Shown in pieces: positions 1 to 64,000 of a stretch of DNA of 64,000 nucleotides (position 1 is its first letter; each line of letters starts with the position of its first letter). Source of the stretch: Paratinospora sagittata (Eukaryota; Streptophyta; Magnoliopsida; Ranunculales; Menispermaceae); assembly GCA_035771175.1 (NCBI GenBank), contig CM069604.1:16989115-17053114 (forward strand), given 5' to 3'. The notes below the pieces were generated by a model, which made no database searches, was not told where the DNA came from, and saw only the letters and a list, made by a program, of their open reading frames with translations. The position numbers were made by a program, and so were the translations under genes.

Positions 1-918
1 AGCTCGTATTCATGTTGATGGATACAAGATGAAAAAGAAATAGAATAATGGATGAAAACATTTCAAGATACAAGAAACTGAAATTAAAGGTTAGAATCCA
101 CCCTTCGACGGTGGATTTGGTCTTTTTTTCTCCTTGGTTCCTTCGAGCAATCACTCCAAAGCCTTATCTCTTCTTGCTTTCTTGCCTCCTTTTTCACACC
201 CTAAACCTAATTATTTGCTTTGATAATCGTTAATCCTTTTTTCTAACCTAAAATCATGTTTTTTTTTAAACTTAAGTCGATACAAATGCCAACAATGGAC
301 AAAAATAACCAAATGCGCACAATTGCGGAACTGAGCGCCGCAACACTTGATTCTAGTGCCGCGACGCTAGTTGACTATTCATGGCCCTTCACGAATTTAG
401 CACCGCGGCTCTACATCTGTTCATTCCGCAATTTTCTTCCTCTTTGAGCGCCGCAGCGCTCAGTCCTAGTGCCGAGGCGCCTAGTCCCTGGTTTTCTTGG
501 ACTTAGCCGATTTTCTGTGGCGCATTGTTTGTGGACTTAACCGATTTTTCTACTTTTTTTCACCCTTCTTGCACATGTTTTGCACATGATCTTCACTTCT
601 TTTACACACCATTTGGTCCTTGTTTCAACCCACTTTTTAGCTTTTTATTTACCTACAAAACAAAGTATAAACAAATGTAAATTCTATGCAATTACTCAAT
701 ATATTAACTAAAATGTAATGTACTAAAAACATGTGACTTTTATGATATTAACATGTATCAAAAAGCCATTTATTCACGATAAAAACCTACGATAAAACCT
801 AAATGCATCTAAAACAACTAAGTATACTAATCATGTAAAAACACCTAAAAACTAACTAAATGAACCTAAAAATCTATCAAATTAACATGAAAACTAACTA
901 CTAAAACTCAACTTATCA
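1..918 (-). mobile_element. Athila-type LTR, 5' portion (cut by window edge)
   Basis: Read on the minus strand, the LTR begins TGATAAG at 918 and runs to the window edge. Positions 319-918 match 60277-60820 closely. The layout is that of the Athila-1 3' LTR (14561 onward): a T-rich start, a TTTTGTAGGTA segment, then a CpG-rich block (330-480). That block holds a perfect hairpin, GAGCGC (447-452) with GCGCTC (457-462). Position 919 onward is chromovirus integrase, so the LTR end is a genuine element boundary. Whether this is a solo LTR or the 5' LTR of an element lying to the left cannot be seen. Short reading frames in it are not genes. Confidence 0.75.
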
Positions 919-928
919 CATACATCGG

Positions 929-1282
929 TGTGAGTTCACGTACAACAAAAATTATTAGTTCAGTGTCGATATGGCTTTTTTTGAGGCCTTGTATGGTAGG
1001 CCATGTAGATCTCTGGTATGTTGGATGGAGATAAGAAATACCATAATGATGGGACCTGAGTTTGTGCGAGAACAGATAGAGAAGATCAAGCGAATCAAGC
1101 ATAATATGAAAACAGTCCATGATAGGCAGAAAAGTTACGCCGACAATCGATGGAAGGCCATAGAGTTTAAGGTGGGTAACCATGTCTTATTGAAGGTATC
1201 CACTCAGAAGGGCCAAACAAAGTTTGGGATAAAAGGGAAGCTCGCTCCAAGATTTATTAGGTCAGCTAGCGGCAATGCATAA
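929..1282 (+). pseudogene. Tekay/Del-type integrase C-terminal fragment
   Basis: From position 929 the frame reads the end of a chromovirus integrase: CEFTYNKN, then FEALYGRPCRS, then KVGNHVLLKV and KGKLAPRFIR, landmarks of the integrase core end and C-terminal domain in plant Ty3 chromoviruses. An in-frame TAG follows NKNY. Compared with the copy at 60831-61263, about 60 bp after APRFIR is missing, so the frame ends early. The first two catalytic residues and the zinc finger are absent because the preceding DNA is an Athila LTR. It would have inserted element cDNA. It is non-functional here. Confidence 0.85.
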
Positions 1283-1349
1283 CGTCTTCTGTGTGTTAAT
1301 GATGAGGAAGTAATATCATAATCCTACTCATGTCCTAGATTGGAGGCAT

Positions 1350-1580
1350 ATGTACTTGAGACAGAAGGAGACTTATGATGAGAAGCCGGTCATGATCCTT
1401 GATAGGAAGGTTCAGAAGCTCCGTTACCGAGAAATTCCTATGGTCAAGGTGAAGTGGCATTTTCATGGAGAGGAACAATATACTTGGGAGCACGAGGATT
1501 ATATGAAGGAACACTTCTTCGAGTTTATGGACTTGGGTAATTCCCTTAACTTTAAACTTCGGGGACGAAGTTTCTTTTAA
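1350..1580 (+). pseudogene. Chromodomain-like C terminus of Tekay/Del-type integrase
   Basis: This 76-codon frame contains REIPMVKVKW followed by EEQYTWEHEDYMKEHF, the usual form of the degenerate chromodomain closing plant chromovirus polyproteins. In the family this module is thought to guide integration to heterochromatin. It belongs with the integrase fragment upstream (frameshift between them) and stops 12 bp before the 3' LTR start at 1592. The copy at 61307-61537 is nearly identical. Confidence 0.8.
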
Positions 1581-1591
1581 GGTGGATGAGA

Positions 1592-4500
1592 TGTAACTCT
1601 CTGAATTTTCGTCCGACTAGCTCGTATCCCAATTGTTAAGTGTCCAACTCTATGTGCTTGTGTTGTTGTGATGTGTGTATGTTGTGTGTTTGATATGTGC
1701 TAACCATGGATTTCCATGAAATTTATGAATGAACTAAAAGATTGTTCATGAGTCATACGCATGAGAATAGTTATTTATGTCAAATGGTTGATGAGTTGTA
1801 TGTGATTATTGCTTGTAGTGGGTATTATTATTGGTGTTGTTAATGTCATTACCACTATTATTAAAATCATTACCACTATTATTATGGGTGGCTTGTTAGA
1901 AAAACCACATTTAAGTAACTTGTTGAGCAAGCTATTCTCAAGACTAGTGCTTATGGGGATGGCCACAAAAAGATGTTCCATTTAATGCAACAATTAATGA
2001 ATAAAATATTATATTTGAATATGTGGTGTTATAGATGGGTGTTGGATAAGAATATGGCACATGGGAGCATGAAATAAAAATGTTATAACATATCTCCCTT
2101 GCTCAAGTAGAGAAAGAGGGAAGAAGAAGAAGATAAGAAGATAAAAGAGGAAAATAGAAGAGAAACCTAGGGTTTTGGGCTTCAAGGTTAGATTTTATTC
2201 CATTTTCCTCCATGAATATGTCATTAATGGTGGTTGCAAGCTTTTTAATGGTGTAAATTTTATTATGGGTCTCGGACTTGGGGGAGACCTATCCTAGGGT
2301 TGGCTTGTATGAGCTTGATAATGATGAAATTAAGCTCCATAGACCTAAACCCATACCCATTGAGTGATTTCTACACTCTTAAGCTCGGTTTTGATGATGG
2401 TTGAGATTAGGGTTTCTATGGAAACCCTAAGAACCGAAATGCATGCTTAGGATTTGGGCTTCTAGGATGATTTGGAACCCAATGGTGGCAAATTTCCCAA
2501 TTTTTTATGAGAAATTGTGGGTGCTCCATGTAAATGACCTTAACTTAGAAGTTGGACCTAGGGTGCTTCATTTAGTATGCATGTGACCTATGTGGGTTAA
2601 ATTGGCATGCTTGGTTGATTTATAGTGTTACTTTGAGGATTTACATGGTGGAACATGTGAGTTAGTTCAATTTGGCCATGTTGGCCTATTGTTGGAAGTT
2701 TCCAAATTTTGGGGCTTTTGATGTATTTTGCCTTGAATTGTGGAATTGGGATGACTTATGACTAAATTGATTTAAATTGGAATGATTTGTGCTATGATTG
2801 GCCTATGTTGACCATGTTATGACCTAGGCCTAAGTGTTGGTTTGATTATATAATTTGACAGTTGATGCCTAATGGTTGGGTTTTATGAATTGAGGTTGGA
2901 TTAATGAAATAATCATGGAAATTGATAATTATGGTTGGAATGGAATGTTGTGTGGTGTATGGACCTAAATTGACCTTGTTGGGGGATTAGACATGGGTGA
3001 TGTGGATTATTTAATTTGAGATCATGAATTGGATGTGTTGCATATATGGATAGTGATAATTATGAATTTATATATAATTGCAGTATCTAAGTTGGAATTG
3101 GGAATCTTGTGTGTACATAGGATTGCTCTCATTGGCTTGGTTGTGAGTAGACTTCATTTATGTTTAATCTTTTATGTCATCATATGAAAATTATATGTTG
3201 TATGTTTGGAAGCATGAAATGAGTTTTAATTATGATTGCACGAATCCTGTGGACTTGGTAAGTCTTGCCTCTGAAAGAGCGAAGTCCTCGGCCTAGTGTA
3301 AGGACCTAAATGACTTAGCGCCTAATAGAAGTTATGTCATTGGTTGTCCTTGTGAATGGACATAGCAAAGCTAGTGTACTAGAAGGAAGACTTTTGACCA
3401 TGCCATATGAGGGTTTTTGGGTGGATGAGAAAACCATGGAAGAATGACATGATCTTAATGACATGGACTAGTAACCCGGTAAATATTCTATGTCCTGAAT
3501 CACAATACAATTGTTTGACTTTGAAGTGGAAGTTATGCCCCCATTGATCTAGAGGACATGGGAAGGATCTCCGATACGAGGTCTTACGGCGGAAGCTTGG
3601 ACTAAAATATGAGAATGAAATGTGGAATGAATGTGTCCCGGATCCTTGTGTTACGACACTAGATCTCACGAGGAAAGTCTAAACCCGAACATGAGAAAGA
3701 AAGAAATGAGGATGGAAAAAATGGAAAGTGATGGATTTTACCTTTGCACGAAATATATGATGAACGCTTGATATTTATGTGTTATATGTTTTTCATCATC
3801 TTGTGGCATTGTCATGCATACATGGTATTTTATTGTTGAGTAGTGATGGCATATCTGAATTCCATTCATTGCGTATCGTTGGCTCACTCTCATTTCCCTT
3901 TTACAAGATCTACAGCCCAACTTAAGGGCAAGGGAGTTATTATCCATTGAGGGCCTAGCCAGTGGCGGAGCTTAGCATAGATATGAGGAGGGTTTCCTTT
4001 TTGTATGATTCTTGTATGTTGTACACATCTATGTATTTATTTTGTAATTTTGGAAACCTATGTATATATTAATACTAAACTCATGAGCTGAGTAGATGGT
4101 GAGGACGAATGGGTATGGATCCTTGAGGATGGGTTGCTCTATGGTTGGACTTTGAGATTATGTGTTCATAATATGGATGTTTGGGACTAGAATCTAAATG
4201 ATGGAATGATGAATCATTTTGTATGTTGGGTTTAAATTACTTGTGGTATATTTATGTTGGCTCACTCTCATTTCCCTTTTACGGGATTTATAGCCCAACT
4301 TAAGGGCAAGGGAATTATTATCCATTGAGGGCCTAGCCAGTGGCGGAGCTTAGCATAGATATGAGGAGGGTTTCCTTTTTGTATGATTCTTGTATGTTGT
4401 ACACATCTATGTATTTATTTTGTTATTTTGAAAACCTATGTATATATTAATACTAAACTCATGAGCTGAGTAGATGGTGAGGACGAATGGGTATGGATCC

Positions 4501-5233
4501 TTGAGGATGGGTTGCTCTATGGTTGGACTTTGAGATTATGTGTTCATAATATGGATGTTTGGGACTGGAATCTAAATGATGGAATGATGAATCATTTTGT
4601 ATGTTGGGTTTAAATTACTTGTGGTATATTTATGTTGGCTCACTCTCATTTTCCTTTTACAAGATCTACAACCCAACTTAAGGGCAAGGGAATTATTATC
4701 CATTGAGGGCCTAGCCAGTGGCAGAGCATGGCATAGATATGATGAGGGTTTCCTCTTTGTATGATTCTTGTATGTTGTACACATCTATGTATTTATTTTG
4801 TTATTTTGAAAACCTTTGTATATATTAATACTAAACTCATGAGCTGAGTAGATGGTGAGGACGAATGGGTATGGATCCTTGACGATGGGTTGCTCTATGG
4901 TTGGACTTTGAGATTATGTGTTCATAATATGGATGTTTGGGACTGGAATCTAACTGATGGAATGATGAATCAATTTGTATGTTGGGTTTAAATTACATAT
5001 GGTATATTTGTGTGGACTGTGTAGTTGTGGATAGTAGAATTGTTCAGGTTTATCCGGTTGAGGTTTGAGGAAAAAAAATGGGACTCTATGGAGAGTCTAG
5101 TTGAGGCTTGTAAGGTATTCCGATCATCCCATGGATGATGGAGTGGTTGGCAATGCCTACGTCGGGTGTCTCGACCTAGCATTCTGCATTCTATCCCCAC
5201 GGTAGATAGTGGTCCGAGGTTGGGATTGCCACA
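1592..5233 (+). mobile_element. Tekay/Del-type 3' LTR
   Basis: The LTR starts TGTAACTCTCTGAATTTT right after the chromodomain frame. The sister copy at 61549 starts TGTAACGCCCCGAATTTT, the common start of these LTRs. The end is placed near 5233 (GATTGCCACA) because the following bases are integrase of another element and because GTCGGGTGT ... GATAGTGG near 5162-5210 recurs in the LTR ending at 48286. It has no coding content. It includes a purine-rich tract (2105-2165), an AAACCTAGGGTTTTGGG motif (about 2163) and a 378-bp tandem repeat. The 3' boundary is less certain than the 5' one. Confidence 0.7.
3881..5012 (+). repeat. Three tandem 378-bp units inside the LTR
   Basis: The anchor GGCTCACTCTCATTT recurs at 3881, 4259 and 4637, an exact 378-bp period. 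Each unit continues through CTAGCCAGTGGC, TACACATCTATG and ACTCATGAGCTGAG. Units differ by scattered substitutions; the third lacks most of the last few bases before the unique 3' part of the LTR. The sister LTR enters its first unit at 63824 but the window ends before the copy number can be read. Confidence 0.9.
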
Positions 5234-5237
5234 CATC

Positions 5238-5375
5238 CCGTTGTGTGAGTTTGCCTACAACAACAACTTTCCGAGTAACATTGTGATAACACCATTTAAG
5301 GCACTTTATAGTAGATCTTGTAGATCGCCAGCTTGTTGGACGGAGGTAGGTAAGTCATTGATCATGGGGCCAAAT
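5238..5375 (+). pseudogene. Tekay/Del-type integrase scrap, interrupted by a SIRE-type LTR
   Basis: The frame reads LCEFAYNNNF, then FKALYSRSCRSPACW and IMGP: the same integrase stretch as at 929 and 41930 but from a different, diverged copy. It follows directly after the LTR end near 5233 and is cut at 5375 by an LTR beginning TGTTGGCCCAGG. The preceding LTR therefore probably inserted into this older integrase. Confidence 0.8.
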
Positions 5376-5554
5376 TGTTGGCCCAGGTATGTCCAAGAGC
5401 GGGGTGAATTGAACACTTAGACAATTTAAAATTAATTACAATGGCAAAGTTAAAATGCAGAATAAAAATAAATATGCATAGTCAATTTATAGTGGTTCGG
5501 CTACTTGCTTACATTCACTACCTAACCACCTCAGTTAGGATTTTAAACCTTATC

Positions 5555-5815
5555 ACTAAGGGATTCTCTTACGGGTGAGAATCAAACCGTTACACCTTTT
5601 CTCAACTTGCGGGTGTGAGAACTACTGTTACACTGCTCAACTTGCAGGCTTGAGAACAACCTATCCCAACTTACGAGTGTGAGACAAACCTAAGCTTTCT
5701 CAACTTACGAGGTGTGAGAACTACCGTTTCTCAACTTACAGGGTGTGAGAAGACCGTTTCTCAACTTACGGGTGTGAGAAGACCGTTTCTCAATTTACGG
5801 GTGTGAGAAGACCTA
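5555..5815 (-). repeat. Stem-loop array with CCCGTAAG-type loops
   Basis: On the minus strand this is a run of about nine stem-loops. Most read TTCTCA, loop CACCCGTAAGT, TGAGAA. The outermost has a shorter loop between ATTCTC-like and GAGAAT arms. Spacers are 3-25 bp. The loop is much better conserved than the outer bases. Confidence 0.85.
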
Positions 5816-6484
5816 ACCTTGTTGAATATGAGAATATCAACTCAGTAGTTTATCTAACTACTGTTACAACCATGATACAATATACATAATATGAAATTAA
5901 GTACAACTGTATCCTATGAACTATCTCTCAAATTTCTCTTCCAACAAGAATGATACATGTTAAATCAGTGCTGAAAAATTTGAGTGAAAACAATCCGAGC
6001 TTTCAAATAGATTTTCAGATAAAGATAAAAATTTAGCTCAGTATGAAAATCTTTTGAATAAGTAGAGATTCAAATAAAACACTTTGAAACCAGAATAACT
6101 TAAGCTTTTTGAATCAGATGAAATTTCGACTAACTTTCGACAAGTGTTTTACCTCATAGAATTTTTGGTAGTCTTAATAGATTGTTAAGTGCTGGTATAT
6201 ATAAACTTGTAGAGATGAAGTTGTTGTTCATTTGAATTTGAATTTCGAATATGAACGTTTACTCACAACAGTTAGAATGTATCACGAAAATGGCAACTGC
6301 ACATTTTATGAACATTCGGCTTTTTCTCCAAATTCACAAATTAGGAAAGTTTAAGAGATGTGGTTCATGAATCTGAGAATATCTCTTACAAATACAGAAA
6401 GTTGATATTTTGTACGAAAAATTGTTTTGAAAAGGTGACTAAGATGATGTACGTGTCAGGACAATAGAAATATCATTTTTGTTG

Positions 6485-6915
6485 TTTTGTTACTTTGAGG
6501 GCTCTCATATAACATCAGCGTCCTACCGAATGATGAAGTGAGGGCGCGATCGACTTGTAAGCGTCCTGACTTACTATAATACTTAAACGACTTAAATCCT
6601 GAGGGCGTTACTTCGACAATTAACATCCTGCTTTTGTTTTAAAAACGCACAAAGGCACTACTCACAAGTAAGCATCCTACTTTGTTTTAAAACAAACTTA
6701 AACGGTATTAAGTGTGTTGATGGACAGTGAGCGTCCTAAAAGTTATTAAGTTGATTCTTAAGATGAGGGCACTTCTACACAAGTAGCGTCCTGATAGTTT
6801 ATTCACCTCATAACTATAAGAGTCCTTAAAAATAGAAATCAATCACAAGTTAACAGAATTGTCAGCGAGCTGAAACTGAGTCAGCATCCTGACGCTTTCA
6901 AAGGTTGACTAAATG
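6485..6915 (-). repeat. U3 array of CpG-centred imperfect palindromes
   Basis: On the minus strand, units of the form GGACGCT, 5-12 variable bases, AGCGCCCTC recur every 40-90 bp. The copies at 18820-19360 are the forward counterpart. Arms pair imperfectly, and central bases vary but tend to remain complementary. Confidence 0.75.
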
Positions 6916-6922
6916 GAGGTCA

Positions 6923-7558
6923 CAATATATGGATTTGGAGGGTTTTTCGAGAGGAGGATCTGGGAGAAAAAAAGATTGACGGCTGGAGCGAAGTGGAGAA
7001 GAACATCATAGACCTATTCAAAATCTCTACAAAACTCTAGTTTTATCTTTCTTTTGTTCTGTTTGATGTTCAATTTTGTATTTTATGTTTTTATGTCTTT
7101 AGTTATGAACTAAAACATCGTTTCTAGAGGATAGAATGATCCTAACTTTGATGCTATGTTCTAGTTTAAAGTCTTAATTATTATTAATGGATTTGCGATA
7201 GTTTATTTATATTTCTCCATTGTTAATGCTTTCAATCTCTTGATCACGGATTGGATGATCTTAGTTCTAGAGTGCGGCACTCGACAAGGGGTATTTTGGA
7301 TCGGAACAAGGAAAATATAACCTAGGTTATTGTGAGACAGACCGATAGGAGATCGAGACCCTTTGAAGTCATTAAAAGAAATCATAGATCTTAGTGAGTT
7401 TGTAGGAAGTAGATCTCAATCATTCGAATTCGATTGTCTAGATAAAATTAAGGCAAAAATGTGATAGCTAGAGTTCTAATTATCCCTAAGGACGATACCC
7501 GATTTCATCGAATTATATTATAACTGACTATCGTGCACTAGCGATAATTTCACGATCA
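6923..7558 (+). repeat. Athila-1 5' LTR (truncated, internally deleted)
   Basis: It matches 15109-15978 of the 3' LTR, starting at ATATATGGATTTGGAGGG. The first ~550 bp are gone and a further ~240 bp (corresponding to about 15590-15835) are deleted near 7412. It ends TTTCACGATCA, the same end as the 3' LTR. Confidence 0.9.
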
Positions 7559-7564
7559 AGTTTT

Positions 7565-7581
7565 TGGCACCGTTGCCGACG
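7565..7581 (+). other. Primer binding site, tRNA-Asp type
   Basis: TGGCACCGTTGCCGACG lies 6 bp after the 5' LTR end. It resembles the Athila primer site complementary to the 3' end of tRNA-Asp (TGGCGCCGTTGCCGGGG), with three differences. Reverse transcription would start here. Confidence 0.85.
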
Positions 7582-7847
7582 ATAGTTATTAGTGCACTAC
7601 TATTGTGTTAGTAACTCTGATTTTAATTTAGATTTTATTTTTGTTTTATTTTCTGAATTTTTCTTTCTTTGTTTCTTTGTATATTTTCGTTTTTATTACT
7701 TTATACTTCGGTTCTTTCTTTATTCTGTTTTGTAGGATTTCAAGAGTTTATGCAAAGGGCATGAAATCTTGAAGTACTACTGTTTGACTTTGAGATTGAA
7801 CGTACTCTTGGAAGACTGAGACAAGAGAGAAGAAGAGAAACCAAATC

Positions 7848-8872
7848 ATGGCGGACGAGCACAATCAGTTGACCTTGAGAGACTACTTTAAACCGGTTAT
7901 CAATGAAAATTACTCGAGTATTGTTCGTATGCCTATTAATGTGAACAACTTTGAATTGAAACCGGCGTTGATCTCTATGGTTCAGCAACACCAGTATGGG
8001 GGGTCACCTATTGAAGATCCTACTATCCATATCACCACCTTCTTGGAGATGTGTGATATGGTGAAGATGAATGGTGTTACTGAGGACACCATAAGGTTGA
8101 GATTGTTCCTTTTTATCTAAGGGACAAAGCACGAGCATGGTTGCAATCTTTGCAACAGGGGAACATTGCAACTTGGCAAGAGATGGTACAAGAATTTCTT
8201 CAAAAATTCTTTCCTCCTACCAAGACCACCCAAATGAAAGCTGAGATCGAACAATTCAAGCAACACGAGTCTGAGTTATTGTATGAAACTTGGGAGCGTT
8301 TCAAGGAATTGTTGAGGAAGTGTCCTCAACATGGGTACCAAGATTGGCTACAACTTCAATTGTTCTATAATGGGATGACTTTCTCCATAAGAACTCTAGT
8401 TGATGTTGAAGGATATGGCTAGCAACACTTATGAGGTTCCGGGTGCACGATCAATAGTGCAGAAGGTAGCTGGTCTACATGCAGTTGATCCATTCACATC
8501 TCTCTCTGCGCAAATATCAAGCATTGCAAACCAACTTGCTGTGCCCACTACTTAAAGAGCACAACCTTCTATTGAAAAGACGGTGGCTTTACATATGGGT
8601 TCTTCAGGGAATGAGGCACATGAGGAAGAAGTTCAATACATTAGTAATTGCGGGTACAAATTCAGAAGCAATCAAGGAGTTCCAAATCAGTACCACCCAA
8701 GTGTTCGAAATCATGAGAACTTCTCTTATGCCAACAAGATGAATACATTGCAACCTCCACCCGGTTTCTACAATCAAGCTCAAGAGAAGAAGCCATCCTT
8801 GGAGGATATGTTGGGATCATTTATGATGAAGACAAGAGCTTCAATTAAGAACTTAGAAGTACAAGTGGGATA
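7848..8872 (+). pseudogene. Athila gag (broken)
   Basis: The start ATG at 7848 opens MADEHNQLTLRDYFKP and continues through an Athila-type capsid region (RAWLQSL, TWQEMVQEFLQKFFPP, LLRKCPQHGY). Gag forms the capsid that packages element RNA. The frame breaks near 8110 (stop at 8118), continues in another frame to 8422, then in further frames to a TAG at 8870 where related sequences read Gln. The tail towards the protease (KGITLRSGKEV near 8955) is readable but broken. No zinc knuckle is evident. Confidence 0.85.
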
Positions 8873-9229
8873 GCTAGCCCAAATAGTGAATGCACAACCA
8901 CATGGATCCTTGCCTAGCAACACCGAGATAAATCCCAAGGAACAATGCAAGGGCATCACTTTGAGGAGTGGAAAAGAAGTTAAGGGGGTTGATTCTACAA
9001 GCTAACACATTACATCTCCCCTCCATCTAGTCAAGAGAATGAGGAGTCCAACAAGGAAGCTAAGTCAAGCAAAGAAAAGGAATAATCAAGTAAGGGGGAA
9101 AAATCTCAAAAGAGGCCTTATAGGCCCAGTTTTATCACCTTCCCTGATAATCCCCCTATTCTAAAGACTCCTAAACCTTTTCCCCAACGTTTCCAAAAGA
9201 AGAAGCTTGATGAGAAAATACCCAACTAT

Positions 9230-9736
9230 GTGAAGTTCATGAAGGATGTGATGACAAAGAAGAGGAAGCTAGAGGACAATGAGACGATGAAGCTTTCTAA
9301 AGAATGTAGTGCCATACTAAAGAAGCTACCTCAAAAGCTAAAAGATCTAGGGAGTTTCACTATACCTTGCACCATTGGTTCTTTAAATTTCACTAAAACT
9401 TTATGTGATTTAGGTGCAAGTATTAACTTGATGCCTTTGTCAATTTTCAGGAAATTGGGACTTGACGAGGTGAAGCCAACTACAATATCGTTGCAACTAG
9501 CGGACCGATCACTTACATACCCTCGGGGTATAATTGAGGATGTGGTAGTGAAGGTGGACAAGTTCATCTTCCCGGTGGACTTTGTAGTTTTGGACATAGA
9601 GGAAGATAGTGATATTCCTCTTATTCTTGGGCGACCATTCTTCACTACTGGGAAAGCTTTGATAGATGTGCAGCATGGCGAGCTTACCTTGCAATCGAAT
9701 GATGAAGAGGTCTTGTTTAACATATACAACTCTTAA
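9230..9736 (+). pseudogene. Athila retropepsin-like protease region
   Basis: This open frame of 168 codons carries LCDLGASINLMPLSIF, the aspartic-protease active-site region (family DxGAS), and LILGRPFF near its end, corresponding to the flap and C-terminal strand of retropepsins. It would cut the gag-pol polyprotein. The ATG at 9230 is internal to gag-pol, not a true start: upstream codons (PRPSFITFP..., 9120-9230) are in the same frame as far as a TAA near 9085. The protease itself looks intact. Confidence 0.85.
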
Positions 9737-10199
9737 ATTCCCATCTGAGGGGAATACATGTCACTGGATTGATGTAGCAGAAGTGGTTGATGCATGTGTG
9801 ACCGAGGTACATGATGAGGCTACACCTGGAGATGCTTTAGAGAAGTGTCTTGTGAGTTCGATATCTAGAGATGAGGCCTTTCATGATGAAGTCCAACATT
9901 ATGCCTTAGCTCTTGAGGTCAACAATCCTGTGAGTACAATCAGCGAAACGGAAGATATTGAAGCTTCTTCACCACCCGAGTCAGTAGAGTCTTCACTAGA
10001 GTTGAAGCCATTACCTGAGTATCTTCGCTATGCATTTTTGGGTGAAAATTTTACTATGCCAGTCATCATATCATCGGCTTTGTCTAGTGTGGAGGAAGGG
10101 AAGCTATTACTTATCTTGAGAGAGTACAAGTTCGCTTTGGGGTGGTCCATAGCAACCATCAAGGGAATAAACCTTCCATTTGCATGCACAAGATCTTGA
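9737..10199 (+). pseudogene. Athila linker between protease and RT
   Basis: The frame runs on to 10199 with an acidic segment and then LKPLPEYLRYAFLGE, the conserved lead-in to Athila and Tat reverse transcriptases. It includes ALGWSIATIKGI before a frameshift into the RT frame. There is no catalytic motif of its own. Confidence 0.75.
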
Positions 10200-11104
10200 T
10201 GGAGGATTCTTACAAGCTTTCCGTTGAGCATCAAAGAAGGCTAAATCCACCCATGAAAGAGGTTGTCAAAGCTGAGATTTTAAAGTTTCTCAAGGCGGGT
10301 ATCATATACGCCATTTCAGATAGTTCGTAGGTAAGTCCGGATCAAGTGGTGCCCAAGAAAGGTGGTATGACTGTAGTGATGAATGATAAGAATGAGCCAA
10401 TTTCCATTAGGACAGTGACGGGCTGGAAAGTTTGCATAAACTACCGGAAGCTCAACAAAGCCACAAGGAAAGATCACTTTCCTCTTCCTTTTATTAATCA
10501 GATGCTAGATTGGTTGGCAGGCTTCCATTACTATTGTTTCCTAGACAGGAATTCGAGGTATAATCAGATAGTCATCGCCTCGGAGGATCAAGAGAAGACT
10601 ACATTCACTTGCCCATATGGTACTTTTTCTTTTCGGCGCATGTCGTTTGGATTATGTAATGCACTGGCGACTTTTCAAAGGTGCATGGTGGCTATTTTTT
10701 TTGATTTGATAGAGGACATCATGGAGGTTTTTATGGACATTTTTTCAGTATTTGGGTCCTCCTTTGATCATTTTTTGCATAACCTCTCCCTTGTGTTGAA
10801 GAAGTGTGAAGAAACAAACCTTGTACTTAATTGGGAAAAGTTTCACTTCATGGTACATGAGGGCATTGTTCTTGGCCACCGGATTTCGTCTAAGGGCCTT
10901 GAGGTAGACAAGGCGAAGATTGTTACTATTGAAAAGCTTTCACACCCGAAGACTATTAAGGACATAAGGAGTTTCTTAGGGCATGCGGGTTCTATAGAAG
11001 ATTTATCAAGGATTTTTCCAAGATTGCCTAACCTCATTGCAACCTCCTTGAGAAAGAAACCCTATTTGTGTTTGATAAGAATTGTGAGGAAGTTTTTGAG
11101 TTGA
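10142..11104 (+). pseudogene. Athila reverse transcriptase (active site altered)
   Basis: It covers the RT palm and fingers: VPKKGGMTVV, CINYRKLNKATRKDHFPLPF, then YYCFLDRNSRYNQI, TFTCPYGTFSFRRMSFGLCN and VLGHRISSKGLEVD. Two lesions hit the active site. The usual catalytic Asp-Asp pair now reads MDIF, so the second Asp is Ile (10736-10741), and the LDGxSGY strand reads LDRNSRY. A TAG interrupts at about 10327 and the frame shifts near 11000. It would copy element RNA into DNA but is inactive here. Confidence 0.9.
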
Positions 11105-11540
11105 TCAAGAAAGCTTTGATATCAACACCTATTATGGTGATACTGGATTGGAGTGAATCATTCGAGATCATGTGTGATGCGAGCGACTATGCAGTGGGAG
11201 AGGTTCTTGGGCAATGAAGAGAGAAGTTGTTTCGGGCCATCTATTATTTGAGTGGGACACTTGATGGGGCTTAGCAAAATTACACAACAACCGAGAAGGA
11301 ATTACTAGCGGTGGTTTTTGCTTGTGATAAGTTGAGATCCTACATCATTGGGTCTAAAATGATAGTCTATACTGACCATGTCGCCATCCGCTACTTGTTT
11401 GAGAAGAAGGATGCAAAGCCTCGATTGATTAGATGGGTCTTATTGCTTCAAGAGTTTGATATGGAGATTAGGGACAAGAAAGGGAGTGAGAATGTAGTTG
11501 CAGATCACTTATCTCGGCTGCAACTAGATGAGCAAGATGA
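11105..11540 (+). pseudogene. Athila RNase H
   Basis: Readable motifs in order: IMCDASDYAVG (first catalytic Asp), [16 protein letters not shown] (catalytic Glu), [13 protein letters not shown] (second Asp) and [13 protein letters not shown] (last Asp). Two stops lie near 11217 and 11272. The open part runs from 11311 into the integrase. RNase H removes the RNA strand after reverse transcription. The four acidic residues are all still present, but the protein is split by the stops. Confidence 0.85.
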
Positions 11541-12804
11541 TGGTGTGCCTATTTTGGAAACATTTCCAGATGAAAATTTATATGGGCTATTTGTCAAACT
11601 TCCATGGTATGTTGATTATGTGAACTACTTGGCTAGTGGTGTCTTGCCTTTGGATCTATCATATGCAAGGAATAAGAAGTTTCTGCATGATGTGCGTTTC
11701 TATTTTTGGGATGAACCCATGCTATTTAAGAAATGCAATGATCAACTTATAAGGAGATGTATACCAGAGGAGGAAGTGCAATCCATTCTACATGATTGCC
11801 ATTCTTCTCCATATGGTGGTCACTTTGGGGCTACAAGGACAGCGGCAAAGGTTCTTCAAAGTGGGTTCTATCAGCCTATATTTTTTTGAGATAGTTATGC
11901 ATTTGTGAAGATGTGTAACTGATTCCAACGTCTTGGTACCATCTCTAGGCGACACGAGCTACCTTTGAAAAACATCTTAGAGGTGGAGCTTTTTGATGTG
12001 TGGGGTATTGATTTTATCGGCCCGTTTCCCTCTTTGTGTGGCAAAACATATATACTTTTGGCAGTCGACTATGTTTCCAAGTGGGTCGAAGCTATAGCTA
12101 CGGAGACCAATGATGCTAAGGTGGTGATAAAATTTTTACACAAGCAAATATTTACTAGATTTGGCACACCTAGAGCTATCATAAGTGATGAAGGCACCCA
12201 CTTTTGTAACAAATTATTCAATGCTCTTCTTGCCAAGTATGGGGTGAAACATAAAGTGGCACTTGCATACCATCCTCAGACCAATGGCCAAGTCGAAGTG
12301 AGCAATTGGGAAGTCAAGCAAATTTTGGAGAAGACCGTCAATGTCACTAGGAAGAATTGGTCTTTGAAGCTTGACGATGTTTTGTGGGCGTATCGGACTG
12401 CATTGAAGACTCCTATTGGGATGTCTCCTTACCGCCTTGTGTTTGGAAAATCTTGTCACTTACCGGTTGAGTTGGAGCATCGGGCGTATTGGGCGGTGAA
12501 AAAGCTTAATTTTGACTTAAAGGCAATCGGGGATCAAAGGCTATTGCAACTAATGGAGATGGAAGAGTTTAGGAATGATGCTTATAAGAATGCCAAGATC
12601 TACAAAAAGCAGACCAAGAAGTGGCATGATAAGAACATTGAGAAGCGGGATTTTGAACAAGGGCAACAAGTACTCCTATTCAATTCCAGATTGAAGTTGT
12701 TCCCTGGAGAATTGAAATCCAGATGGTCGGGACGTTTTATGGTGGAGCGGGTTTTCCCTTTTGGAGTGGTTGAGCTAAAAAATGAAAATGGAGTATGCTT
12801 CTGA
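11541..12804 (+). pseudogene. Athila integrase
   Basis: It has an HHCC zinc-finger region ([24 protein letters not shown]), then a break at 11888 and the catalytic core from 11965: WGIDFIGPF (Asp at 12010-12012), [10 protein letters not shown] (second Asp) and [12 protein letters not shown] (Glu). The DDE triad is therefore kept. [16 protein letters not shown] and a basic C-terminal part follow; the frame ends TGA at 12802 where related copies continue. The only clear breaks are the stop at 11888 and this end. Confidence 0.9.
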
Positions 12805-14545
12805 GTTAATGGCCAACGGTTGAAACATTGCTATGGCCACGAGGTGCGGCGAGATGATCGCATCACTTTAGGGGATCCGTAATGGCAATGTGTCTGAAAG
12901 TCGGGCTGATGACTTTAAACCAAGTGCTAGATGGGAGGAAACCCATCGGTTTTGAAGTTATTTTTTTATTTTTTGTGTGTTTTGAAATTTTTTTAGTCAT
13001 TGTAATATGGATTTGACTTTCGTGCCTTGACAGATTTGTCTCTTTGAAGCATTGCGGAGAGACGAATGGCACGCATCTTCACCCATTTGGGTTTAGGGGG
13101 TTTTCTAAACTTCTCTCTCACTTATATGCCTATGTTTTTCTTTATTTGTTTATATCATGAATTGAGGACAATGCTTGCTTTAAGTTTGGGGGGAGAGTTT
13201 TGAATTTTTGTCATATGGTATGTTAGTTGAGTATGCCTTAGTTTAGATTAAGAAGTCACAATTTTCGACTTACTTATGGAAGGCCAATGATAAGATGATA
13301 CTTTAGAGATATGAAACAATAGGAGAATGTAGAGAGTTACCTATATGTCTGTGTGCTTGATCCAACTTTTGCTGGGAATTGTTGGAGAGACTTAACCATT
13401 TGTACATGATTTTTGATCATTGGATTGAGATTGTTGGGAATTGACCTTTGCTTGCTAAGTCATATCTTAGATCTCTAGGGATTCTAGAATAAGTTTGATC
13501 ACCACTCGAGGCGAAATCCTAGTTAATACACCATGAGGAAGATGATTTAGGCCATGTTTGAAAACGTTTTAGCCATATAGCGTACCTTACTTTTTATTGT
13601 ATCCATAGTTCCCACTTTGAGCTGAACATCCTTTTCTTTGTTACCTATACATCAAGAAATCTGAATTTATCATGTTTAATTCCCCTGTTTTTCAACCTAT
13701 GTACCTTATACACTTTGATTATGGAGTGTTATTATTTGGATGAAAGAACAATGGGAAAGAAAAGTGAAGAAAAAGGGTGACAAAGAAGAAGAAAAAAAAA
13801 AGTGAAGTTTGCTTATGAGTTTTATTGAGAAAAAAAGAAAAGAAAAGAAAATGAAAAAGAGAAGAAAAATGATGCTATACCCATAATTATGAAAAGAAAT
13901 AAGTTTGGGGGTGTAGTTGCTCTTTGAAAATAAAAAAACAAGCAAACAAAAGAATAGGGAATGAGATGAAAAGATTGAATATTTAAAGAGAGTATATATG
14001 TGCTGAAATTGGATTTTTGGTTCTAAATGTAATGTAGTGGATGATAAAAATTGATCAAAGTGGTTAGGGTGCTTTTGGAGTTAAAATTTTCCTATTTTTC
14101 CTACCTTTGAACCTAGGCCTTACATTACAACCTATGAAAGACCTATTAATTCTGAATGGTGTGTGATCTATATTAGTGGAGAGTGGTGTGAAGAACTTGC
14201 CTATGGAGTTCCAACTTAAATTTTATATTTTGAGATCTTACACTTGACACTTGCTTGCACTTGTTCATGACTTGCATGATTAGTTGATGAGATTGGTTAT
14301 GTGCTCATGTGGAAAGAATCAAAAGTGAAACTTGGTGAGAGTTGGAATGAAGTTCTAGACAATTCTATACTCTTGAAATTCTTTCCTAGAAGTGAATATT
14401 CCTTTTGGTGTAATCTTGGAGGCCATATATGTGTTTATAATGTTGAGTTAAGTCTTTAATTGTGCGAGATTGTGACTTTAAAAGGGATATATTAATTATG
14501 AGTTTTTAGTTTTGTTTTCCCTTTACTTGGGACGATCAAAGTCCT
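12805..14545 (+). other. Athila-1 3' non-coding region with polypurine-like motifs
   Basis: About 1.7 kb without a believable gene. Two AAGTTTGGGGG motifs (13182-13197 and 13901-13916) resemble the real polypurine tract at 14546 and have counterparts in Athila-2. A purine-rich stretch lies at 13740-13870. Athila elements often carry an env-like gene here; none is visible. Confidence 0.7.
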
Positions 14546-14560
14546 AAGTTTGGGGATATT
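14546..14560 (+). other. Polypurine tract of Athila-1
   Basis: AAGTTTGGGGATATT lies immediately before the 3' LTR start TGATAGTTGC. It would prime plus-strand DNA synthesis. Confidence 0.8.
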
Positions 14561-15978
14561 TGATAGTTGCATATTTAGACATGTTTTAGGAGTGTTTTAT
14601 AGTTGTTTTAGGATAATTTATGCATTAATTGAGTGTGTTTATGTTAGTTTTGATTCATTTGTTAGTTTAGGAATAAATTGGTTTTTATGCATTATTTCGG
14701 TTTGTTAATTTATATGTTGGATCAATTTATGTTTTGAGTGTTTTAATTACTTGTTTTGTTTTGTTTTGTAGGTATTTAGATGTATGAAAGTCAGCATGAA
14801 TGATGGACACAACATATGAGAAGCCTAGATGGCGAGTCATGAAGAACCCAAGCCAAAAAAGTGGAAGAAAATTGGCTAAGTCCACAAGAAGGAAATCAAA
14901 AGGAGTGAAAAAATGACTAAGTCCACAACACTGCGCACAAACAGTGCTCTGGGGGCCACGACGCTCATCACGGCACCCAGAGGAAAATTATTGCAGCACC
15001 GCGGCGCCACTCGCGGTGCCCCGTATTTAAATGTTGCTAATTTAGCAACTTACGATTGGTTTTTGGCAACTTTGAAAATTCCAATTGGACACGACTTTGG
15101 GAACGCAATATATGGATTTGGAGGGTTTTTCGAGAGGAGGATTTGGGAGAAAATAGGCTTGACGGCTGGAGCGAAATGGAGAAGAACATTGTAGACTACT
15201 CAAAATCTCTACAAAACTCTAGTTTTATCTTTCTTTTGTTCTGTTTGATGTTCAATTTCGTATTTTATGTTTTCATCTCTATAGTTATGAACTAATGCAT
15301 CGTTTCCAGAGGATTGATGGATCCTAACTTTGATGTTATGTTCTAGTTTAAAGTCTTAATTATTATTAATGGATTTGTGATAGTTTATTTATATTTCTCC
15401 ATTGTTAATGCTTTCAATCTCTTGATCACGGATTGGATGATCTTAGTTCTAGAGTGCGGCACTCGACAAAGGGTACTTTGGATTGAAACAAGGGAAATAT
15501 AGCCTAGGTTATCGTGACCGATAGGAGATCGAGACCCTTTGAAGTCATTAAAAGAAATCATAGATCTTAGTGAGTTTGTATGAATTAGATATTTATCGAT
15601 AGATTGAGATCTATTCCTATGAATATGCTCTAACACGACACTTGATAGAGGGTGTTAGAAATATTAGGACGTCTGACTTATAAACTAAGTAAATACATTA
15701 ATGATAAAAAATTGGAAAGAACATAGGTGATAGTTAGGTGAAATCGATTCTCTAGATTATTTCTCTATTGATAATCTGTCGTTTTCATTGTTTTGCTAGT
15801 TAATAATTAGTTGTTTTCATTACTGTTTAATTGCTCAATCATTCGAATTCGATTGTCTAGATAAAATTAAGGCAAAAACGTGATAACTAGTGTTCTAATT
15901 ATCCCTGAGGACGATATCCGATTTCATCGGATTATATTATAACTTGATTGTCGTGGACTTGTGATAATTTCACGATCA
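14561..15978 (+). repeat. Athila-1 3' LTR (complete)
   Basis: It runs TGATAGTTGCAT ... TTTCACGATCA, 1418 bp. A CpG-rich block at 14925-15020 contains a perfect 8-bp hairpin: GCACCGCG (14996-15003) with CGCGGTGC (15012-15019). A TATTTAAAT motif follows at about 15025. The short frames at 14913-15295 lie inside the LTR and are not genes. Confidence 0.9.
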
Positions 15979-16181
15979 GAACGCGATCCCAAGGCTCGAA
16001 ATGCCCTATTTTAAGTTCTGGACCCCCGGAACGAGCTCCAAATAGTGGGAAGCAAGTTCCCAGGTCCTGGGTTTATAGATATGCGTGATTTTCTTCATTT
16101 GAACCTTTCCAACTTTTGTTAAAATGAGAGAATACTTGGGGAACGATTGGGGAGTATTTGGAGGTTTTCAAAAGTGTTTTC
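15979..16181 (+). other. Remnant flank with CpG palindromes, host of a solo LTR
   Basis: About 200 bp that continues at 18439 on the far side of the solo LTR. It holds GGAACGAGCTCC and GGGAAGCAAGTTCCC, the same kind of palindrome as the U3 array at 16795-17125, so it may be the U3 remnant of another SIRE-type LTR. Confidence 0.5.
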
Positions 16182-16794
16182 TGTTGATGTAACGACTTTT
16201 ACCCAGTTTTGTTTTGATGATTACAAATAACATACTTGTGATCACTAATTTCTTTGACTTAGTTGTTTCAGTGTTAACTAGCTATATCAGAAGGATTCAA
16301 CTATATCGTCAAAACGTGTGGATGGAACAATAATGCAAGAAGATTCAAGAGCTTCATGTCTTTAATCTTTTGTCTAGAATCTTAGTGTTGTAGAGTAATC
16401 CTTACTCGTTCCAACCACAATATGATTTGCATCTTTTGAAAATCATGCATTTAGGTCATTAGATATTCATGCGCATATACTATTATCATATTGATCGTGC
16501 ATGCACATACATTATCATGATTATCGTGCAATCAAATAGTTAAGGTTGCTTATCATGCATATCTATATCATTATTTATCATGCACTCAGATTACCAACTT
16601 TGCATTGTTTTTGTTGTTTTACGTGTACCATATCGAACGTATTGATTATTTGTATTAATCAATTGGCATACATGTATTTATCTTCACCAATTATGTTTTA
16701 ATCTTGTCCAAAATGTTTTCAAAGTTCGTTTATATGTTTGACAATGTCTTAAACTCATTTTGATCGAAAAATCGCGTTTCTGTTTCTTTCAATG

Positions 16795-17125
16795 TGAAAG
16801 AACGCGCTCCTCATATAAGAAACGTGCTCCTATGCTTTTTCCCGAGAATCAAATTTTTTTTATCAGAGTTTAAGGAACGCGCTCCTGTGGTTTTTCCCGT
16901 GACTCTGACTTTTCTAATCAGGGATTAAGGAACGCTCTCCTCTTAACAGGAACGTGTTCCTAAAACTCTGATAAAAAAAATCAGAGTAATAAAGAATCTC
17001 GCTGCTATGCCCAACGAACATATTAAGGAACGTGCTTCTCTTATAAGGAACACGCTCCTGCATTGGAGGAAAATCTAAAAAGTTTCAAATTTCAAACCAA
17101 TAACGCGCTCCTCTCTCTAGGAAAG
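16795..17125 (+). repeat. U3 palindrome array, type B (AGGAACGCGCTCCT)
   Basis: The near-palindrome AGGAACGCGCTCCT and variants (AGGAACGTGTTCCT, AACGCGCTCCTC) recur about ten times. Stretches of TTTTTCCCGTGACTCTGA and related sequence separate them. It ends just before the TATA box at 17154. Confidence 0.8.
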
Positions 17126-17153
17126 GGTTCCTGTGCCTCAAACTGGTATTTTT

Positions 17154-17162
17154 CTATAAATA
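17154..17162 (+). promoter_or_regulatory. TATA box of the solo LTR
   Basis: CTATAAATACC directly follows the palindrome array. The same string stands at the same place in three other SIRE-type LTRs here (29553, 37782; variant 19658), marking the likely U3/R boundary region. Confidence 0.6.
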
Positions 17163-18062
17163 CCACACTTTGTTCATTTAAGAGCAACTTTTGCAAAATT
17201 ATTGAACTTGTGTCATTTTTTATATTTTCATTTCTACAAGTCCAAAACAAGTTTTTAAGTGATTTAAACATCTTTTCAAAGCAAAAGTTCACCTACATTT
17301 GATTCTTGGATTCATACTTTCGAATAGTTCACCTAATCTTTCAAAACTCTTTGAGAAACTTGCGAGTTTCTTTTGAGCATAGATCAAGCCGTTCTTGAGT
17401 TCATTACATATCTTGCAGATCTTGATCTTAAAGGAGAAATCATTCTCGAAGGTGAAATCATTCTCAATCACCTTCACACATTGGAGAATCTTGTGTGCTT
17501 CATTCTTCCCAAAAGTTGGGTAAAATCTCTATTTAAGATTCGTGTGATTGTGTTTGTGATTGTTAAACGGTTTTTGTATTTTATTTATATCTATCTTCAA
17601 AACCGTTTTCTTTAAGTGTTTATGAAACCATATTTGATCTTGCATATTATATCATCTTAATTAGTGGTTTCATATATCTTGTTTGATATCAATTCTCTTG
17701 CTAAACTTATACTATTTTTGAATCGATTTCATTGATCATTATTTGAGCATATTGATTCTTGAACTTAATCATTTATCTTTTTTGAATCAACAAGTTTTGA
17801 TCATTTGTGCATATTGATTCTTGTGCTTCATATATATCATCGTTAGAATCAATATTTGAATACATGTGCATATTCGATTCTTGATCTTACATTATCACTA
17901 TTTGAATCGATTGCATGTATTTGAAAACAACTATTTCAACATTGCACTTCATTTGAAATATTATGGTTGGAATAGTAGAGGTTATTCATTCAAGGTTGTA
18001 TGCTAGAAATTTGAGAGTGTTTCAGAACCTCTCTCCTTATCATTTGTAACCTTGATGTATTG

Positions 18063-18280
18063 TTGACTTGTGAGTCAACCAAGACTATACCTTGTTTATG
18101 TACGGCTTGTAACCACGCCCGCAAGTTGGTTAGATATATGGCTTCTAGTTATGCTAGTAAGGTAACTAGATTGTACGGCTTCTAGTCATGCCCGTAAGTT
18201 GACTAGCCCTTCTTGGATTGGGAAATCCTAATCGTGGGTGATCAGGTAGTGGAGTAGGTTCTAGGGGAACCGAACCACTA
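18063..18280 (+). repeat. Stem-loop array plus terminal hairpin
   Basis: Four stem-loops with different, perfectly pairing stems. TTGACT/AGTCAA (18063-18078). TAACCA/TGGTTA with loop CGCCCGCAAGT (18110-18132). TCTAGTTA/TAACTAGA (18144-18170). CTAGTCA/TGACTAG with loop TGCCCGTAAGT (18182-18206). The closing structure pairs TAGTGG (18247) with CCACTA (18275) and GGTTC (18257) with GAACC (18267). Confidence 0.85.
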
Positions 18281-18819
18281 TAAACCCCTATGTCCATTTA
18301 TTCTTTTCCTACACATTATTGCTTTGCTTGTTACCTATATTGCGCATATATTCTGTTTAATTAATTAACCAAAAGGTAACGCAAAAATCCGCGAAGTCCA
18401 ATTCACCCCCCTTCTTGGAAAGTAATACAGGGCCAACATTTTCTAAGGTGGGATTTTGTTATCTAATTGAACCCCATGTCATGTATGTTTTGATGATTCA
18501 AAATATCTCCAATATGTGTTGCTAATGATCTTACCAAGTGTTTCAGATCTATCAAGAATCAAGATCAAGGAACTGAGCTCATAAGCTTATTGAACATCAC
18601 ATATAAAGTTTTGAGTCTGTCAGCACTTAGAATATAAAGTCTATCGATCAATTTGCTCTCAGCAAGATTTAATCATATTCGTATTTGGATCATATGCTTT
18701 ACAGTATTTCAAATGATTTAACTTCTTTATGATTAATTTGAAATTTACCGAGTTTTTATTCGCATTCATCGTATTTTTAATCGCGAGTCAAAACTACTTT
18801 TTCAGAGTCTTTCAGGACG

Positions 18820-19360
18820 TTCATGTTTTAGCAGCACCCACCTGGATTTGATGAGTCAGGACGGTGATAAAATATTGGGACGCTCAAGGTTGAATTGAAC
18901 TAATTAATAAGGACGCTTACTTCTAAGTAGCGACCTCCCTTTAGTCAACCTTTGAAAGCATTAGGACGCTGACTCAGTTTCAGCTCGCTGAAAGTTCTCT
19001 TAGTTTTAATTGATTTCTATCTTTAAGGACGCTGATAATTATAAGTTGAATAAACTGTCAGGACGCTACTTATATAGGAGCTCCCTCATCCTTAGAATCA
19101 ACTTAATAACTTTCAGGACGCTTACTGTCCTTCATCGCACTTAATATTGTCTTAAAATAGCTTTCAAATTTCAGGACGCTCACTTGTGAGTAGCACCCAC
19201 GTACTTTTAATGTTTTAATGTTTTAAAACAAAACAAGACACTAACTGTCGATTAGCGCCCTTAGGATTAAAGTCGTTTAAGTGTCATAGTAAGTCAGGAC
19301 ACTTACAAGTTAGTAGCGCCCTCACTTCATCATTCTGTAGGACACTAATGGTATATGAGC
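18820..19360 (+). repeat. U3 palindrome array, type A (GGACGCT ... AGCGCCC)
   Basis: About ten units of GGACGCT, a variable centre, and AGCGCC or AGCACC. A good example is at 19290-19320, where ACTTACAAGTTAGT lies between the arms. The number and order of units resemble those at 28620-29240 and 36890-37450. Confidence 0.8.
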
Positions 19361-19657
19361 GCTTTGAAAGGAACAACAAACGACAAAAATGATATTTTTA
19401 TTTTTCTGACACGTACTTCCTTTTAGCCACCTTTTCAGAACAACTTTTCATACAAAATATCAAATTTTTGTATTTGTAAGAGATTCTCAGATTCGTGAAC
19501 CACGTCTCTTAAACTTTCCTTATGTGTGAATCTGGAGAAAATCAGAGTGTTCATGAAATGTGCAGTTGCCATTTCATGATACATTCTAGTTGTTGTGAGT
19601 AAACGTTCATATTTGAAATTCAAATTCAAATGAACAACAACTTCATCTCTACAAGTC

Positions 19658-19667
19658 TATATATACC
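19658..19667 (+). promoter_or_regulatory. TATA-like box in SIRE-type LTR
   Basis: TATATATACCAACAC stands where CTATAAATACCAACAC stands in the LTR at 36294-39157. The minus-strand copy at 6196-6203 shows the same motif. Confidence 0.5.
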
Positions 19668-20049
19668 AACACTTTACAATCAGTTAAGACCACTGAAATT
19701 CTCTGAGGTAAAACACTTTTTGAAAGTTAGTCGAATATTCATCTGATTCAAATAGCTTAAGTTATTCTGGTTTTAAAGCGTTTTATTTGAATCTCTACTT
19801 ATTCAGAAGATTTTCATACTGAGCAAAATTTTTATCTTTATCTGAAAATCTATTTGAAAGCTAGAACTGTTTTCACTCAAATTTTTCAGCACTGATTTAA
19901 CTTGTATCATTCTTGTTGGAAGAGAAATTTGAGAGATAGTTCATAGGATATAGTTGTACTTAATTTCATATCTTGTATATTGTATCAAGGTTGTAATAAT
20001 AGTTAGATAAACTACTGAGTTGATATTCTCATATTCAACAAGGTTAGGT

Positions 20050-20345
20050 CTTCTCACACCTGTAAGTTAAGAAACGATCTTCTCACACCCGTAAGTTGAG
20101 AAACGGTAGTTCTCACACCCATAAGTTGATAAAGCTTAGGTTTGTCTCACACTCGTAAGTTGGGATAAGTTGGTCTCAAGCCTGCAAGTTGAGCAGTGTA
20201 CCGGTTGTTCTCACAATCGTAAGTTGAGAAAAGGTGTAACGGTTTGATTCTCACCCGTAAGAGAATTCTTTAGTGATAAGGTTTAAAATCCTAATTAAGG
20301 GGTTAGGTAGTAGACGTAGGCAAGTAGCCGAACCACTATAAATCG
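20050..20345 (+). repeat. Stem-loop array and terminal hairpin
   Basis: Seven stem-loops. Six are TTCTCA-type, with loop CACCCGTAAGT and TGAGAA. One of these, CTCAA/TTGAG, is re-paired around GCCTGCAAG (about 20173-20192). The seventh has ATTCTC and GAGAAT around ACCCGTAA. The terminal hairpin follows with GGC/GCC inner pairing before CCACTATAAATC. Confidence 0.85.
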
Positions 20346-20452
20346 ACTGTGCATATTTATCTCTATTCCGCACTTTAACTTTGCCATTGCAATTAATTTT
20401 AAATTGTCTAAGTGTCCAATTCACCCCCCTCTTGGACATACCTGGGCCAACA

Positions 20453-20744
20453 TGATTAAGGCTCCCAAACATCAAAAGTATGTTGCTAGTTAGATCATCA
20501 AGTCTAACTAAATATTTTTCCTTCCTATCCCAGTTTTTCTTAAGTTTTTATTGTCTTTGAGGGTATAAATAGTCCATTGAAAATAATATCCCACATATTA
20601 CATGATTGAACCTTAATGAAAGTTCTCATCATAATTCTCCAAAACATAAAATTATCAATATTTAGCATTGGAGGAGTGAAAGGGTTGTTACCGAAGTCAA
20701 AACTGATTATATTGGCCATTTGATCTTTAACTCTAGGTGGTTAG
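20453..20744. other. Unassigned flank between two LTRs
   Basis: AT-rich DNA with no gene, repeat or recognisable element end that I can identify. It is the target into which SIRE-1 inserted. Confidence 0.5.
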
Positions 20745-21987
20745 TGTTGAACCAATTATCCTCATGTATCTTACAAGAGTATGTCCCTTATGTGAAAGAT
20801 ATTTTGATGATTACAAACCACATTTAGTTTATGATAATACTGCATGCATGGCAAATCTAATCCTACTTGAAGGTTTCGAAGAATCAATGATGCTTGGTAA
20901 ACGTGTTATCAAGATCTACTTGAAGACCATGACCACTTGAAGATATATATAATTGTATGATTAGATTGTGTTTAGGTTGTAGAATCTTTACTATCATATG
21001 ATTTAGCAATTTGTATGACTACATGATTTAGTCGAGTTGATTTCCGATCATTTGCATTGAATTTTCTATGTTTGAATTGATCCAAAAATACCCAGATTTT
21101 AATCGCATTTATCGAGTTTTGAATGAAAAATCCAAAACTATTTTTAAGTGTCCACCAAGACGCTAATGTCTCAATAGCGCCCTCCTGGACTTGGTAAGTC
21201 AGGACGCTAGTGAAACATTAGGACGCTGATAATGTTTAAGGTTGAAATGTACTTATTCATCAGAATGCTCACTTCATCTGTAGCGGCGTCATTTAAGTCA
21301 ACGTGTGAACTTGTCAGGAAGCTGATTAAGAATCAGCTCGTTGATTGTTTTCAAAGTTTAAAATGTTTTAACTTTTAGGACGTTGATCGTCGTTCAACGC
21401 ACTTACTATTTTTACGAGTTAAAATATCATGATGCTCATCGTTTAGAAGCGCCCTTATGTCTTTCAGTTGTTTTAAATTGATTTTAAAATATCAGGACGC
21501 TTACTCGTTAGTAGCACCCCTGTGATTTTAAATAGTTTTAAAACAATGCAGGACGCTAATTGTGGATTAGCGCCCTCATGAAGTTTAGCCATTTTAATCG
21601 CCAAGTAAGTCAGGACGCTAACGGATAAGTAGCGCCCTCACTTCATAGTTCAGCAGGACACTTATGGTTCATAAGCTCCCTCAAAGGAAAAAAATGACGT
21701 TGATTAACCAATCAAGACATTAATTCAACACTGTCACTATTCTGACACTTACACCTTTACAGTATACTTTTTCAAAATTGTGCAAAACTTTTCAGAACTT
21801 TTTGAAACTTTTCAGAACGTTCTAATATTTTATCAGAACATTCCTCTTTTGTGAAAGATCAAAAGATTCAGGTAGTATTGTCGTAAATTGCACAGAGCTA
21901 AATCGATATGTTTCGGGAAAGAATGTATTCGTTGTTTTTTAAATGACTTTGTGCTCCAAAATTACCAAGTCCATTGCGCCACTGTTA

Positions 21988-22000
21988 TTTATATATATAT
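21988..22000 (+). promoter_or_regulatory. TATA-like promoter element of SIRE-1
   Basis: TTTATATATATAT occurs in a conserved context (GTCCATTGC ... GTTGCCTTAA) that recurs at about 31795 in the 3' LTR. It is the probable core promoter of the element. Confidence 0.5.
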
Positions 22001-22399
22001 GTTGCCTTAATACAGATCAAAGATCATCGATCTATCAATACAAAAAATTGAAAACCATTCAAAACATATTAACAGTTTTCACTTGTGTAAAAACTTTTGG
22101 AAGTTAGTCTTCTACTCTCTGCTTTTGAACTCACGATCTTTTGAAACACATTAAGTCTTCTCGATTTGTTAATCTTCATTTATATCATTTCAAAAATCCA
22201 TTGAAGAATACGAAAGCTTTTTAAACCAGCTTTTCAGCTTAACTTCATCATACATATTTTGCTAAATCTATGGTAACAGAAGGTTCAATCTAAAGCTTTG
22301 TAAGCATCACTTTGATTCTAAGTAAAGGGAATCATATCTCATCTTGTACTTTGATATCAGGGATTGGTTTGTCACTGGGATAGAGCAAGTATTGCTCGA

Positions 22400-22530
22400 A
22401 ATTGTAACGGTTCTTCTCACACCTGAAAGTTGAGAAAAGGTTTTTCTCACACCCGTAAGTTTAGAGAGTATAACGATTCTTCTCACACCTATAAGTTGAG
22501 AAAGATTACCGATTTGATCTTCACTCATAA
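22400..22530 (+). repeat. Stem-loop array in SIRE-1 5' LTR
   Basis: Three TTCTCA/TGAGAA-type stem-loops with loops CACCTGAAAGT, CACCCGTAAGT and CACCTATAAGT, then a CTTC/GAAG hairpin around ACTCATAA. The 3' LTR copy (32210-32365) has TCTTC/GAAGA around ACCCGTAA. Confidence 0.8.
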
Positions 22531-22759
22531 GAAGATCCTTAGAGGAGTTTGGACAAATCTTAACTGAGGAGGTTAGGTAGTGGATGTAGGAGAGTCTGAA
22601 CCACTATAAATCCTGTTGGTACTGTCTCTTTTACTATCCTTGTGTTTATTTGCTATACTCTATTTAATCTGCTTTCAATATTTCTTACATTTAAAAGAAA
22701 GGTTAAAATATGCTAAGTATCGAATTTACCCCCCTTTCGGACACATCTAGGCCAACAGT

Positions 22760-22774
22760 TGGTATCAGAGCAAG
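22760..22774 (+). other. Primer binding site, initiator tRNA-Met type
   Basis: TGGTATCAGAGCAAG lies 2 bp after the LTR end, the usual plant Ty1 primer site. Confidence 0.95.
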
Positions 22775-22810
22775 TTAACCGTCAAAGTATCTAACCATCT
22801 TTGAGTAAGT

Positions 22811-23563
22811 ATGGCAGGACAAAACGTAAGAAGTGTTTATCTTTCAGGTGAAGGAACTCCACCAACCGACCACCACTGTTCAAGGGAGATAACTATTCTC
22901 ATTGGAAAACAAATATTAGGTTCTACCTAAAAGCCCAAGACTTAGAAATGTGGGATGTTGTGACAAACGGTTGTCCAAAACCTACTAATATAGTAAAGGG
23001 TTCCACTGTCCCTAAGGGGTTAGACGAAATAGTCCCAAGGAAAGGAAAAGAAAATAGAGTTATTAAATAACCAAGCTGTAAACATTTTGTTTTGCAGTTT
23101 ATCTGTTGAAGAGTTCAATAGAGTTAGCGCGTGTGAAACCACTAAGGAAATCTGGGATAAATTAGATTTCACCCACGAAAGAACTTTGCAGGTTAAAAAG
23201 GCAAAGCTCCAAATGCTAGTTGAAATATATGAGACCTATAGGATGGAGGAAACTGATTTAACTGAGGCTATTGCTCGGTTTACAACAAACATCCATGAGA
23301 TGAAGAACCTAGGAAAAAGCTATGACCAAGAAGAAACGGTTAGAAAGTTTTTAAGGGGTCTACCTAAAGCTTGGGAACCCAAGGCCACGACCATTGAAGA
23401 AGCCAAAAATCTGGCTGAATATACTTTTGATGAACTGTGTGGTTCATTAATGGTTCATGAAATGAGGATAAAAGATAAGATGTGCCCAGTCAAGGTTGAG
23501 GAAAAAGAAAAGAAATCTATTTCCCTCAATGTTGAAACTGATTCTAAAGATGATTTAGACTAA
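22811..23563 (+). pseudogene. SIRE-type gag (broken)
   Basis: The ATG at 22811 opens MAGQNVRSVYLSGEG, a start shared by the gag scrap at 36132 (minus). A frameshift lies near 22870, after which KGDNYSHWKTNIRFYLKAQD is readable, and a TAA at 23068 precedes the long open part (23087-23563). That part contains TKEIWDKL, the TFTTN-like helix and RKFLRGLPKAWEPKATTIEEA, the core of the Ty1-type gag polypeptide (UBN2 family). Gag makes the virus-like particle. Not functional here. Confidence 0.85.
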
Positions 23564-23663
23564 GAAGATGACATGGTTATGTTATCTAGAAAATTCAACA
23601 GGTTAATTAAGTGAAAGGGTAAAAGTGGTTCTTACTCAAAGTTTCACAAAAGAAAGAAATACG

Positions 23664-24249
23664 AGTCAAAATAGGTAGAGTTAATTGTTACGGCTGTAAC
23701 AAACCAGGTCATGTAAAGAGTGAATGTCCCACTAGATATAAGAAGAACACAAGATAAAAAAGAAAGGACAAGAAAGTTCTCAAAGTCATGTGGGATGATT
23801 CAAGTTCAAGTGAGGATGAAGCAGATTCAGATCATACTGCTGCACTGTGCTTAATGGCAAGCATGGAGGTAAAATCTGAACCTGTTGGCGAACTTAATGC
23901 TTTTGATATTCATATGAATGATCTTAAGACAAAACTTAGTAAAAAAATTAGGAAGAATGAAAATCTCAAGAATAGTCTTGAAGAAGCTCATAAGGAAATA
24001 GAGTTCCAACAAGAAGAGCTAGACGGACTGTCCCTAGATAATGAACAACTTAAGAAAGTTGTTGAGAAACTGAAAAATGAAAACGAAACACTTAGAAAGG
24101 AAAAGGAAGACCTAAACTGCATTGTGATCAAGTTTACAAATGGTCAAAATTTATTTGACATGATGTTAGGATCACAAAGATGTGCATTTGGCAAAGCTGG
24201 CTTAGGTTATACACATGGGTCAAGCAAAAAGAATATAACACCTTACTGA
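23664..24249 (+). pseudogene. Gag zinc knuckle and coiled-coil region
   Basis: CYGCNKPGHVKSEC near 23680-23725 is an intact CX2CX4HX4C zinc knuckle, which in this family binds element RNA. A TAA near 23755 separates it from an open frame at 23788-24249. That frame has an Asp/Ser-rich start (DDSSSSEDEADSDH) and then a long Lys/Glu heptad-like stretch, a likely coiled coil of about 70 residues. It ends shortly before the protease. Confidence 0.8.
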
Positions 24250-24432
24250 CCAAAAGACCGACATGCCACAAGTGTCATTGGGAAGGTCATACCATGCTTA
24301 GATGTACTATCCTAAATGGAAAGAAAAAGTAATATGCATGAATTGACAAATTTGTCCTTACTGATGCTAACATGCATGGACCCAAAGTAGCATGGGTGCC
24401 AAAGTTAAAAGTATTTTATGTCATGTAGATGA

Positions 24433-25016
24433 GCAAAAATGAAGAACTATGGTATCTAGACAGCGGCTGCTTAAGACATATGACTGGAGATAAATCTAAA
24501 TTCTTGAGACTTGAAAAGAAGAAAGGATGAAAGGTCACCATCGGAAACGACAACAAAGGTGATATTGAAGGCATCAAAATCATTGGTAATCATTTTCTAT
24601 CCATATCTGATGTACTTTATGTTAAAGGGTTGAAGCATACTTTCTTGAGCATAAGTCAATTATGTGACAAGGGTTATGACATCTCATTTGAAGCAAATAG
24701 GTGCATTGTCAAGCATGTAGATAAAACTCTTGCATTCATGCCATCTAGACTTAAAAATGTGTATTGCACAAATCTTAATGACATGAAGAAACAAAATGTA
24801 ACATGTTTAAGTGTTATTTCTTGTGATGATGCATGGCTTTGGCATAGGAGATTAGCTCATGTTAGTATGGAAAACATTTCAAGAATTGTCAATCATGATC
24901 TTGCCAAGGGTATTCCAAAAGGAACTTACTCAAACGATCATGTCAATTGGGTAAGCATACCCAATCATCATTTAAGAGCAAGAGGCATCAATTTACCTCT
25001 AGAGCTCTCGAACTGA
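24433..25016 (+). pseudogene. Ty1 protease and GAG-pre-integrase domain
   Basis: WYLDSGCLRHMTG (about 24450-24490) is the Ty1 aspartic-protease site. The family usually has Ser where this copy has Leu, but the catalytic Asp is present. A TGA follows at about 24527. Next come FLSISQLCDKGYDISF and WLWHRRLAHVSMENI, the pre-integrase zinc-binding region with its His residues. The frame shifts near 24940 into the integrase core. Confidence 0.85.
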
Positions 25017-25690
25017 TTCACATGGATCGTTTCGGACCAACCAAAAGCCAAAGCTTAGGTGGTAAATCTTATGTATTTGTGATTGTTGATGACTTTACTC
25101 GATTCACTTGGGTCTTTCTATTAGCTCATAAATCTGATGCATGTAAATTATTTATAAAATTTTGTAAAAGAGTTGAAAATGAAAAAGGTTATAAAATCAA
25201 CATAATTAGGAGTGATAGAAGAGGTGAATTTGTCAATAAAAATCTCGAAGAATTTTGTAATAATCAAGGTTACACTCACCATCTATCAGCCCCTAGGACA
25301 CCTCAACAAAATGGTGTAATTGAAATAAAGAATAGAACATTGCAGGAAATGTGTAGAACAATGCTTATGAGTATAACACAACAAACCTTTTTTGGGGAGA
25401 GGCTATTAACACAAACTACTATGTAATGAACAAAATCCTAATTAGAAAAGATTTGAATAAAACTCCATATGAACTATGGAAGGGTAGAGCACCCAACATC
25501 AGTTACTTTCGAATATTTGGATGTAAGTGTTTTATCCTAAATAATAAAGACAACTTAGAAAGTTCGAACCTAAATCTAATATAGGAATATTTTTAGGATA
25601 TTCTTCTCACAGTAGAGCCTATAGAGTTTTCAATAAATCTAATCAAACTGTAGAACAATCAATTCATGTAAATTTTGATAAAAGTGAAAG
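24947..25690 (+). pseudogene. Ty1 integrase
   Basis: The core reads LIHMDRFGP (first Asp), FVIVDDFTRFTWVF, NIIRSDRRGEF (second Asp) and PQQNGVIEIKNRTLQEM (Glu). The triad is present, although neighbouring residues are changed (DR for the usual DL or DH). A frameshift after 25390 moves the C-terminal part (NKTPYELWKG, YFRIFGCKCFILN, IFLGYSSHSRAYRVFN) to other frames. It would integrate element DNA; it is broken. Confidence 0.85.
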
Positions 25691-27016
25691 TAAGAAAAGT
25701 CTTGATGATGAATTTAAACAAATAAACTTTGATGATGATGAACCCAAGACAACTAAGATCATAGATCTTGAGACTGAAATATCTTTAGAATCATCTAAAA
25801 ACTCTAGACTGCTTCAAGGTTTATCCAAAGATCAAATATTAGGAGATCCACACAATGGTGTATCCACTAGAGCTTCAATTCAAAGAGATCAAGAGTTTGT
25901 TGCTTTTGTATCGCAATTTGAACCAATTAAAATGGAAGATGCACCGAAAGATGAAAACTGGATTCTTGCTATGCAAGAATAACTAGGACACTTTGTGCAA
26001 AACAAGCTATGGGAATTCGTTCCTAGGCCATTTCATCATCCAGTTATAGGAACCAAATGGATCTTTAAAAACAGAAAGAATGAACAAGGTATCATTGTCT
26101 GAAATAAGGCTAGGTTGGTTGCACAAGGGTACAACCAAGAAGATGGAATAGACTTCGAAGAAGCCTTTGCCCCAATAGCAAGATTAGAGGCAATAAGGAT
26201 GCTACTTGGCTATACTTGTTACAAGGATTTTTCCTTATACCAAATGGATGTAAAGAGTGCTTTTCTAAAGGGATACATCAATGAAGAGGTATATATGGAA
26301 CAACCTCCAGGGCTTGAGGATGCTCATTATGTGTTTAAACTCCACAAAGCATTATATGGAATAAGACAAGCTCCAAGAGCTTGGTATAATTGACTGAGTT
26401 CGTTTCCTTTATATCATAAATTTCAAAAAAGAAAACTTGATCCAACTTTGTTTATCAAACACCATAATGACAATATGCTTATTGTTCAAATATATGTGGA
26501 CGATATCATTTTTGGTGCATCAAACAAAGAGTTGTGTGAAGAGTTTTCAAAACTAATGCAAAAGGAATTTGAAATGAGTATGATGGGAGAACTTGCATAC
26601 TTTCTTGGCTTGCAAATTAAGCAAATGCCAACAGGCACCTTCCTAAGCCAATCAAAGTATGCTAAGGAAATGGTTAAAAAGTCTCAAATGCATAATTTGA
26701 AATCAATTTATACTCCCTGTAACTCTGCAATTAAATTGGATAAGGATGAAAAAGGGAAACCGATTGATTCTAAACTTTATAGAAGTATGATTGGAAGTCT
26801 GTTATACCTAACAGCAAGTCGACCTGACATTATGTTCAGTGTCTGCCTTTGTGCAATATTTCAATCAGAACCTAAAGAAACTCACTTAAAATGTGTCAAA
26901 CGAATACTCAAATACATTAATGGCACAACAAACTTAGGAATTTGGTATTCCAAAGGTACTACCTTTGATTTGAAAAGTTATGTAGACTCCGACTATGCCG
27001 GTAGTCTAACTGATTG
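25690..27016 (+). pseudogene. Ty1 reverse transcriptase
   Basis: An acidic linker (DDDEPKTTK) precedes NWILAMQE, then [47 protein letters not shown] and [14 protein letters not shown]. The palm motif IYVDDIIFGASN is intact (about 26490-26525). GSLLYLTASRPDIMFSVCL marks the connection. Stops lie at about 25981, 26100, 26392 and 27015. Overall this is a SIRE-lineage RT that has lost its frame only at a handful of sites. Confidence 0.9.
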
Positions 27017-27441
27017 AAAAAGTATTTCCGAATTTTATCACTTTCTTGGAAATTCTTTAATTTCTTGATTTTACAAGAAGCAACACTCAGTGGCATTATC
27101 CACAACTGAAGCAGAATATGTTGCATCTGGAAGTTGCTGTTCTCAGGTCTTGTACATGAAACAACAACTTCATGGTTATCAAATATTTGTTGAGTGTGCT
27201 GAGATTTTGTGTGAAAATACAAGTGCTATTAACATATCTAAAAATCTTGTATTGCACTCCCGAACTAAACATATTCAAATAAGGCATCACTTCTTACGGG
27301 ATCATGTGCAAAATGGAGAAGTTATATTGTCTCACATTGGTGCAAAAGAACAATTAACTGATATATTTACTAAAGCTTTACCCAAAGACCAGTTTGTTCA
27401 CATTCGAAGAGAGCTTGGCATGTTCTCTGAGACTAATTTGT
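26950..27441 (+). pseudogene. Ty1 RNase H
   Basis: Readable motifs: SYVDSDYAG (first Asp), LSTTEAEYVA (Glu) and LCENTSAI, where the family has Asp but this copy has Glu. RTKHIQIRHHFLRD and LTDIFTKALP follow. Stops lie at about 27015 and 27066. The frame ends TGA at 27441, 276 bp before the polypurine tract. Confidence 0.85.
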
Positions 27442-27716
27442 GATATTTTGATGCTTACTTTTATCAAGGAGGAGAAATACTTCATAATACTTTACTCTTT
27501 TTTATGTTTTCAAAAGGGGGAGAAATATTATCATTGATGCATCATAAACTCAGGAGGAGATTAACATTAAGGGGGAGTTTAAGTATATTCCTTGGAACTA
27601 CACTCATATCATATGAAACAAGGAGCATTAGTAATATATTATTCATTGCATTTCATACATATTCATATCATTATCTTAGCTTGCTTCAAAGCCTATAACA
27701 ATGTGTATGAAATCAC
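27442..27716 (+). other. SIRE-1 3' untranslated spacer
   Basis: No gene. It contains two internal purine-rich motifs (CAAAAGGGGGAGAAAT at 27511 and TTAAGGGGGAGTTT at 27567) that resemble the polypurine tract. Confidence 0.6.
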
Positions 27717-27730
27717 AAAAAAGGGGAGAC
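27717..27730 (+). other. Polypurine tract of SIRE-1
   Basis: AAAAAAGGGGAGAC directly precedes the 3' LTR start TGTTGAACC. Confidence 0.9.
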
Positions 27731-28619
27731 TGTTGAACCAATTATCCTCATCTCCCTTACAAGAGTATGGCCCTTATGTGAGAGATATTTTGATGATTAC
27801 AAACCACATTTTGTTTATGATAATACTGCATGCATGGCAAATCTAATCCTACTTGAAGGTTTCGAAGAATCAATTATGCATGGTGAACTTGTTATCAAGA
27901 TCTACTTGAAGACTATGATCACTTGAAGATATATATAATTGTATGATTATATTGTGTTTAGGTTGTAGAATCTTTACTATCATATGCTTCAGCAATATGC
28001 ATGACTGTTAACCTATACGGTTCATCACTTAGCTCATCCCTAAATATATTGTGATAAAGTATATTTTGATGATCATAAACAAAGTACTTTTCGGTGCTAA
28101 ACGTGCGTGTATCAAGATTTCATCAAAGCACCTAAGGAAAACAAAAATTCAAGGAACGACTCGATCAAGGAACTCAAAGATCACATCCAACAGTCAAGTT
28201 CGTTTCAATCAAAAGGACTTCAACGATCACATCATGATTTCAAGATCACTTCACTTGAACGATTCGATCAAGCTTCAAGACTACATCTCTCGATCAACGT
28301 TCAAGACATTCAACTCCGTGCAAAGCTTTTGTTGAAGATCTCATAATGAAGAGTTGGATTTAACGGTTATGAGAAATGAGAAATACACAAAGTATTGAAG
28401 GTATATCTTTCGCTAATCGTTATTGCTCAAAATGTTTTTCAAAACCATGCATAAATCATCTACATATGTTTTTCTAATCTGCATGTTTTGATTTCATGTT
28501 TTTACGGTATTTCAAATGATCTAATACTAAATATTTAATTTGAAATATATCGAGTTTTTATTCGCATTTATCGTATATTTTATCGCGAGTCAAAACTATT
28601 TTTAAAGAATCTTTCAGGG

Positions 28620-29240
28620 TCCGCTAATGAGTTAGCAGCGCTCTCCTGAACTTTATAAGTCAAGACGCTGAAAGTTCATTAAGATGCTGATAACGTTCAA
28701 GGTTGAATAGAACTGATTTATCAGGACACTTACTTGTATAGTAGCGGCCTCCTTTATTAGCCAACCTCTGAAGTTGTCAGGAAGCTGACTCAACATCAGC
28801 TCACTGAAAGATGTCTTAAGTTTTTCAAAGAATGTATCTTTGAGGACGCTGATGGTTATATGTTGAACAATCTATCAGGACGTTATCTGGATAAAAGCGC
28901 CCTCACCTTTAGGAATCAACTGAGTAACTTTTCGGATGTTGATTGTTCTTCAACGTGCTCGTGTCTTTGTTTAAAATGTCTTTAATTGGTAAGACGCTTA
29001 CATAGTTGTAGCGCCCTCATGTTTTGTTTTCATGTTTTAAAATGGCAGGACGCTTACTCGGATAGTAGCACCTTCATTTCATGTACTTAACTGTTTTAAA
29101 ACATAACAGGACGCTAACTGTGCATTAGTGCCCTCAAGGTAAGTCATTTAAGTGTCAAAGTAAGTCAAGACGCTTACAAGTGAGTAGCGCCCTCACTTGA
29201 GTGTTCTGCAGGACGCTTATACGTAATGAGCGCCCTCAAG
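28620..29240 (+). repeat. U3 palindrome array, type A
   Basis: About ten GGACGCT ... AGCGCCCTC units. The last (29211-29233) pairs CGCTTAT with ATGAGCG around ACGTA with one wobble-type mismatch. Spacers carry short unique sequences. Confidence 0.8.
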
Positions 29241-29552
29241 GAACAAAATGACAAAGTTGACATTATGCGTCAGGATGCTAATTCAACAACAGTCACTGTT
29301 CGAACAAGTACACTACGTAAGTTTACTTTTTCAGAACGGACCTTTGCACAGGGTCCTTTTCAGACCTATCAGAGATCGTCTTTGATACATGAAATAATTT
29401 TTTCTAAAACTTTCATTTTTCATAAAATCTGAAAAGAACCAGAATGTTAGTGAAAATTGTAGTTGCCATTTTCATAGAACATTCTAGTCGTTGTGTGTAA
29501 ACGTTCATATTATTTGAACTTCAAATGTCTAACGGCTATGTCCCACTATGTC

Positions 29553-29560
29553 TATAAATA
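29553..29560 (+). promoter_or_regulatory. TATA box of the solo LTR
   Basis: GTCTATAAATACCAGCACTT follows the palindrome array and closely matches the box at 37782. Confidence 0.65.
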
Positions 29561-30302
29561 CCAGCACTTAGGATCAAACAACTTGCCAATCACTTTGTGT
29601 TGTGCCAATACTTTTTGAAAGTTAATCTGTGTCAAAATGAATTTCATTTTCAAATCTTTCAAAGTATTTTTCACTGAAACCTTTACGATTACAATGGATT
29701 TTCATTAGAGCTTCAATTATACTTTATCTTTGAAAATATATCTTTATTGGTATCAACTCAAATTCTCAGCACTGGTTCATATTTGGTATCATTTTTGCTG
29801 GAGATAGAATTTGAGAAATAGTTCAAGATATACAGTTGTGCTTGATTTCATATCTTAAGTATTGTATTGAACTATATCAATAATTGCGTTAACTACTGAT
29901 CATTGAACAAGAAGTTTTCATACTTATATTTAATATCTACTTTGAAAACTGTCTGCGTCTTTGATTTACACCAGTCCTTCATTTTATATGTCAATGTTTA
30001 TTTGGTATATTTATTTTCGAAGAAGCACTGACTTTCACATCATATCATTCATGCTTTTTGAAACTGCACTTGAGCAATACCGAACATTGAAAGGTAAAGG
30101 ACTGAAGGTGTATTTCAACTTAGCATTGCGTATTTCATATTTCATATCTTTGTAATGTTATGTACTGAGCTTTATTGTAAAGTGTTCTACTATGTTAGAA
30201 CCAACCAACATCTTTAGTGTTGTAATGCTGGTGTGTTTCTGGACTGAAACAACCAGGACAAGTGAATGAAATTCACTTAATGACTTCAGGATTGAAATCA
30301 TG

Positions 30303-30760
30303 AAAGGTTATCTCTGAACCTGTAAAAGAAAACCGGTTCATCCTCATCCCGTAAAAGGATAGGTGTGCCCTTAACCTGAAAAACTATAGGTTATCTCTTA
30401 ACCTGTAAAAGAGAAAAAGGTTTATCCTCACCTGCAAGTAAGAAATCGGTTCTTCCTTATCCCGTAAATAGAAAACGATTCTTCCTTATCTCGTAAAAGG
30501 AACATGAGTTTTTTTCCTCATCCAGGAAAAAGGAAATGCGGTTCTTCCTTATCCCATAAAAGGAACATGAGTTTTTCCTCATCCCGAAAAAAGGAAATAC
30601 AGTTCATCCTTAACCCGTAAAAGGATAGGTTTACCTTAAACCTTTAAAAGGGCAGTTGTAACGGTTTGGTTCTCACCCCAAAGAGAATCGGTTAGTGGAT
30701 TGAGAAAATCCTACTCGGGAGATTAAGTAGTGGACGTAGGCTTGGCCGAACCACTATAAA
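30303..30760 (+). repeat. Stem-loop array with AAGGAA-type stems
   Basis: About eleven stem-loops. Clear ones: TCTCTT/AAGAGA around AACCTGTAA (30394-30414); TTCCTT/AAGGAA around ATCTCGTAA (30482-30502) and again around ATCCCATAA (about 30545); ATCCTT/AAGGAT around AACCCGTAA (30606-30626). The loop keeps CCCGTAA while stems differ from the TTCTCA family. TAGTGG (30728) pairs with CCACTA (30751). Confidence 0.88.
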
Positions 30761-31794
30761 TCTGTGTGTCATACGTTTGCAATTTAGTCTGTGTTCTATT
30801 TTTGCAACCAATTCAAATATACTCATGTACATCACTAAGTTATTGGAAGATAATTTTAAAATTGACCATCGCACCCAATTCACCCTCCTCTTGGGTGGAA
30901 CAACAATGACTGCATGATTTAGTCGAGTTGATTTGATTCAAAAATACCAAGATTTTAAATGAAAAATCCAAAAAACCATTTTTAAGTGTCCATCAACACA
31001 GTAATGTCTTAGCAGCCCCCTCCTGGACTTGGTAAGTCAGGACGCTAATGAAATAGTAGAACGTTGATAATGTTCAAGGTTGAAATGTACTTATTCATCC
31101 GGATGCTCACTTCATCAGTAGCGGCCTCATTTAAGTCAACCTGTAAACTTGTCAAGAGGCTGATTCTTTTCAATGTTTTAAATGTTTTAACTTTCAGAAC
31201 GTTGATCGTCGTTCAACGCACTTACTATTTTTACAACTTAAAATATCATGGCGCTCATCGTTTAGAAGTGTCCTTATGTCTTTCAGTTGTTTTAAATTTC
31301 TTTTAAAATATCAGGACGCTTACTCATTAGTAGCGTCGTCTTGATTTTAAATAGTGTTAAAATAAGGCAGGACGCTAATTGTGGATTAGCGCCCTCACGA
31401 AGTTTAGTCGCTTCAATTGCCAAGTAAGTAAGAACGCTAACGGAAAAGTAGCACCCTCACTTCAAAGTTCAGTAGGACGCTTATGGTTCATAAGCGCTCT
31501 CAAAGAAACAAAATGACAAAGTTGACATTGCGCGTTAGGACGCTAATTTAACACAGTCCCTGTTCTGACACTTACACCTTTAAAGTATACTTTTTCAAAA
31601 CAGTGCAAAACATTTCAGAACGTTCAAATACTTTATCAGAACATTCCTCTTTCGTGAAAGATCAGAAGATTCAGGTGGTATCGCCGTAAATTGCACAGAG
31701 CTAAATTGATCTGTTTCGGGAAAGAATGTATTCATTATTTTTGAAATGACTTTGTGCGCCAAAATTATCAAGTCCATTGCGTCACTGTTATTTC

Positions 31795-31802
31795 TATATA
31801 TA
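31795..31802 (+). promoter_or_regulatory. TATA-like box in SIRE-1 3' LTR
   Basis: The TATATATA run lies in the same context as 21988 in the 5' LTR. Confidence 0.45.
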
Positions 31803-32209
31803 TGTTGCCTTAAAATAGATCAAAGATCATCGATCTATCAATACGAAAACTGAAAAACCATTCAAAACGTATTAACAATTTTCACTTGTGCAAAAACTTT
31901 TTAAAGTTAGTCTTCTACTCTCTACTTTTGAACTCACGATCTTTTGAAATACATTAAATCTTCTCGATTAGTTGATCTTCATCTATATCATTTTAAAAAT
32001 CCATTAAAGAATACAAAAGCTTTTTGAACCAGTTTTTCAGCTGAACTTCATCATACATATTTTGTTGAATTTGTGGTAACAGAATGTTCAATCCAAAGCT
32101 TTGTAAGTTTCACTTTGATTCTAAGTAAAGGAAATCATATCTCATCTTGTACGATATCAGTGACTGGTTTGTCACTGTGATAGGGCAAGTGTTGCTCGAA
32201 ATTGTAACT

Positions 32210-32370
32210 ACTCTTCTCACACCCGAAAGTTGAGAAAAGACGCTTCTCACACTCGGAAGTTGAGAAAAGATTTTTCTCACACCCATAAGTTGATAGAGTA
32301 TAACGGTTTTTCTCACACCAGTAAATTGAGAAAGTGTACCGATTTTGTCTTCACCCGTAAGAAGACTATA
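32210..32370 (+). repeat. Stem-loop array in SIRE-1 3' LTR
   Basis: Four TTCTCA/TGAGAA-type stem-loops, then TCTTC/GAAGA around ACCCGTAA (32348-32365), perfect here but imperfect in the 5' LTR. The terminal hairpin is deleted. Confidence 0.8.
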
Positions 32371-32724
32371 AATCATGTTGGCATTGTATCTTTTACCGTC
32401 CATGTGTTTATTTGCTATACTCTATTTAATCTGCTTTCAATATTTCTTACATTTAAAAGAAAGGTTAAAATCTGCTAACTGTCCAATTTACCCCCCTCTT
32501 AAACACATCTAGACCAACAATTATACCTTAAATACGACTCGTTGGACATCCAAAAGGGGGATGAATTGCGTGTTATGGCTGGTTTTAGTAAATTCTAAGT
32601 TCCTTAGTAGAATTCTTTGAAAGCTATGTTTTAATGTTCTAAAAATCAATGTGCATAAATTAAAAGTGCGAAAATAATAAAAATAGGCATAAATATTTTT
32701 ACGTGGTTCGAAAAACCTTTTCCT

Positions 32725-33010
32725 ACATCCACACCTAGAGAAATTGTCTCTAGGAATCCACTATACTTAGTTCACTTCAAGGGTGTGAACCAAAGCATTA
32801 CAATGTATTTTTAGACGTTCAAGACAAACCTATCCTTTTCACAGGCTAAGAACAAACCACTTGTTCATTTTCCAAAGGCAAATGAAAGTCAGAATCCATT
32901 TCACGGGGTAAGGATGAACAACTTGACCTTTTTCAAGATAAAGGGTATAACTAACTTAGATTCCAATCTTGGAATCCCAAGTGATTTCACAATCGCTTGT
33001 TTTGGTTTAT
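32725..33010 (-). repeat. Divergent stem-loop array
   Basis: Perfect or near-perfect stems, plus-strand reading: CCTAGAGA/TCTCTAGG (about 32735), GTTCAC/GTGAAC, TTCATTT/AAATGAA, GATTCCAA/TTGGAATC (about 32960), AAGTGATT/AATCGCTT. Stem sequences are unlike those in the other arrays. Confidence 0.7.
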
Positions 33011-33884
33011 TTCTAGTTGAAGTAAATCAAGGAGACTAAGTACAAAGATTAAATGTTTGTTCGAAGTAAATAGAACAATTACAAATGTAGCTCAAAAATA
33101 CGTGAACACCAATTACAAGATATGAAAATTTGTGCGCAAAGAGAAAAAGAGATCTTACAACCATGAATATTGTTTTCGTTGCATCAAGATTGCTCAAGAA
33201 ATTCATTTTCTTGATGCTTGGAATGATACATAAAAGTAAAACTTGAAATCCAAACTTTAGTTCAAAACATTTGGCTCTAGGGTTTTGAAAATGTGAGAAA
33301 GGGTTTGATTTTGGAAATCATTCAATGGACTCATATTTTTGTATCTCGTGTTTAAAATGGCTTAAGAGCATATATATATATATAGTTTGGAAGTGAGCAC
33401 TAGCCGTTATACACAAGAATATAACTGTTGGGGCTTAAAAATTGAGTTTTCGACTGTTAGAATCGTGTCTCGATAGTCATCGGTACTGATCTGAAGAAGC
33501 AGTGTGTTGCACGCAGACAAAGAACCAAAACCTAGAAAACCCAAGCAGAAGTGCTCTACTCAATTGCAGGAGTGCGCTGCTAGGTAATCCAGTCGACTGG
33601 ATGGTAATTATTTGAGTCCTTGCTAAATAAGTAAGCCAAAGCTTTTGAATGCATCCCAAGTTTTTTTTAAGTCATAACGTTTTTGAAGTCCAACTATTTT
33701 TTTGCAAGTCAAAGTTCTGACAAGTCAAAGTTTTGACAAATGATTTGAAAATGTTTTGAATTGCATTTTAATCTTCAATTTTGCTCACTTTAATTCATTT
33801 CAAACATATTTGAGTCTGTGTTTACAAGAAAGCGTGTTTTGAACTTGAATTTAAAAAAACAAAAAAACAAAGTTTTTAAAGTTC

Positions 33885-34185
33885 TATGCATCAGAAATAC
33901 GCTCCTATAGGGAGAAACACGTTTCTGAAAGCCAAATGCGAAATTTCACTTTGGCATGCAGAAACGTGTTTCCACTTGGAGAAACGCATTCTTGCATTTT
34001 TGGCCAGAATGAGTGTTTTTGACACACATCCAGAAATGCATTTCCTATGAATTTTTGGTAGAATGCATGAAAATGTGTTTCCACTGGCTGGAACGCATTT
34101 CCAACTTTTTTGGTAAAATGGATAATTTGTGCACTTGAAAACCTGCAACGTGTTTTCTGCTTTTGAAAACGTGTTTCTTTATTTT
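33885..34185 (-). repeat. U3 palindrome array, type C (GAAACGCGTTTC)
   Basis: Near-palindromes such as AGAAACGTGTTTCC, GAGAAACGCATTC and GAAAACGTGTTTC recur about every 35-60 bp. Frames read through it are artefacts of the repeat. Confidence 0.75.
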
Positions 34186-34330
34186 TTAAGGTCAAAATTG
34201 TCATTATGAGCACGAATTTCAAAACTGATCTGTCACAATCATTGGTTCAAACCTTAAATACATTGAACCTGAACTTAAAAGTGGAGGATTAGGGTTCTTT
34301 AACCCTGATTTCGTTTTGAGTATTGTATGT

Positions 34331-35262
34331 GAACCCTATTTTGATCTTCATATTATTGTATCTTATTTAGTGGTTTCATAAATATCTTGTGGTATCGATT
34401 CATGTGTTAAAGTTATACTATATTGAATCGATTTCATAGATCAACACTTGGTTTATTTGATTCTTGAACTTAATCGTTTACACTTTTAGAATCATCAAGT
34501 TTTTATCATCATTATATATATTGATTCTTGTGCTTTAAACATATCATTGTTAGAATCAATATCTAGATACATGTGCACATTTGATTCTTGAGTTCATAGC
34601 ATATATATTTGAATCGGTTGCATATTTGACAAAAACTTTTTCAACACATCGCATTATTTAAATCATTGTGGTTGGAATAGTGGTGTTTACTCATTCAAGA
34701 TTGTAAGGTTAATACTGTTGAGAGTGTTGTAAAACACTTCTCTCTATCATTTGTAATCTTGATGTATAGTTGACGTGTTTGTCAACCCGGAACATACCAT
34801 ATCTCGTAAGTTGGTTACAGTGTGGCTTTCTAGCCAAGCCCTTGTGTAGGCTAGAGTGCGCCTTTCTAACCAAGCCCTTGTGTGGGTTAGTGTGTGGCTT
34901 TCTAACCAAGCCCTTATGTTGGTTAGTGTAAGGCTTTAAGCCAAGCTAAGGCTTTAAGCCAAGCCTTTCTGTTGGCTTTTGTAAACGACTTCTAGTCACA
35001 CCCGTAAGTTGACTAGCCAATAATGTATCAGGAAATCCTAATCATGGTTGGGTAGTGAACGTAGGTTCTAGAGGAACCGAACCACTCTAAATCTCTGTGT
35101 CCAATTATATTTCCTGCATTTGTTTATTTTGATTGTTACCTACTGCGCACTTTATCTATTTAATTATATTAACCGAAAGGTAACGCAAAAATCTGCCAAG
35201 TCCAATTCAACCCTCAACCCCCAACCCCCCCGGGCGCATTGGACCATAATACCGGGCCAACA
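34331..35262 (+). mobile_element. SIRE-type LTR, forward 3' part
   Basis: It matches about 17620-18438 of the solo LTR and ends ACCGGGCCAACA. The 5' half is missing, replaced by the inverted LTR to its left. The C-rich stretch at 35215-35235 is a local expansion of the usual CAATTCACCCC context. Confidence 0.8.
34825..35080 (+). repeat. Stem-loop array with CTAGCC, CTAACC and CTAGTCA stems
   Basis: CTAGCC (34830) with GGCTAG (34849). CTAACC (34866) with GGTTAG (34885). CTAACC (34902) with GGTTAG (34921). CTAGTCA (34992) with TGACTAG (35010) around CACCCGTAAGT. The terminal hairpin has the GGTTC/GAACC inner stem. Confidence 0.88.
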
Positions 35263-35521
35263 AGGGAGTTTCCCTAACCTTGAGACAGTGTTTGTAGCGG
35301 TTTTGATTGGTTTAGTGGATTAGGAAAAATGTTGATTGTGAAGATCAAGTAGTGGATGTAGACTTCGATAAGCCGAACTACTATAAGTCATTGTGTTCAT
35401 CTTTTTACATTCCTACACTTTTTTATTTAAATTGTTCTTAAATTTAATTGAGTAAAGTAAAAAATTAAAAATTTGTAAAGTCCAATTCGCCATCCCTCTT
35501 GGACTATAATTTGGGCCAATA
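35263..35521 (+). mobile_element. SIRE-type LTR 3' end fragment
   Basis: It keeps the terminal hairpin region (GTAGTGGATGTAG ... CCGAACTACTATAAG), the CAATTCGCC context and an LTR end TTGGGCCAATA at 35521. Everything upstream is missing. Confidence 0.65.
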
Positions 35522-35885
35522 CTAAGGTTCTGTCATATTGGAAAAATGCTCCTGCACACGGAGATGCAATTCTGTGCAAAAATGTTCATTCTGCTAGAAA
35601 AAAAAGGAAACATGTTTCTAGCAATGGAAACACAGTTTTACCCCTTGGATGAAAAAATACTCATTCTAGACAGAAATGCAAAAACATGTTTCTCCTCAAG
35701 GAAACGCGTTCCTGCTTGCCAAAGTGAAAAATCACTTTCGAGCAACAAGAATACGTTTCTCCCTATGAGAGCGCGTTTCTAAGTGCATAGAACATGTAAA
35801 CTTGTTTTTCTTTAAAATTTCTAAGTCCAAAACATGTTTTCTTGAAAACTTAGATTCTAATACAATTAAGATTGATCAATTTGAA
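35522..35885. repeat. Type-C palindrome array without its LTR
   Basis: GGAAACATGTTTCT, GGAAACGCGTTCC and GAGCGCGTTTCT recur. It is a U3 scrap joined directly to a gag fragment. Confidence 0.6.
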
Positions 35886-35889
35886 AGAA

Positions 35890-36132
35890 TTTGAAGTTTG
35901 AAGCATTTGTTGAACCATTCACGCCTTTCCTTAGGCATGACAACACTGTTCTCTATCTTGGTAGGGCGTTCGTATCCATTAACCACTATCTCCCACATTT
36001 TTACATCTTGCACTCTTATGTAGTAACTCATGCAAGTCTTTCAATGGACACAGTTGTCTCCTTCGAACAATGGTGGTTGGTGGGTAGATTGACCTTCCTT
36101 GAATACACCCCAGTACCATCATTTCCCGCCAT
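35890..36132 (-). pseudogene. SIRE-2 gag N-terminal fragment
   Basis: The minus-strand ATG at 36130-36132 opens MAGNDGTGVYSRK. TNHHCSKE follows, then, after a frame change, KMWEIVVNGYERPTK, matching the start of the SIRE-1 gag (22811). About 240 bp survive before the type-C array. It lies 41 bp downstream of the primer site at 36184, as expected for the start of gag. Confidence 0.75.
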
Positions 36133-36172
36133 TTCTCAAAGAAATTGTTAGATAACTTTGAAACGAAAATAC

Positions 36173-36184
36173 GCTCTGATACCA
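36173..36184 (-). other. Primer binding site of SIRE-2 (tRNA-Met type)
   Basis: On the minus strand TGGTATCAGAGC follows the LTR end CCAACA with two bases between. It shows that the inverted LTR to the right is a 5' LTR. Confidence 0.9.
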
Positions 36185-36889
36185 CTTGTTGGACCAGATT
36201 ATAGTCCAAGAGGGAGTGTGAATTGGACTTAGCAAATTTTCTTTTAAACCTTAAACGACAATAATGGCAAAGTAGTAAAGCAAAGTAAAGTGTTGTTAAC
36301 CTATATGGTTCATCCTTAGCACATCCCTAAAGTATACTTGATAAAGTATATTTTGATGATCACAAACAAAGTATATTTTGGTGCTAACGAACGTTTTTCA
36401 AGAACTTATCTCTGCACCAAAGGAAAAGCAAAAAGCCAAGGAACGACTCGATCAAGGAACTCAAAGCTTACATCCAACGATCAAGCTCATTTCAACTAAC
36501 GGACCTCAACGATCACATCATGATTTCAAGCTCACTTCTCTTGGACGTTTCGATCAAGCTTTAAGACTACATCTCTCAATCAACGTTCAAGGCATTCAAC
36601 TCCGAATTACTCTTATTGAAGATCTCATAATGAAGAGTTGGATTTAACGATTATGAGAAAAGAGAAACACACAAAGTATTTAAGGTATATATTTCTCTAA
36701 TCGTTATTGCTCAAAATGTTTTCCAAAACCATGCATATATCATTTTCATATGTTTTCTGAATCTGCATGTTTTGACGTCTTAACTATATTTCAAGAAATT
36801 TAATACTATATATTTAATTTGAAATATACCAGGTTTTTATTCGCATTTATCGAATATTTTATCGCAAGTCAAAACTGTTTTCAAAGAGT

Positions 36890-37450
36890 CTTTCAGAACA
36901 CTAATGAAATAGCAGCACTCTCCTAAACTTGTTAAGTCAGGATGTTGATAGGTCATTAGGTTGCTGATAACGTTCAAGGTTGAAATGAACTTACTATTCA
37001 AGACACTTACTTGTATAGTAGCGGTCTTATATATTAGTCAACCTCTGAAGTTGTCAGGAAGTTGATCCAGCATCAGCTCACTGAAAGATTTCTTAAGTTC
37101 TTCAAAGAATGTATCTTTGAGGACGCTGATAGTTGTAATTTGATTAAAACTATCAGGACGTTTTCTAGTTAGAAGCGCCATCACATTTGGGAATCAACTT
37201 AGTAACTTTCAGGATGCTGATTGTCCTTCAACATGTGTGTTTTTAAATGTCTTAACTTGTAGGACGCTTACATAGTAATAGCTCACTCATGAACTTAATA
37301 GTTTTTAAAACATAGCAGGACGCTAACTGTGCATTAGCACCCTCATGGTTTAAGTCGTCTAAAGTCATAAGTAAGTCAGGATGCTTACGAGTTAGTAGCG
37401 CCCTCGCTTAAGGTTCAGTAAGACACTTATACGTAGTAAGTGCCTTCAAG
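36890..37450 (+). repeat. U3 palindrome array, type A
   Basis: GGACGCT ... AGCGCC units parallel to those at 28620-29240, with more decay (several units have lost the CpG). Confidence 0.75.
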
Positions 37451-37781
37451 GAACAAAACGACAAAGTTGATATTATGCGTTAGGACACTGATTACCGAAT
37501 CAGGACGCTAATTCAACTACCGTCACTGTTAGAATGAGTACAATATGTCAGTTTACTTTTTCAGAACAGACACTTGCACAGAGTCCTTTTCAGACTTATC
37601 AGAGACCTTTCTGATACATGAAAGAAGTTCTTCTAAAGCTTTCCTCTTTCATGAAATCTGAAAAGAACCAGAATGTTAGTGAAAATCGCAGTTGCTATTT
37701 TGATATAACATTCTAGCCGTTGTGTGAAAACGTTCACATTATTTGAACTTCAAATGTCTAACTGCTATGTCCCACTAAGTC

Positions 37782-37789
37782 TATAAATA
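37782..37789 (+). promoter_or_regulatory. TATA box of the solo LTR
   Basis: GTCTATAAATACCAACACTT, in the same context as 29553. Confidence 0.65.
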
Positions 37790-38538
37790 CCAACACTTAG
37801 GACCAAACAACTTGCCAATCACTTTGTGTTGTGCCAATACTTTTTGAAAATTAGTCTGTGTCAAAATGAATGTCATTTTTTAATCTTTCAAAGTATTTTT
37901 CACTGATACCGTATGTACTCAAATGATTTTCATACTGAGCTTATTTTCATTCTTTCTTTGAAAATATATTTGATCTGGTATCTACTCAAATTCTCAGCAT
38001 TGATTCACACTTGGTATCATTCTTGCTGAAGTTAGAATTTGAGATATAGTTCATGAGAAATACAATTGTACTTGATTTCATATCTTAAGTATTGTATTGA
38101 ACTATATCAGCAGTTATATTAACTACAGAACACTGAACCAGAAGTTTTCATACTTATATTTTATATCTATTTTGAGAACCTTCTGTGTTTATGATTTACA
38201 TCAGTCCTTCATTTTCTAAGTCAATTTTTATTGGTGTCATATTATTTTCGAAGAAGCACTGATTTTCATATCACATCATTTATACTTTTCGAAACTGCAC
38301 TTGAGCAATACCGAACATTAAAAGGTAAAAGACTGTAAGTGTATTTCAACTTAGCATTACCTACTTCACATTTCATGTCTTTGTAATGCTATGTACTGTG
38401 CTTAATGTAAAATGTTTTACTGCGTTAGAACCACCCAACATCTTAGTGTTGTAATGTTGGTGTGTTTCTGGATTGAAACAACTAGGACAAGTGAAGGTAG
38501 TTCACTTGATGATTTCAGGATTGAAATCAGGTAGGTTA

Positions 38539-38658
38539 TGTCACACCCTGGGTTGCACAGCGTGCCCCCTACCTAGGTGTGCGTGCACCCCCTCGGGGCG
38601 AACCCCAGCCATTATGGATCCATAATATTGTCCCATCCCGGTACAGCCACCGCCACAC
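38539..38658. other. GC-rich 120-bp insert of unknown origin
   Basis: TGTCACACCCTGGGTTGC ... CCGCCACACA stands out in AT-rich surroundings and is missing from the sister LTR. The ends resemble Tekay-type LTR termini (TGTNACNCCC and GCCACA). It holds a perfect 16-bp palindrome, ATTATGGATCCATAAT. No clean target duplication is seen. Confidence 0.55.
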
Positions 38659-39266
38659 AAGGACGTCTCTTGTATACGGGATCATTTGTCCTCTTGTAAG
38701 AGGATAGGTTATCATTTGGCAAAAGGATCATGGTTTTTCCGTAGCTAGTAAAAGGAACATGGGTTTCTCCTCATCCCAGAAAAAGGAAATTTGGTTCTTC
38801 CTTAGCCAGTAAAAGGAACATGGATTTTTCCAAATTTCAGAAAAAGAAAAATGGTTCATCCTTAGCCCATGAAAGGATAAGTTTGCCTTTAACCTGTAAA
38901 AGGGCAATAGTAATGGTTTGGTTCTCACCCGTAAGAGAATTAGTTAGTGGATTGAGTAAATCCTAATCGGGAGATTAGGTAGTGGACGTAGGCTTGGCCG
39001 AACCACTATAAATCTGTGTGTCAAACGTTTGTATTTTAGTTTGTGTTCTAATTTGCATTATGTTCCAATTAACTTATGTAAATCACTTAAGTTATTGGAA
39101 GACCTTTTTAAAATTGACCATTGCACCCAATTCACCCCCTTCTTGGGTGGACCAACAAGTGCAAGAAATGAAAGATAGACACAACGATTTATAGTGGTTC
39201 GGCTTCCCAAAAGCCTACCTTCACTACTTGACCTCCCCGGTCAATATTTCCCAAACTCCACTAACC

Positions 39267-39293
39267 TTGATCCAACTTACGGGTGTGGATCAA
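39267..39293 (-). repeat. Single perfect stem-loop with CACCCGTAAGT loop
   Basis: TTGATCCA (39267-39274) pairs over 8 bp with TGGATCAA (39286-39293). The minus-strand loop is CACCCGTAAGT, the same as in the TTCTCA and CTAGTCA arrays although the stem is unrelated. Confidence 0.9.
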
Positions 39294-39764
39294 ACCGTTA
39301 CAAACATCATTTTCGGTTAGGAAAACTTTCCCGATTGACTAACTAGTCCATCGATCAATACAATATGGTTTACAAGTAAAGGAGAGTGTTCTTACCAAAA
39401 AACTATCAAAAGAAACTTACAACTACGAATGAATACCTCCCTAGGTTAAGTTCAGCCAATAATGATAAGATGAAGTGCAAGTTGAAATATGGAAAGCTTT
39501 TTCAATCATTGATTTTCAAAATGATGAAAATGATGCTCAAAATCAAAGACTTGTTTCAAGACTCCCAGAAATCTCTAAGTATGATTTCTCTCGAGAAAGA
39601 AAGATTGAAAGCTTTGAGAATTTCTCAAAATGGGAAGAATGATTTCTAAAATCCTTTTCTCTCAAACAAATCAAAACTAAATTTTGAAGAAATTTGATTT
39701 TCTCTTGAAAAAGAGGAGAGCAACACAATAGCTCAAGTTTCAAAATCACGAAATTGCCATTCAA

Positions 39765-40130
39765 AATAAGGAAACGCATTCCAATGAAATTGTTAGAAAA
39801 TCGCAATTCTGGAAAAAAAAAAGTAAGAAACACATTGCTAAACATGGAAAAGCGTTTCTATGCATTTTTTTTGTCATTCTGCCAGAAATAATATAAACAT
39901 GTTCCAAGGATAGGAAACGTGTTTCTATACCTTTGAGTTAAAATCACTCATTTCGAACAGAAAATGGGAAACACGTTTTTCTAACAGGAAAAATATTTAT
40001 TCTTGCCAAAGTGAAATACTCACTTTCGGGCCCCAAGAACGTGTTTCTCCCATAGGGAGTGCGTTTTTGTATGCAGAGAACATGAAAACATGTATTTCTT
40101 AAAAAATTCAAAGTCCACAACACGTTTTCT
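39765..40130 (-). repeat. U3 palindrome array, type C
   Basis: GGAAACGCATTCC, GGAAACGTGTTTCT, GGGAAACACGTTTTTC and similar units recur, as in 33885-34185. Confidence 0.7.
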
Positions 40131-40195
40131 TGAAAACTTTGAATCAAATAAGTTCAAGAATGAATGCTTTAAAAGAATATGAAGTTCAAAATACG

Positions 40196-41785
40196 TGATA
40201 AGTCATTTTAAGGATTTTTTCCATTTATAGGCATGATTATTTTTTTATATCAACAAAAAGGCATCCAAACATAATATATCCAAAACCTACCCAGTTTAAC
40301 GTCTTTTTCTTTTTTAAATCTCAAGCCCATGCCGCCTATTGAAGAGGTGGCATGGGTTAAAAAAAATATTACACTGAATGGGCGGCATGAGTAAAAAATA
40401 AAAACTCCCCCCCTATTTTTCCTTCAGTAAAAAAGAAAACGAAAAAGAGAAGGAGGTGGCACCTCTTCAAGAGATGCCAAATGTTTTAAAAAACAAATAT
40501 GTGAAAAGGCACCATCTACCTTTAAGAAAAACAAGTAGATGGTGCTTCTTCACTCTTAAAGAGGTGCCATCTGCTTAATGAAAAAAAAAAGCCCCAACGA
40601 TGAAATTGTGCAAGGTTAGAACCCCTTGCGCGATTTCAAAACCCCAACCTTGTGAATGGTAAAAAAAAAAAAAACTCTTTGCTGTGACAGTAGAAAAAAA
40701 TCGAAACCCTCTTCAACGTCATCGGTGATTCACTCCGTCGACTCTTTCTGGCGACTATCTCCAACGTCTTCCCATTTCTCTCTGAAGTTCAACATCTCTG
40801 GTTCGATTCTATTCAAACCCTTTCCTAGTTGAAAGTAACTAATCTTTCTAGGGTTCTATTGCTTTTAGAGACCCTTATTACAATCTTTGTTGTTGTTGTT
40901 TTTCTTCTTGTTGTTTTTGACTATATTTTTAGGTTTCCACAGATCTTCCCATTTTGAATTTCTGGAAAGTAATTCAGTTCATACTTCTTATGCTTAAGAT
41001 TGGTTGATTTGGTGATTAGGGTGATTTGGGTTTGGTTTACTTTGTTGATTTTGATGTTCGTATAGATTGCAATTTAGGTTGGATTTAGTTGTTAGGAATG
41101 CAGGTTGATTTTCCTCAAACTTGGGAGTAAAAGTTTGAAGGTGCAAGCCTTTCAACTGGTCCACCTAACTTTATTTTTGTATTTAGAATATGGATGTGGT
41201 TGGTATGTTTGGCACAAGTTGTATTGTATGGAGTCAAAAAATAATGAGCAATTATGTTTTTAACACTTGGGTAGAAACTCGTTTGTTTCATATGAGATGA
41301 CATTTTAGGTTTTAGAATTTGAAGCTAATATCTAGGTGATCTTTCTTTATACTTTCTTTTGCTTTCTCTTAGAATAACTAATATCCTGTAGACAATATCA
41401 TGACTTAGCCTTTGGTGAAATTATTAATTGAAATTCTCTAATGCCAATAAGCTAGGTGATGATGGATTTGGACATGTTTACAAGGGATGTATATAAAAAG
41501 TCATAGTACAAGGTATTAGGTTTTCTAACCTAATTAAAATCCTTGATTAGGTTAGAAGACCTATTTGTATTTCATTTTTCATTTTTCCTTAAAACCTATC
41601 ACATTACATATCATAAATTTGTAGGGGAATTTGTATGTTTGTGAATAATTTTGTGATTGTTGTTATTGCTAAATTGCATATTTTATGGTTGTTTAGGGCA
41701 CATTATGGATGACAAAATCGTTTTCCTTTTATTTTTTACATGAATAAAGAAATGACATATGGACTTAATCGTTTTTTTTTTGCAG
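40196..41785. other. Unassigned region with long hairpins
   Basis: Three strong hairpins: CCCATGCCGCCT with AGGTGGCATGGG (40326-40356), GGCACCTCTT with AAGAGATGCC (40458-40478), GCACCATCTAC with GTAGATGGTGC (40509-40544). After them comes sequence resembling a gene 5' region (40690-41000), the kinase fragment at 41428 and a T-rich tract ending TTTTTTTTTTGCAG at 41785. No element ends were found. Confidence 0.5.
41428..41490 (+). pseudogene. Receptor-like kinase glycine-loop fragment
   Basis: The frame starting at 41428 reads LKFSNANKLGDDGFGHVYKG before a stop. FSNANKLG-x-GGFG-x-VYKG is the ATP-binding glycine loop of plant receptor-like kinases, preceded by the usual FS-N lead-in; one Gly is replaced by Asp. 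About 20 codons survive and nothing else of a kinase is visible nearby. It is probably a captured or residual exon scrap. Confidence 0.7.
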
Positions 41786-42629
41786 GCTTTGCAGACCTGA
41801 TATGGAACTCGTCTCCGACTCAGTACAACGTTTCACCCTCAGACGGACGGTCAGACCAAGAGAGTGATTCAAATGCTGGAGGATATGCTCAGGTCTTGCA
41901 TTTTAGAGTTCGGTGGTGGTTGGGGTGAGCATTTTTCCTTGTGTGAGTTTGCTTACAACAACAGTTATCAGGCGAGCATCGGTATGGCATCGTATGAGGC
42001 TTTGTATGAAAGACCCTGTAGATCACCAGCTTGTTGGTACGAGGTGGGAGATACACAGTTATGGAGCCCTGATGCAGTTGTTGAGCAAACTGAGAAAGTC
42101 AAGCTGATTCGACAGAGGCTGAACGGCTCAGGACAGGCAAAAGAGTTATTACAATAACCGACATAGGCCGTTAGAGCTTGCCATGGGAGACCTAGTTTTG
42201 CTTAAGGTCTCTCCCTGGAAGGGTGAGAGGAGGTTCGGCGTCAGAGGGAAACTTGCCCCTAGGTTCATTAGGCCATTCCAGATTGTTGAGAGGATTGGAC
42301 AGGTAGCGTACAGGTTGGCTCTACCTTCTCAGCTCGAGGGTGTTCATGATGTGTTCCATATATCGGTGCTGAGGAAGTTCAATAAGGATCCATCGAATGA
42401 GTCTTATCCCGATCCAGCTCATGTGCTTGATGTGAGTCATCTACAAGTTGGGGAGGATACGACTTATGCGAAGTTGCCTATTCAGATTGTGGCTTGTCTG
42501 GTTCAGAAACTGAGGAATAACGAGATCCCGTTTGTGCGAGTCAAATGGAAATTCCACGATAATAAAGAGCAAATCTAGGAGTGTGAGGACCATGTCAGAG
42601 AGCAGTTCCCTGATCTTTTTACCGACTGA
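41786..42629 (+). pseudogene. Tekay/Del-type integrase and chromodomain (third copy)
   Basis: From about 41815 the frame reads LSTTFHPQTDGQTKRVIQMLEDMLR (integrase core end), LCEFAYNNSY, YEALYERPCRSPACW, then after a frameshift near 42160 GDLVLLKVSPWKG, RGKLAPRFIRPF and HDVFHISVLRKF. The chromodomain follows (NNEIPFVRVKWKF) with a TAG at 42576, and QFPDLF close to its end. Upstream catalytic residues are missing. The 3' LTR begins 55 bp downstream. Confidence 0.88.
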
Positions 42630-42668
42630 CGTTAGTTCTCTTGCTTTTATTTTGTGGACAAAATCCCT

Positions 42669-42683
42669 TAAGTTGGGGAGAAT
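42669..42683 (+). other. Polypurine tract of the third Tekay-type element
   Basis: AAGTTGGGGAGAAT immediately precedes the LTR start TGTAATGCTCG. Confidence 0.75.
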
Positions 42684-45362
42684 TGTAATGCTCGTACCTT
42701 AGGATGACGTTATTTTGACCCGTAGAGTACCCGTATACGTATGCGTATGCGTATTTGATGCTTGACGCATGTTGGTTCGAGTGTCTTTGCATGCTTTTAA
42801 GTTGTTTAATGTGTGCGTAAAGTCTCGAAATGATCGGAGACCCAATCGGCGTCAAAAACAATGTTTTCGATTAGTGGAGCTCGCTTCATGGAGTAAGAAT
42901 TTTTTGTCACCGATTACATCAATTACTTGATCTCTTAGATCCGTGGTCCGATTGGGCTGAAATTTTGTAAGATTATTCTCCTATGATAGATCTTCATTAT
43001 GACGATGAAGATCATGATCGAAGCTGTCTACTGTGACGTATAAGACTCCAAACATTGTTTCTTGGATTTGTGGATTTTCTTGCAAAATTTTGATCAAACG
43101 GTTGGATCTCACAATTCCACTGTTGGATTGAGCTAAAATTTTACCAGAATGCTGGTAACTGACTCATAAAACTTTTGAACTGGTAAGATGTTAAATTGGT
43201 GAGTCACTTGCAAGAAATTAATTATCTAAGTGCAAGTAATTGTAGCAGAAAAACTGTTCCTTTTATTTAAGTGTATTTTTTTCATGTGGGCCCAAAACTT
43301 TTCTATAAAGGCAACCAACTCGTTTTTTTTAGCTCATTTGCTCATTTTCACTTAGAAAAGAGTTTAAGGAGCTTGGAGAGGAGAAAAAGAAGGGAAAAGG
43401 AGAAAAGGGAGAGAAGTTAGGGTTTTTTGCCCAAAAATCACCCAAGGTAATCAAATCTTCCTCATTCTTTCTCATTTTTCTTCCTTCTATCACTTTCCTT
43501 CATGCATACAAACTGATTTTCAACCTAGGGTTTCTATGAATCCCGGATTTTAAGGGTCCTTGACCTAGGGTTTACTTGTTTAGGCCATTTTATGCTTATT
43601 TTTTAATGTTAATGACCTTCCCTAACCTCAATCAACACCTAATGAGTGTTTTTCACCCATAAATCACAAAATTTAAGGAGGGTCGTGGAAAACCATTGTT
43701 AGACTTAGGTCTTGGAATTGAGATATGTTAATCTAGAGTGTGTTGGGAGTCTATAAATGGTAAAACCCCCAATTTCTAACAAGAAATTGGTGGGGTTTCA
43801 TGGATTTGACCTAAACTAAGATTTTGACCTAGGGTTTCCTATTTCAAATTGCATGTGATTTGTATGAAATGCATGGGTAAATGTGGTGGTATGACACTCT
43901 AATTTACTGATTTTGATTAATGGAAACCTTATTGTGGTGTAATTTTGGCCTAGGCCATGTAATTTGGCAATTCCATGTGATTTGGTGATTTCCATGTAAT
44001 TTGGGGATTTTGCCCAAATTGGGGATTTTGACTTGGACTTAGTCAATTGATGAAATTGACTTGATAGTTAGTCAAATTTACCCTTAATATAATTGAATGT
44101 CATGTATTATAGTGTTTTGATCAAGGGGGATCAACCTATTGCATTCAATTTGGGTTATGTATAGTTTAAATTGGTATTAAATGATTGAATTGGGCAATAT
44201 GGAAATTGACTCATGGGTATAATCATTTTAGGAACTTAATTGGCTATGAAATTGGGTTTAAACATGGATATTTAGCACTATGGACTGATTTTCAATAATG
44301 TGTATAAACCATGTTTCATGTAGGGATTTGAATTGATTTGAGTAACCCAAATAGGCCAATTGGGGATTTGAAGTGCTTGAGGTGATTGTGGTCATCCTAG
44401 TGCTTTATTGGATCAGATCGGATTGGATTGGCTAGGTCTAGCCAATCAAGAGTAAGTGTTTCCTTACTTGTTGTCTTCTATATGTGGCATTGTAGTATAG
44501 AATGATTTTAAATGCTTACCTAATATAGTATGCATGACTTAAATGTTCTATGAAATGTATTTGAGCATAGTCTAATAGGGTTGCAATTGGGTTGAGTCTC
44601 TTAGCTGGGATTTTCTTTAGGGAATCTCGTGAGTCTAGTGATGATCCCTAATTGTGGACCTGGCAGAGGATTTTTATGGGTTGTGTATGTTAGGATTCGC
44701 CTAGGCATAGTATTTGTCTTGGTGGGCGAACCCTATGGTTCATACAATCCTAGAAATTCTAATAGAATACGGGTAAGAGATCAATCGGGCGATGGGTGTC
44801 GCGCACTCAGACCCTTGTATTGATTCTTACTAGGAGGTGTTTAGGATTGCATGAGCATGTCATAAATGATATGCATTGTTTTGATATGACATGATGCATT
44901 ATATTGAGCATGTATGTAACCTTGATTATATCCATGATATTTAAACTGTTTTAATGATCTTGAATGGTTTTACTTAAATGCATATATATGTTGCCCCTTG
45001 TAAAGAACATTCACTGAGCTTGTTGTAGCTCACCCCTCACTCTTATCCTTTCAGGTTCGGATAGGAAGGGGAAGGGAAAGGCTTAGCTGCGAGGCATTTC
45101 CCAACATTTTGTGACGTAGGTGTTAGTACTTTTTAGTATTTATTTTGATAAATTGTACTATGTAACACCTAATACTTATACTTAACACTTAGATGGGTTG
45201 TAATCATGGTTAAGTATTATTTTGTATATTTGACATTGTGGACTTAGAAAAAAAAAAATTATGGTTGTCATTTGTGTAAGTTTTTACAATAATGATTTTA
45301 TTATTTCCATATGTCTTGATATAAGTTTGGGGATTATGGTTGTTATTGGAAGGCTGACGGGA

Positions 45363-48207
45363 TGTGGCGACCCCGCACCCCGAACCACCAACCCCACAGG
45401 GAATGACGTGCGGAATGTCGGGGCGGGACGCCCGACGTAGGCATCTCCAACCACTCCTCAACCCCCGTGAGGTGGTTGAGACCCTACGAGCCTTATCCCA
45501 AACAACGACATAATATAAAAAGGTACTAAAGAAAACTACCAACCATATTAATCATCCAAGACAAAAGATAATCCATAAAAATGAACTATAAATAAAACCA
45601 TAATCCCTACAGTCCATCAAGATGGACATACACATAAAGTCCAAAACCATGGGTACAAAAAACCTTCATATGCCCACATAGTCTATCTAATAATTTCCAA
45701 CTCACCCATACTACAATGTGGTAAGTGTTATAATTACATAGTCCAAAATATAATACATCATAATTTAAAACACAGTTCAATCAAAATGCCTTTTAACTCA
45801 CATCGAGGCCTTGGATTTTCTCACCGGCAAGGCCCTCAAGATATGACTACTCATTTGCCCTTATTCAGGACAGAAGGACTTGAAAGAGGACAATGAGGGT
45901 GAGCCAACAGTGCCCAGTGAATAGAATTCAAATATGCTATCAATACTCATCAATAAATATCATGTATGCATATCAATGTGTAGCATGATTAAAAGCTCAT
46001 AACATATAGATATCAAGCATTTACAAAAAGTTCGATGCAAGTAAAAGCTTATCAATTTGGATCCACATTCCACATGCATTGGGGTTACTAGTGCATGTCT
46101 ATTTCACCGTACCGTTCTCATCCCCAATCATGTTGATTTGGTGTTACTAGTGCACGTCTATTTCACTGTACCCTTCTCATCCTCAAATATTTCCTTTCTA
46201 AAACCCTCCTATGACAAAGTTAAGTCTCCCTATTAGCCAGATAGATGGGCCCAACCAAAGTTATAAGGTTTTCTCAAATTAATGCATCATTCAAAACATT
46301 AGAACACATTCATGCTTTCAACATACAATGTATATAAGTGATATGATGGCATAAAAGAAATAATCATAAATGTAGTCTACTCACAACCAAGCCTCGCGAG
46401 AGTATCTAACCAGACACGGACACCAAATCGAATCAACCCAATCAAGGTCCTGAAACATTCATCAATATCCAACCATACATTACTTCATATGCTCAATCAC
46501 ATAGACATTACACATCAACCCTAAATCAGCCCATATATAGACAATAGGCCTAAATCCCATCTAATCCCATCATTCAACTCAAATCACATGACTTAGGCCT
46601 CTAATGCATAGTTCTCATTCATAAACCATTCAATTAATCAAAAATAATGATTTTCAATTCCTTAGGCATAAACATGCCCAAATTGGGGAATTTGATCACA
46701 AGAAGGCCTAACCCATGACATGGTCACAACCACCTAATCAGTAGCATAATCAAACCTAATCATGCTTAATTAGACATAAATTGCATCAATTTAATTATTC
46801 TAGGCCAAAAGCATCAAAAGCCCTAAAATATGAAATTTTCCATACTTAGGCCATATTGCTTATTTACACTAGGTCACCATGTTCAGCCATGTATATCACT
46901 AATTTTGCATCATGGGTTCATCAACAATGGCCACTAGGTCAACATAGTCGACATGCAAGCTATTTGGAAATGTCTAAGTTCATATTCTAGATTTAGGTCT
47001 AATACAAACAACCCTACCAATTTTCCATTTAATGTTCTGTTCGGATGTATCAAGCTGCCAACAGAAATATTTAATTACAAAATCAACCATACCGATTGAA
47101 GTATGTTAAGAAACAAACCTTCTGTCCAAAAAGAAGCTCAATTCAACGGTGGACCGAAGAGATAAGATTCTTTGATGAACATATCTCTAATCAGACGATT
47201 TCTCCTTTCCTGCTACAAATACCTGAACTCATATGACAATATTACACAAAATACCTAACCCATGAACATCTCAACCGTTCATAATGCAGAAAGATCAGTT
47301 GTGAACCATCTTCTGAAATATAATATCCATCCAACGGTAGATTTAGGAGATCTATCAGTTTGATCTAAACTTCGCGAGAAATCTAGACTTTCCCACCAGC
47401 TTTTTTTGGGAGGTTATATCTCTCAGAAGAAAACTCCATTCAAGGTCTCCACCAACCAGAATGAATAACCATAAGATATGAACTGGTTGACAAAGTTTGA
47501 GCTCAATCCGACTATATATCACCAAGATCCAACTCTTTGATGAAAACGTTGCTGAGACTTCCCTCAAAGCAACTCCCTCTTTCTTTCTCTTCTTTCCTTT
47601 CGCTTCTTTTTTCCTTTCCCTCCACTCATCTCACTCTCTAGGACTTCCTTAGAAAAGAGAAGTGGGGCATGGGACACTTGTCCACTTTCATGAACCAACT
47701 TGACATGTGTTGGAGAAGAGAAATGGGGCATGGAACACTTGTCCACTCTAATGCACCAATTTCACATGTGCTCTCATGCACCAACTTGACATGTGTTGGA
47801 GAAGAGAAATGGGGCATGAGACACTTGTCCATTCTCATGCACCAACTTGACATGTGTTGGTCTCATACTACCCATACCGACCACATATACTTTAACCAAT
47901 CTCATGCTTCCATGTATTTTAATGTCCAATCCATCTAATACACCAAATTTTCATTCTCATTAATCCTTTTATTCAATCAATCCTAACCCATATCAATTCA
48001 TGGTTTAATGAGCCCATGTATTATACTTTAATGTAACACGACTCGTAGACAATTTATAATGTACACATTTATATACATTATTGAGCATCAAATATACAAA
48101 CATTAAACAACCACCAAACAAACACCAAACATATCAAGGCAAACACAGAGTTTGGGCAAAATGCAATTGGGTAATGGGCTAGATGAAATGATTTTTGGGG
48201 CGTCACA
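45363..48207 (-). mobile_element. Solo LTR on the minus strand, target duplication CGGGA
   Basis: On the minus strand it runs TGTGACGCCCCAAAAATC ... GTGCGGGGTCGCCACA, 2845 bp. CGGGA stands at 45358-45362 and again at 48208-48212. The start is typical of Tekay-type LTRs. Its 3' end (45363-45480) is GC-rich, with a hairpin CAACCACTCCTCA / TGAGGTGGTTG. No internal region remains. Confidence 0.93.
47656..47860. repeat. Minisatellite of about 59 bp in the solo LTR
   Basis: TGGGGCATGGGACACTTGTCC begins at about 47664, 47723 and 47809, each followed by CACCAACTTGACATGTGTTGG-type sequence. The middle unit has an extra internal duplication of about 28 bp. Frames in this stretch follow the repeat. Confidence 0.8.
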
Positions 48208-48286
48208 CGGGATGTCGGGTGTATCGAGGGAGAATATACTCGGGGTTCCGTGCCGGTCATGATGTCGCAGATAGTGGGTCGTGACA

Positions 48287-48354
48287 CTAAAAATCTATCA
48301 AATTAACATGAAAACTAACTGCTAAGACTTAACTTATCAAATTCCCCCAAACTT
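48287..48354 (-). repeat. Athila-2 3' LTR remnant and polypurine tract
   Basis: On the minus strand CTAAGTTTGGGGGAATT precedes TGATAAGTTAAGTC, the LTR start also seen at 918 and 60820. The LTR is cut after 53 bp by the Tekay-type LTR end. Confidence 0.85.
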
Positions 48355-49179
48355 AGACTTTGATTGTCCCGAGCAAAAAGAAAAATGAAAGTTGATCAAA
48401 CAAACTTCTCTCATATTCCAAAATGAACAAGATTTAACTTGCAAAATGAGTTTTCATGATCTCAAAGACAACATACATTCCATACAACACAGCTCAGGGA
48501 AAACTTCGAAAGTTTAAACTTGTTGTCTAGAATTTCAATATGCATAGCATTGCATTCTCTTCTATCCTCATTGACAAATAAGCACAAGAAATCATTCACA
48601 TGACCACTCATAAATTATACAGACCAATGCAAGCAAGATAAGAATATAATCTCAACAAAACAAAACATGAACTTCATATGCTTGTTTTTCACACTCCTCT
48701 CTACTAATGTAGGACTCACACCAATTAAGATCAATAGGACTTTGTTAGTTTTTAATGTAAGGCTAAGGTTAAGGGTTTGATAACATAGATAACATTAAGC
48801 TCAATACAGCCAAAACATCTTTTATACATAGCACCTTTTTAAACATCTCATGCCTTACAAAATGAACCATCACATTACCCTTTACATTCCCCCAAACTTA
48901 TTCAATTCACTCATTTATGAAGAACTGTACTTTTTCTTTTTCTTTTTATTTTTTTCTTCATTTTTGTTTTTCTTCTTTTTCATATATTTTGAACCATGTT
49001 GATCTTTTCTCATCACCTTCCCATACATTCTCATTCCATAGCACATTTACACATAAATTCCCATGAAAACGACCCAACCCATTACAATTCATCTACTTTA
49101 AAGAGTTAAGGGTGCAAGGGTGAAAAACAAGAGAATATCAATCAAAGGCCTTGGCTAATCAATTTAGGTGACAAAGAAT
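48355..49179 (-). other. Athila-2 3' non-coding region (distal part)
   Basis: No gene. On the minus strand it has TAAGTTTGGGGGAATG (48887-48901), an internal polypurine-like motif matching that at 13901 in Athila-1, and a purine-rich stretch (48925-48985). Confidence 0.65.
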
Positions 49180-49190
49180 AGTATATAAGG

Positions 49191-49310
49191 GGGGTTTTGG
49201 AAAATTAACCTTGATAATTTTTTTATTTAAGAAATTCCCATGTACAATAAACAATTTTGGAATCTACCCTAGTTGGACCGGTCAACAGTTGTTGACCTAG
49301 TCCAACAGGG
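49191..49310 (+). repeat. MULE left terminal inverted repeat
   Basis: It begins GGGGTTTTGGAAAATTAACC and ends GTCCAACAGGG. The inner part contains the palindrome-like GGTCAACAGTTGTTGACC. Confidence 0.93.
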
Positions 49311-49340
49311 CATCTTTTTTTTTTTTTTTTCTTTTTTTTC

Positions 49341-49495
49341 GTTTAGAAGCGCCATTTGAAAAGGAGACTTTAAAAGTCGCCTTTTGAAAATGCGCTTCTA
49401 AACAAAAAAAAGGAAGAAACTGTAAAATAAGAGTTGCCTTCATAGAAAGGTGTCTTTAAGAGACGCCTTTTGAGAAGGCGCTTCTAAGCCAATAA
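49341..49495. repeat. Left subterminal hairpins of the MULE
   Basis: GTTTAGAAGCGCC (49341) to GCGCTTCTAAAC (49403) folds back almost fully with arms of about 31 bp. A second unit at about 49437-49492 (GGTGTCTTTAAGAGACGCC, GAAGGCGCTTCTAA) repeats the theme. A long T tract (49316-49340) precedes it. Confidence 0.8.
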
Positions 49496-49751
49496 TTAAA
49501 AAAAAACACTTTTGACATTAGTCCAAACAAAGCTTGTATATATACCTGTTACAAATGCATAAAACCTGTTACAATCATATATACTTGTGTATAAATAGTC
49601 CAAACAAAACTTCAAGTTTATAATTACAACAAAATTAAATGTAATACATGATATAATTTGACAAGTATCAAAAGACTTTTCCAGTCTTCAAAAGTTTGAA
49701 GGTATTTAACACAATAGGAAAACAAAAATAACCTAGAAAATACTGCATTCA

Positions 49752-51950
49752 TCATGTTCCACACCTAGGTTTCTTTCTAACACGACGAGGACTATCAGCT
49801 ATTTGTTGTGCCATAATTGTCGGTTCTTGTGTCACTTGGCTTACTTGGGAAGGACCGTCAAAGTGAACCTTTTCAACCACATGTTCAGCAACTTGCGATG
49901 GGTCAATGACACCATGATCTACATGCTCAATATGTCCTCTGGTCCTACCATGTCCACGTCCTCGTCCTCTCCCACGAGGCCTCCCTCTCCCCCGTCCCCA
50001 TCCACATCCTCGTCCCCATCCCTATCCCCGTCCTCGTGCTCTCTCTGCAACATTAACATCAACTTGCTCATCATGTACTGCAATCTCATCTCGTTCATCA
50101 TGCACATGGGCTTCATCACTGATAGGAGAAGGAGCATATTCATGTGCCTCATCAGGTATGTGTGTCTCATCACGTACATGTGTCTCCATACTAATAGGAG
50201 AAGGGACATATCCATGTGCCTCATCAGATATATGTGTCTCATCATGTACATGTGTCTCATCAACAACAGGAGAAGGGACAATCCATCAAATGGATCATAT
50301 GCCTCAGATGGTGAAGATGGTAGCTATGGTGACGGGGCAACTGCCTCAGCATGTAATTTTGGAGCATGATATTCTTCATGCGGTTGACTTGATTCCATTT
50401 TTCTTCCTTTAAAGACAAAACATGCAAATATATCAAATAAATGCAATGATTTTATTACAATATGATATTAAAAGTCTGAAAAGATTTTTGCATCGACTAT
50501 ACGTACCATGTCTTGGAATAGCACCCCACGCCGACTGATGCACCGTCTAGTAATAAATCGATACCAGTGTATATATTCATTATGATTACCCATGCATTGC
50601 TCACAAATTGCTAATGTATCATGCCTATAATCCCAATCACCAATATACTGCAAATGATGAGGATGCCAATCAAAACCCCTACGACCTCTCAAGTTTATCT
50701 TGTGAAGTGCCACTTCAGGATTACATGCGTCCGGGAGTTGTTGTTGCATGCCAAACTGTCGCAATACTCAATTAGGACGGTGCCATTCTATTATATGAAA
50801 ACATATCAACGGTGCAATTATCCGCCATAAAACTTGATCATTTAAACAATATAGAGGCAATGACGATATGATTTCTTGAGTATATGGTTGCCAATTAACC
50901 TATAATTATAAATTAGACGAGTTAGTCCTTCTAAAAATGCCACATATTTTTAAGAGATCAAATCATAATATTACCTGGTCCCATCTTTGCATGTCGAAAG
51001 CCTCACGATACGTAAGAAAACATGAGTAGATACTTCGGTGGTACACAATGCATCTCTTCATCTACACATTAAATATAATAAGATTAATGTAAGCAATTAA
51101 TGGAATATGATAATTTAAAAAAAAATGCATGTTCCCATAAATATACATTAAATCCTATTTTTGCATGTACATACCGGATTCCAAGTGGGGGTAATGGAAC
51201 TCCATCTCCAATGGGATTGATCTCTGCTTTTCGACCTCGGCGCGGTGCAATGAATGGGAAGCGATCCCAAGCCCATAACTGAAGCAATAACATTGGCCCA
51301 GACATCTGACGAGCAGCTTTATGAGACGCCTTGCATAACTCTGTATATAGCCACGCCAAACAAGCACTACCCCAGCTATATTGACCAGCAACGTCAAAGT
51401 CCTCCAACAATGGAAAAACATCAAATTCACTTTATTATTTGACTTATCTGAGAACAAAGATCTGCCCATCAATTGCAATATATAAGCACGTGCATACCGC
51501 TTTACATCAACATCATTAGCATACTCATCCAACCCTCTAAACTGCGATGCAAGCACCTTAAGCCGTAAACGACATCCTGTCAAATTGCTTCGTATTGGCC
51601 TAAAACCCAATAAAGCTCACATACATCTTCCCATCGAATATCTGTAGTTCCTGTGATGGGTTTGACTTCCACTAGCAAACCTAGTTGTATTGCTACATGC
51701 TCCAAAGTGATTGTACACTCTCCCACTTGCATATGAAAGGTGCGTGTCTCAGGTCACCATCTTTCTACTAAGGCTGTTACCAAATGTCAATCTAATGCAA
51801 TAAATCCAACCCTTGCAACACCATAAAAATCTGATCGCACCAAATAAGGTACAATCCTCACCTGAAGTGGTAGTGGAATGGTACGATGTACAACGACATC
51901 CTGTCGTCTCAAACGTAGCAATTGCGGCACCTGTATAACACAATTCAAAC
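49752..51950 (-). pseudogene. Plant mobile domain (PMD) gene of the MULE, multi-exon, broken
   Basis: The first exon reads YGVARVGFIALD, stop, HLVTALVERW, stop, PETRTFHMQVGECTITLEHVAIQLGL, then SQFRGLDEYA and, in another frame, FDVAGQYSWGSACLAWLY and LLQLWAWDRFPFIAP. This is the PMD fold shared with MAIN-like proteins. Further exons follow at about 51064-50976 (CIVYHRSIYSCFLTYREAFDM, then a GT donor) and 50897 onward (VLRQFGMQQQLPDAC, NINLRGRRGFDW-like). The last part has Asp/Glu-Thr-His repeats and an RG-rich tail ending RKKPRCGT at 49752. In-frame stops lie at 51787-51789 and 51754-51756. The function of PMD in transposons is unsettled. Confidence 0.85.
49790..50281 (-). pseudogene. Acidic-His repeats and RG-rich tail of the PMD protein
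   Basis: In the PMD frame this reads repeats of DETHVHDETHISDEAH followed by YVPSPIS or YAPSPIS, two to three rounds. Next comes a Gly/Arg-rich run (GRGRGRPRGRGRGRGHGR) and PSQVAEHVVEKVHFDGPSQV. One TAG interrupts the RG part. RG tails often bind nucleic acid; that is inference here. The DNA is a GTG/CAT-rich minisatellite that opens other frames. Confidence 0.75.
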
Positions 51951-52229
51951 AATTCATAAACAAGACAAATTCTTCAGAAGAAAGTACATTTTATATTTTA
52001 TCCATAGCAGACATAAAAAAAATATATTTTATATTTTATACCTACTCATCCCAAGCAACGTACGAGCAATGACGACTCTGCATAGATAATACAGAGTAAT
52101 TAGACGGACCTGGATCCATGTTGGTCACCCTGTCAAATCGACAAAGAAGCATAAGTGCACTTAATGAATGTAAAATAATAGATAAATGTAACACACAATA
52201 GGTAATGTTAATATATGTAACAACAAAGG

Positions 52230-54963
52230 AAAAACACACTTAAAAAATTAACCTGTTGGTTCGGTAGTGGATTAGAAGATTTCCCTTTATCTTTTTGGTT
52301 GCAATTTCTACGATTATGGCCTTGTTGTTTACATATGTCACACAATATTTTCTTTTTTGGCTCTCTCCAGCCCATTTCAGTTCGTATTCTTGTTGACTTT
52401 GGTCTACCACGTAAACGCATTTGCATAGGATTGGGGAGTAGCACTAATGGAGGATTAGGCGATGGCCAATAATATTCAGGTTGAATCGCATGGAAAGGAG
52501 GCTCGTAGTACTTAATGTATTTATCCAAGTGATAATACTCTTCAATGAATTGCCAATTATTTATGCGCACGTGGGAACATGCAGCAATCACATGTGAGCA
52601 TGGGATGCCATAACATTAGAACTTGTTACACGTGCATGAACATGTCTTAAGATTAACAACTTGTTTGTTGCTACCCCTGCTCATGTACGAGCCATGCTCG
52701 GTAGTTGTTACCTCAAACTCCTCATTAACAAGATTAAACTCTGTAACCCGGTGTGCACCGGACTTAGCTTCATACTTCCTCATTTTTAGCATGCAATATG
52801 TAGTATATCGGTTCCCATTTTCTTTTGATGTCTTAGCCTCGACTAATCGTGTTCTGAAGTATTGCACACATCGATAAAAGGTTAATTGTACCAATGCTAT
52901 AATCGGTAACGAGCGCGCACCCTTAAGTGTATTGTTGACGGATTATACATTCAAACAACATAGAAAGTTATAAGTCTACAATGTACTCATACAATACATA
53001 TAATAAGTGTCAAATACAAAACATCATACCTACAACGTTTGTTGTCATTATACCATATCGATGACCGCCATCATATGCCTGAGTCCATTTATGGACATCA
53101 ATGTTGTTGAAATAACTCAAACATTGGTCATTTATCTTCTTAGCAGCGATCATGAACTTGTCAAACTTATGTGGCTGATGTTGTCTTCCAGCTCTATCAA
53201 TCATTTCCTTCAAATTTGACTTTCAAAATTTGTCATTGAAGTTGCTACACAAATGCCTCAAACAAAATCGATGACGTGCTAAGGGTTCCTTCCATCCAAC
53301 ATTCGAATGATTTATAACTGTTATAATTCCTCCATGACAATTTGAGATCAAACATATGCAATGCCTCTGAGTAACTCGTCGCCTCAAGTGACGTAAGAAC
53401 CATGCCCAACTATTTGCTGACTATTCTTCCACAAGTGCTTATGCTAGTGGAAAAATACGGCTATTCGAATCAATCCCCGTAGCAACCAAGAGTTTACCTC
53501 GATACTTGCCATATAAGAAAGTCTCATTAATTTGAATGATAGGTCTACAATGTTTGAAACCTTCAATGGAAGCACCAAAAGCCCAAAAAACAAGCAAAAA
53601 CGTCCTCTCATTTAGTTCACGCCTTTCTAGTGGGTTTCGTGGGTTATCCAAATGGTCCCATGCAATTTGGCAACTTGGGTTTGTTTGTTTTAACCCTTCA
53701 AACCACTTAGGTAGCTTTTTGTATGATTCATCCTAATCGCCAAAAACATGGGCAATAGCTTTTTGTTTTTGCATCCCATACCTTCATATAGTGCACCTCG
53801 TACCCATACTTATTTTTTATTACTTGTTGTAGTACAGCTACAGACGTGCTCGGGTCTTCTTGCACTATGCTTTGAATTTCATGAGATATCAAAGGGGAAT
53901 CTAATGAGAATTCCCTTGAGAAATCATTGCATACATACAAGTGTGTGTAGGAGTATCTTGAGTAATTTTAAAAAGATTATGGGACTTACGCTTGCAAGCA
54001 AGCAATCTCCATTTGCATCCTTCAGCCCATTTTTTGCACTTAATCACCCACAAATTCGACTTAGAATTTTGAACAATAAATTGTTGATGCTTATGAATTG
54101 CATGTCGCTTTACCGCATATTGTAAGTCTTCCTTATTACTGAAGCATAATCCTTTATGCAACTCTGCTGCCTCATCCAGTATTCCAACATTAGGCATCTC
54201 CGAGTCAACAGGTAATGTTGCCAATATTTCTGCATCTGATTGTAAGTACATTGAGAGATCTCCTCACCCTCTTCTGCAACCTCTTTATCATGCACATCGA
54301 CGAACTCTTCCTCATGCACATCAACAAACTCTTCATCAGATGCTTCTTGAAAATCATTAATCGAGTAATCTAGCTCATGAATGATGCCTTGGACAGCATC
54401 AACCTCATAAACAGTGTCAAACCTTCCTTGGTTGCAATTATTGGGATGAGGATTAGTTTCATCATTACCCCCTTCGTCTCTTGGTGTAAGTGCAACTTCA
54501 TATTCACCTAGAGAATTGTAATGAAAAGACACTTGTGTAGAGGGGCAAGAGTAACTTCTTGAGATAAATGGGGCACATCCAATGATATTGTCATTAGTTC
54601 TCGCACGACTACGTCCACAAATATCTCCACAGTATTAGGTTGTCGCAACGTAGACACCATTTGAAACATCAACCTTACGTTGTGGTCATTCGTGAGTGCA
54701 AGGGGCACGAACATGAGTGCAAGGGGCACGAATGTGATAGTATCACCTGGTCTCACTATAGGTAATCGATGCACCATATCCAATCGTGAGGGTAGATGAT
54801 CAATTGATAGGACATCACATATTGACACTTCTAGTTCATCAAGGCCAATATTATTCCTCACAGTTACACCCGTTGTTAGTGGACAATTATATTTAATTCC
54901 ATTGGCACCATGCACAATGCTTCCATTCATAAAGATAAGCACGGTCACAATTCTTTCATCCAT
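52230..54963 (-). pseudogene. MULE transposase (MuDR family), broken
   Basis: ATG at 54963 opens MDERIVTVLIFMNGS, an N-terminal region common in MuDR-type proteins, followed by an acidic linker (EEFVDVHEEEFVDVHD). The DNA-binding domain reads GLCFSNKEDLQYAVKRHAI and EGCKWRLLACKRKSHNLFKI (54190-53945). The MULE catalytic domain has FKHCRPIIQINETFLYGKY and GIDSNSRIFPLA, then LISNCHGGI. Both visible catalytic Asp positions are Asn (53526-53528 and 53340-53342). A SWIM zinc finger (KTCSCTCNKF ... PCSHVIAACSH, one TAA inside) and a zinc knuckle CDICKQQGHNRRNC (52301-52342) close it. Several frameshifts make it inactive. Confidence 0.93.
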
Positions 54964-55769
54964 TGAATAGCCAATCTATATCAAACATTCACACCCAAAG
55001 GACTCAAACAAATAAGTTCAACATATTTGCATCAAATAGAAAATAATTATTCTATTCCATATTTTAAATTAATAAATTTATGCCAAAAAAGAGCTTGCTA
55101 GAACAATATATAGATAAAGAACAACTTTATAGTATCTATAATGTCGTCATTTTCCTCCACAAAGTAGTATGATTGATAGTTTCAAAAAAGAGATGAATCT
55201 ACAAAGATAGTGTATAAAGTTTAATATATTTTAACTTTATTGGGGAAAAGGGGCAACATGCCCTTATAATAAAGAACCCACGTGAAGCCTACAGAGGTCT
55301 CTCTTGTACTAGATATGCATAAAAAATTGCTTCTTGGCCTTTTGGGTCTCTCCAATCCTAGTAATTCTTTTAAGCAACTTTTTAAAACAAAAAACAGAGC
55401 ATAATAAAAGAATAGATACAACTTCCATTTCAAAGAGTCAAAGGGTCCTCTGTTTTGACAAATAAAAGAAAATCACCTCTTACTTTAATAAATAAGTGAG
55501 ATATAGAGCACGTTTGATTCAATACATTTTTTTTTTTCAATTCAATACAATTAATTTACACAATATCTTCACCTTTTTTACATCTAATAAGAAATTTAAG
55601 AAGTACTTGAAAATAGTGAAATTAACTTTCAAGGCAATTAAAAAATTGCATAAATATTTGATAAATAAATTTAAGATCACCCCCTTACTTCATTAAGTAA
55701 ATATTCGATAATATCAAAGTGTTGAATGGGTGAAACTCCCTACTTATTTCCTACTACCCATTATTCACT
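54964..55769. other. MULE region upstream of the transposase
   Basis: AT-rich DNA without a gene. It presumably holds the 5' leader or an intron of the transposase gene. I see no clear promoter motif. Confidence 0.5.
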
Positions 55770-55998
55770 ACAGAAAATCTAGCATCACAAGAAAAATCTA
55801 GCATTACAAGAAAAACATTCTCTTAATTATTATGTTTCATAAAGTCTCTTCACTACAGAAAATCTAGCATCAGAAGAAAAACATTCTCTTAATTATTCTA
55901 TTTCATAAAATCTAGCATCATAGAAAATTTTCACTATAAAAAATTTAGCATTATAAGAAGAAAATCTAGCATTACAAGAAAAATCTAGCATTTCTGTT
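55770..55998. repeat. Short repeat AAATCTAGCAT
   Basis: AAATCTAGCAT or a one-base variant occurs seven times within about 230 bp, separated by CACTACAGAA, ACAAGAAAA and TTCTCTTAATTATT segments. It looks like a decayed minisatellite. Confidence 0.75.
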
Positions 55999-56454
55999 TC
56001 ATAAATTCTCTACTGCCTCATCCAGTATTCCAAAATAGGCAATTAATTAATTAGACAATCTCTTAATTATTCTATCTTTGTTTATTAATTTTATTCTGGG
56101 TTGGCCATAAATTGCAATTCAAGACTAACTCAACTATATTAAATAATGCATTTAAACTATAACACTACTAAAAATAAAATAATAATTCTTAACAACCAAA
56201 ACCATATAAAATGCACAAGATTTTATATTAAACAATGCATTCAAACTATAAATATGAAATTAAATGGGGAAGTAATGGTTACCGATGAGTTTCGCCTCTT
56301 AGAAAAATAGATCTCCACAAATGTCGATGTGCCGCCACCAAGACCACCACAAAATCCTAGGCTTAATATGGAGAAAACTAATGAGTTGCAATTTGAGACA
56401 GTTGTGCTGGGCAAATCCGAAGGAAGGCCGGGGTGAGTGGGTTGGGCTAGAAAA

Positions 56455-56700
56455 ATGGACTGCACAGAGAGAAAGAGAGGCGAGAAAGAGAGTGGGAGAA
56501 CAGGGAGAAAGAGACGAGAGAGAAAGAGAGAGTGAGAGCAGAGAGAGAGACGAGAGAAAGAGAGGGTGAGAGTAGAGGGAAAGAGCAAAGAGAAAGAGAG
56601 AAAGAGTGAAGCAGAGAGAATGAGAGAATGAGAGCAGAGAGAAAGAGGCACGAAAGAGAGAGGAATGCGCAGCGTGAGAGAAAGGCGAGCAAGAGATAGA
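56455..56700. repeat. GA-rich tract
   Basis: A long run of AGAGAGAAAGAG-type sequence. It lies near the right end of the MULE, upstream of the transposase on its strand, so it could act as a GAGA-type promoter region. Ser/Leu-rich frames on the minus strand are artefacts of the tract. Confidence 0.7.
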
Positions 56701-56914
56701 TGAATGGCGCAGATAGGGTTTTTGTTAGGTCCAAGAAAAGTGGCAAGAAAGAGTGTGTGAAGTGAGTTGTCAGCGAAGGAAGGTGGTTACAACGGTGACG
56801 GATGACAGTGACGCCGGTGAGAAATTCAAACAGAGAGAGACTATGGTTTCTTTCAAAAGCGGAGAGGAAGAAGAAATTGGCCCCAAAAGTTGTGTATTTG
56901 TTTGTTTAGATTAG

Positions 56915-57010
56915 ATTAGAAGCGTGTAGTGAAAAAATGACTTTTAAAGTCGCCTTTTCAAAAGGCGCCTCTAAGAATCACTTTTTCAAAAGGCGCTTTT
57001 TAATGAAAAA
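56915..57010. repeat. Right subterminal hairpins of the MULE
   Basis: TTAGAAGCG, GACTTTTAAAGTC (palindrome), GCCTTTTCAAAAGGC (palindrome) and AAAAGGCGCTTTTT use the same words as the left side. Confidence 0.8.
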
Positions 57011-57028
57011 TGTGTAAAAAAAAACCTA

Positions 57029-57150
57029 CCCTGTTGGATTCGGTCAACGGCCGTTGACCTGTCCAGCTAGGGTAGATTCCAAAATTGTTTATTGTACATG
57101 GGAATTTTTTAAATAAAAAAATCATCAACGTTAATTTAAAAAAAAAACCC
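57029..57150 (-). repeat. MULE right terminal inverted repeat
   Basis: Reverse complement of the left repeat, with GGTCAACGGCCGTTGACC at the corresponding place: a perfect palindrome here, slightly changed on the left. Confidence 0.93.
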
Positions 57151-57161
57151 AGTATATAAGG

Positions 57162-57958
57162 CTCAAAATTGGGTAACTAGGGGTACTACACAGCTAGGTG
57201 GGCCTTATATCTCAAACTGTCAAAGAATGGCCAAAATCCTATCTCTTATGGTGTTATTCCTAAGATTTCGCCTCAAGAAGTGATCAAGCAAGTTTTAGAA
57301 TTTAGTTTGAAAAGTGGAATTCAATGAAGCTTAACTTGCAAAATCTCAATTTAAATAGCAAGTGGAACTCATGATCATAATTTTATACTCAAAAGTCAAC
57401 AAAAATTTCCAATAAACATGGAAAAGCAAATCAAGCACACAGACTTAATAGTACTTTCTAATTTTTCACAGATCATGTTCAAAACCAAGTTCTAGCCTTT
57501 TCATAGATCATACATACAAGATCAAATCACATCAAAATTCATAAGGGAATATGGATTTATTCATGATCAAAACTCAAAAATTTAAATTTTCAAAAAAAAT
57601 GCACTCAACTTTTTCACTAAGACATAGAATTCAAACTCTCCCCCAAACTTAAACTAAGCATTGACCTCAATGCAAAACAACTACAAAGCAAGATAAAGAG
57701 ATAGAGGAGAACAAAACTCCCCTAAACCACATGGGTAGAGGTTTCCACAATGATTCTCCTTCTCTTGTTGTTGATGAGGACTTCCAAATTTGAATGAGTA
57801 CCTGGGGAATTACATAAAGAGATGTCATTAGTGAAAAGTAAAAACTCAACTTCTATACTATAATGACTAGAAATAAACAAAAGCATAAACAAAACTGGTT
57901 GGGTTGCCTCCCAACAAGCGCTTGTTTATGGTCATTCGCTAGACTTTTTCTTCTTTCT
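57162..57958 (-). other. Athila-2 3' non-coding region (proximal part)
   Basis: No gene. Minus-strand TTAAGTTTGGGGGAGAGTTT at 57634-57652 matches the first internal polypurine-like motif of Athila-1 (13182). It joins 48355-49179 across the MULE. Confidence 0.65.
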
Positions 57959-59203
57959 TCACTTTGGCTTGCGAAGGAATAGCACGTCCTCGCTTCGGAT
58001 GTCTTGGCCATAATAGTGCTTCACTCTTTGGCAATTGACCCGAAATTTGCTTCCATCCTTGTGGCCTTGCAATTCCACCACCCCATAAGGAAAGACGTTG
58101 ACAACTTGAAATGGACCCAACCATCTTGATTTAAGCTTCCCGGGAAACAGTTTCAATCGGGAGTTGTAGAGAAGTACTTGTTGGCCCTGTAGGAATTCTC
58201 TCTTCACAATCATCTTGTCATGCCATGACTTAGTCTTCTCCCTGTAAATTTTTGCATTCTCATAGGCTTCATTTCTAAATTCCTCCATTTCATTCAATTG
58301 GCGCAATCTTTGAGTACTCGAAGCCTTCAAGTCAAAGTTTAACTTCTTCACCGCCCAAAATGCTCTATGTTCAAGCTCAACGGAAAGATGGCATGGCTTT
58401 CCAAACACCAAACGGTAGGGAGACATCCCAATTGGAGTTTCATAGGCCGTACGATACGCCCACAATGCATCATCTAACTTTGTGGCCCAATCTTTTCTGT
58501 TGATGTTTACTGTTTTCTCTAGAATTTGCTTCACCTCCCTATATGAAATTTCTGGTTGGCCATTTGACCGTGGATGGTAAGGAAGGGCAATTTTGTGCTT
58601 AACTCCATACTTGGTAAGGATTGAATTAAACAACTTGTTGCAAAAATGTGACCCTTCATCACTAATGATTGCTCTAGGGGTACCAAATTTAGTGAATATG
58701 TTCTTTTGGAGAAACTTGAGTACCACCCAAGCATCATTAGTCTTTGTAGCTATGGCCTCTACCCACTTTGATACGTAGTCCACTGCCAACATAATGTAGG
58801 TCTTGCCAAAAGAAGATGGGAATGGTCCCATGAAATTGATGCCCCACACATCAAACAACTTGACCTTCATAATAGGAGTCATGGGAAGTTCTTGTCGCCT
58901 AGAGATGTTTCCAAGCCTCTGGTACCTATCACACATCTTGACAAAGGTGTAGCAATCCTGAAAGATAGTAGGCCAGTAGAATCCGCTTTGTAACACCTTG
59001 AATGCCATTCGTGTAGCCCCGAAATGCATCTCTATCTCTGGAATGCATCTCCTTACAACTTGATCACTGCACTGCTTGAACAATAAGGGATCATCCCACA
59101 TGTAGAACTTCACATCATGCATGAACTTTTTCTTCTTGGCATATAACACTCCACTATCTTTGTAATTGACAAAATCTCCAAACCATGGACGAATGGCCTT
59201 CAC
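57959..59203 (-). pseudogene. Athila-2 integrase
   Basis: A 414-codon frame covers the whole integrase except the very start. It has a zinc-finger region with part deleted ([15 protein letters not shown] lacks the HDCH-like segment of Athila-1), then the core. The first catalytic Asp is replaced: WGINFMGPF, Asn at 58835-58837. [10 protein letters not shown] and [12 protein letters not shown] keep the second Asp and the Glu. [16 protein letters not shown] and a basic C terminus with [13 protein letters not shown] follow. The frame is open but the enzyme would lack its triad and part of the zinc finger. Confidence 0.92.
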
Positions 59204-59206
59204 TTC

Positions 59207-59660
59207 TTAGAGTTGTTCATCCGGGAAGAGTTCATGAATTGGACATTCATCTTCTTTTTCTTCATGTTGCAGCCTTGATAAGTGATCTGCAACCACATTT
59301 TCACTCCCCTTCTTATCCTTGATCTCAAGATCAAACTCTTGGAGTAATAATATCCATCTGATCAGTTTGGGCTTTGCATCTTTCTTGGCAAACAAGTACC
59401 GTATAGCCGCATGGTCAGTATAAACAATCAACTTTGACCCAACTATGTAGGACCAGAACTTGTCACAAGCAAACACAACTGCAAGTAGTTCCTTTTCCGT
59501 TGTTGTGTAGTTTTGTTGGGCATCATCAAGAGTACGACTTGCATAGTAGATTGCCCGAAACTTGCTATCTCTTCTGTGGCCTAACACCGCCCCCAACGAC
59601 ATAGTCACTCGCATCGCACATGATCTCAAAGGGCTCTTCCTAATTAGGTACCACCATGAT
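59207..59660 (-). pseudogene. Athila-2 RNase H
   Basis: [21 protein letters not shown], then IVYTDHAAIRYLF and [14 protein letters not shown] are present. The first catalytic Asp region (near 59615) is in another frame after a frameshift close to 59600-59640. A TAA at 59206 separates it from the integrase frame. Confidence 0.88.
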
Positions 59661-60273
59661 AGGAGCTGAAATAAGGGCTTGCTTGAGATGATCAAACGCC
59701 TTCACACATTCTGCACTGAATACAAAGGGTGCATCCTTCTCAAGTACGTTGCATAAGGGCTTGGTTATCTTGGAAAAGTCTTTGATAAACCTTTTGTAGA
59801 AACCCACATGACCCAAGAAACTCCTAATCCCTTTGGCATTGATTGGGTGAGTGAGCTTCTCAATGGCCACAATCTTGGCTCTATCAACTTCTAACCCTTG
59901 TGAAAACACTTTGTGGCCTAGTACAATCCTCTCTTGGACCATAAAATGGCATTTTTCCCAGTTAAGTACTAAATTTTTATCTTCACATCTTTTCAGCACT
60001 AGGGCCAGATTCTTCAAACAATAATCAAATGAAGAGCCAAAGACTGAAAAGTCATCCATAAACACCTCCATGATATCCTCCACCATGTCAGGAAAAATTG
60101 TCATCATGCACCTCTGAAAGGTTGCTGGAGCATTACACAAACCAAATGGCATACGTCTGAATGCAAATGTACCATAGGGACACATGAAGGTTTTTTTTTC
60201 TTGATCTTCTGGAGCTATGACAATCTAATTGTAGCCTGAATACCCATCAAGAAAACTGTAGTACTGGAACCCT
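59640..60273 (-). pseudogene. Athila-2 reverse transcriptase, N-terminally cut
   Basis: It begins at the deletion edge with YYSFLDGYSGYN, then a TAG at about 60227, and CPYGTFAFRRMPFGLCNAPA. The catalytic strand VFMDDFSVFGSS keeps both Asp residues. VLGHKVFSQGLEVDRAKI and RSFLGHVGFYKRFIKDFSKI follow. Fingers motifs (VPKKGG, DYRKLN) are deleted. Athila-1 has lost the Asp pair but kept the integrase triad; here it is the reverse. Confidence 0.9.
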
Positions 60274-60276
60274 GAA

Positions 60277-60820
60277 CAATTGCGTAACTGAGCGCCGCAA
60301 AGCTTGATTCCAGCGCCGCAATGCTCCGTGACTGTTCATTCTGCAATTTTCTTCCTCTCTGAGAGTCGCGGCGCTCAGTCCTAGTGCCATGGCGACCAAT
60401 CCCTAGTTTTCTTGGACTTAGCCTATTTTTTGTGGCGCATTGTTTGTGGACTTGGCCGATTTTCTACTTTTTTGCATACTTCTTGCACATGATCTTCACT
60501 TCTTTTACACACCATTTGGACCTTGTTTCAACCCACTTTTAAGCTCTTTATTTACCTACAAAACAAAGTATAAACAAATGTAAATTCTATGCAATTAATC
60601 AAAATATTAACTAAATGCAATGTACTAAAAACATGTGACTTCTATGATATTAACATGTATCAAAAAGTCATTTATTCACGATAAAAACCTAAGATAAAAC
60701 CTAATTGCATCTAAAACAACTAAGTATACTAATCATGTAAAAACACCTAAAAACTAACTAAATGAACCTAAAAATCTATCAAATTAACATGAAAAATAAC
60801 TACTAAAACTCAACTTATCA
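60277..60820 (-). repeat. Athila-2 5' LTR remnant
   Basis: On the minus strand it starts TGATAAGTTGAGTTTTAG at 60820 and runs to the CpG-rich block (60285-60400), where it joins RT sequence. It is the same as 319-918. Confidence 0.88.
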
Positions 60821-60830
60821 CATACATCTG

Positions 60831-61263
60831 TGTGAGTTCGCGTACAACAAAAATTATCAGTTCAATGTCGATATGGCTCATTTTGAGGCCTTGTATGGCA
60901 GACCATGTGGATCTTTGGTATGTTGGACGGAGATAAGAAATACCATAATGATGGGACATGAGTTTGTGCGAGAACACACAGAAAAGATCAAGTGAATCAA
61001 GCATAATCTGAAAATAGCCCGAGATAGGCAGAAAAGTTATGTCGACAATCGATGGAAGGCCATAGAGTTTAAGGTGGGTAACCATGTCTTATTGAAGGTA
61101 TCCCCTCAGAAGGGCCAAACAAGGTTTGGAATAAAAGGGAAGCTCGCTCCGAGATTTATTAGGTCATTTGAGATCCTGAAGCGAGTGGGCCCTGTCGCTT
61201 ACCAGTTAGCCTTGCCACCTCAGCAGCGACAATGCATAACGTCTTCCGTGTGTCAATGCTGAG
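60831..61263 (+). pseudogene. Tekay/Del-type integrase C-terminal fragment (second copy)
   Basis: Same fragment as at 929, with one stop (TGA near 60993, where the other copy has Arg). It is longer at the end: KGKLAPRFIRSFEILKRVG and YQLALPPQ are kept. It is joined at its left to the Athila LTR at exactly the same base of the integrase as in the left copy. Confidence 0.87.
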
Positions 61264-61306
61264 GAAGTAATATCATAATCCTACTCATGTCCTAGATTGG
61301 AGGCAT

Positions 61307-61537
61307 ATGTACTTGAGACAGGATGAGACTTATGATGAGAAGCCGGTCATGATCCTTGACGGGAAGGTTCAGAAGCTCCGTAACCGAGAAATTCCTATGG
61401 TCAAGGTGAAGTGGCAGTTTCATGGCGAGGAACAATATACTTGGGAGCGCGAGGATTATATGAAGGAGCATTTCTCTGAGTTTATGGGCTTAGGTAATTC
61501 CCTTAACTTTAAACTTCGGGGACGAAGTTTCTTTTAA
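61307..61537 (+). pseudogene. Chromodomain-like C terminus (second copy)
   Basis: 76 codons, REIPMVKVKWQFHGEEQYTW then EREDYMKEHFSEF. It differs from 1350-1580 at only a few residues and looks the less mutated of the two (Trp-Glu-Arg-Glu as in related chromodomains). Confidence 0.83.
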
Positions 61538-61548
61538 GGTGGATGAGA

Positions 61549-64000
61549 TGTAACGCCCCGAATTTTTGTCCGACTAGCTCGTATCCCAATTGTTAAGTGT
61601 CCAACTCTATGTGCTTGTGTTGTTGTTATGTGTGTATGTTATGCATGTTATGTCGTGCGTTTGGTATGTGTTTACCATGGATTTCCATGAATTTTATGAA
61701 TGAACTAAAAGATTGTTCATGAGTCATATGCATGAGAATAGTTATTTATGTCAAATGGTTGATGAGTTGTATGTGATTATTGCTTGTAGTGGGTATTATT
61801 ATTGGTGTTGATAATATCATTACCACTATTATTAAAATCATTACCACTATTATTATGGGTGGCTTGTTAGAAAAGCCATATTTAAGTGACTTGTTGAGCA
61901 AGCTATTCTCAAGACTAGTGCTTATCGAGATGGCCACAAATAGATGTTTTCATTTAATGCAACAATTAATGAATAAAATATTATATTTGAATATGTGGTG
62001 TTCGAGATGGGTGTTGGATAAGGATATGGCACATGGGAGAATGAAATAAAATTGTTATAACATACCTCCTTTTTAGCATTCCATTCTCATACACTTGCTC
62101 AAGTGGAGAAAAAGGAAAAAAGAAGAAAAAAAGAAGATAAAAGAGGAAAAGAGAAGAGAAACCTAGGGTTTTGGGCTTCAAGGTAAGATTTTCTTCCATT
62201 TTCCTCCATGAATATGTCATTAATGGTGGTTGCAAGCTTTTTAATGGTGTAAATTTTATTATGGGTCTCGGATTTGGAGGAGACCTAGCCTAGGGTTGGC
62301 TTGTATGTGTTTGTATGATTTCCACACTCTTAAGCTCGGTTTTGATGATGGTTGAGATTAGGGTTTCCATAGAAACCCTAAGAACTGAAATGCGTGCTTA
62401 GGATTTGGGCTCCTAGGATGATTTGGAACCCAATGGTGGCAATTTCCCAATTTCTTATGAGAAATTGTGGGTGTTCCATGTAAATGGCCTTAACTTAGAA
62501 GTTGGACCTAGGGTGCACCATTTAGTATGCATGTGACCTATGTGGGTTAAATTGGCATGCTTGGTTGATTTATAGTGTTACTTTGAGGATTTACATGGTG
62601 GAACATGTGAGTTAGTTCAATTTGGCCATGATGGCCTATTGTTGGAAGTTTCCCAATTTTGGGGCCTTTGATGTATTTTGCCTTGAATTGTGGAATTGGG
62701 ATGACTTATGACTAAATTGATATAAATTGGAATGATTTGTGCTATGATTAGCCTATGTTGACCATGTTATGACCTAGGCCTAAGTGTTGGCTTGATTATA
62801 TAATTTGACATAGTTGATGCCTAATGGTTGGGTTTTATGAATTGAGGTTGGATTAATGAAATAAGCATGGAAATTGATAATTATGATTGGAATGGAATGT
62901 TGTGTGGTGTATGGACCTAAATTGACCATGTTGGGGATTAGACACGGGTTTGATGTGGATTATGTAATTTTAGATCATGAATTGGATGTGTTGTATATAT
63001 GGATAGTGATAAGTATGAATTTATATGTAATTGCAGTATCTAAGTTGGAATTGGGAATCTTGTGTGTACATAAGATTGCTCTCATTGGCTTGGTTGTGAG
63101 TAGACTTCATTTATGTTTAATATTTTATGCCATCATATGAAAATTATATGTTGTATTTTTGGAAGCATGAAATGAGTTTTAATTATGATTGCACGTGTGT
63201 AAAACCCTATGGACTTGGTAAGTCTTGCCTCTAAAAGGAGCGAAGTCCTTGGCCTGTTGTAAGGACTTAAATGACTTAGCGCCTAATAGAAGTTATGTCA
63301 TTGGTTGTCCTTGAGAATGGACATAGCAAAGCTAGCGTACTAAAAGGAAGACTTTTGACCATGCCATATGAGGGTTTTTGGATGGATGAGAAAACCAGGG
63401 AAGAATGACATGGACTAGTAACCCGGTAAATATTCTATGTCCTAAATCACAATACAATTGTTCGACATTGAAGTAGAAGTTATGCCCCCATTGATCTAGA
63501 GGACATGGGGAGGATCTCCGATATGAGGTCTTACGACGGAAGCTTGGACTAAAATATGAGAATGAAATGTGGAATGAATGTGTCCCGGATCATAGTGTTG
63601 CGACACTAGATCTCACGAGGAAAGTCTAAACCCGAACATGAGAAAGAAAGAAATGAGGATGGAAAAAATGGAAAGTGATGGATTTTACCTTTACATGAAA
63701 TATATGATGAACGCTTGATATTTATGTGTTATATGCTTTTCATCATGTGGCATTGTCAAGCATACATGGTATTTTATTGATGAGTAGTGATGACATATTT
63801 GAATTTCATTCATTGTGTATTGTTGGCTCACTCTCATTTCCCTTTTACAGGATCTACAACCCAACTTAAGGGCAAGGGAGTTATTATCCATTGAGGGCCT
63901 AGCCAGTGGCGGAGCTTAGCATAGATGTGAGGAGGGTTTCCTTTTTGTATGATTCTTGTATGTTCTACACATCTATGTATTTATTTTGTAATTTTGGAAA
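61549..64000 (+). mobile_element. Tekay/Del-type 3' LTR (second copy, cut by window edge)
   Basis: It starts TGTAACGCCCCGAATTTTTG and is collinear with 1592-4056. Relative to the left copy it has extra sequence near 62065-62095 and lacks about 55 bp near 62310. The first 378-bp unit starts at 63824. Frames at 61746-63140 and 63691-63891 lie within the LTR and are not genes. Confidence 0.88.

What the first reader, a model, noticed from the sequence alone, without database searches (positions are those of the whole stretch)
18063..39293. Stem-loop arrays with a fixed CCCGTAAG loop and fully exchanged, still-pairing stems
Seen directly: ten arrays near the 3' ends of SIRE-type LTRs hold tandem hairpins whose loop is CCCGTAAG or close. 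At least ten stem sequences occur: TTCTCA/TGAGAA, ATTCTC/GAGAAT, CTAGTCA/TGACTAG, TCTAGTTA/TAACTAGA, TAACCA/TGGTTA, CTAACC/GGTTAG, CTAGCC/GGCTAG, TTGATCCA/TGGATCAA, TTCCTT/AAGGAA, ATCCTT/AAGGAT, TCTCTT/AAGAGA. Both arms change together while the loop stays, the pattern expected if structure is selected. The arrays lie downstream of the U3 TATA box, so they would be transcribed in the R-U5 leader. Inference: a capsid or packaging ligand, a translation element, or a decoy. The loop often contains GTAAGT, the 5' splice-site consensus, so recruitment or masking of U1 snRNP is one testable idea. I know of no description of this array.
Basis: partly seen in the sequence, partly recalled or inferred. 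Interest (0 to 1): 0.88.

Follow-up and report, generated by a model that had tools for sequence, protein, structure and literature searches.

The report
Retroelement leader hairpins with swappable stems
Thousands of places in one plant genome carry pieces of a jumping element in which, within the stretch predicted to start its RNA, a row of small inverted repeats has arms that change together while the middle letters stay nearly fixed; they are predicted to fold into hairpins and would likely tag the RNA copy that is packaged, an untested role.

Summary
The window holds nine CCCGTAAG hairpin clusters, eight of them inside the reported span. The genome holds 4,973 exact sites for one unit, 0 in the reversed control.

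Own arms pair far better than arms swapped inside the same array: 54% against 25%. The last array hairpin and two further hairpins downstream keep pairing beyond a tree-based null: 0 of 3 x 1,000 simulations for the three together. Unguided RNAalifold finds the same three. Their changes favour G.U over A.C on the sense strand, 68 to 29 (p 6e-5), as expected of transcribed RNA. U3 palindromes upstream of the TATA box show no such bias.

The upstream tandem units pair but show no clear strand bias, and whole-array folding is only weakly better than shuffled. RNA-level selection is therefore supported for the 3' hairpins and only inferred for the rest. The U1 and pseudoknot ideas are not supported.

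The array lies between two TATA-like boxes. In barley BARE, only RNA from the upstream TATA is packaged. I therefore propose a packaging or assembly tag. Palindromic repeats in Sirevirus LTRs are known, but upstream of the TATA box. This downstream module is a new variant.

The parts
20745..22757 (+). 5' LTR of a Sirevirus-type Ty1/copia element (TGTTG...CCAACA); reference LTR for the layout
   Evidence: Read directly: PBS-like TGGTATCAGAGC begins at 22760; the start matches the 3' LTR start at 27731
21990..21999 (+). upstream TATA box (TATA1) of the reference LTR (TATATATATA)
   Evidence: Read. The strict string CTATAWATAY is in 48 of 84 fetched LTR segments, with 235 of 247 units downstream of it
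22414..22536 (+). CCCGTAAG-type hairpin array of the reference LTR (TTCTCA/TGAGAA units, then GATCTTC/GAAGATC)
22516..22537 (+). terminal array hairpin GATCTTC-ACTCATAA-GAAGATC
   Evidence: helix 1; tree null
22559..22577 (+). CCTAAY-type hairpin (here CTTAAC...GTTAGG)
   Evidence: helix 2; found unguided
22578..22611 (+). box hairpin TAGTGG...CCACTA running into CTATAAAT, a possible second TATA box
   Evidence: The outer stem was the selection criterion for the fetched LTRs, so only the inner stem counts as evidence
22760..22771 (+). primer binding site TGGTATCAGAGC
   Evidence: read; identity with the initiator tRNA-Met end recalled
23033..27017 (+). broken gag-INT-RT pieces of the element (described only, not joined)
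   Evidence: Pfam PF14223, PF13976, PF00665, PF07727
27466..27729 (+). cluster of purine-tract copies, the last one next to the 3' LTR start
17154..17163 (+). TATA1 of another LTR family
   Evidence: read
18110..18205 (+). array with TAACCA, TAGTTA and CTAGTCA stems
18247..18280 (+). box hairpin with fully different inner stem GGTTC/GAACC
19657..19666 (+). TATA1 (CTATATATAC)
   Evidence: read
20051..20266 (+). array, TTCTCA/TGAGAA units and terminal ATTCTC/GAGAAT
30339..30688 (+). array, TTCCTT, ATCCTT, TCTCTT units and terminal GTTCTC/GAGAAT
32214..32366 (+). array, TTCTCA units and terminal GTCTTC/GAAGAC; the following box stem is missing
34813..35015 (+). array with 36-nt period (CTAACC, CTAGCC, CTAGTCA stems); early units have a diverged loop
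37781..37790 (+). TATA1 (CTATAAATAC)
   Evidence: read
38737..38940 (+). array, TTCCTT, ATCCTT units and terminal GTTCTC/GAGAAT
39269..39291 (-). single hairpin; 8-bp stem TTGATCCA/TGGATCAA around the CCCGTAAG loop (arms extend 2 nt beyond these ends)
5563..5809 (-). array outside the reported span, TTCTCA units and terminal ATTCTC/GAGAAT

Best explanation
The 3' part of these Sirevirus-type LTRs holds a run of up to 11 small inverted repeats with a near-constant CCCGTAA middle, followed by two further stem-loop sequences, all predicted to fold as hairpins in the element's sense RNA between an upstream TATA box and a second TATA-like box, and likely to serve as a multivalent tag for packaging the genomic RNA. 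Shown by computation: unit-specific arm pairing; pairing kept beyond a tree-based null in the terminal, CCTAAY and box hairpins taken together; sense-strand G.U bias in those three; position downstream of a TATA string. Inferred: that the upstream tandem units are under the same RNA-level selection. Inferred from barley BARE: RNA started at the upstream TATA would carry the whole module and be packaged, while RNA started at the downstream TATA-like box would lack it and be translated. Inferred: the loop is presented to the element's Gag or a host partner, with stems free to drift as long as they pair.
For: Own arms at least 5/6 paired in 368 of 680 core sites (54.1%) against 25.2% (max 29.6%) in 5,000 within-array permutations; foreign arms 3.7%. 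Three-helix pairing 92.8% against 79.5%: 0 of 3 x 1,000 tree-null simulations; covariation score reached in 20, 17 and 24 per 1,000. On 69 non-redundant LTRs 94.2% of cells pair, 82 two-sided changes against 23.6 shuffled (0/500), at most 47% when slid. Unguided RNAalifold gives the same three hairpins (4 of the 7 pairs of the terminal one). WC>GU 68 against WC>AC 29; 49.4 GU expected from the local substitution spectrum, p 6e-5. U3 palindromes are symmetric: 163 to 145, 119 to 102 for those in LTRs with the TATA string, where 254 of 254 lie upstream of it. 370 of 396 units lie within 500 nt 5' of the box in 76 LTRs; 235 of 247 are downstream of TATA. BARE precedent for two TATA boxes with only TATA1 RNA in particles: PMC3735527, section 12 read, other passages.
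Against: Upstream tandem units show no significant G.U excess (30 to 21 distinct arm pairs, p 0.26; 6 to 4 in the first 100 of 4,533 sites). Sense folding of the array is only weakly better than dinucleotide shuffles (mean z -0.79, 15 of 84 below -2), and antisense scores lower still (-1.22, 17 of 84); isolated unit hairpins are also slightly more stable as antisense. The terminal hairpin's tip-branch changes are nearly symmetric (10 to 9). The box inner stem alone is weak (44-58 per 1,000), and CCTAAY and the box inner stem do not stand out on the covariation score. Only 48 of 84 LTR segments hold the strict TATA string. Nothing here measures transcripts, start sites or Gag binding. One plant genome only, and nearly all copies from one contig.
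Confidence: 0.38

Rival explanations
1. The arrays are DNA-level palindromic regulatory repeats, like the known Sirevirus repeated motifs, and the CTATAAAT in the box is the main TATA box, so the arrays are upstream promoter sites and not RNA.
For: Sirevirus LTR palindromes are a known class (PMC2829016, sections 9-11, 13 and 19 read). The box has a TATA-like CTATAAAT. Tandem-unit changes are strand-symmetric.
Against: Arms are exchanged wholesale while the middle stays, the reverse of a conserved half-site. Where the strict upstream TATA string is present, 235 of 247 units lie downstream of it. The hairpins beside the box show G.U bias, which DNA sites should not. A separate palindrome set already sits upstream of that TATA (254 of 254 units).
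Confidence: 0.22
2. The pairing is a mutational by-product: template switching during reverse transcription copies one arm onto the other (quasi-palindrome correction), and tandem duplication spreads the result; no function is needed.
For: Copy number per array varies from 0 to 11, so turnover is high. Weak folding and symmetric recent changes fit no selection.
Against: It predicts no G.U excess over A.C, yet the three 3' hairpins show one. The loop core and the order terminal - CCTAAY - box are kept across families with different stems.
Confidence: 0.2
3. The hairpins are mainly a source or target of host small RNAs, as proposed for maize Sirevirus palindromes, and persist because another function forbids their loss.
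For: Maize Sirevirus LTR palindromes are small-RNA hot spots (passages of PMC5311732 and PMC10760457; the 2016 original is not held).
Against: Units here are 20-23 nt with 6-8 bp stems, which I judge too short for a Dicer substrate (recalled). The maize motif is CACCGGAC..GTCCGGTG in the cis-regulatory region. No small-RNA data could be tested.
Confidence: 0.1
4. The loops recruit or mask U1 snRNP through GTAAGT.
For: Class A loops contain GTAAGT.
Against: Classes B and C read GTAAGA and GTAAAA. CC and AA are more constant than GT. Some terminal units read CCCATAA (4 of 26 perfectly paired class B units have A for G; further cases).
Confidence: 0.03

Closest known systems
Sirevirus LTR repeated motifs (RM), Bousios et al. 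2010, PMC2829016 (abstract and sections 9-11, 13, 19 read)
   Same: Multi-copy palindromes in Sirevirus LTRs; the U3 here has its own such set, AGGACGCT..AGCGCCC
   Different: RMs have a CGG-CCG core (all but one element) and lie upstream of TATA; the array here lies downstream, with exchanged arms and a constant middle
Palindrome-rich cis region of maize Sireviruses, Bousios et al. 2016 (not held; known here only from passages of PMC5311732 and PMC10760457)
   Same: LTR region able to form hairpins; rapidly evolving
   Different: Motif CACCGGAC..GTCCGGTG; no constant loop with swapping stems is described in those passages
BARE two-promoter LTR, PMC3735527 (section 12 and passages read)
   Same: copia LTR with two TATA boxes; leader between them present only in the packaged RNA
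   Different: No hairpin array is mentioned in what I read; start sites here are not mapped
Retroviral and Ty1 leader packaging structures (recalled, no call)
   Same: Hairpins between the RNA start and the primer site, with exposed loops
   Different: Those are a few unique hairpins, not a variable tandem array of one loop

Membership tests
Ty1/copia, Sirevirus | gag then integrase then RT order, copia-type domains | tested here: met
   Retrotran_gag_2, gag_pre-integrs, rve, RVT_2 in that order in 5 of 6 pieces; the sixth (27069-27440) matched no family
Ty1/copia, Sirevirus | cluster of purine-tract copies upstream of the 3' LTR | tested here: met
   27466, 27514, 27569 and terminal 27720
Ty1/copia, Sirevirus | C-rich signal near the LTR 3' end | tested here: met
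   CAATTCACCCCCCTCTTGGAC or similar about 20-30 nt before the LTR end, read by eye
Ty1/copia, Sirevirus | RT phylogeny within Sirevirus | not tested
   no tree with named elements was made
Ty1/copia, Sirevirus | env-like ORF (optional in the genus) | tested here: not met
   only about 290 nt between the last pol-region ORF (ends 27443) and the 3' LTR start (27731) in this copy
Sirevirus RM boxes | CGG-CCG palindromic core | tested here: not met
   array core is CCCGTAA with variable arms
Sirevirus RM boxes | position upstream of the TATA box | tested here: not met
   235 of 247 array units lie downstream of the TATA string in the 48 LTR segments that have it
Conserved structured RNA | covariation beyond phylogeny | tested here: met
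   three 3' hairpins together: pairing 0 of 3 x 1,000, covariation score 20, 17, 24 per 1,000; box inner stem alone only 44-58 per 1,000
Conserved structured RNA | covariation of each upstream tandem unit beyond phylogeny | tested here: inconclusive
   within-array swap test passes; strand bias not significant
Conserved structured RNA | match to a curated Rfam family | tested here: not met
   0 matches at gathering score in 17000-40000
Retroelement packaging signal | present in particle RNA and bound by Gag | not testable with these tools
   needs RNA from particles and a binding assay

The most novel reading that the evidence does not exclude
A tandem array of interchangeable-stem hairpins presenting one loop acts as a multivalent Gag-binding code in the leader. 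Because it sits between two promoters, promoter choice alone decides whether an element RNA carries the tag and is packaged, or lacks it and is translated.
Probability: 0.2. Interest if true: 0.82.

Novelty: new variant of a known kind. Interest (0 to 1): 0.6.

Why it matters
Sireviruses make up a large share of some plant genomes (21% of maize B73 according to a passage of PMC10760457), yet no cis-acting RNA signal of the genus turned up in my searches. This module occurs thousands of times in one genome with natural stem variation, so structure, start site and packaging can be tested on natural copies. If the two-promoter reading holds, it explains how one locus makes separate RNA pools for translation and replication.

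Tried and rejected
Pseudoknot between the ACGG spacer and the CCGT loop. Some units show 5-7 bp (AGGTT/AACCT, ACAGGTT/AACCTGT), but own against swapped is 29% to 24-27% at 4 bp or more (10% to 4% at 5 bp or more). The key letters do not covary (Fisher p 1.0; spacer A/G against loop T/C gives p 0.016, carried by class C). A neighbouring letter pair does go together in class A (T-A 55, C-G 9, T.G 4, C.A 1), but it follows LTR family. Dropped.

Mutual-information ranking of all columns in the terminal alignment was dominated by family structure, so I used a tree null instead (first version, final).

Fixed-consensus G.U counts for classes A and C were near symmetric and partly spoiled by register slips. 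The first G.U count (66 to 18 distinct units) was inflated by inherited types: by distinct arm pairs it is 31 to 14 or, with one more register, 40 to 24 (p 0.06). The tree-based count replaces it.

A first substitution spectrum included the box letters used for selection and was replaced. A first TATA-position count (45 of 45) searched non-overlapping ranges for TATA and units apart from a 100-nt overlap, so it was largely built in; one search replaces it.

Viral contigs: no match to the unit and no encoded relative of the RT piece. Literature: the listings (four array sequences as text, 0 papers) showed no paper on a CCCGTAAG array or on covarying hairpins downstream of the TATA in plant LTRs; most listed papers were seen as title and start of abstract only.


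Full report
What is there. It is a nest of Ty1/copia LTRs. The clearest element has a 5' LTR at 20745-22757, a primer site at 22760, gag, pre-integrase, integrase and RT pieces in copia order, a cluster of purine tracts and a 3' LTR from 27731. The C-rich signal near the LTR end and the purine-tract cluster are marks described for Sireviruses (PMC2829016; abstract, sections 9-11, 13, 19). I did not make an RT tree with named elements.

The arrays. CCCGTAAG is strongly enriched (11 against 0.55 expected), and ten of the 11 sites are in arrays. One search lists nine array clusters, eight in the reported span. Genome-wide the class A unit CACACCCGTAAGTTGAGAA has 4,973 exact sites, with none in the reversed control. 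A conserved box about 100 nt downstream, GTAGTGG..GAACCACTATAAA, has 8,101, also with none in the control.

Sample. The pattern does not look at the array. Of its 100 listed places, all on contig C1, I fetched 74 (30, 40), and two more lie in earlier loci; the loci came from a unit pattern and overlap in part. After removing duplicates and copies without the box or with less than 420 nt upstream, 84 LTR segments from 103 sequences remained. A1 uses 69 of the 84, those less than 95% alike; the position count uses 76. Because both selection and extraction required the box, the constancy of its outer stem is not evidence.

Layout. In order: an AGGACGCT..AGCGCCC repeat set in U3 (226 units in 58 of 84 LTRs, 851 nt or more upstream of the box), a TATA box, the CCCGTAA array, the terminal hairpin, a CCTAAY hairpin, the box hairpin with a TATA-like CTATAAAT, then (read in three window LTRs) about 110-155 nt to the LTR end. 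370 of 396 units lie within 500 nt upstream of the box. The strict string CTATAWATAY is in 48 of 84 segments; there 235 of 247 array units are downstream of it, and 254 of 254 U3 repeats upstream. If R is as short as described for plant Pseudoviridae (abstract and passages of PMC3601003), the array is in U5.

Arms belong together. Of 680 core-like sites (loose: up to 2 mismatches in 7), 368 have at least 5 of 6 paired arms. Permuting right arms within the same array gives 25.2% on average and never more than 29.6% in 5,000 trials, against 54.1%. Arms taken from a unit with a different stem pair in 3.7% of 856 combinations. Eighteen perfect left arms occur, ten of them in two or more LTRs; at one difference they fall into nine groups, three of them single sites.

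Phylogeny. Related copies inflate covariation, so I rebuilt each column's changes on a tree made from the remaining columns and scattered them at random. (The inner box columns were among those used for the tree, which makes that helix's test less independent.) For terminal, CCTAAY and inner box helices together, pairing of 92.8% was never reached in 3 x 1,000 simulations; the covariation score was reached in 20, 17 and 24 per 1,000. Singly, the terminal hairpin gives 6-12 per 1,000 for pairing and 8-15 for the score, CCTAAY 0-4 for pairing, the inner box 44-58; CCTAAY and the inner box do not stand out on the covariation score alone. One search gives 82 two-sided changes against 23.6 shuffled, although the number of pairs with any two-sided change is not special (137 of 500), nor the number of pair types (301 of 500). 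RNAalifold, given no structure, returned the same three hairpins, with 4 of the 7 pairs of the terminal one. Whole stems differ between families: CCTAAC/GTTAGG, CCTAAT/ATTAGG, CCTGA/TCAGG; GGC/GCC, GGTTC/GAACC.

Which strand. RNA tolerates G.U but not A.C, and the two are mirror images on the two strands. On the tree, changes from a Watson-Crick pair went to G.U 68 times and to A.C 29 times in the three hairpins; the local spectrum downstream predicts 49.4 (p 6e-5). By helix: terminal 17 to 10, CCTAAY 27 to 7, box inner 24 to 12. The U3 repeats gave 163 to 145 and 119 to 102 in LTRs with the TATA string. This points to sense RNA for the three 3' hairpins.

What did not work out. For the tandem units the same test is not significant (30 to 21 distinct arm pairs; counting every copy it is 55 to 29, against 160 to 214 with swapped arms, but copies are not independent). 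Genome-wide samples of single-step variants are even: 6 to 4, one double change and 89 unchanged of the first 100 of 4,533; and in the first 100 of 4,446 terminal hairpins, 92 matched, 4 T.G, 4 C.A and 0 crossed at the two inner test pairs, with 59 G.T and 41 A-T and no C at the outer one, an inherited state. The even changes look like decay after insertion. In one search, mismatches seen in one array only were 14 G.U to 10 A.C, those in two or more arrays 17 to 4, which fits selection before and decay after insertion, but the numbers are small, with one more register, gives 26 to 18 and 14 to 6. Folding the last 260 nt upstream of the box is only slightly better than shuffles (mean z -0.79 sense, -1.22 antisense), and single units are marginally more stable as antisense (-3.90 against -3.50 kcal/mol), although real arms beat foreign arms (-3.50 against -2.25). 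A pseudoknot between spacer and loop was tested and dropped.

How it most likely works. In barley BARE, another copia element, the LTR has two TATA boxes; RNA from the first is uncapped, unspliced and found in particles, while RNA from the second is capped and on polysomes (PMC3735527: section 12, passages). There the starts are about 300 nt apart. Here the array occupies the stretch between two TATA-like boxes. The simplest joint reading is that the array marks the long RNA for packaging, with the loop as ligand and stems as interchangeable scaffolds. The steps beyond structure are inferred, and that the downstream CTATAAAT is a working TATA box is untested.

What is known. Palindromic repeats in Sirevirus LTRs, their position upstream of TATA and their small-RNA link are published. 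The array here differs in core, position, constant middle and arm exchange. That it is undescribed rests on the listings in an open-licence library; the key 2016 paper could not be read.

Noticed in passing
window 21150-21700 and 37300-37450; 58 of 84 fetched LTRs: U3 repeats of a 26-nt form AGGACGCT N11 AGCGCCC; lined up as an inverted repeat the consensus has one A.C mismatch on the sense strand, which would be G.U on the antisense strand. Likely the local version of the Sirevirus RM boxes.
   Followed up: partly
window 3878-5013: Three copies of a 378-bp unit in tandem, 96% matches, satellite-like.
   Followed up: no
window 35347-35387: A decayed box hairpin without any CCCGTAAG array in front of it, in an LTR remnant directly after another LTR end.
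   Followed up: no
window 38545-38700: A GC-rich stretch interrupts the start of the array of the 38.7 kb LTR, probably an insertion inside the leader module.
   Followed up: no
window 11965-12804 (+) and 57959-59203 (-): Long integrase-like ORFs that look like a Ty3/gypsy element flanking the copia nest (family assignment by eye, not searched).
   Followed up: no
class C penultimate units, e.g. L065, L074, L090: Position-homologous unit with stems TGCC/GGCA, TACC/GGTA and TTCC/GGAA: compensatory swaps within one orthologous position, beside copies with single A.C or G.U mismatches there.
   Followed up: partly
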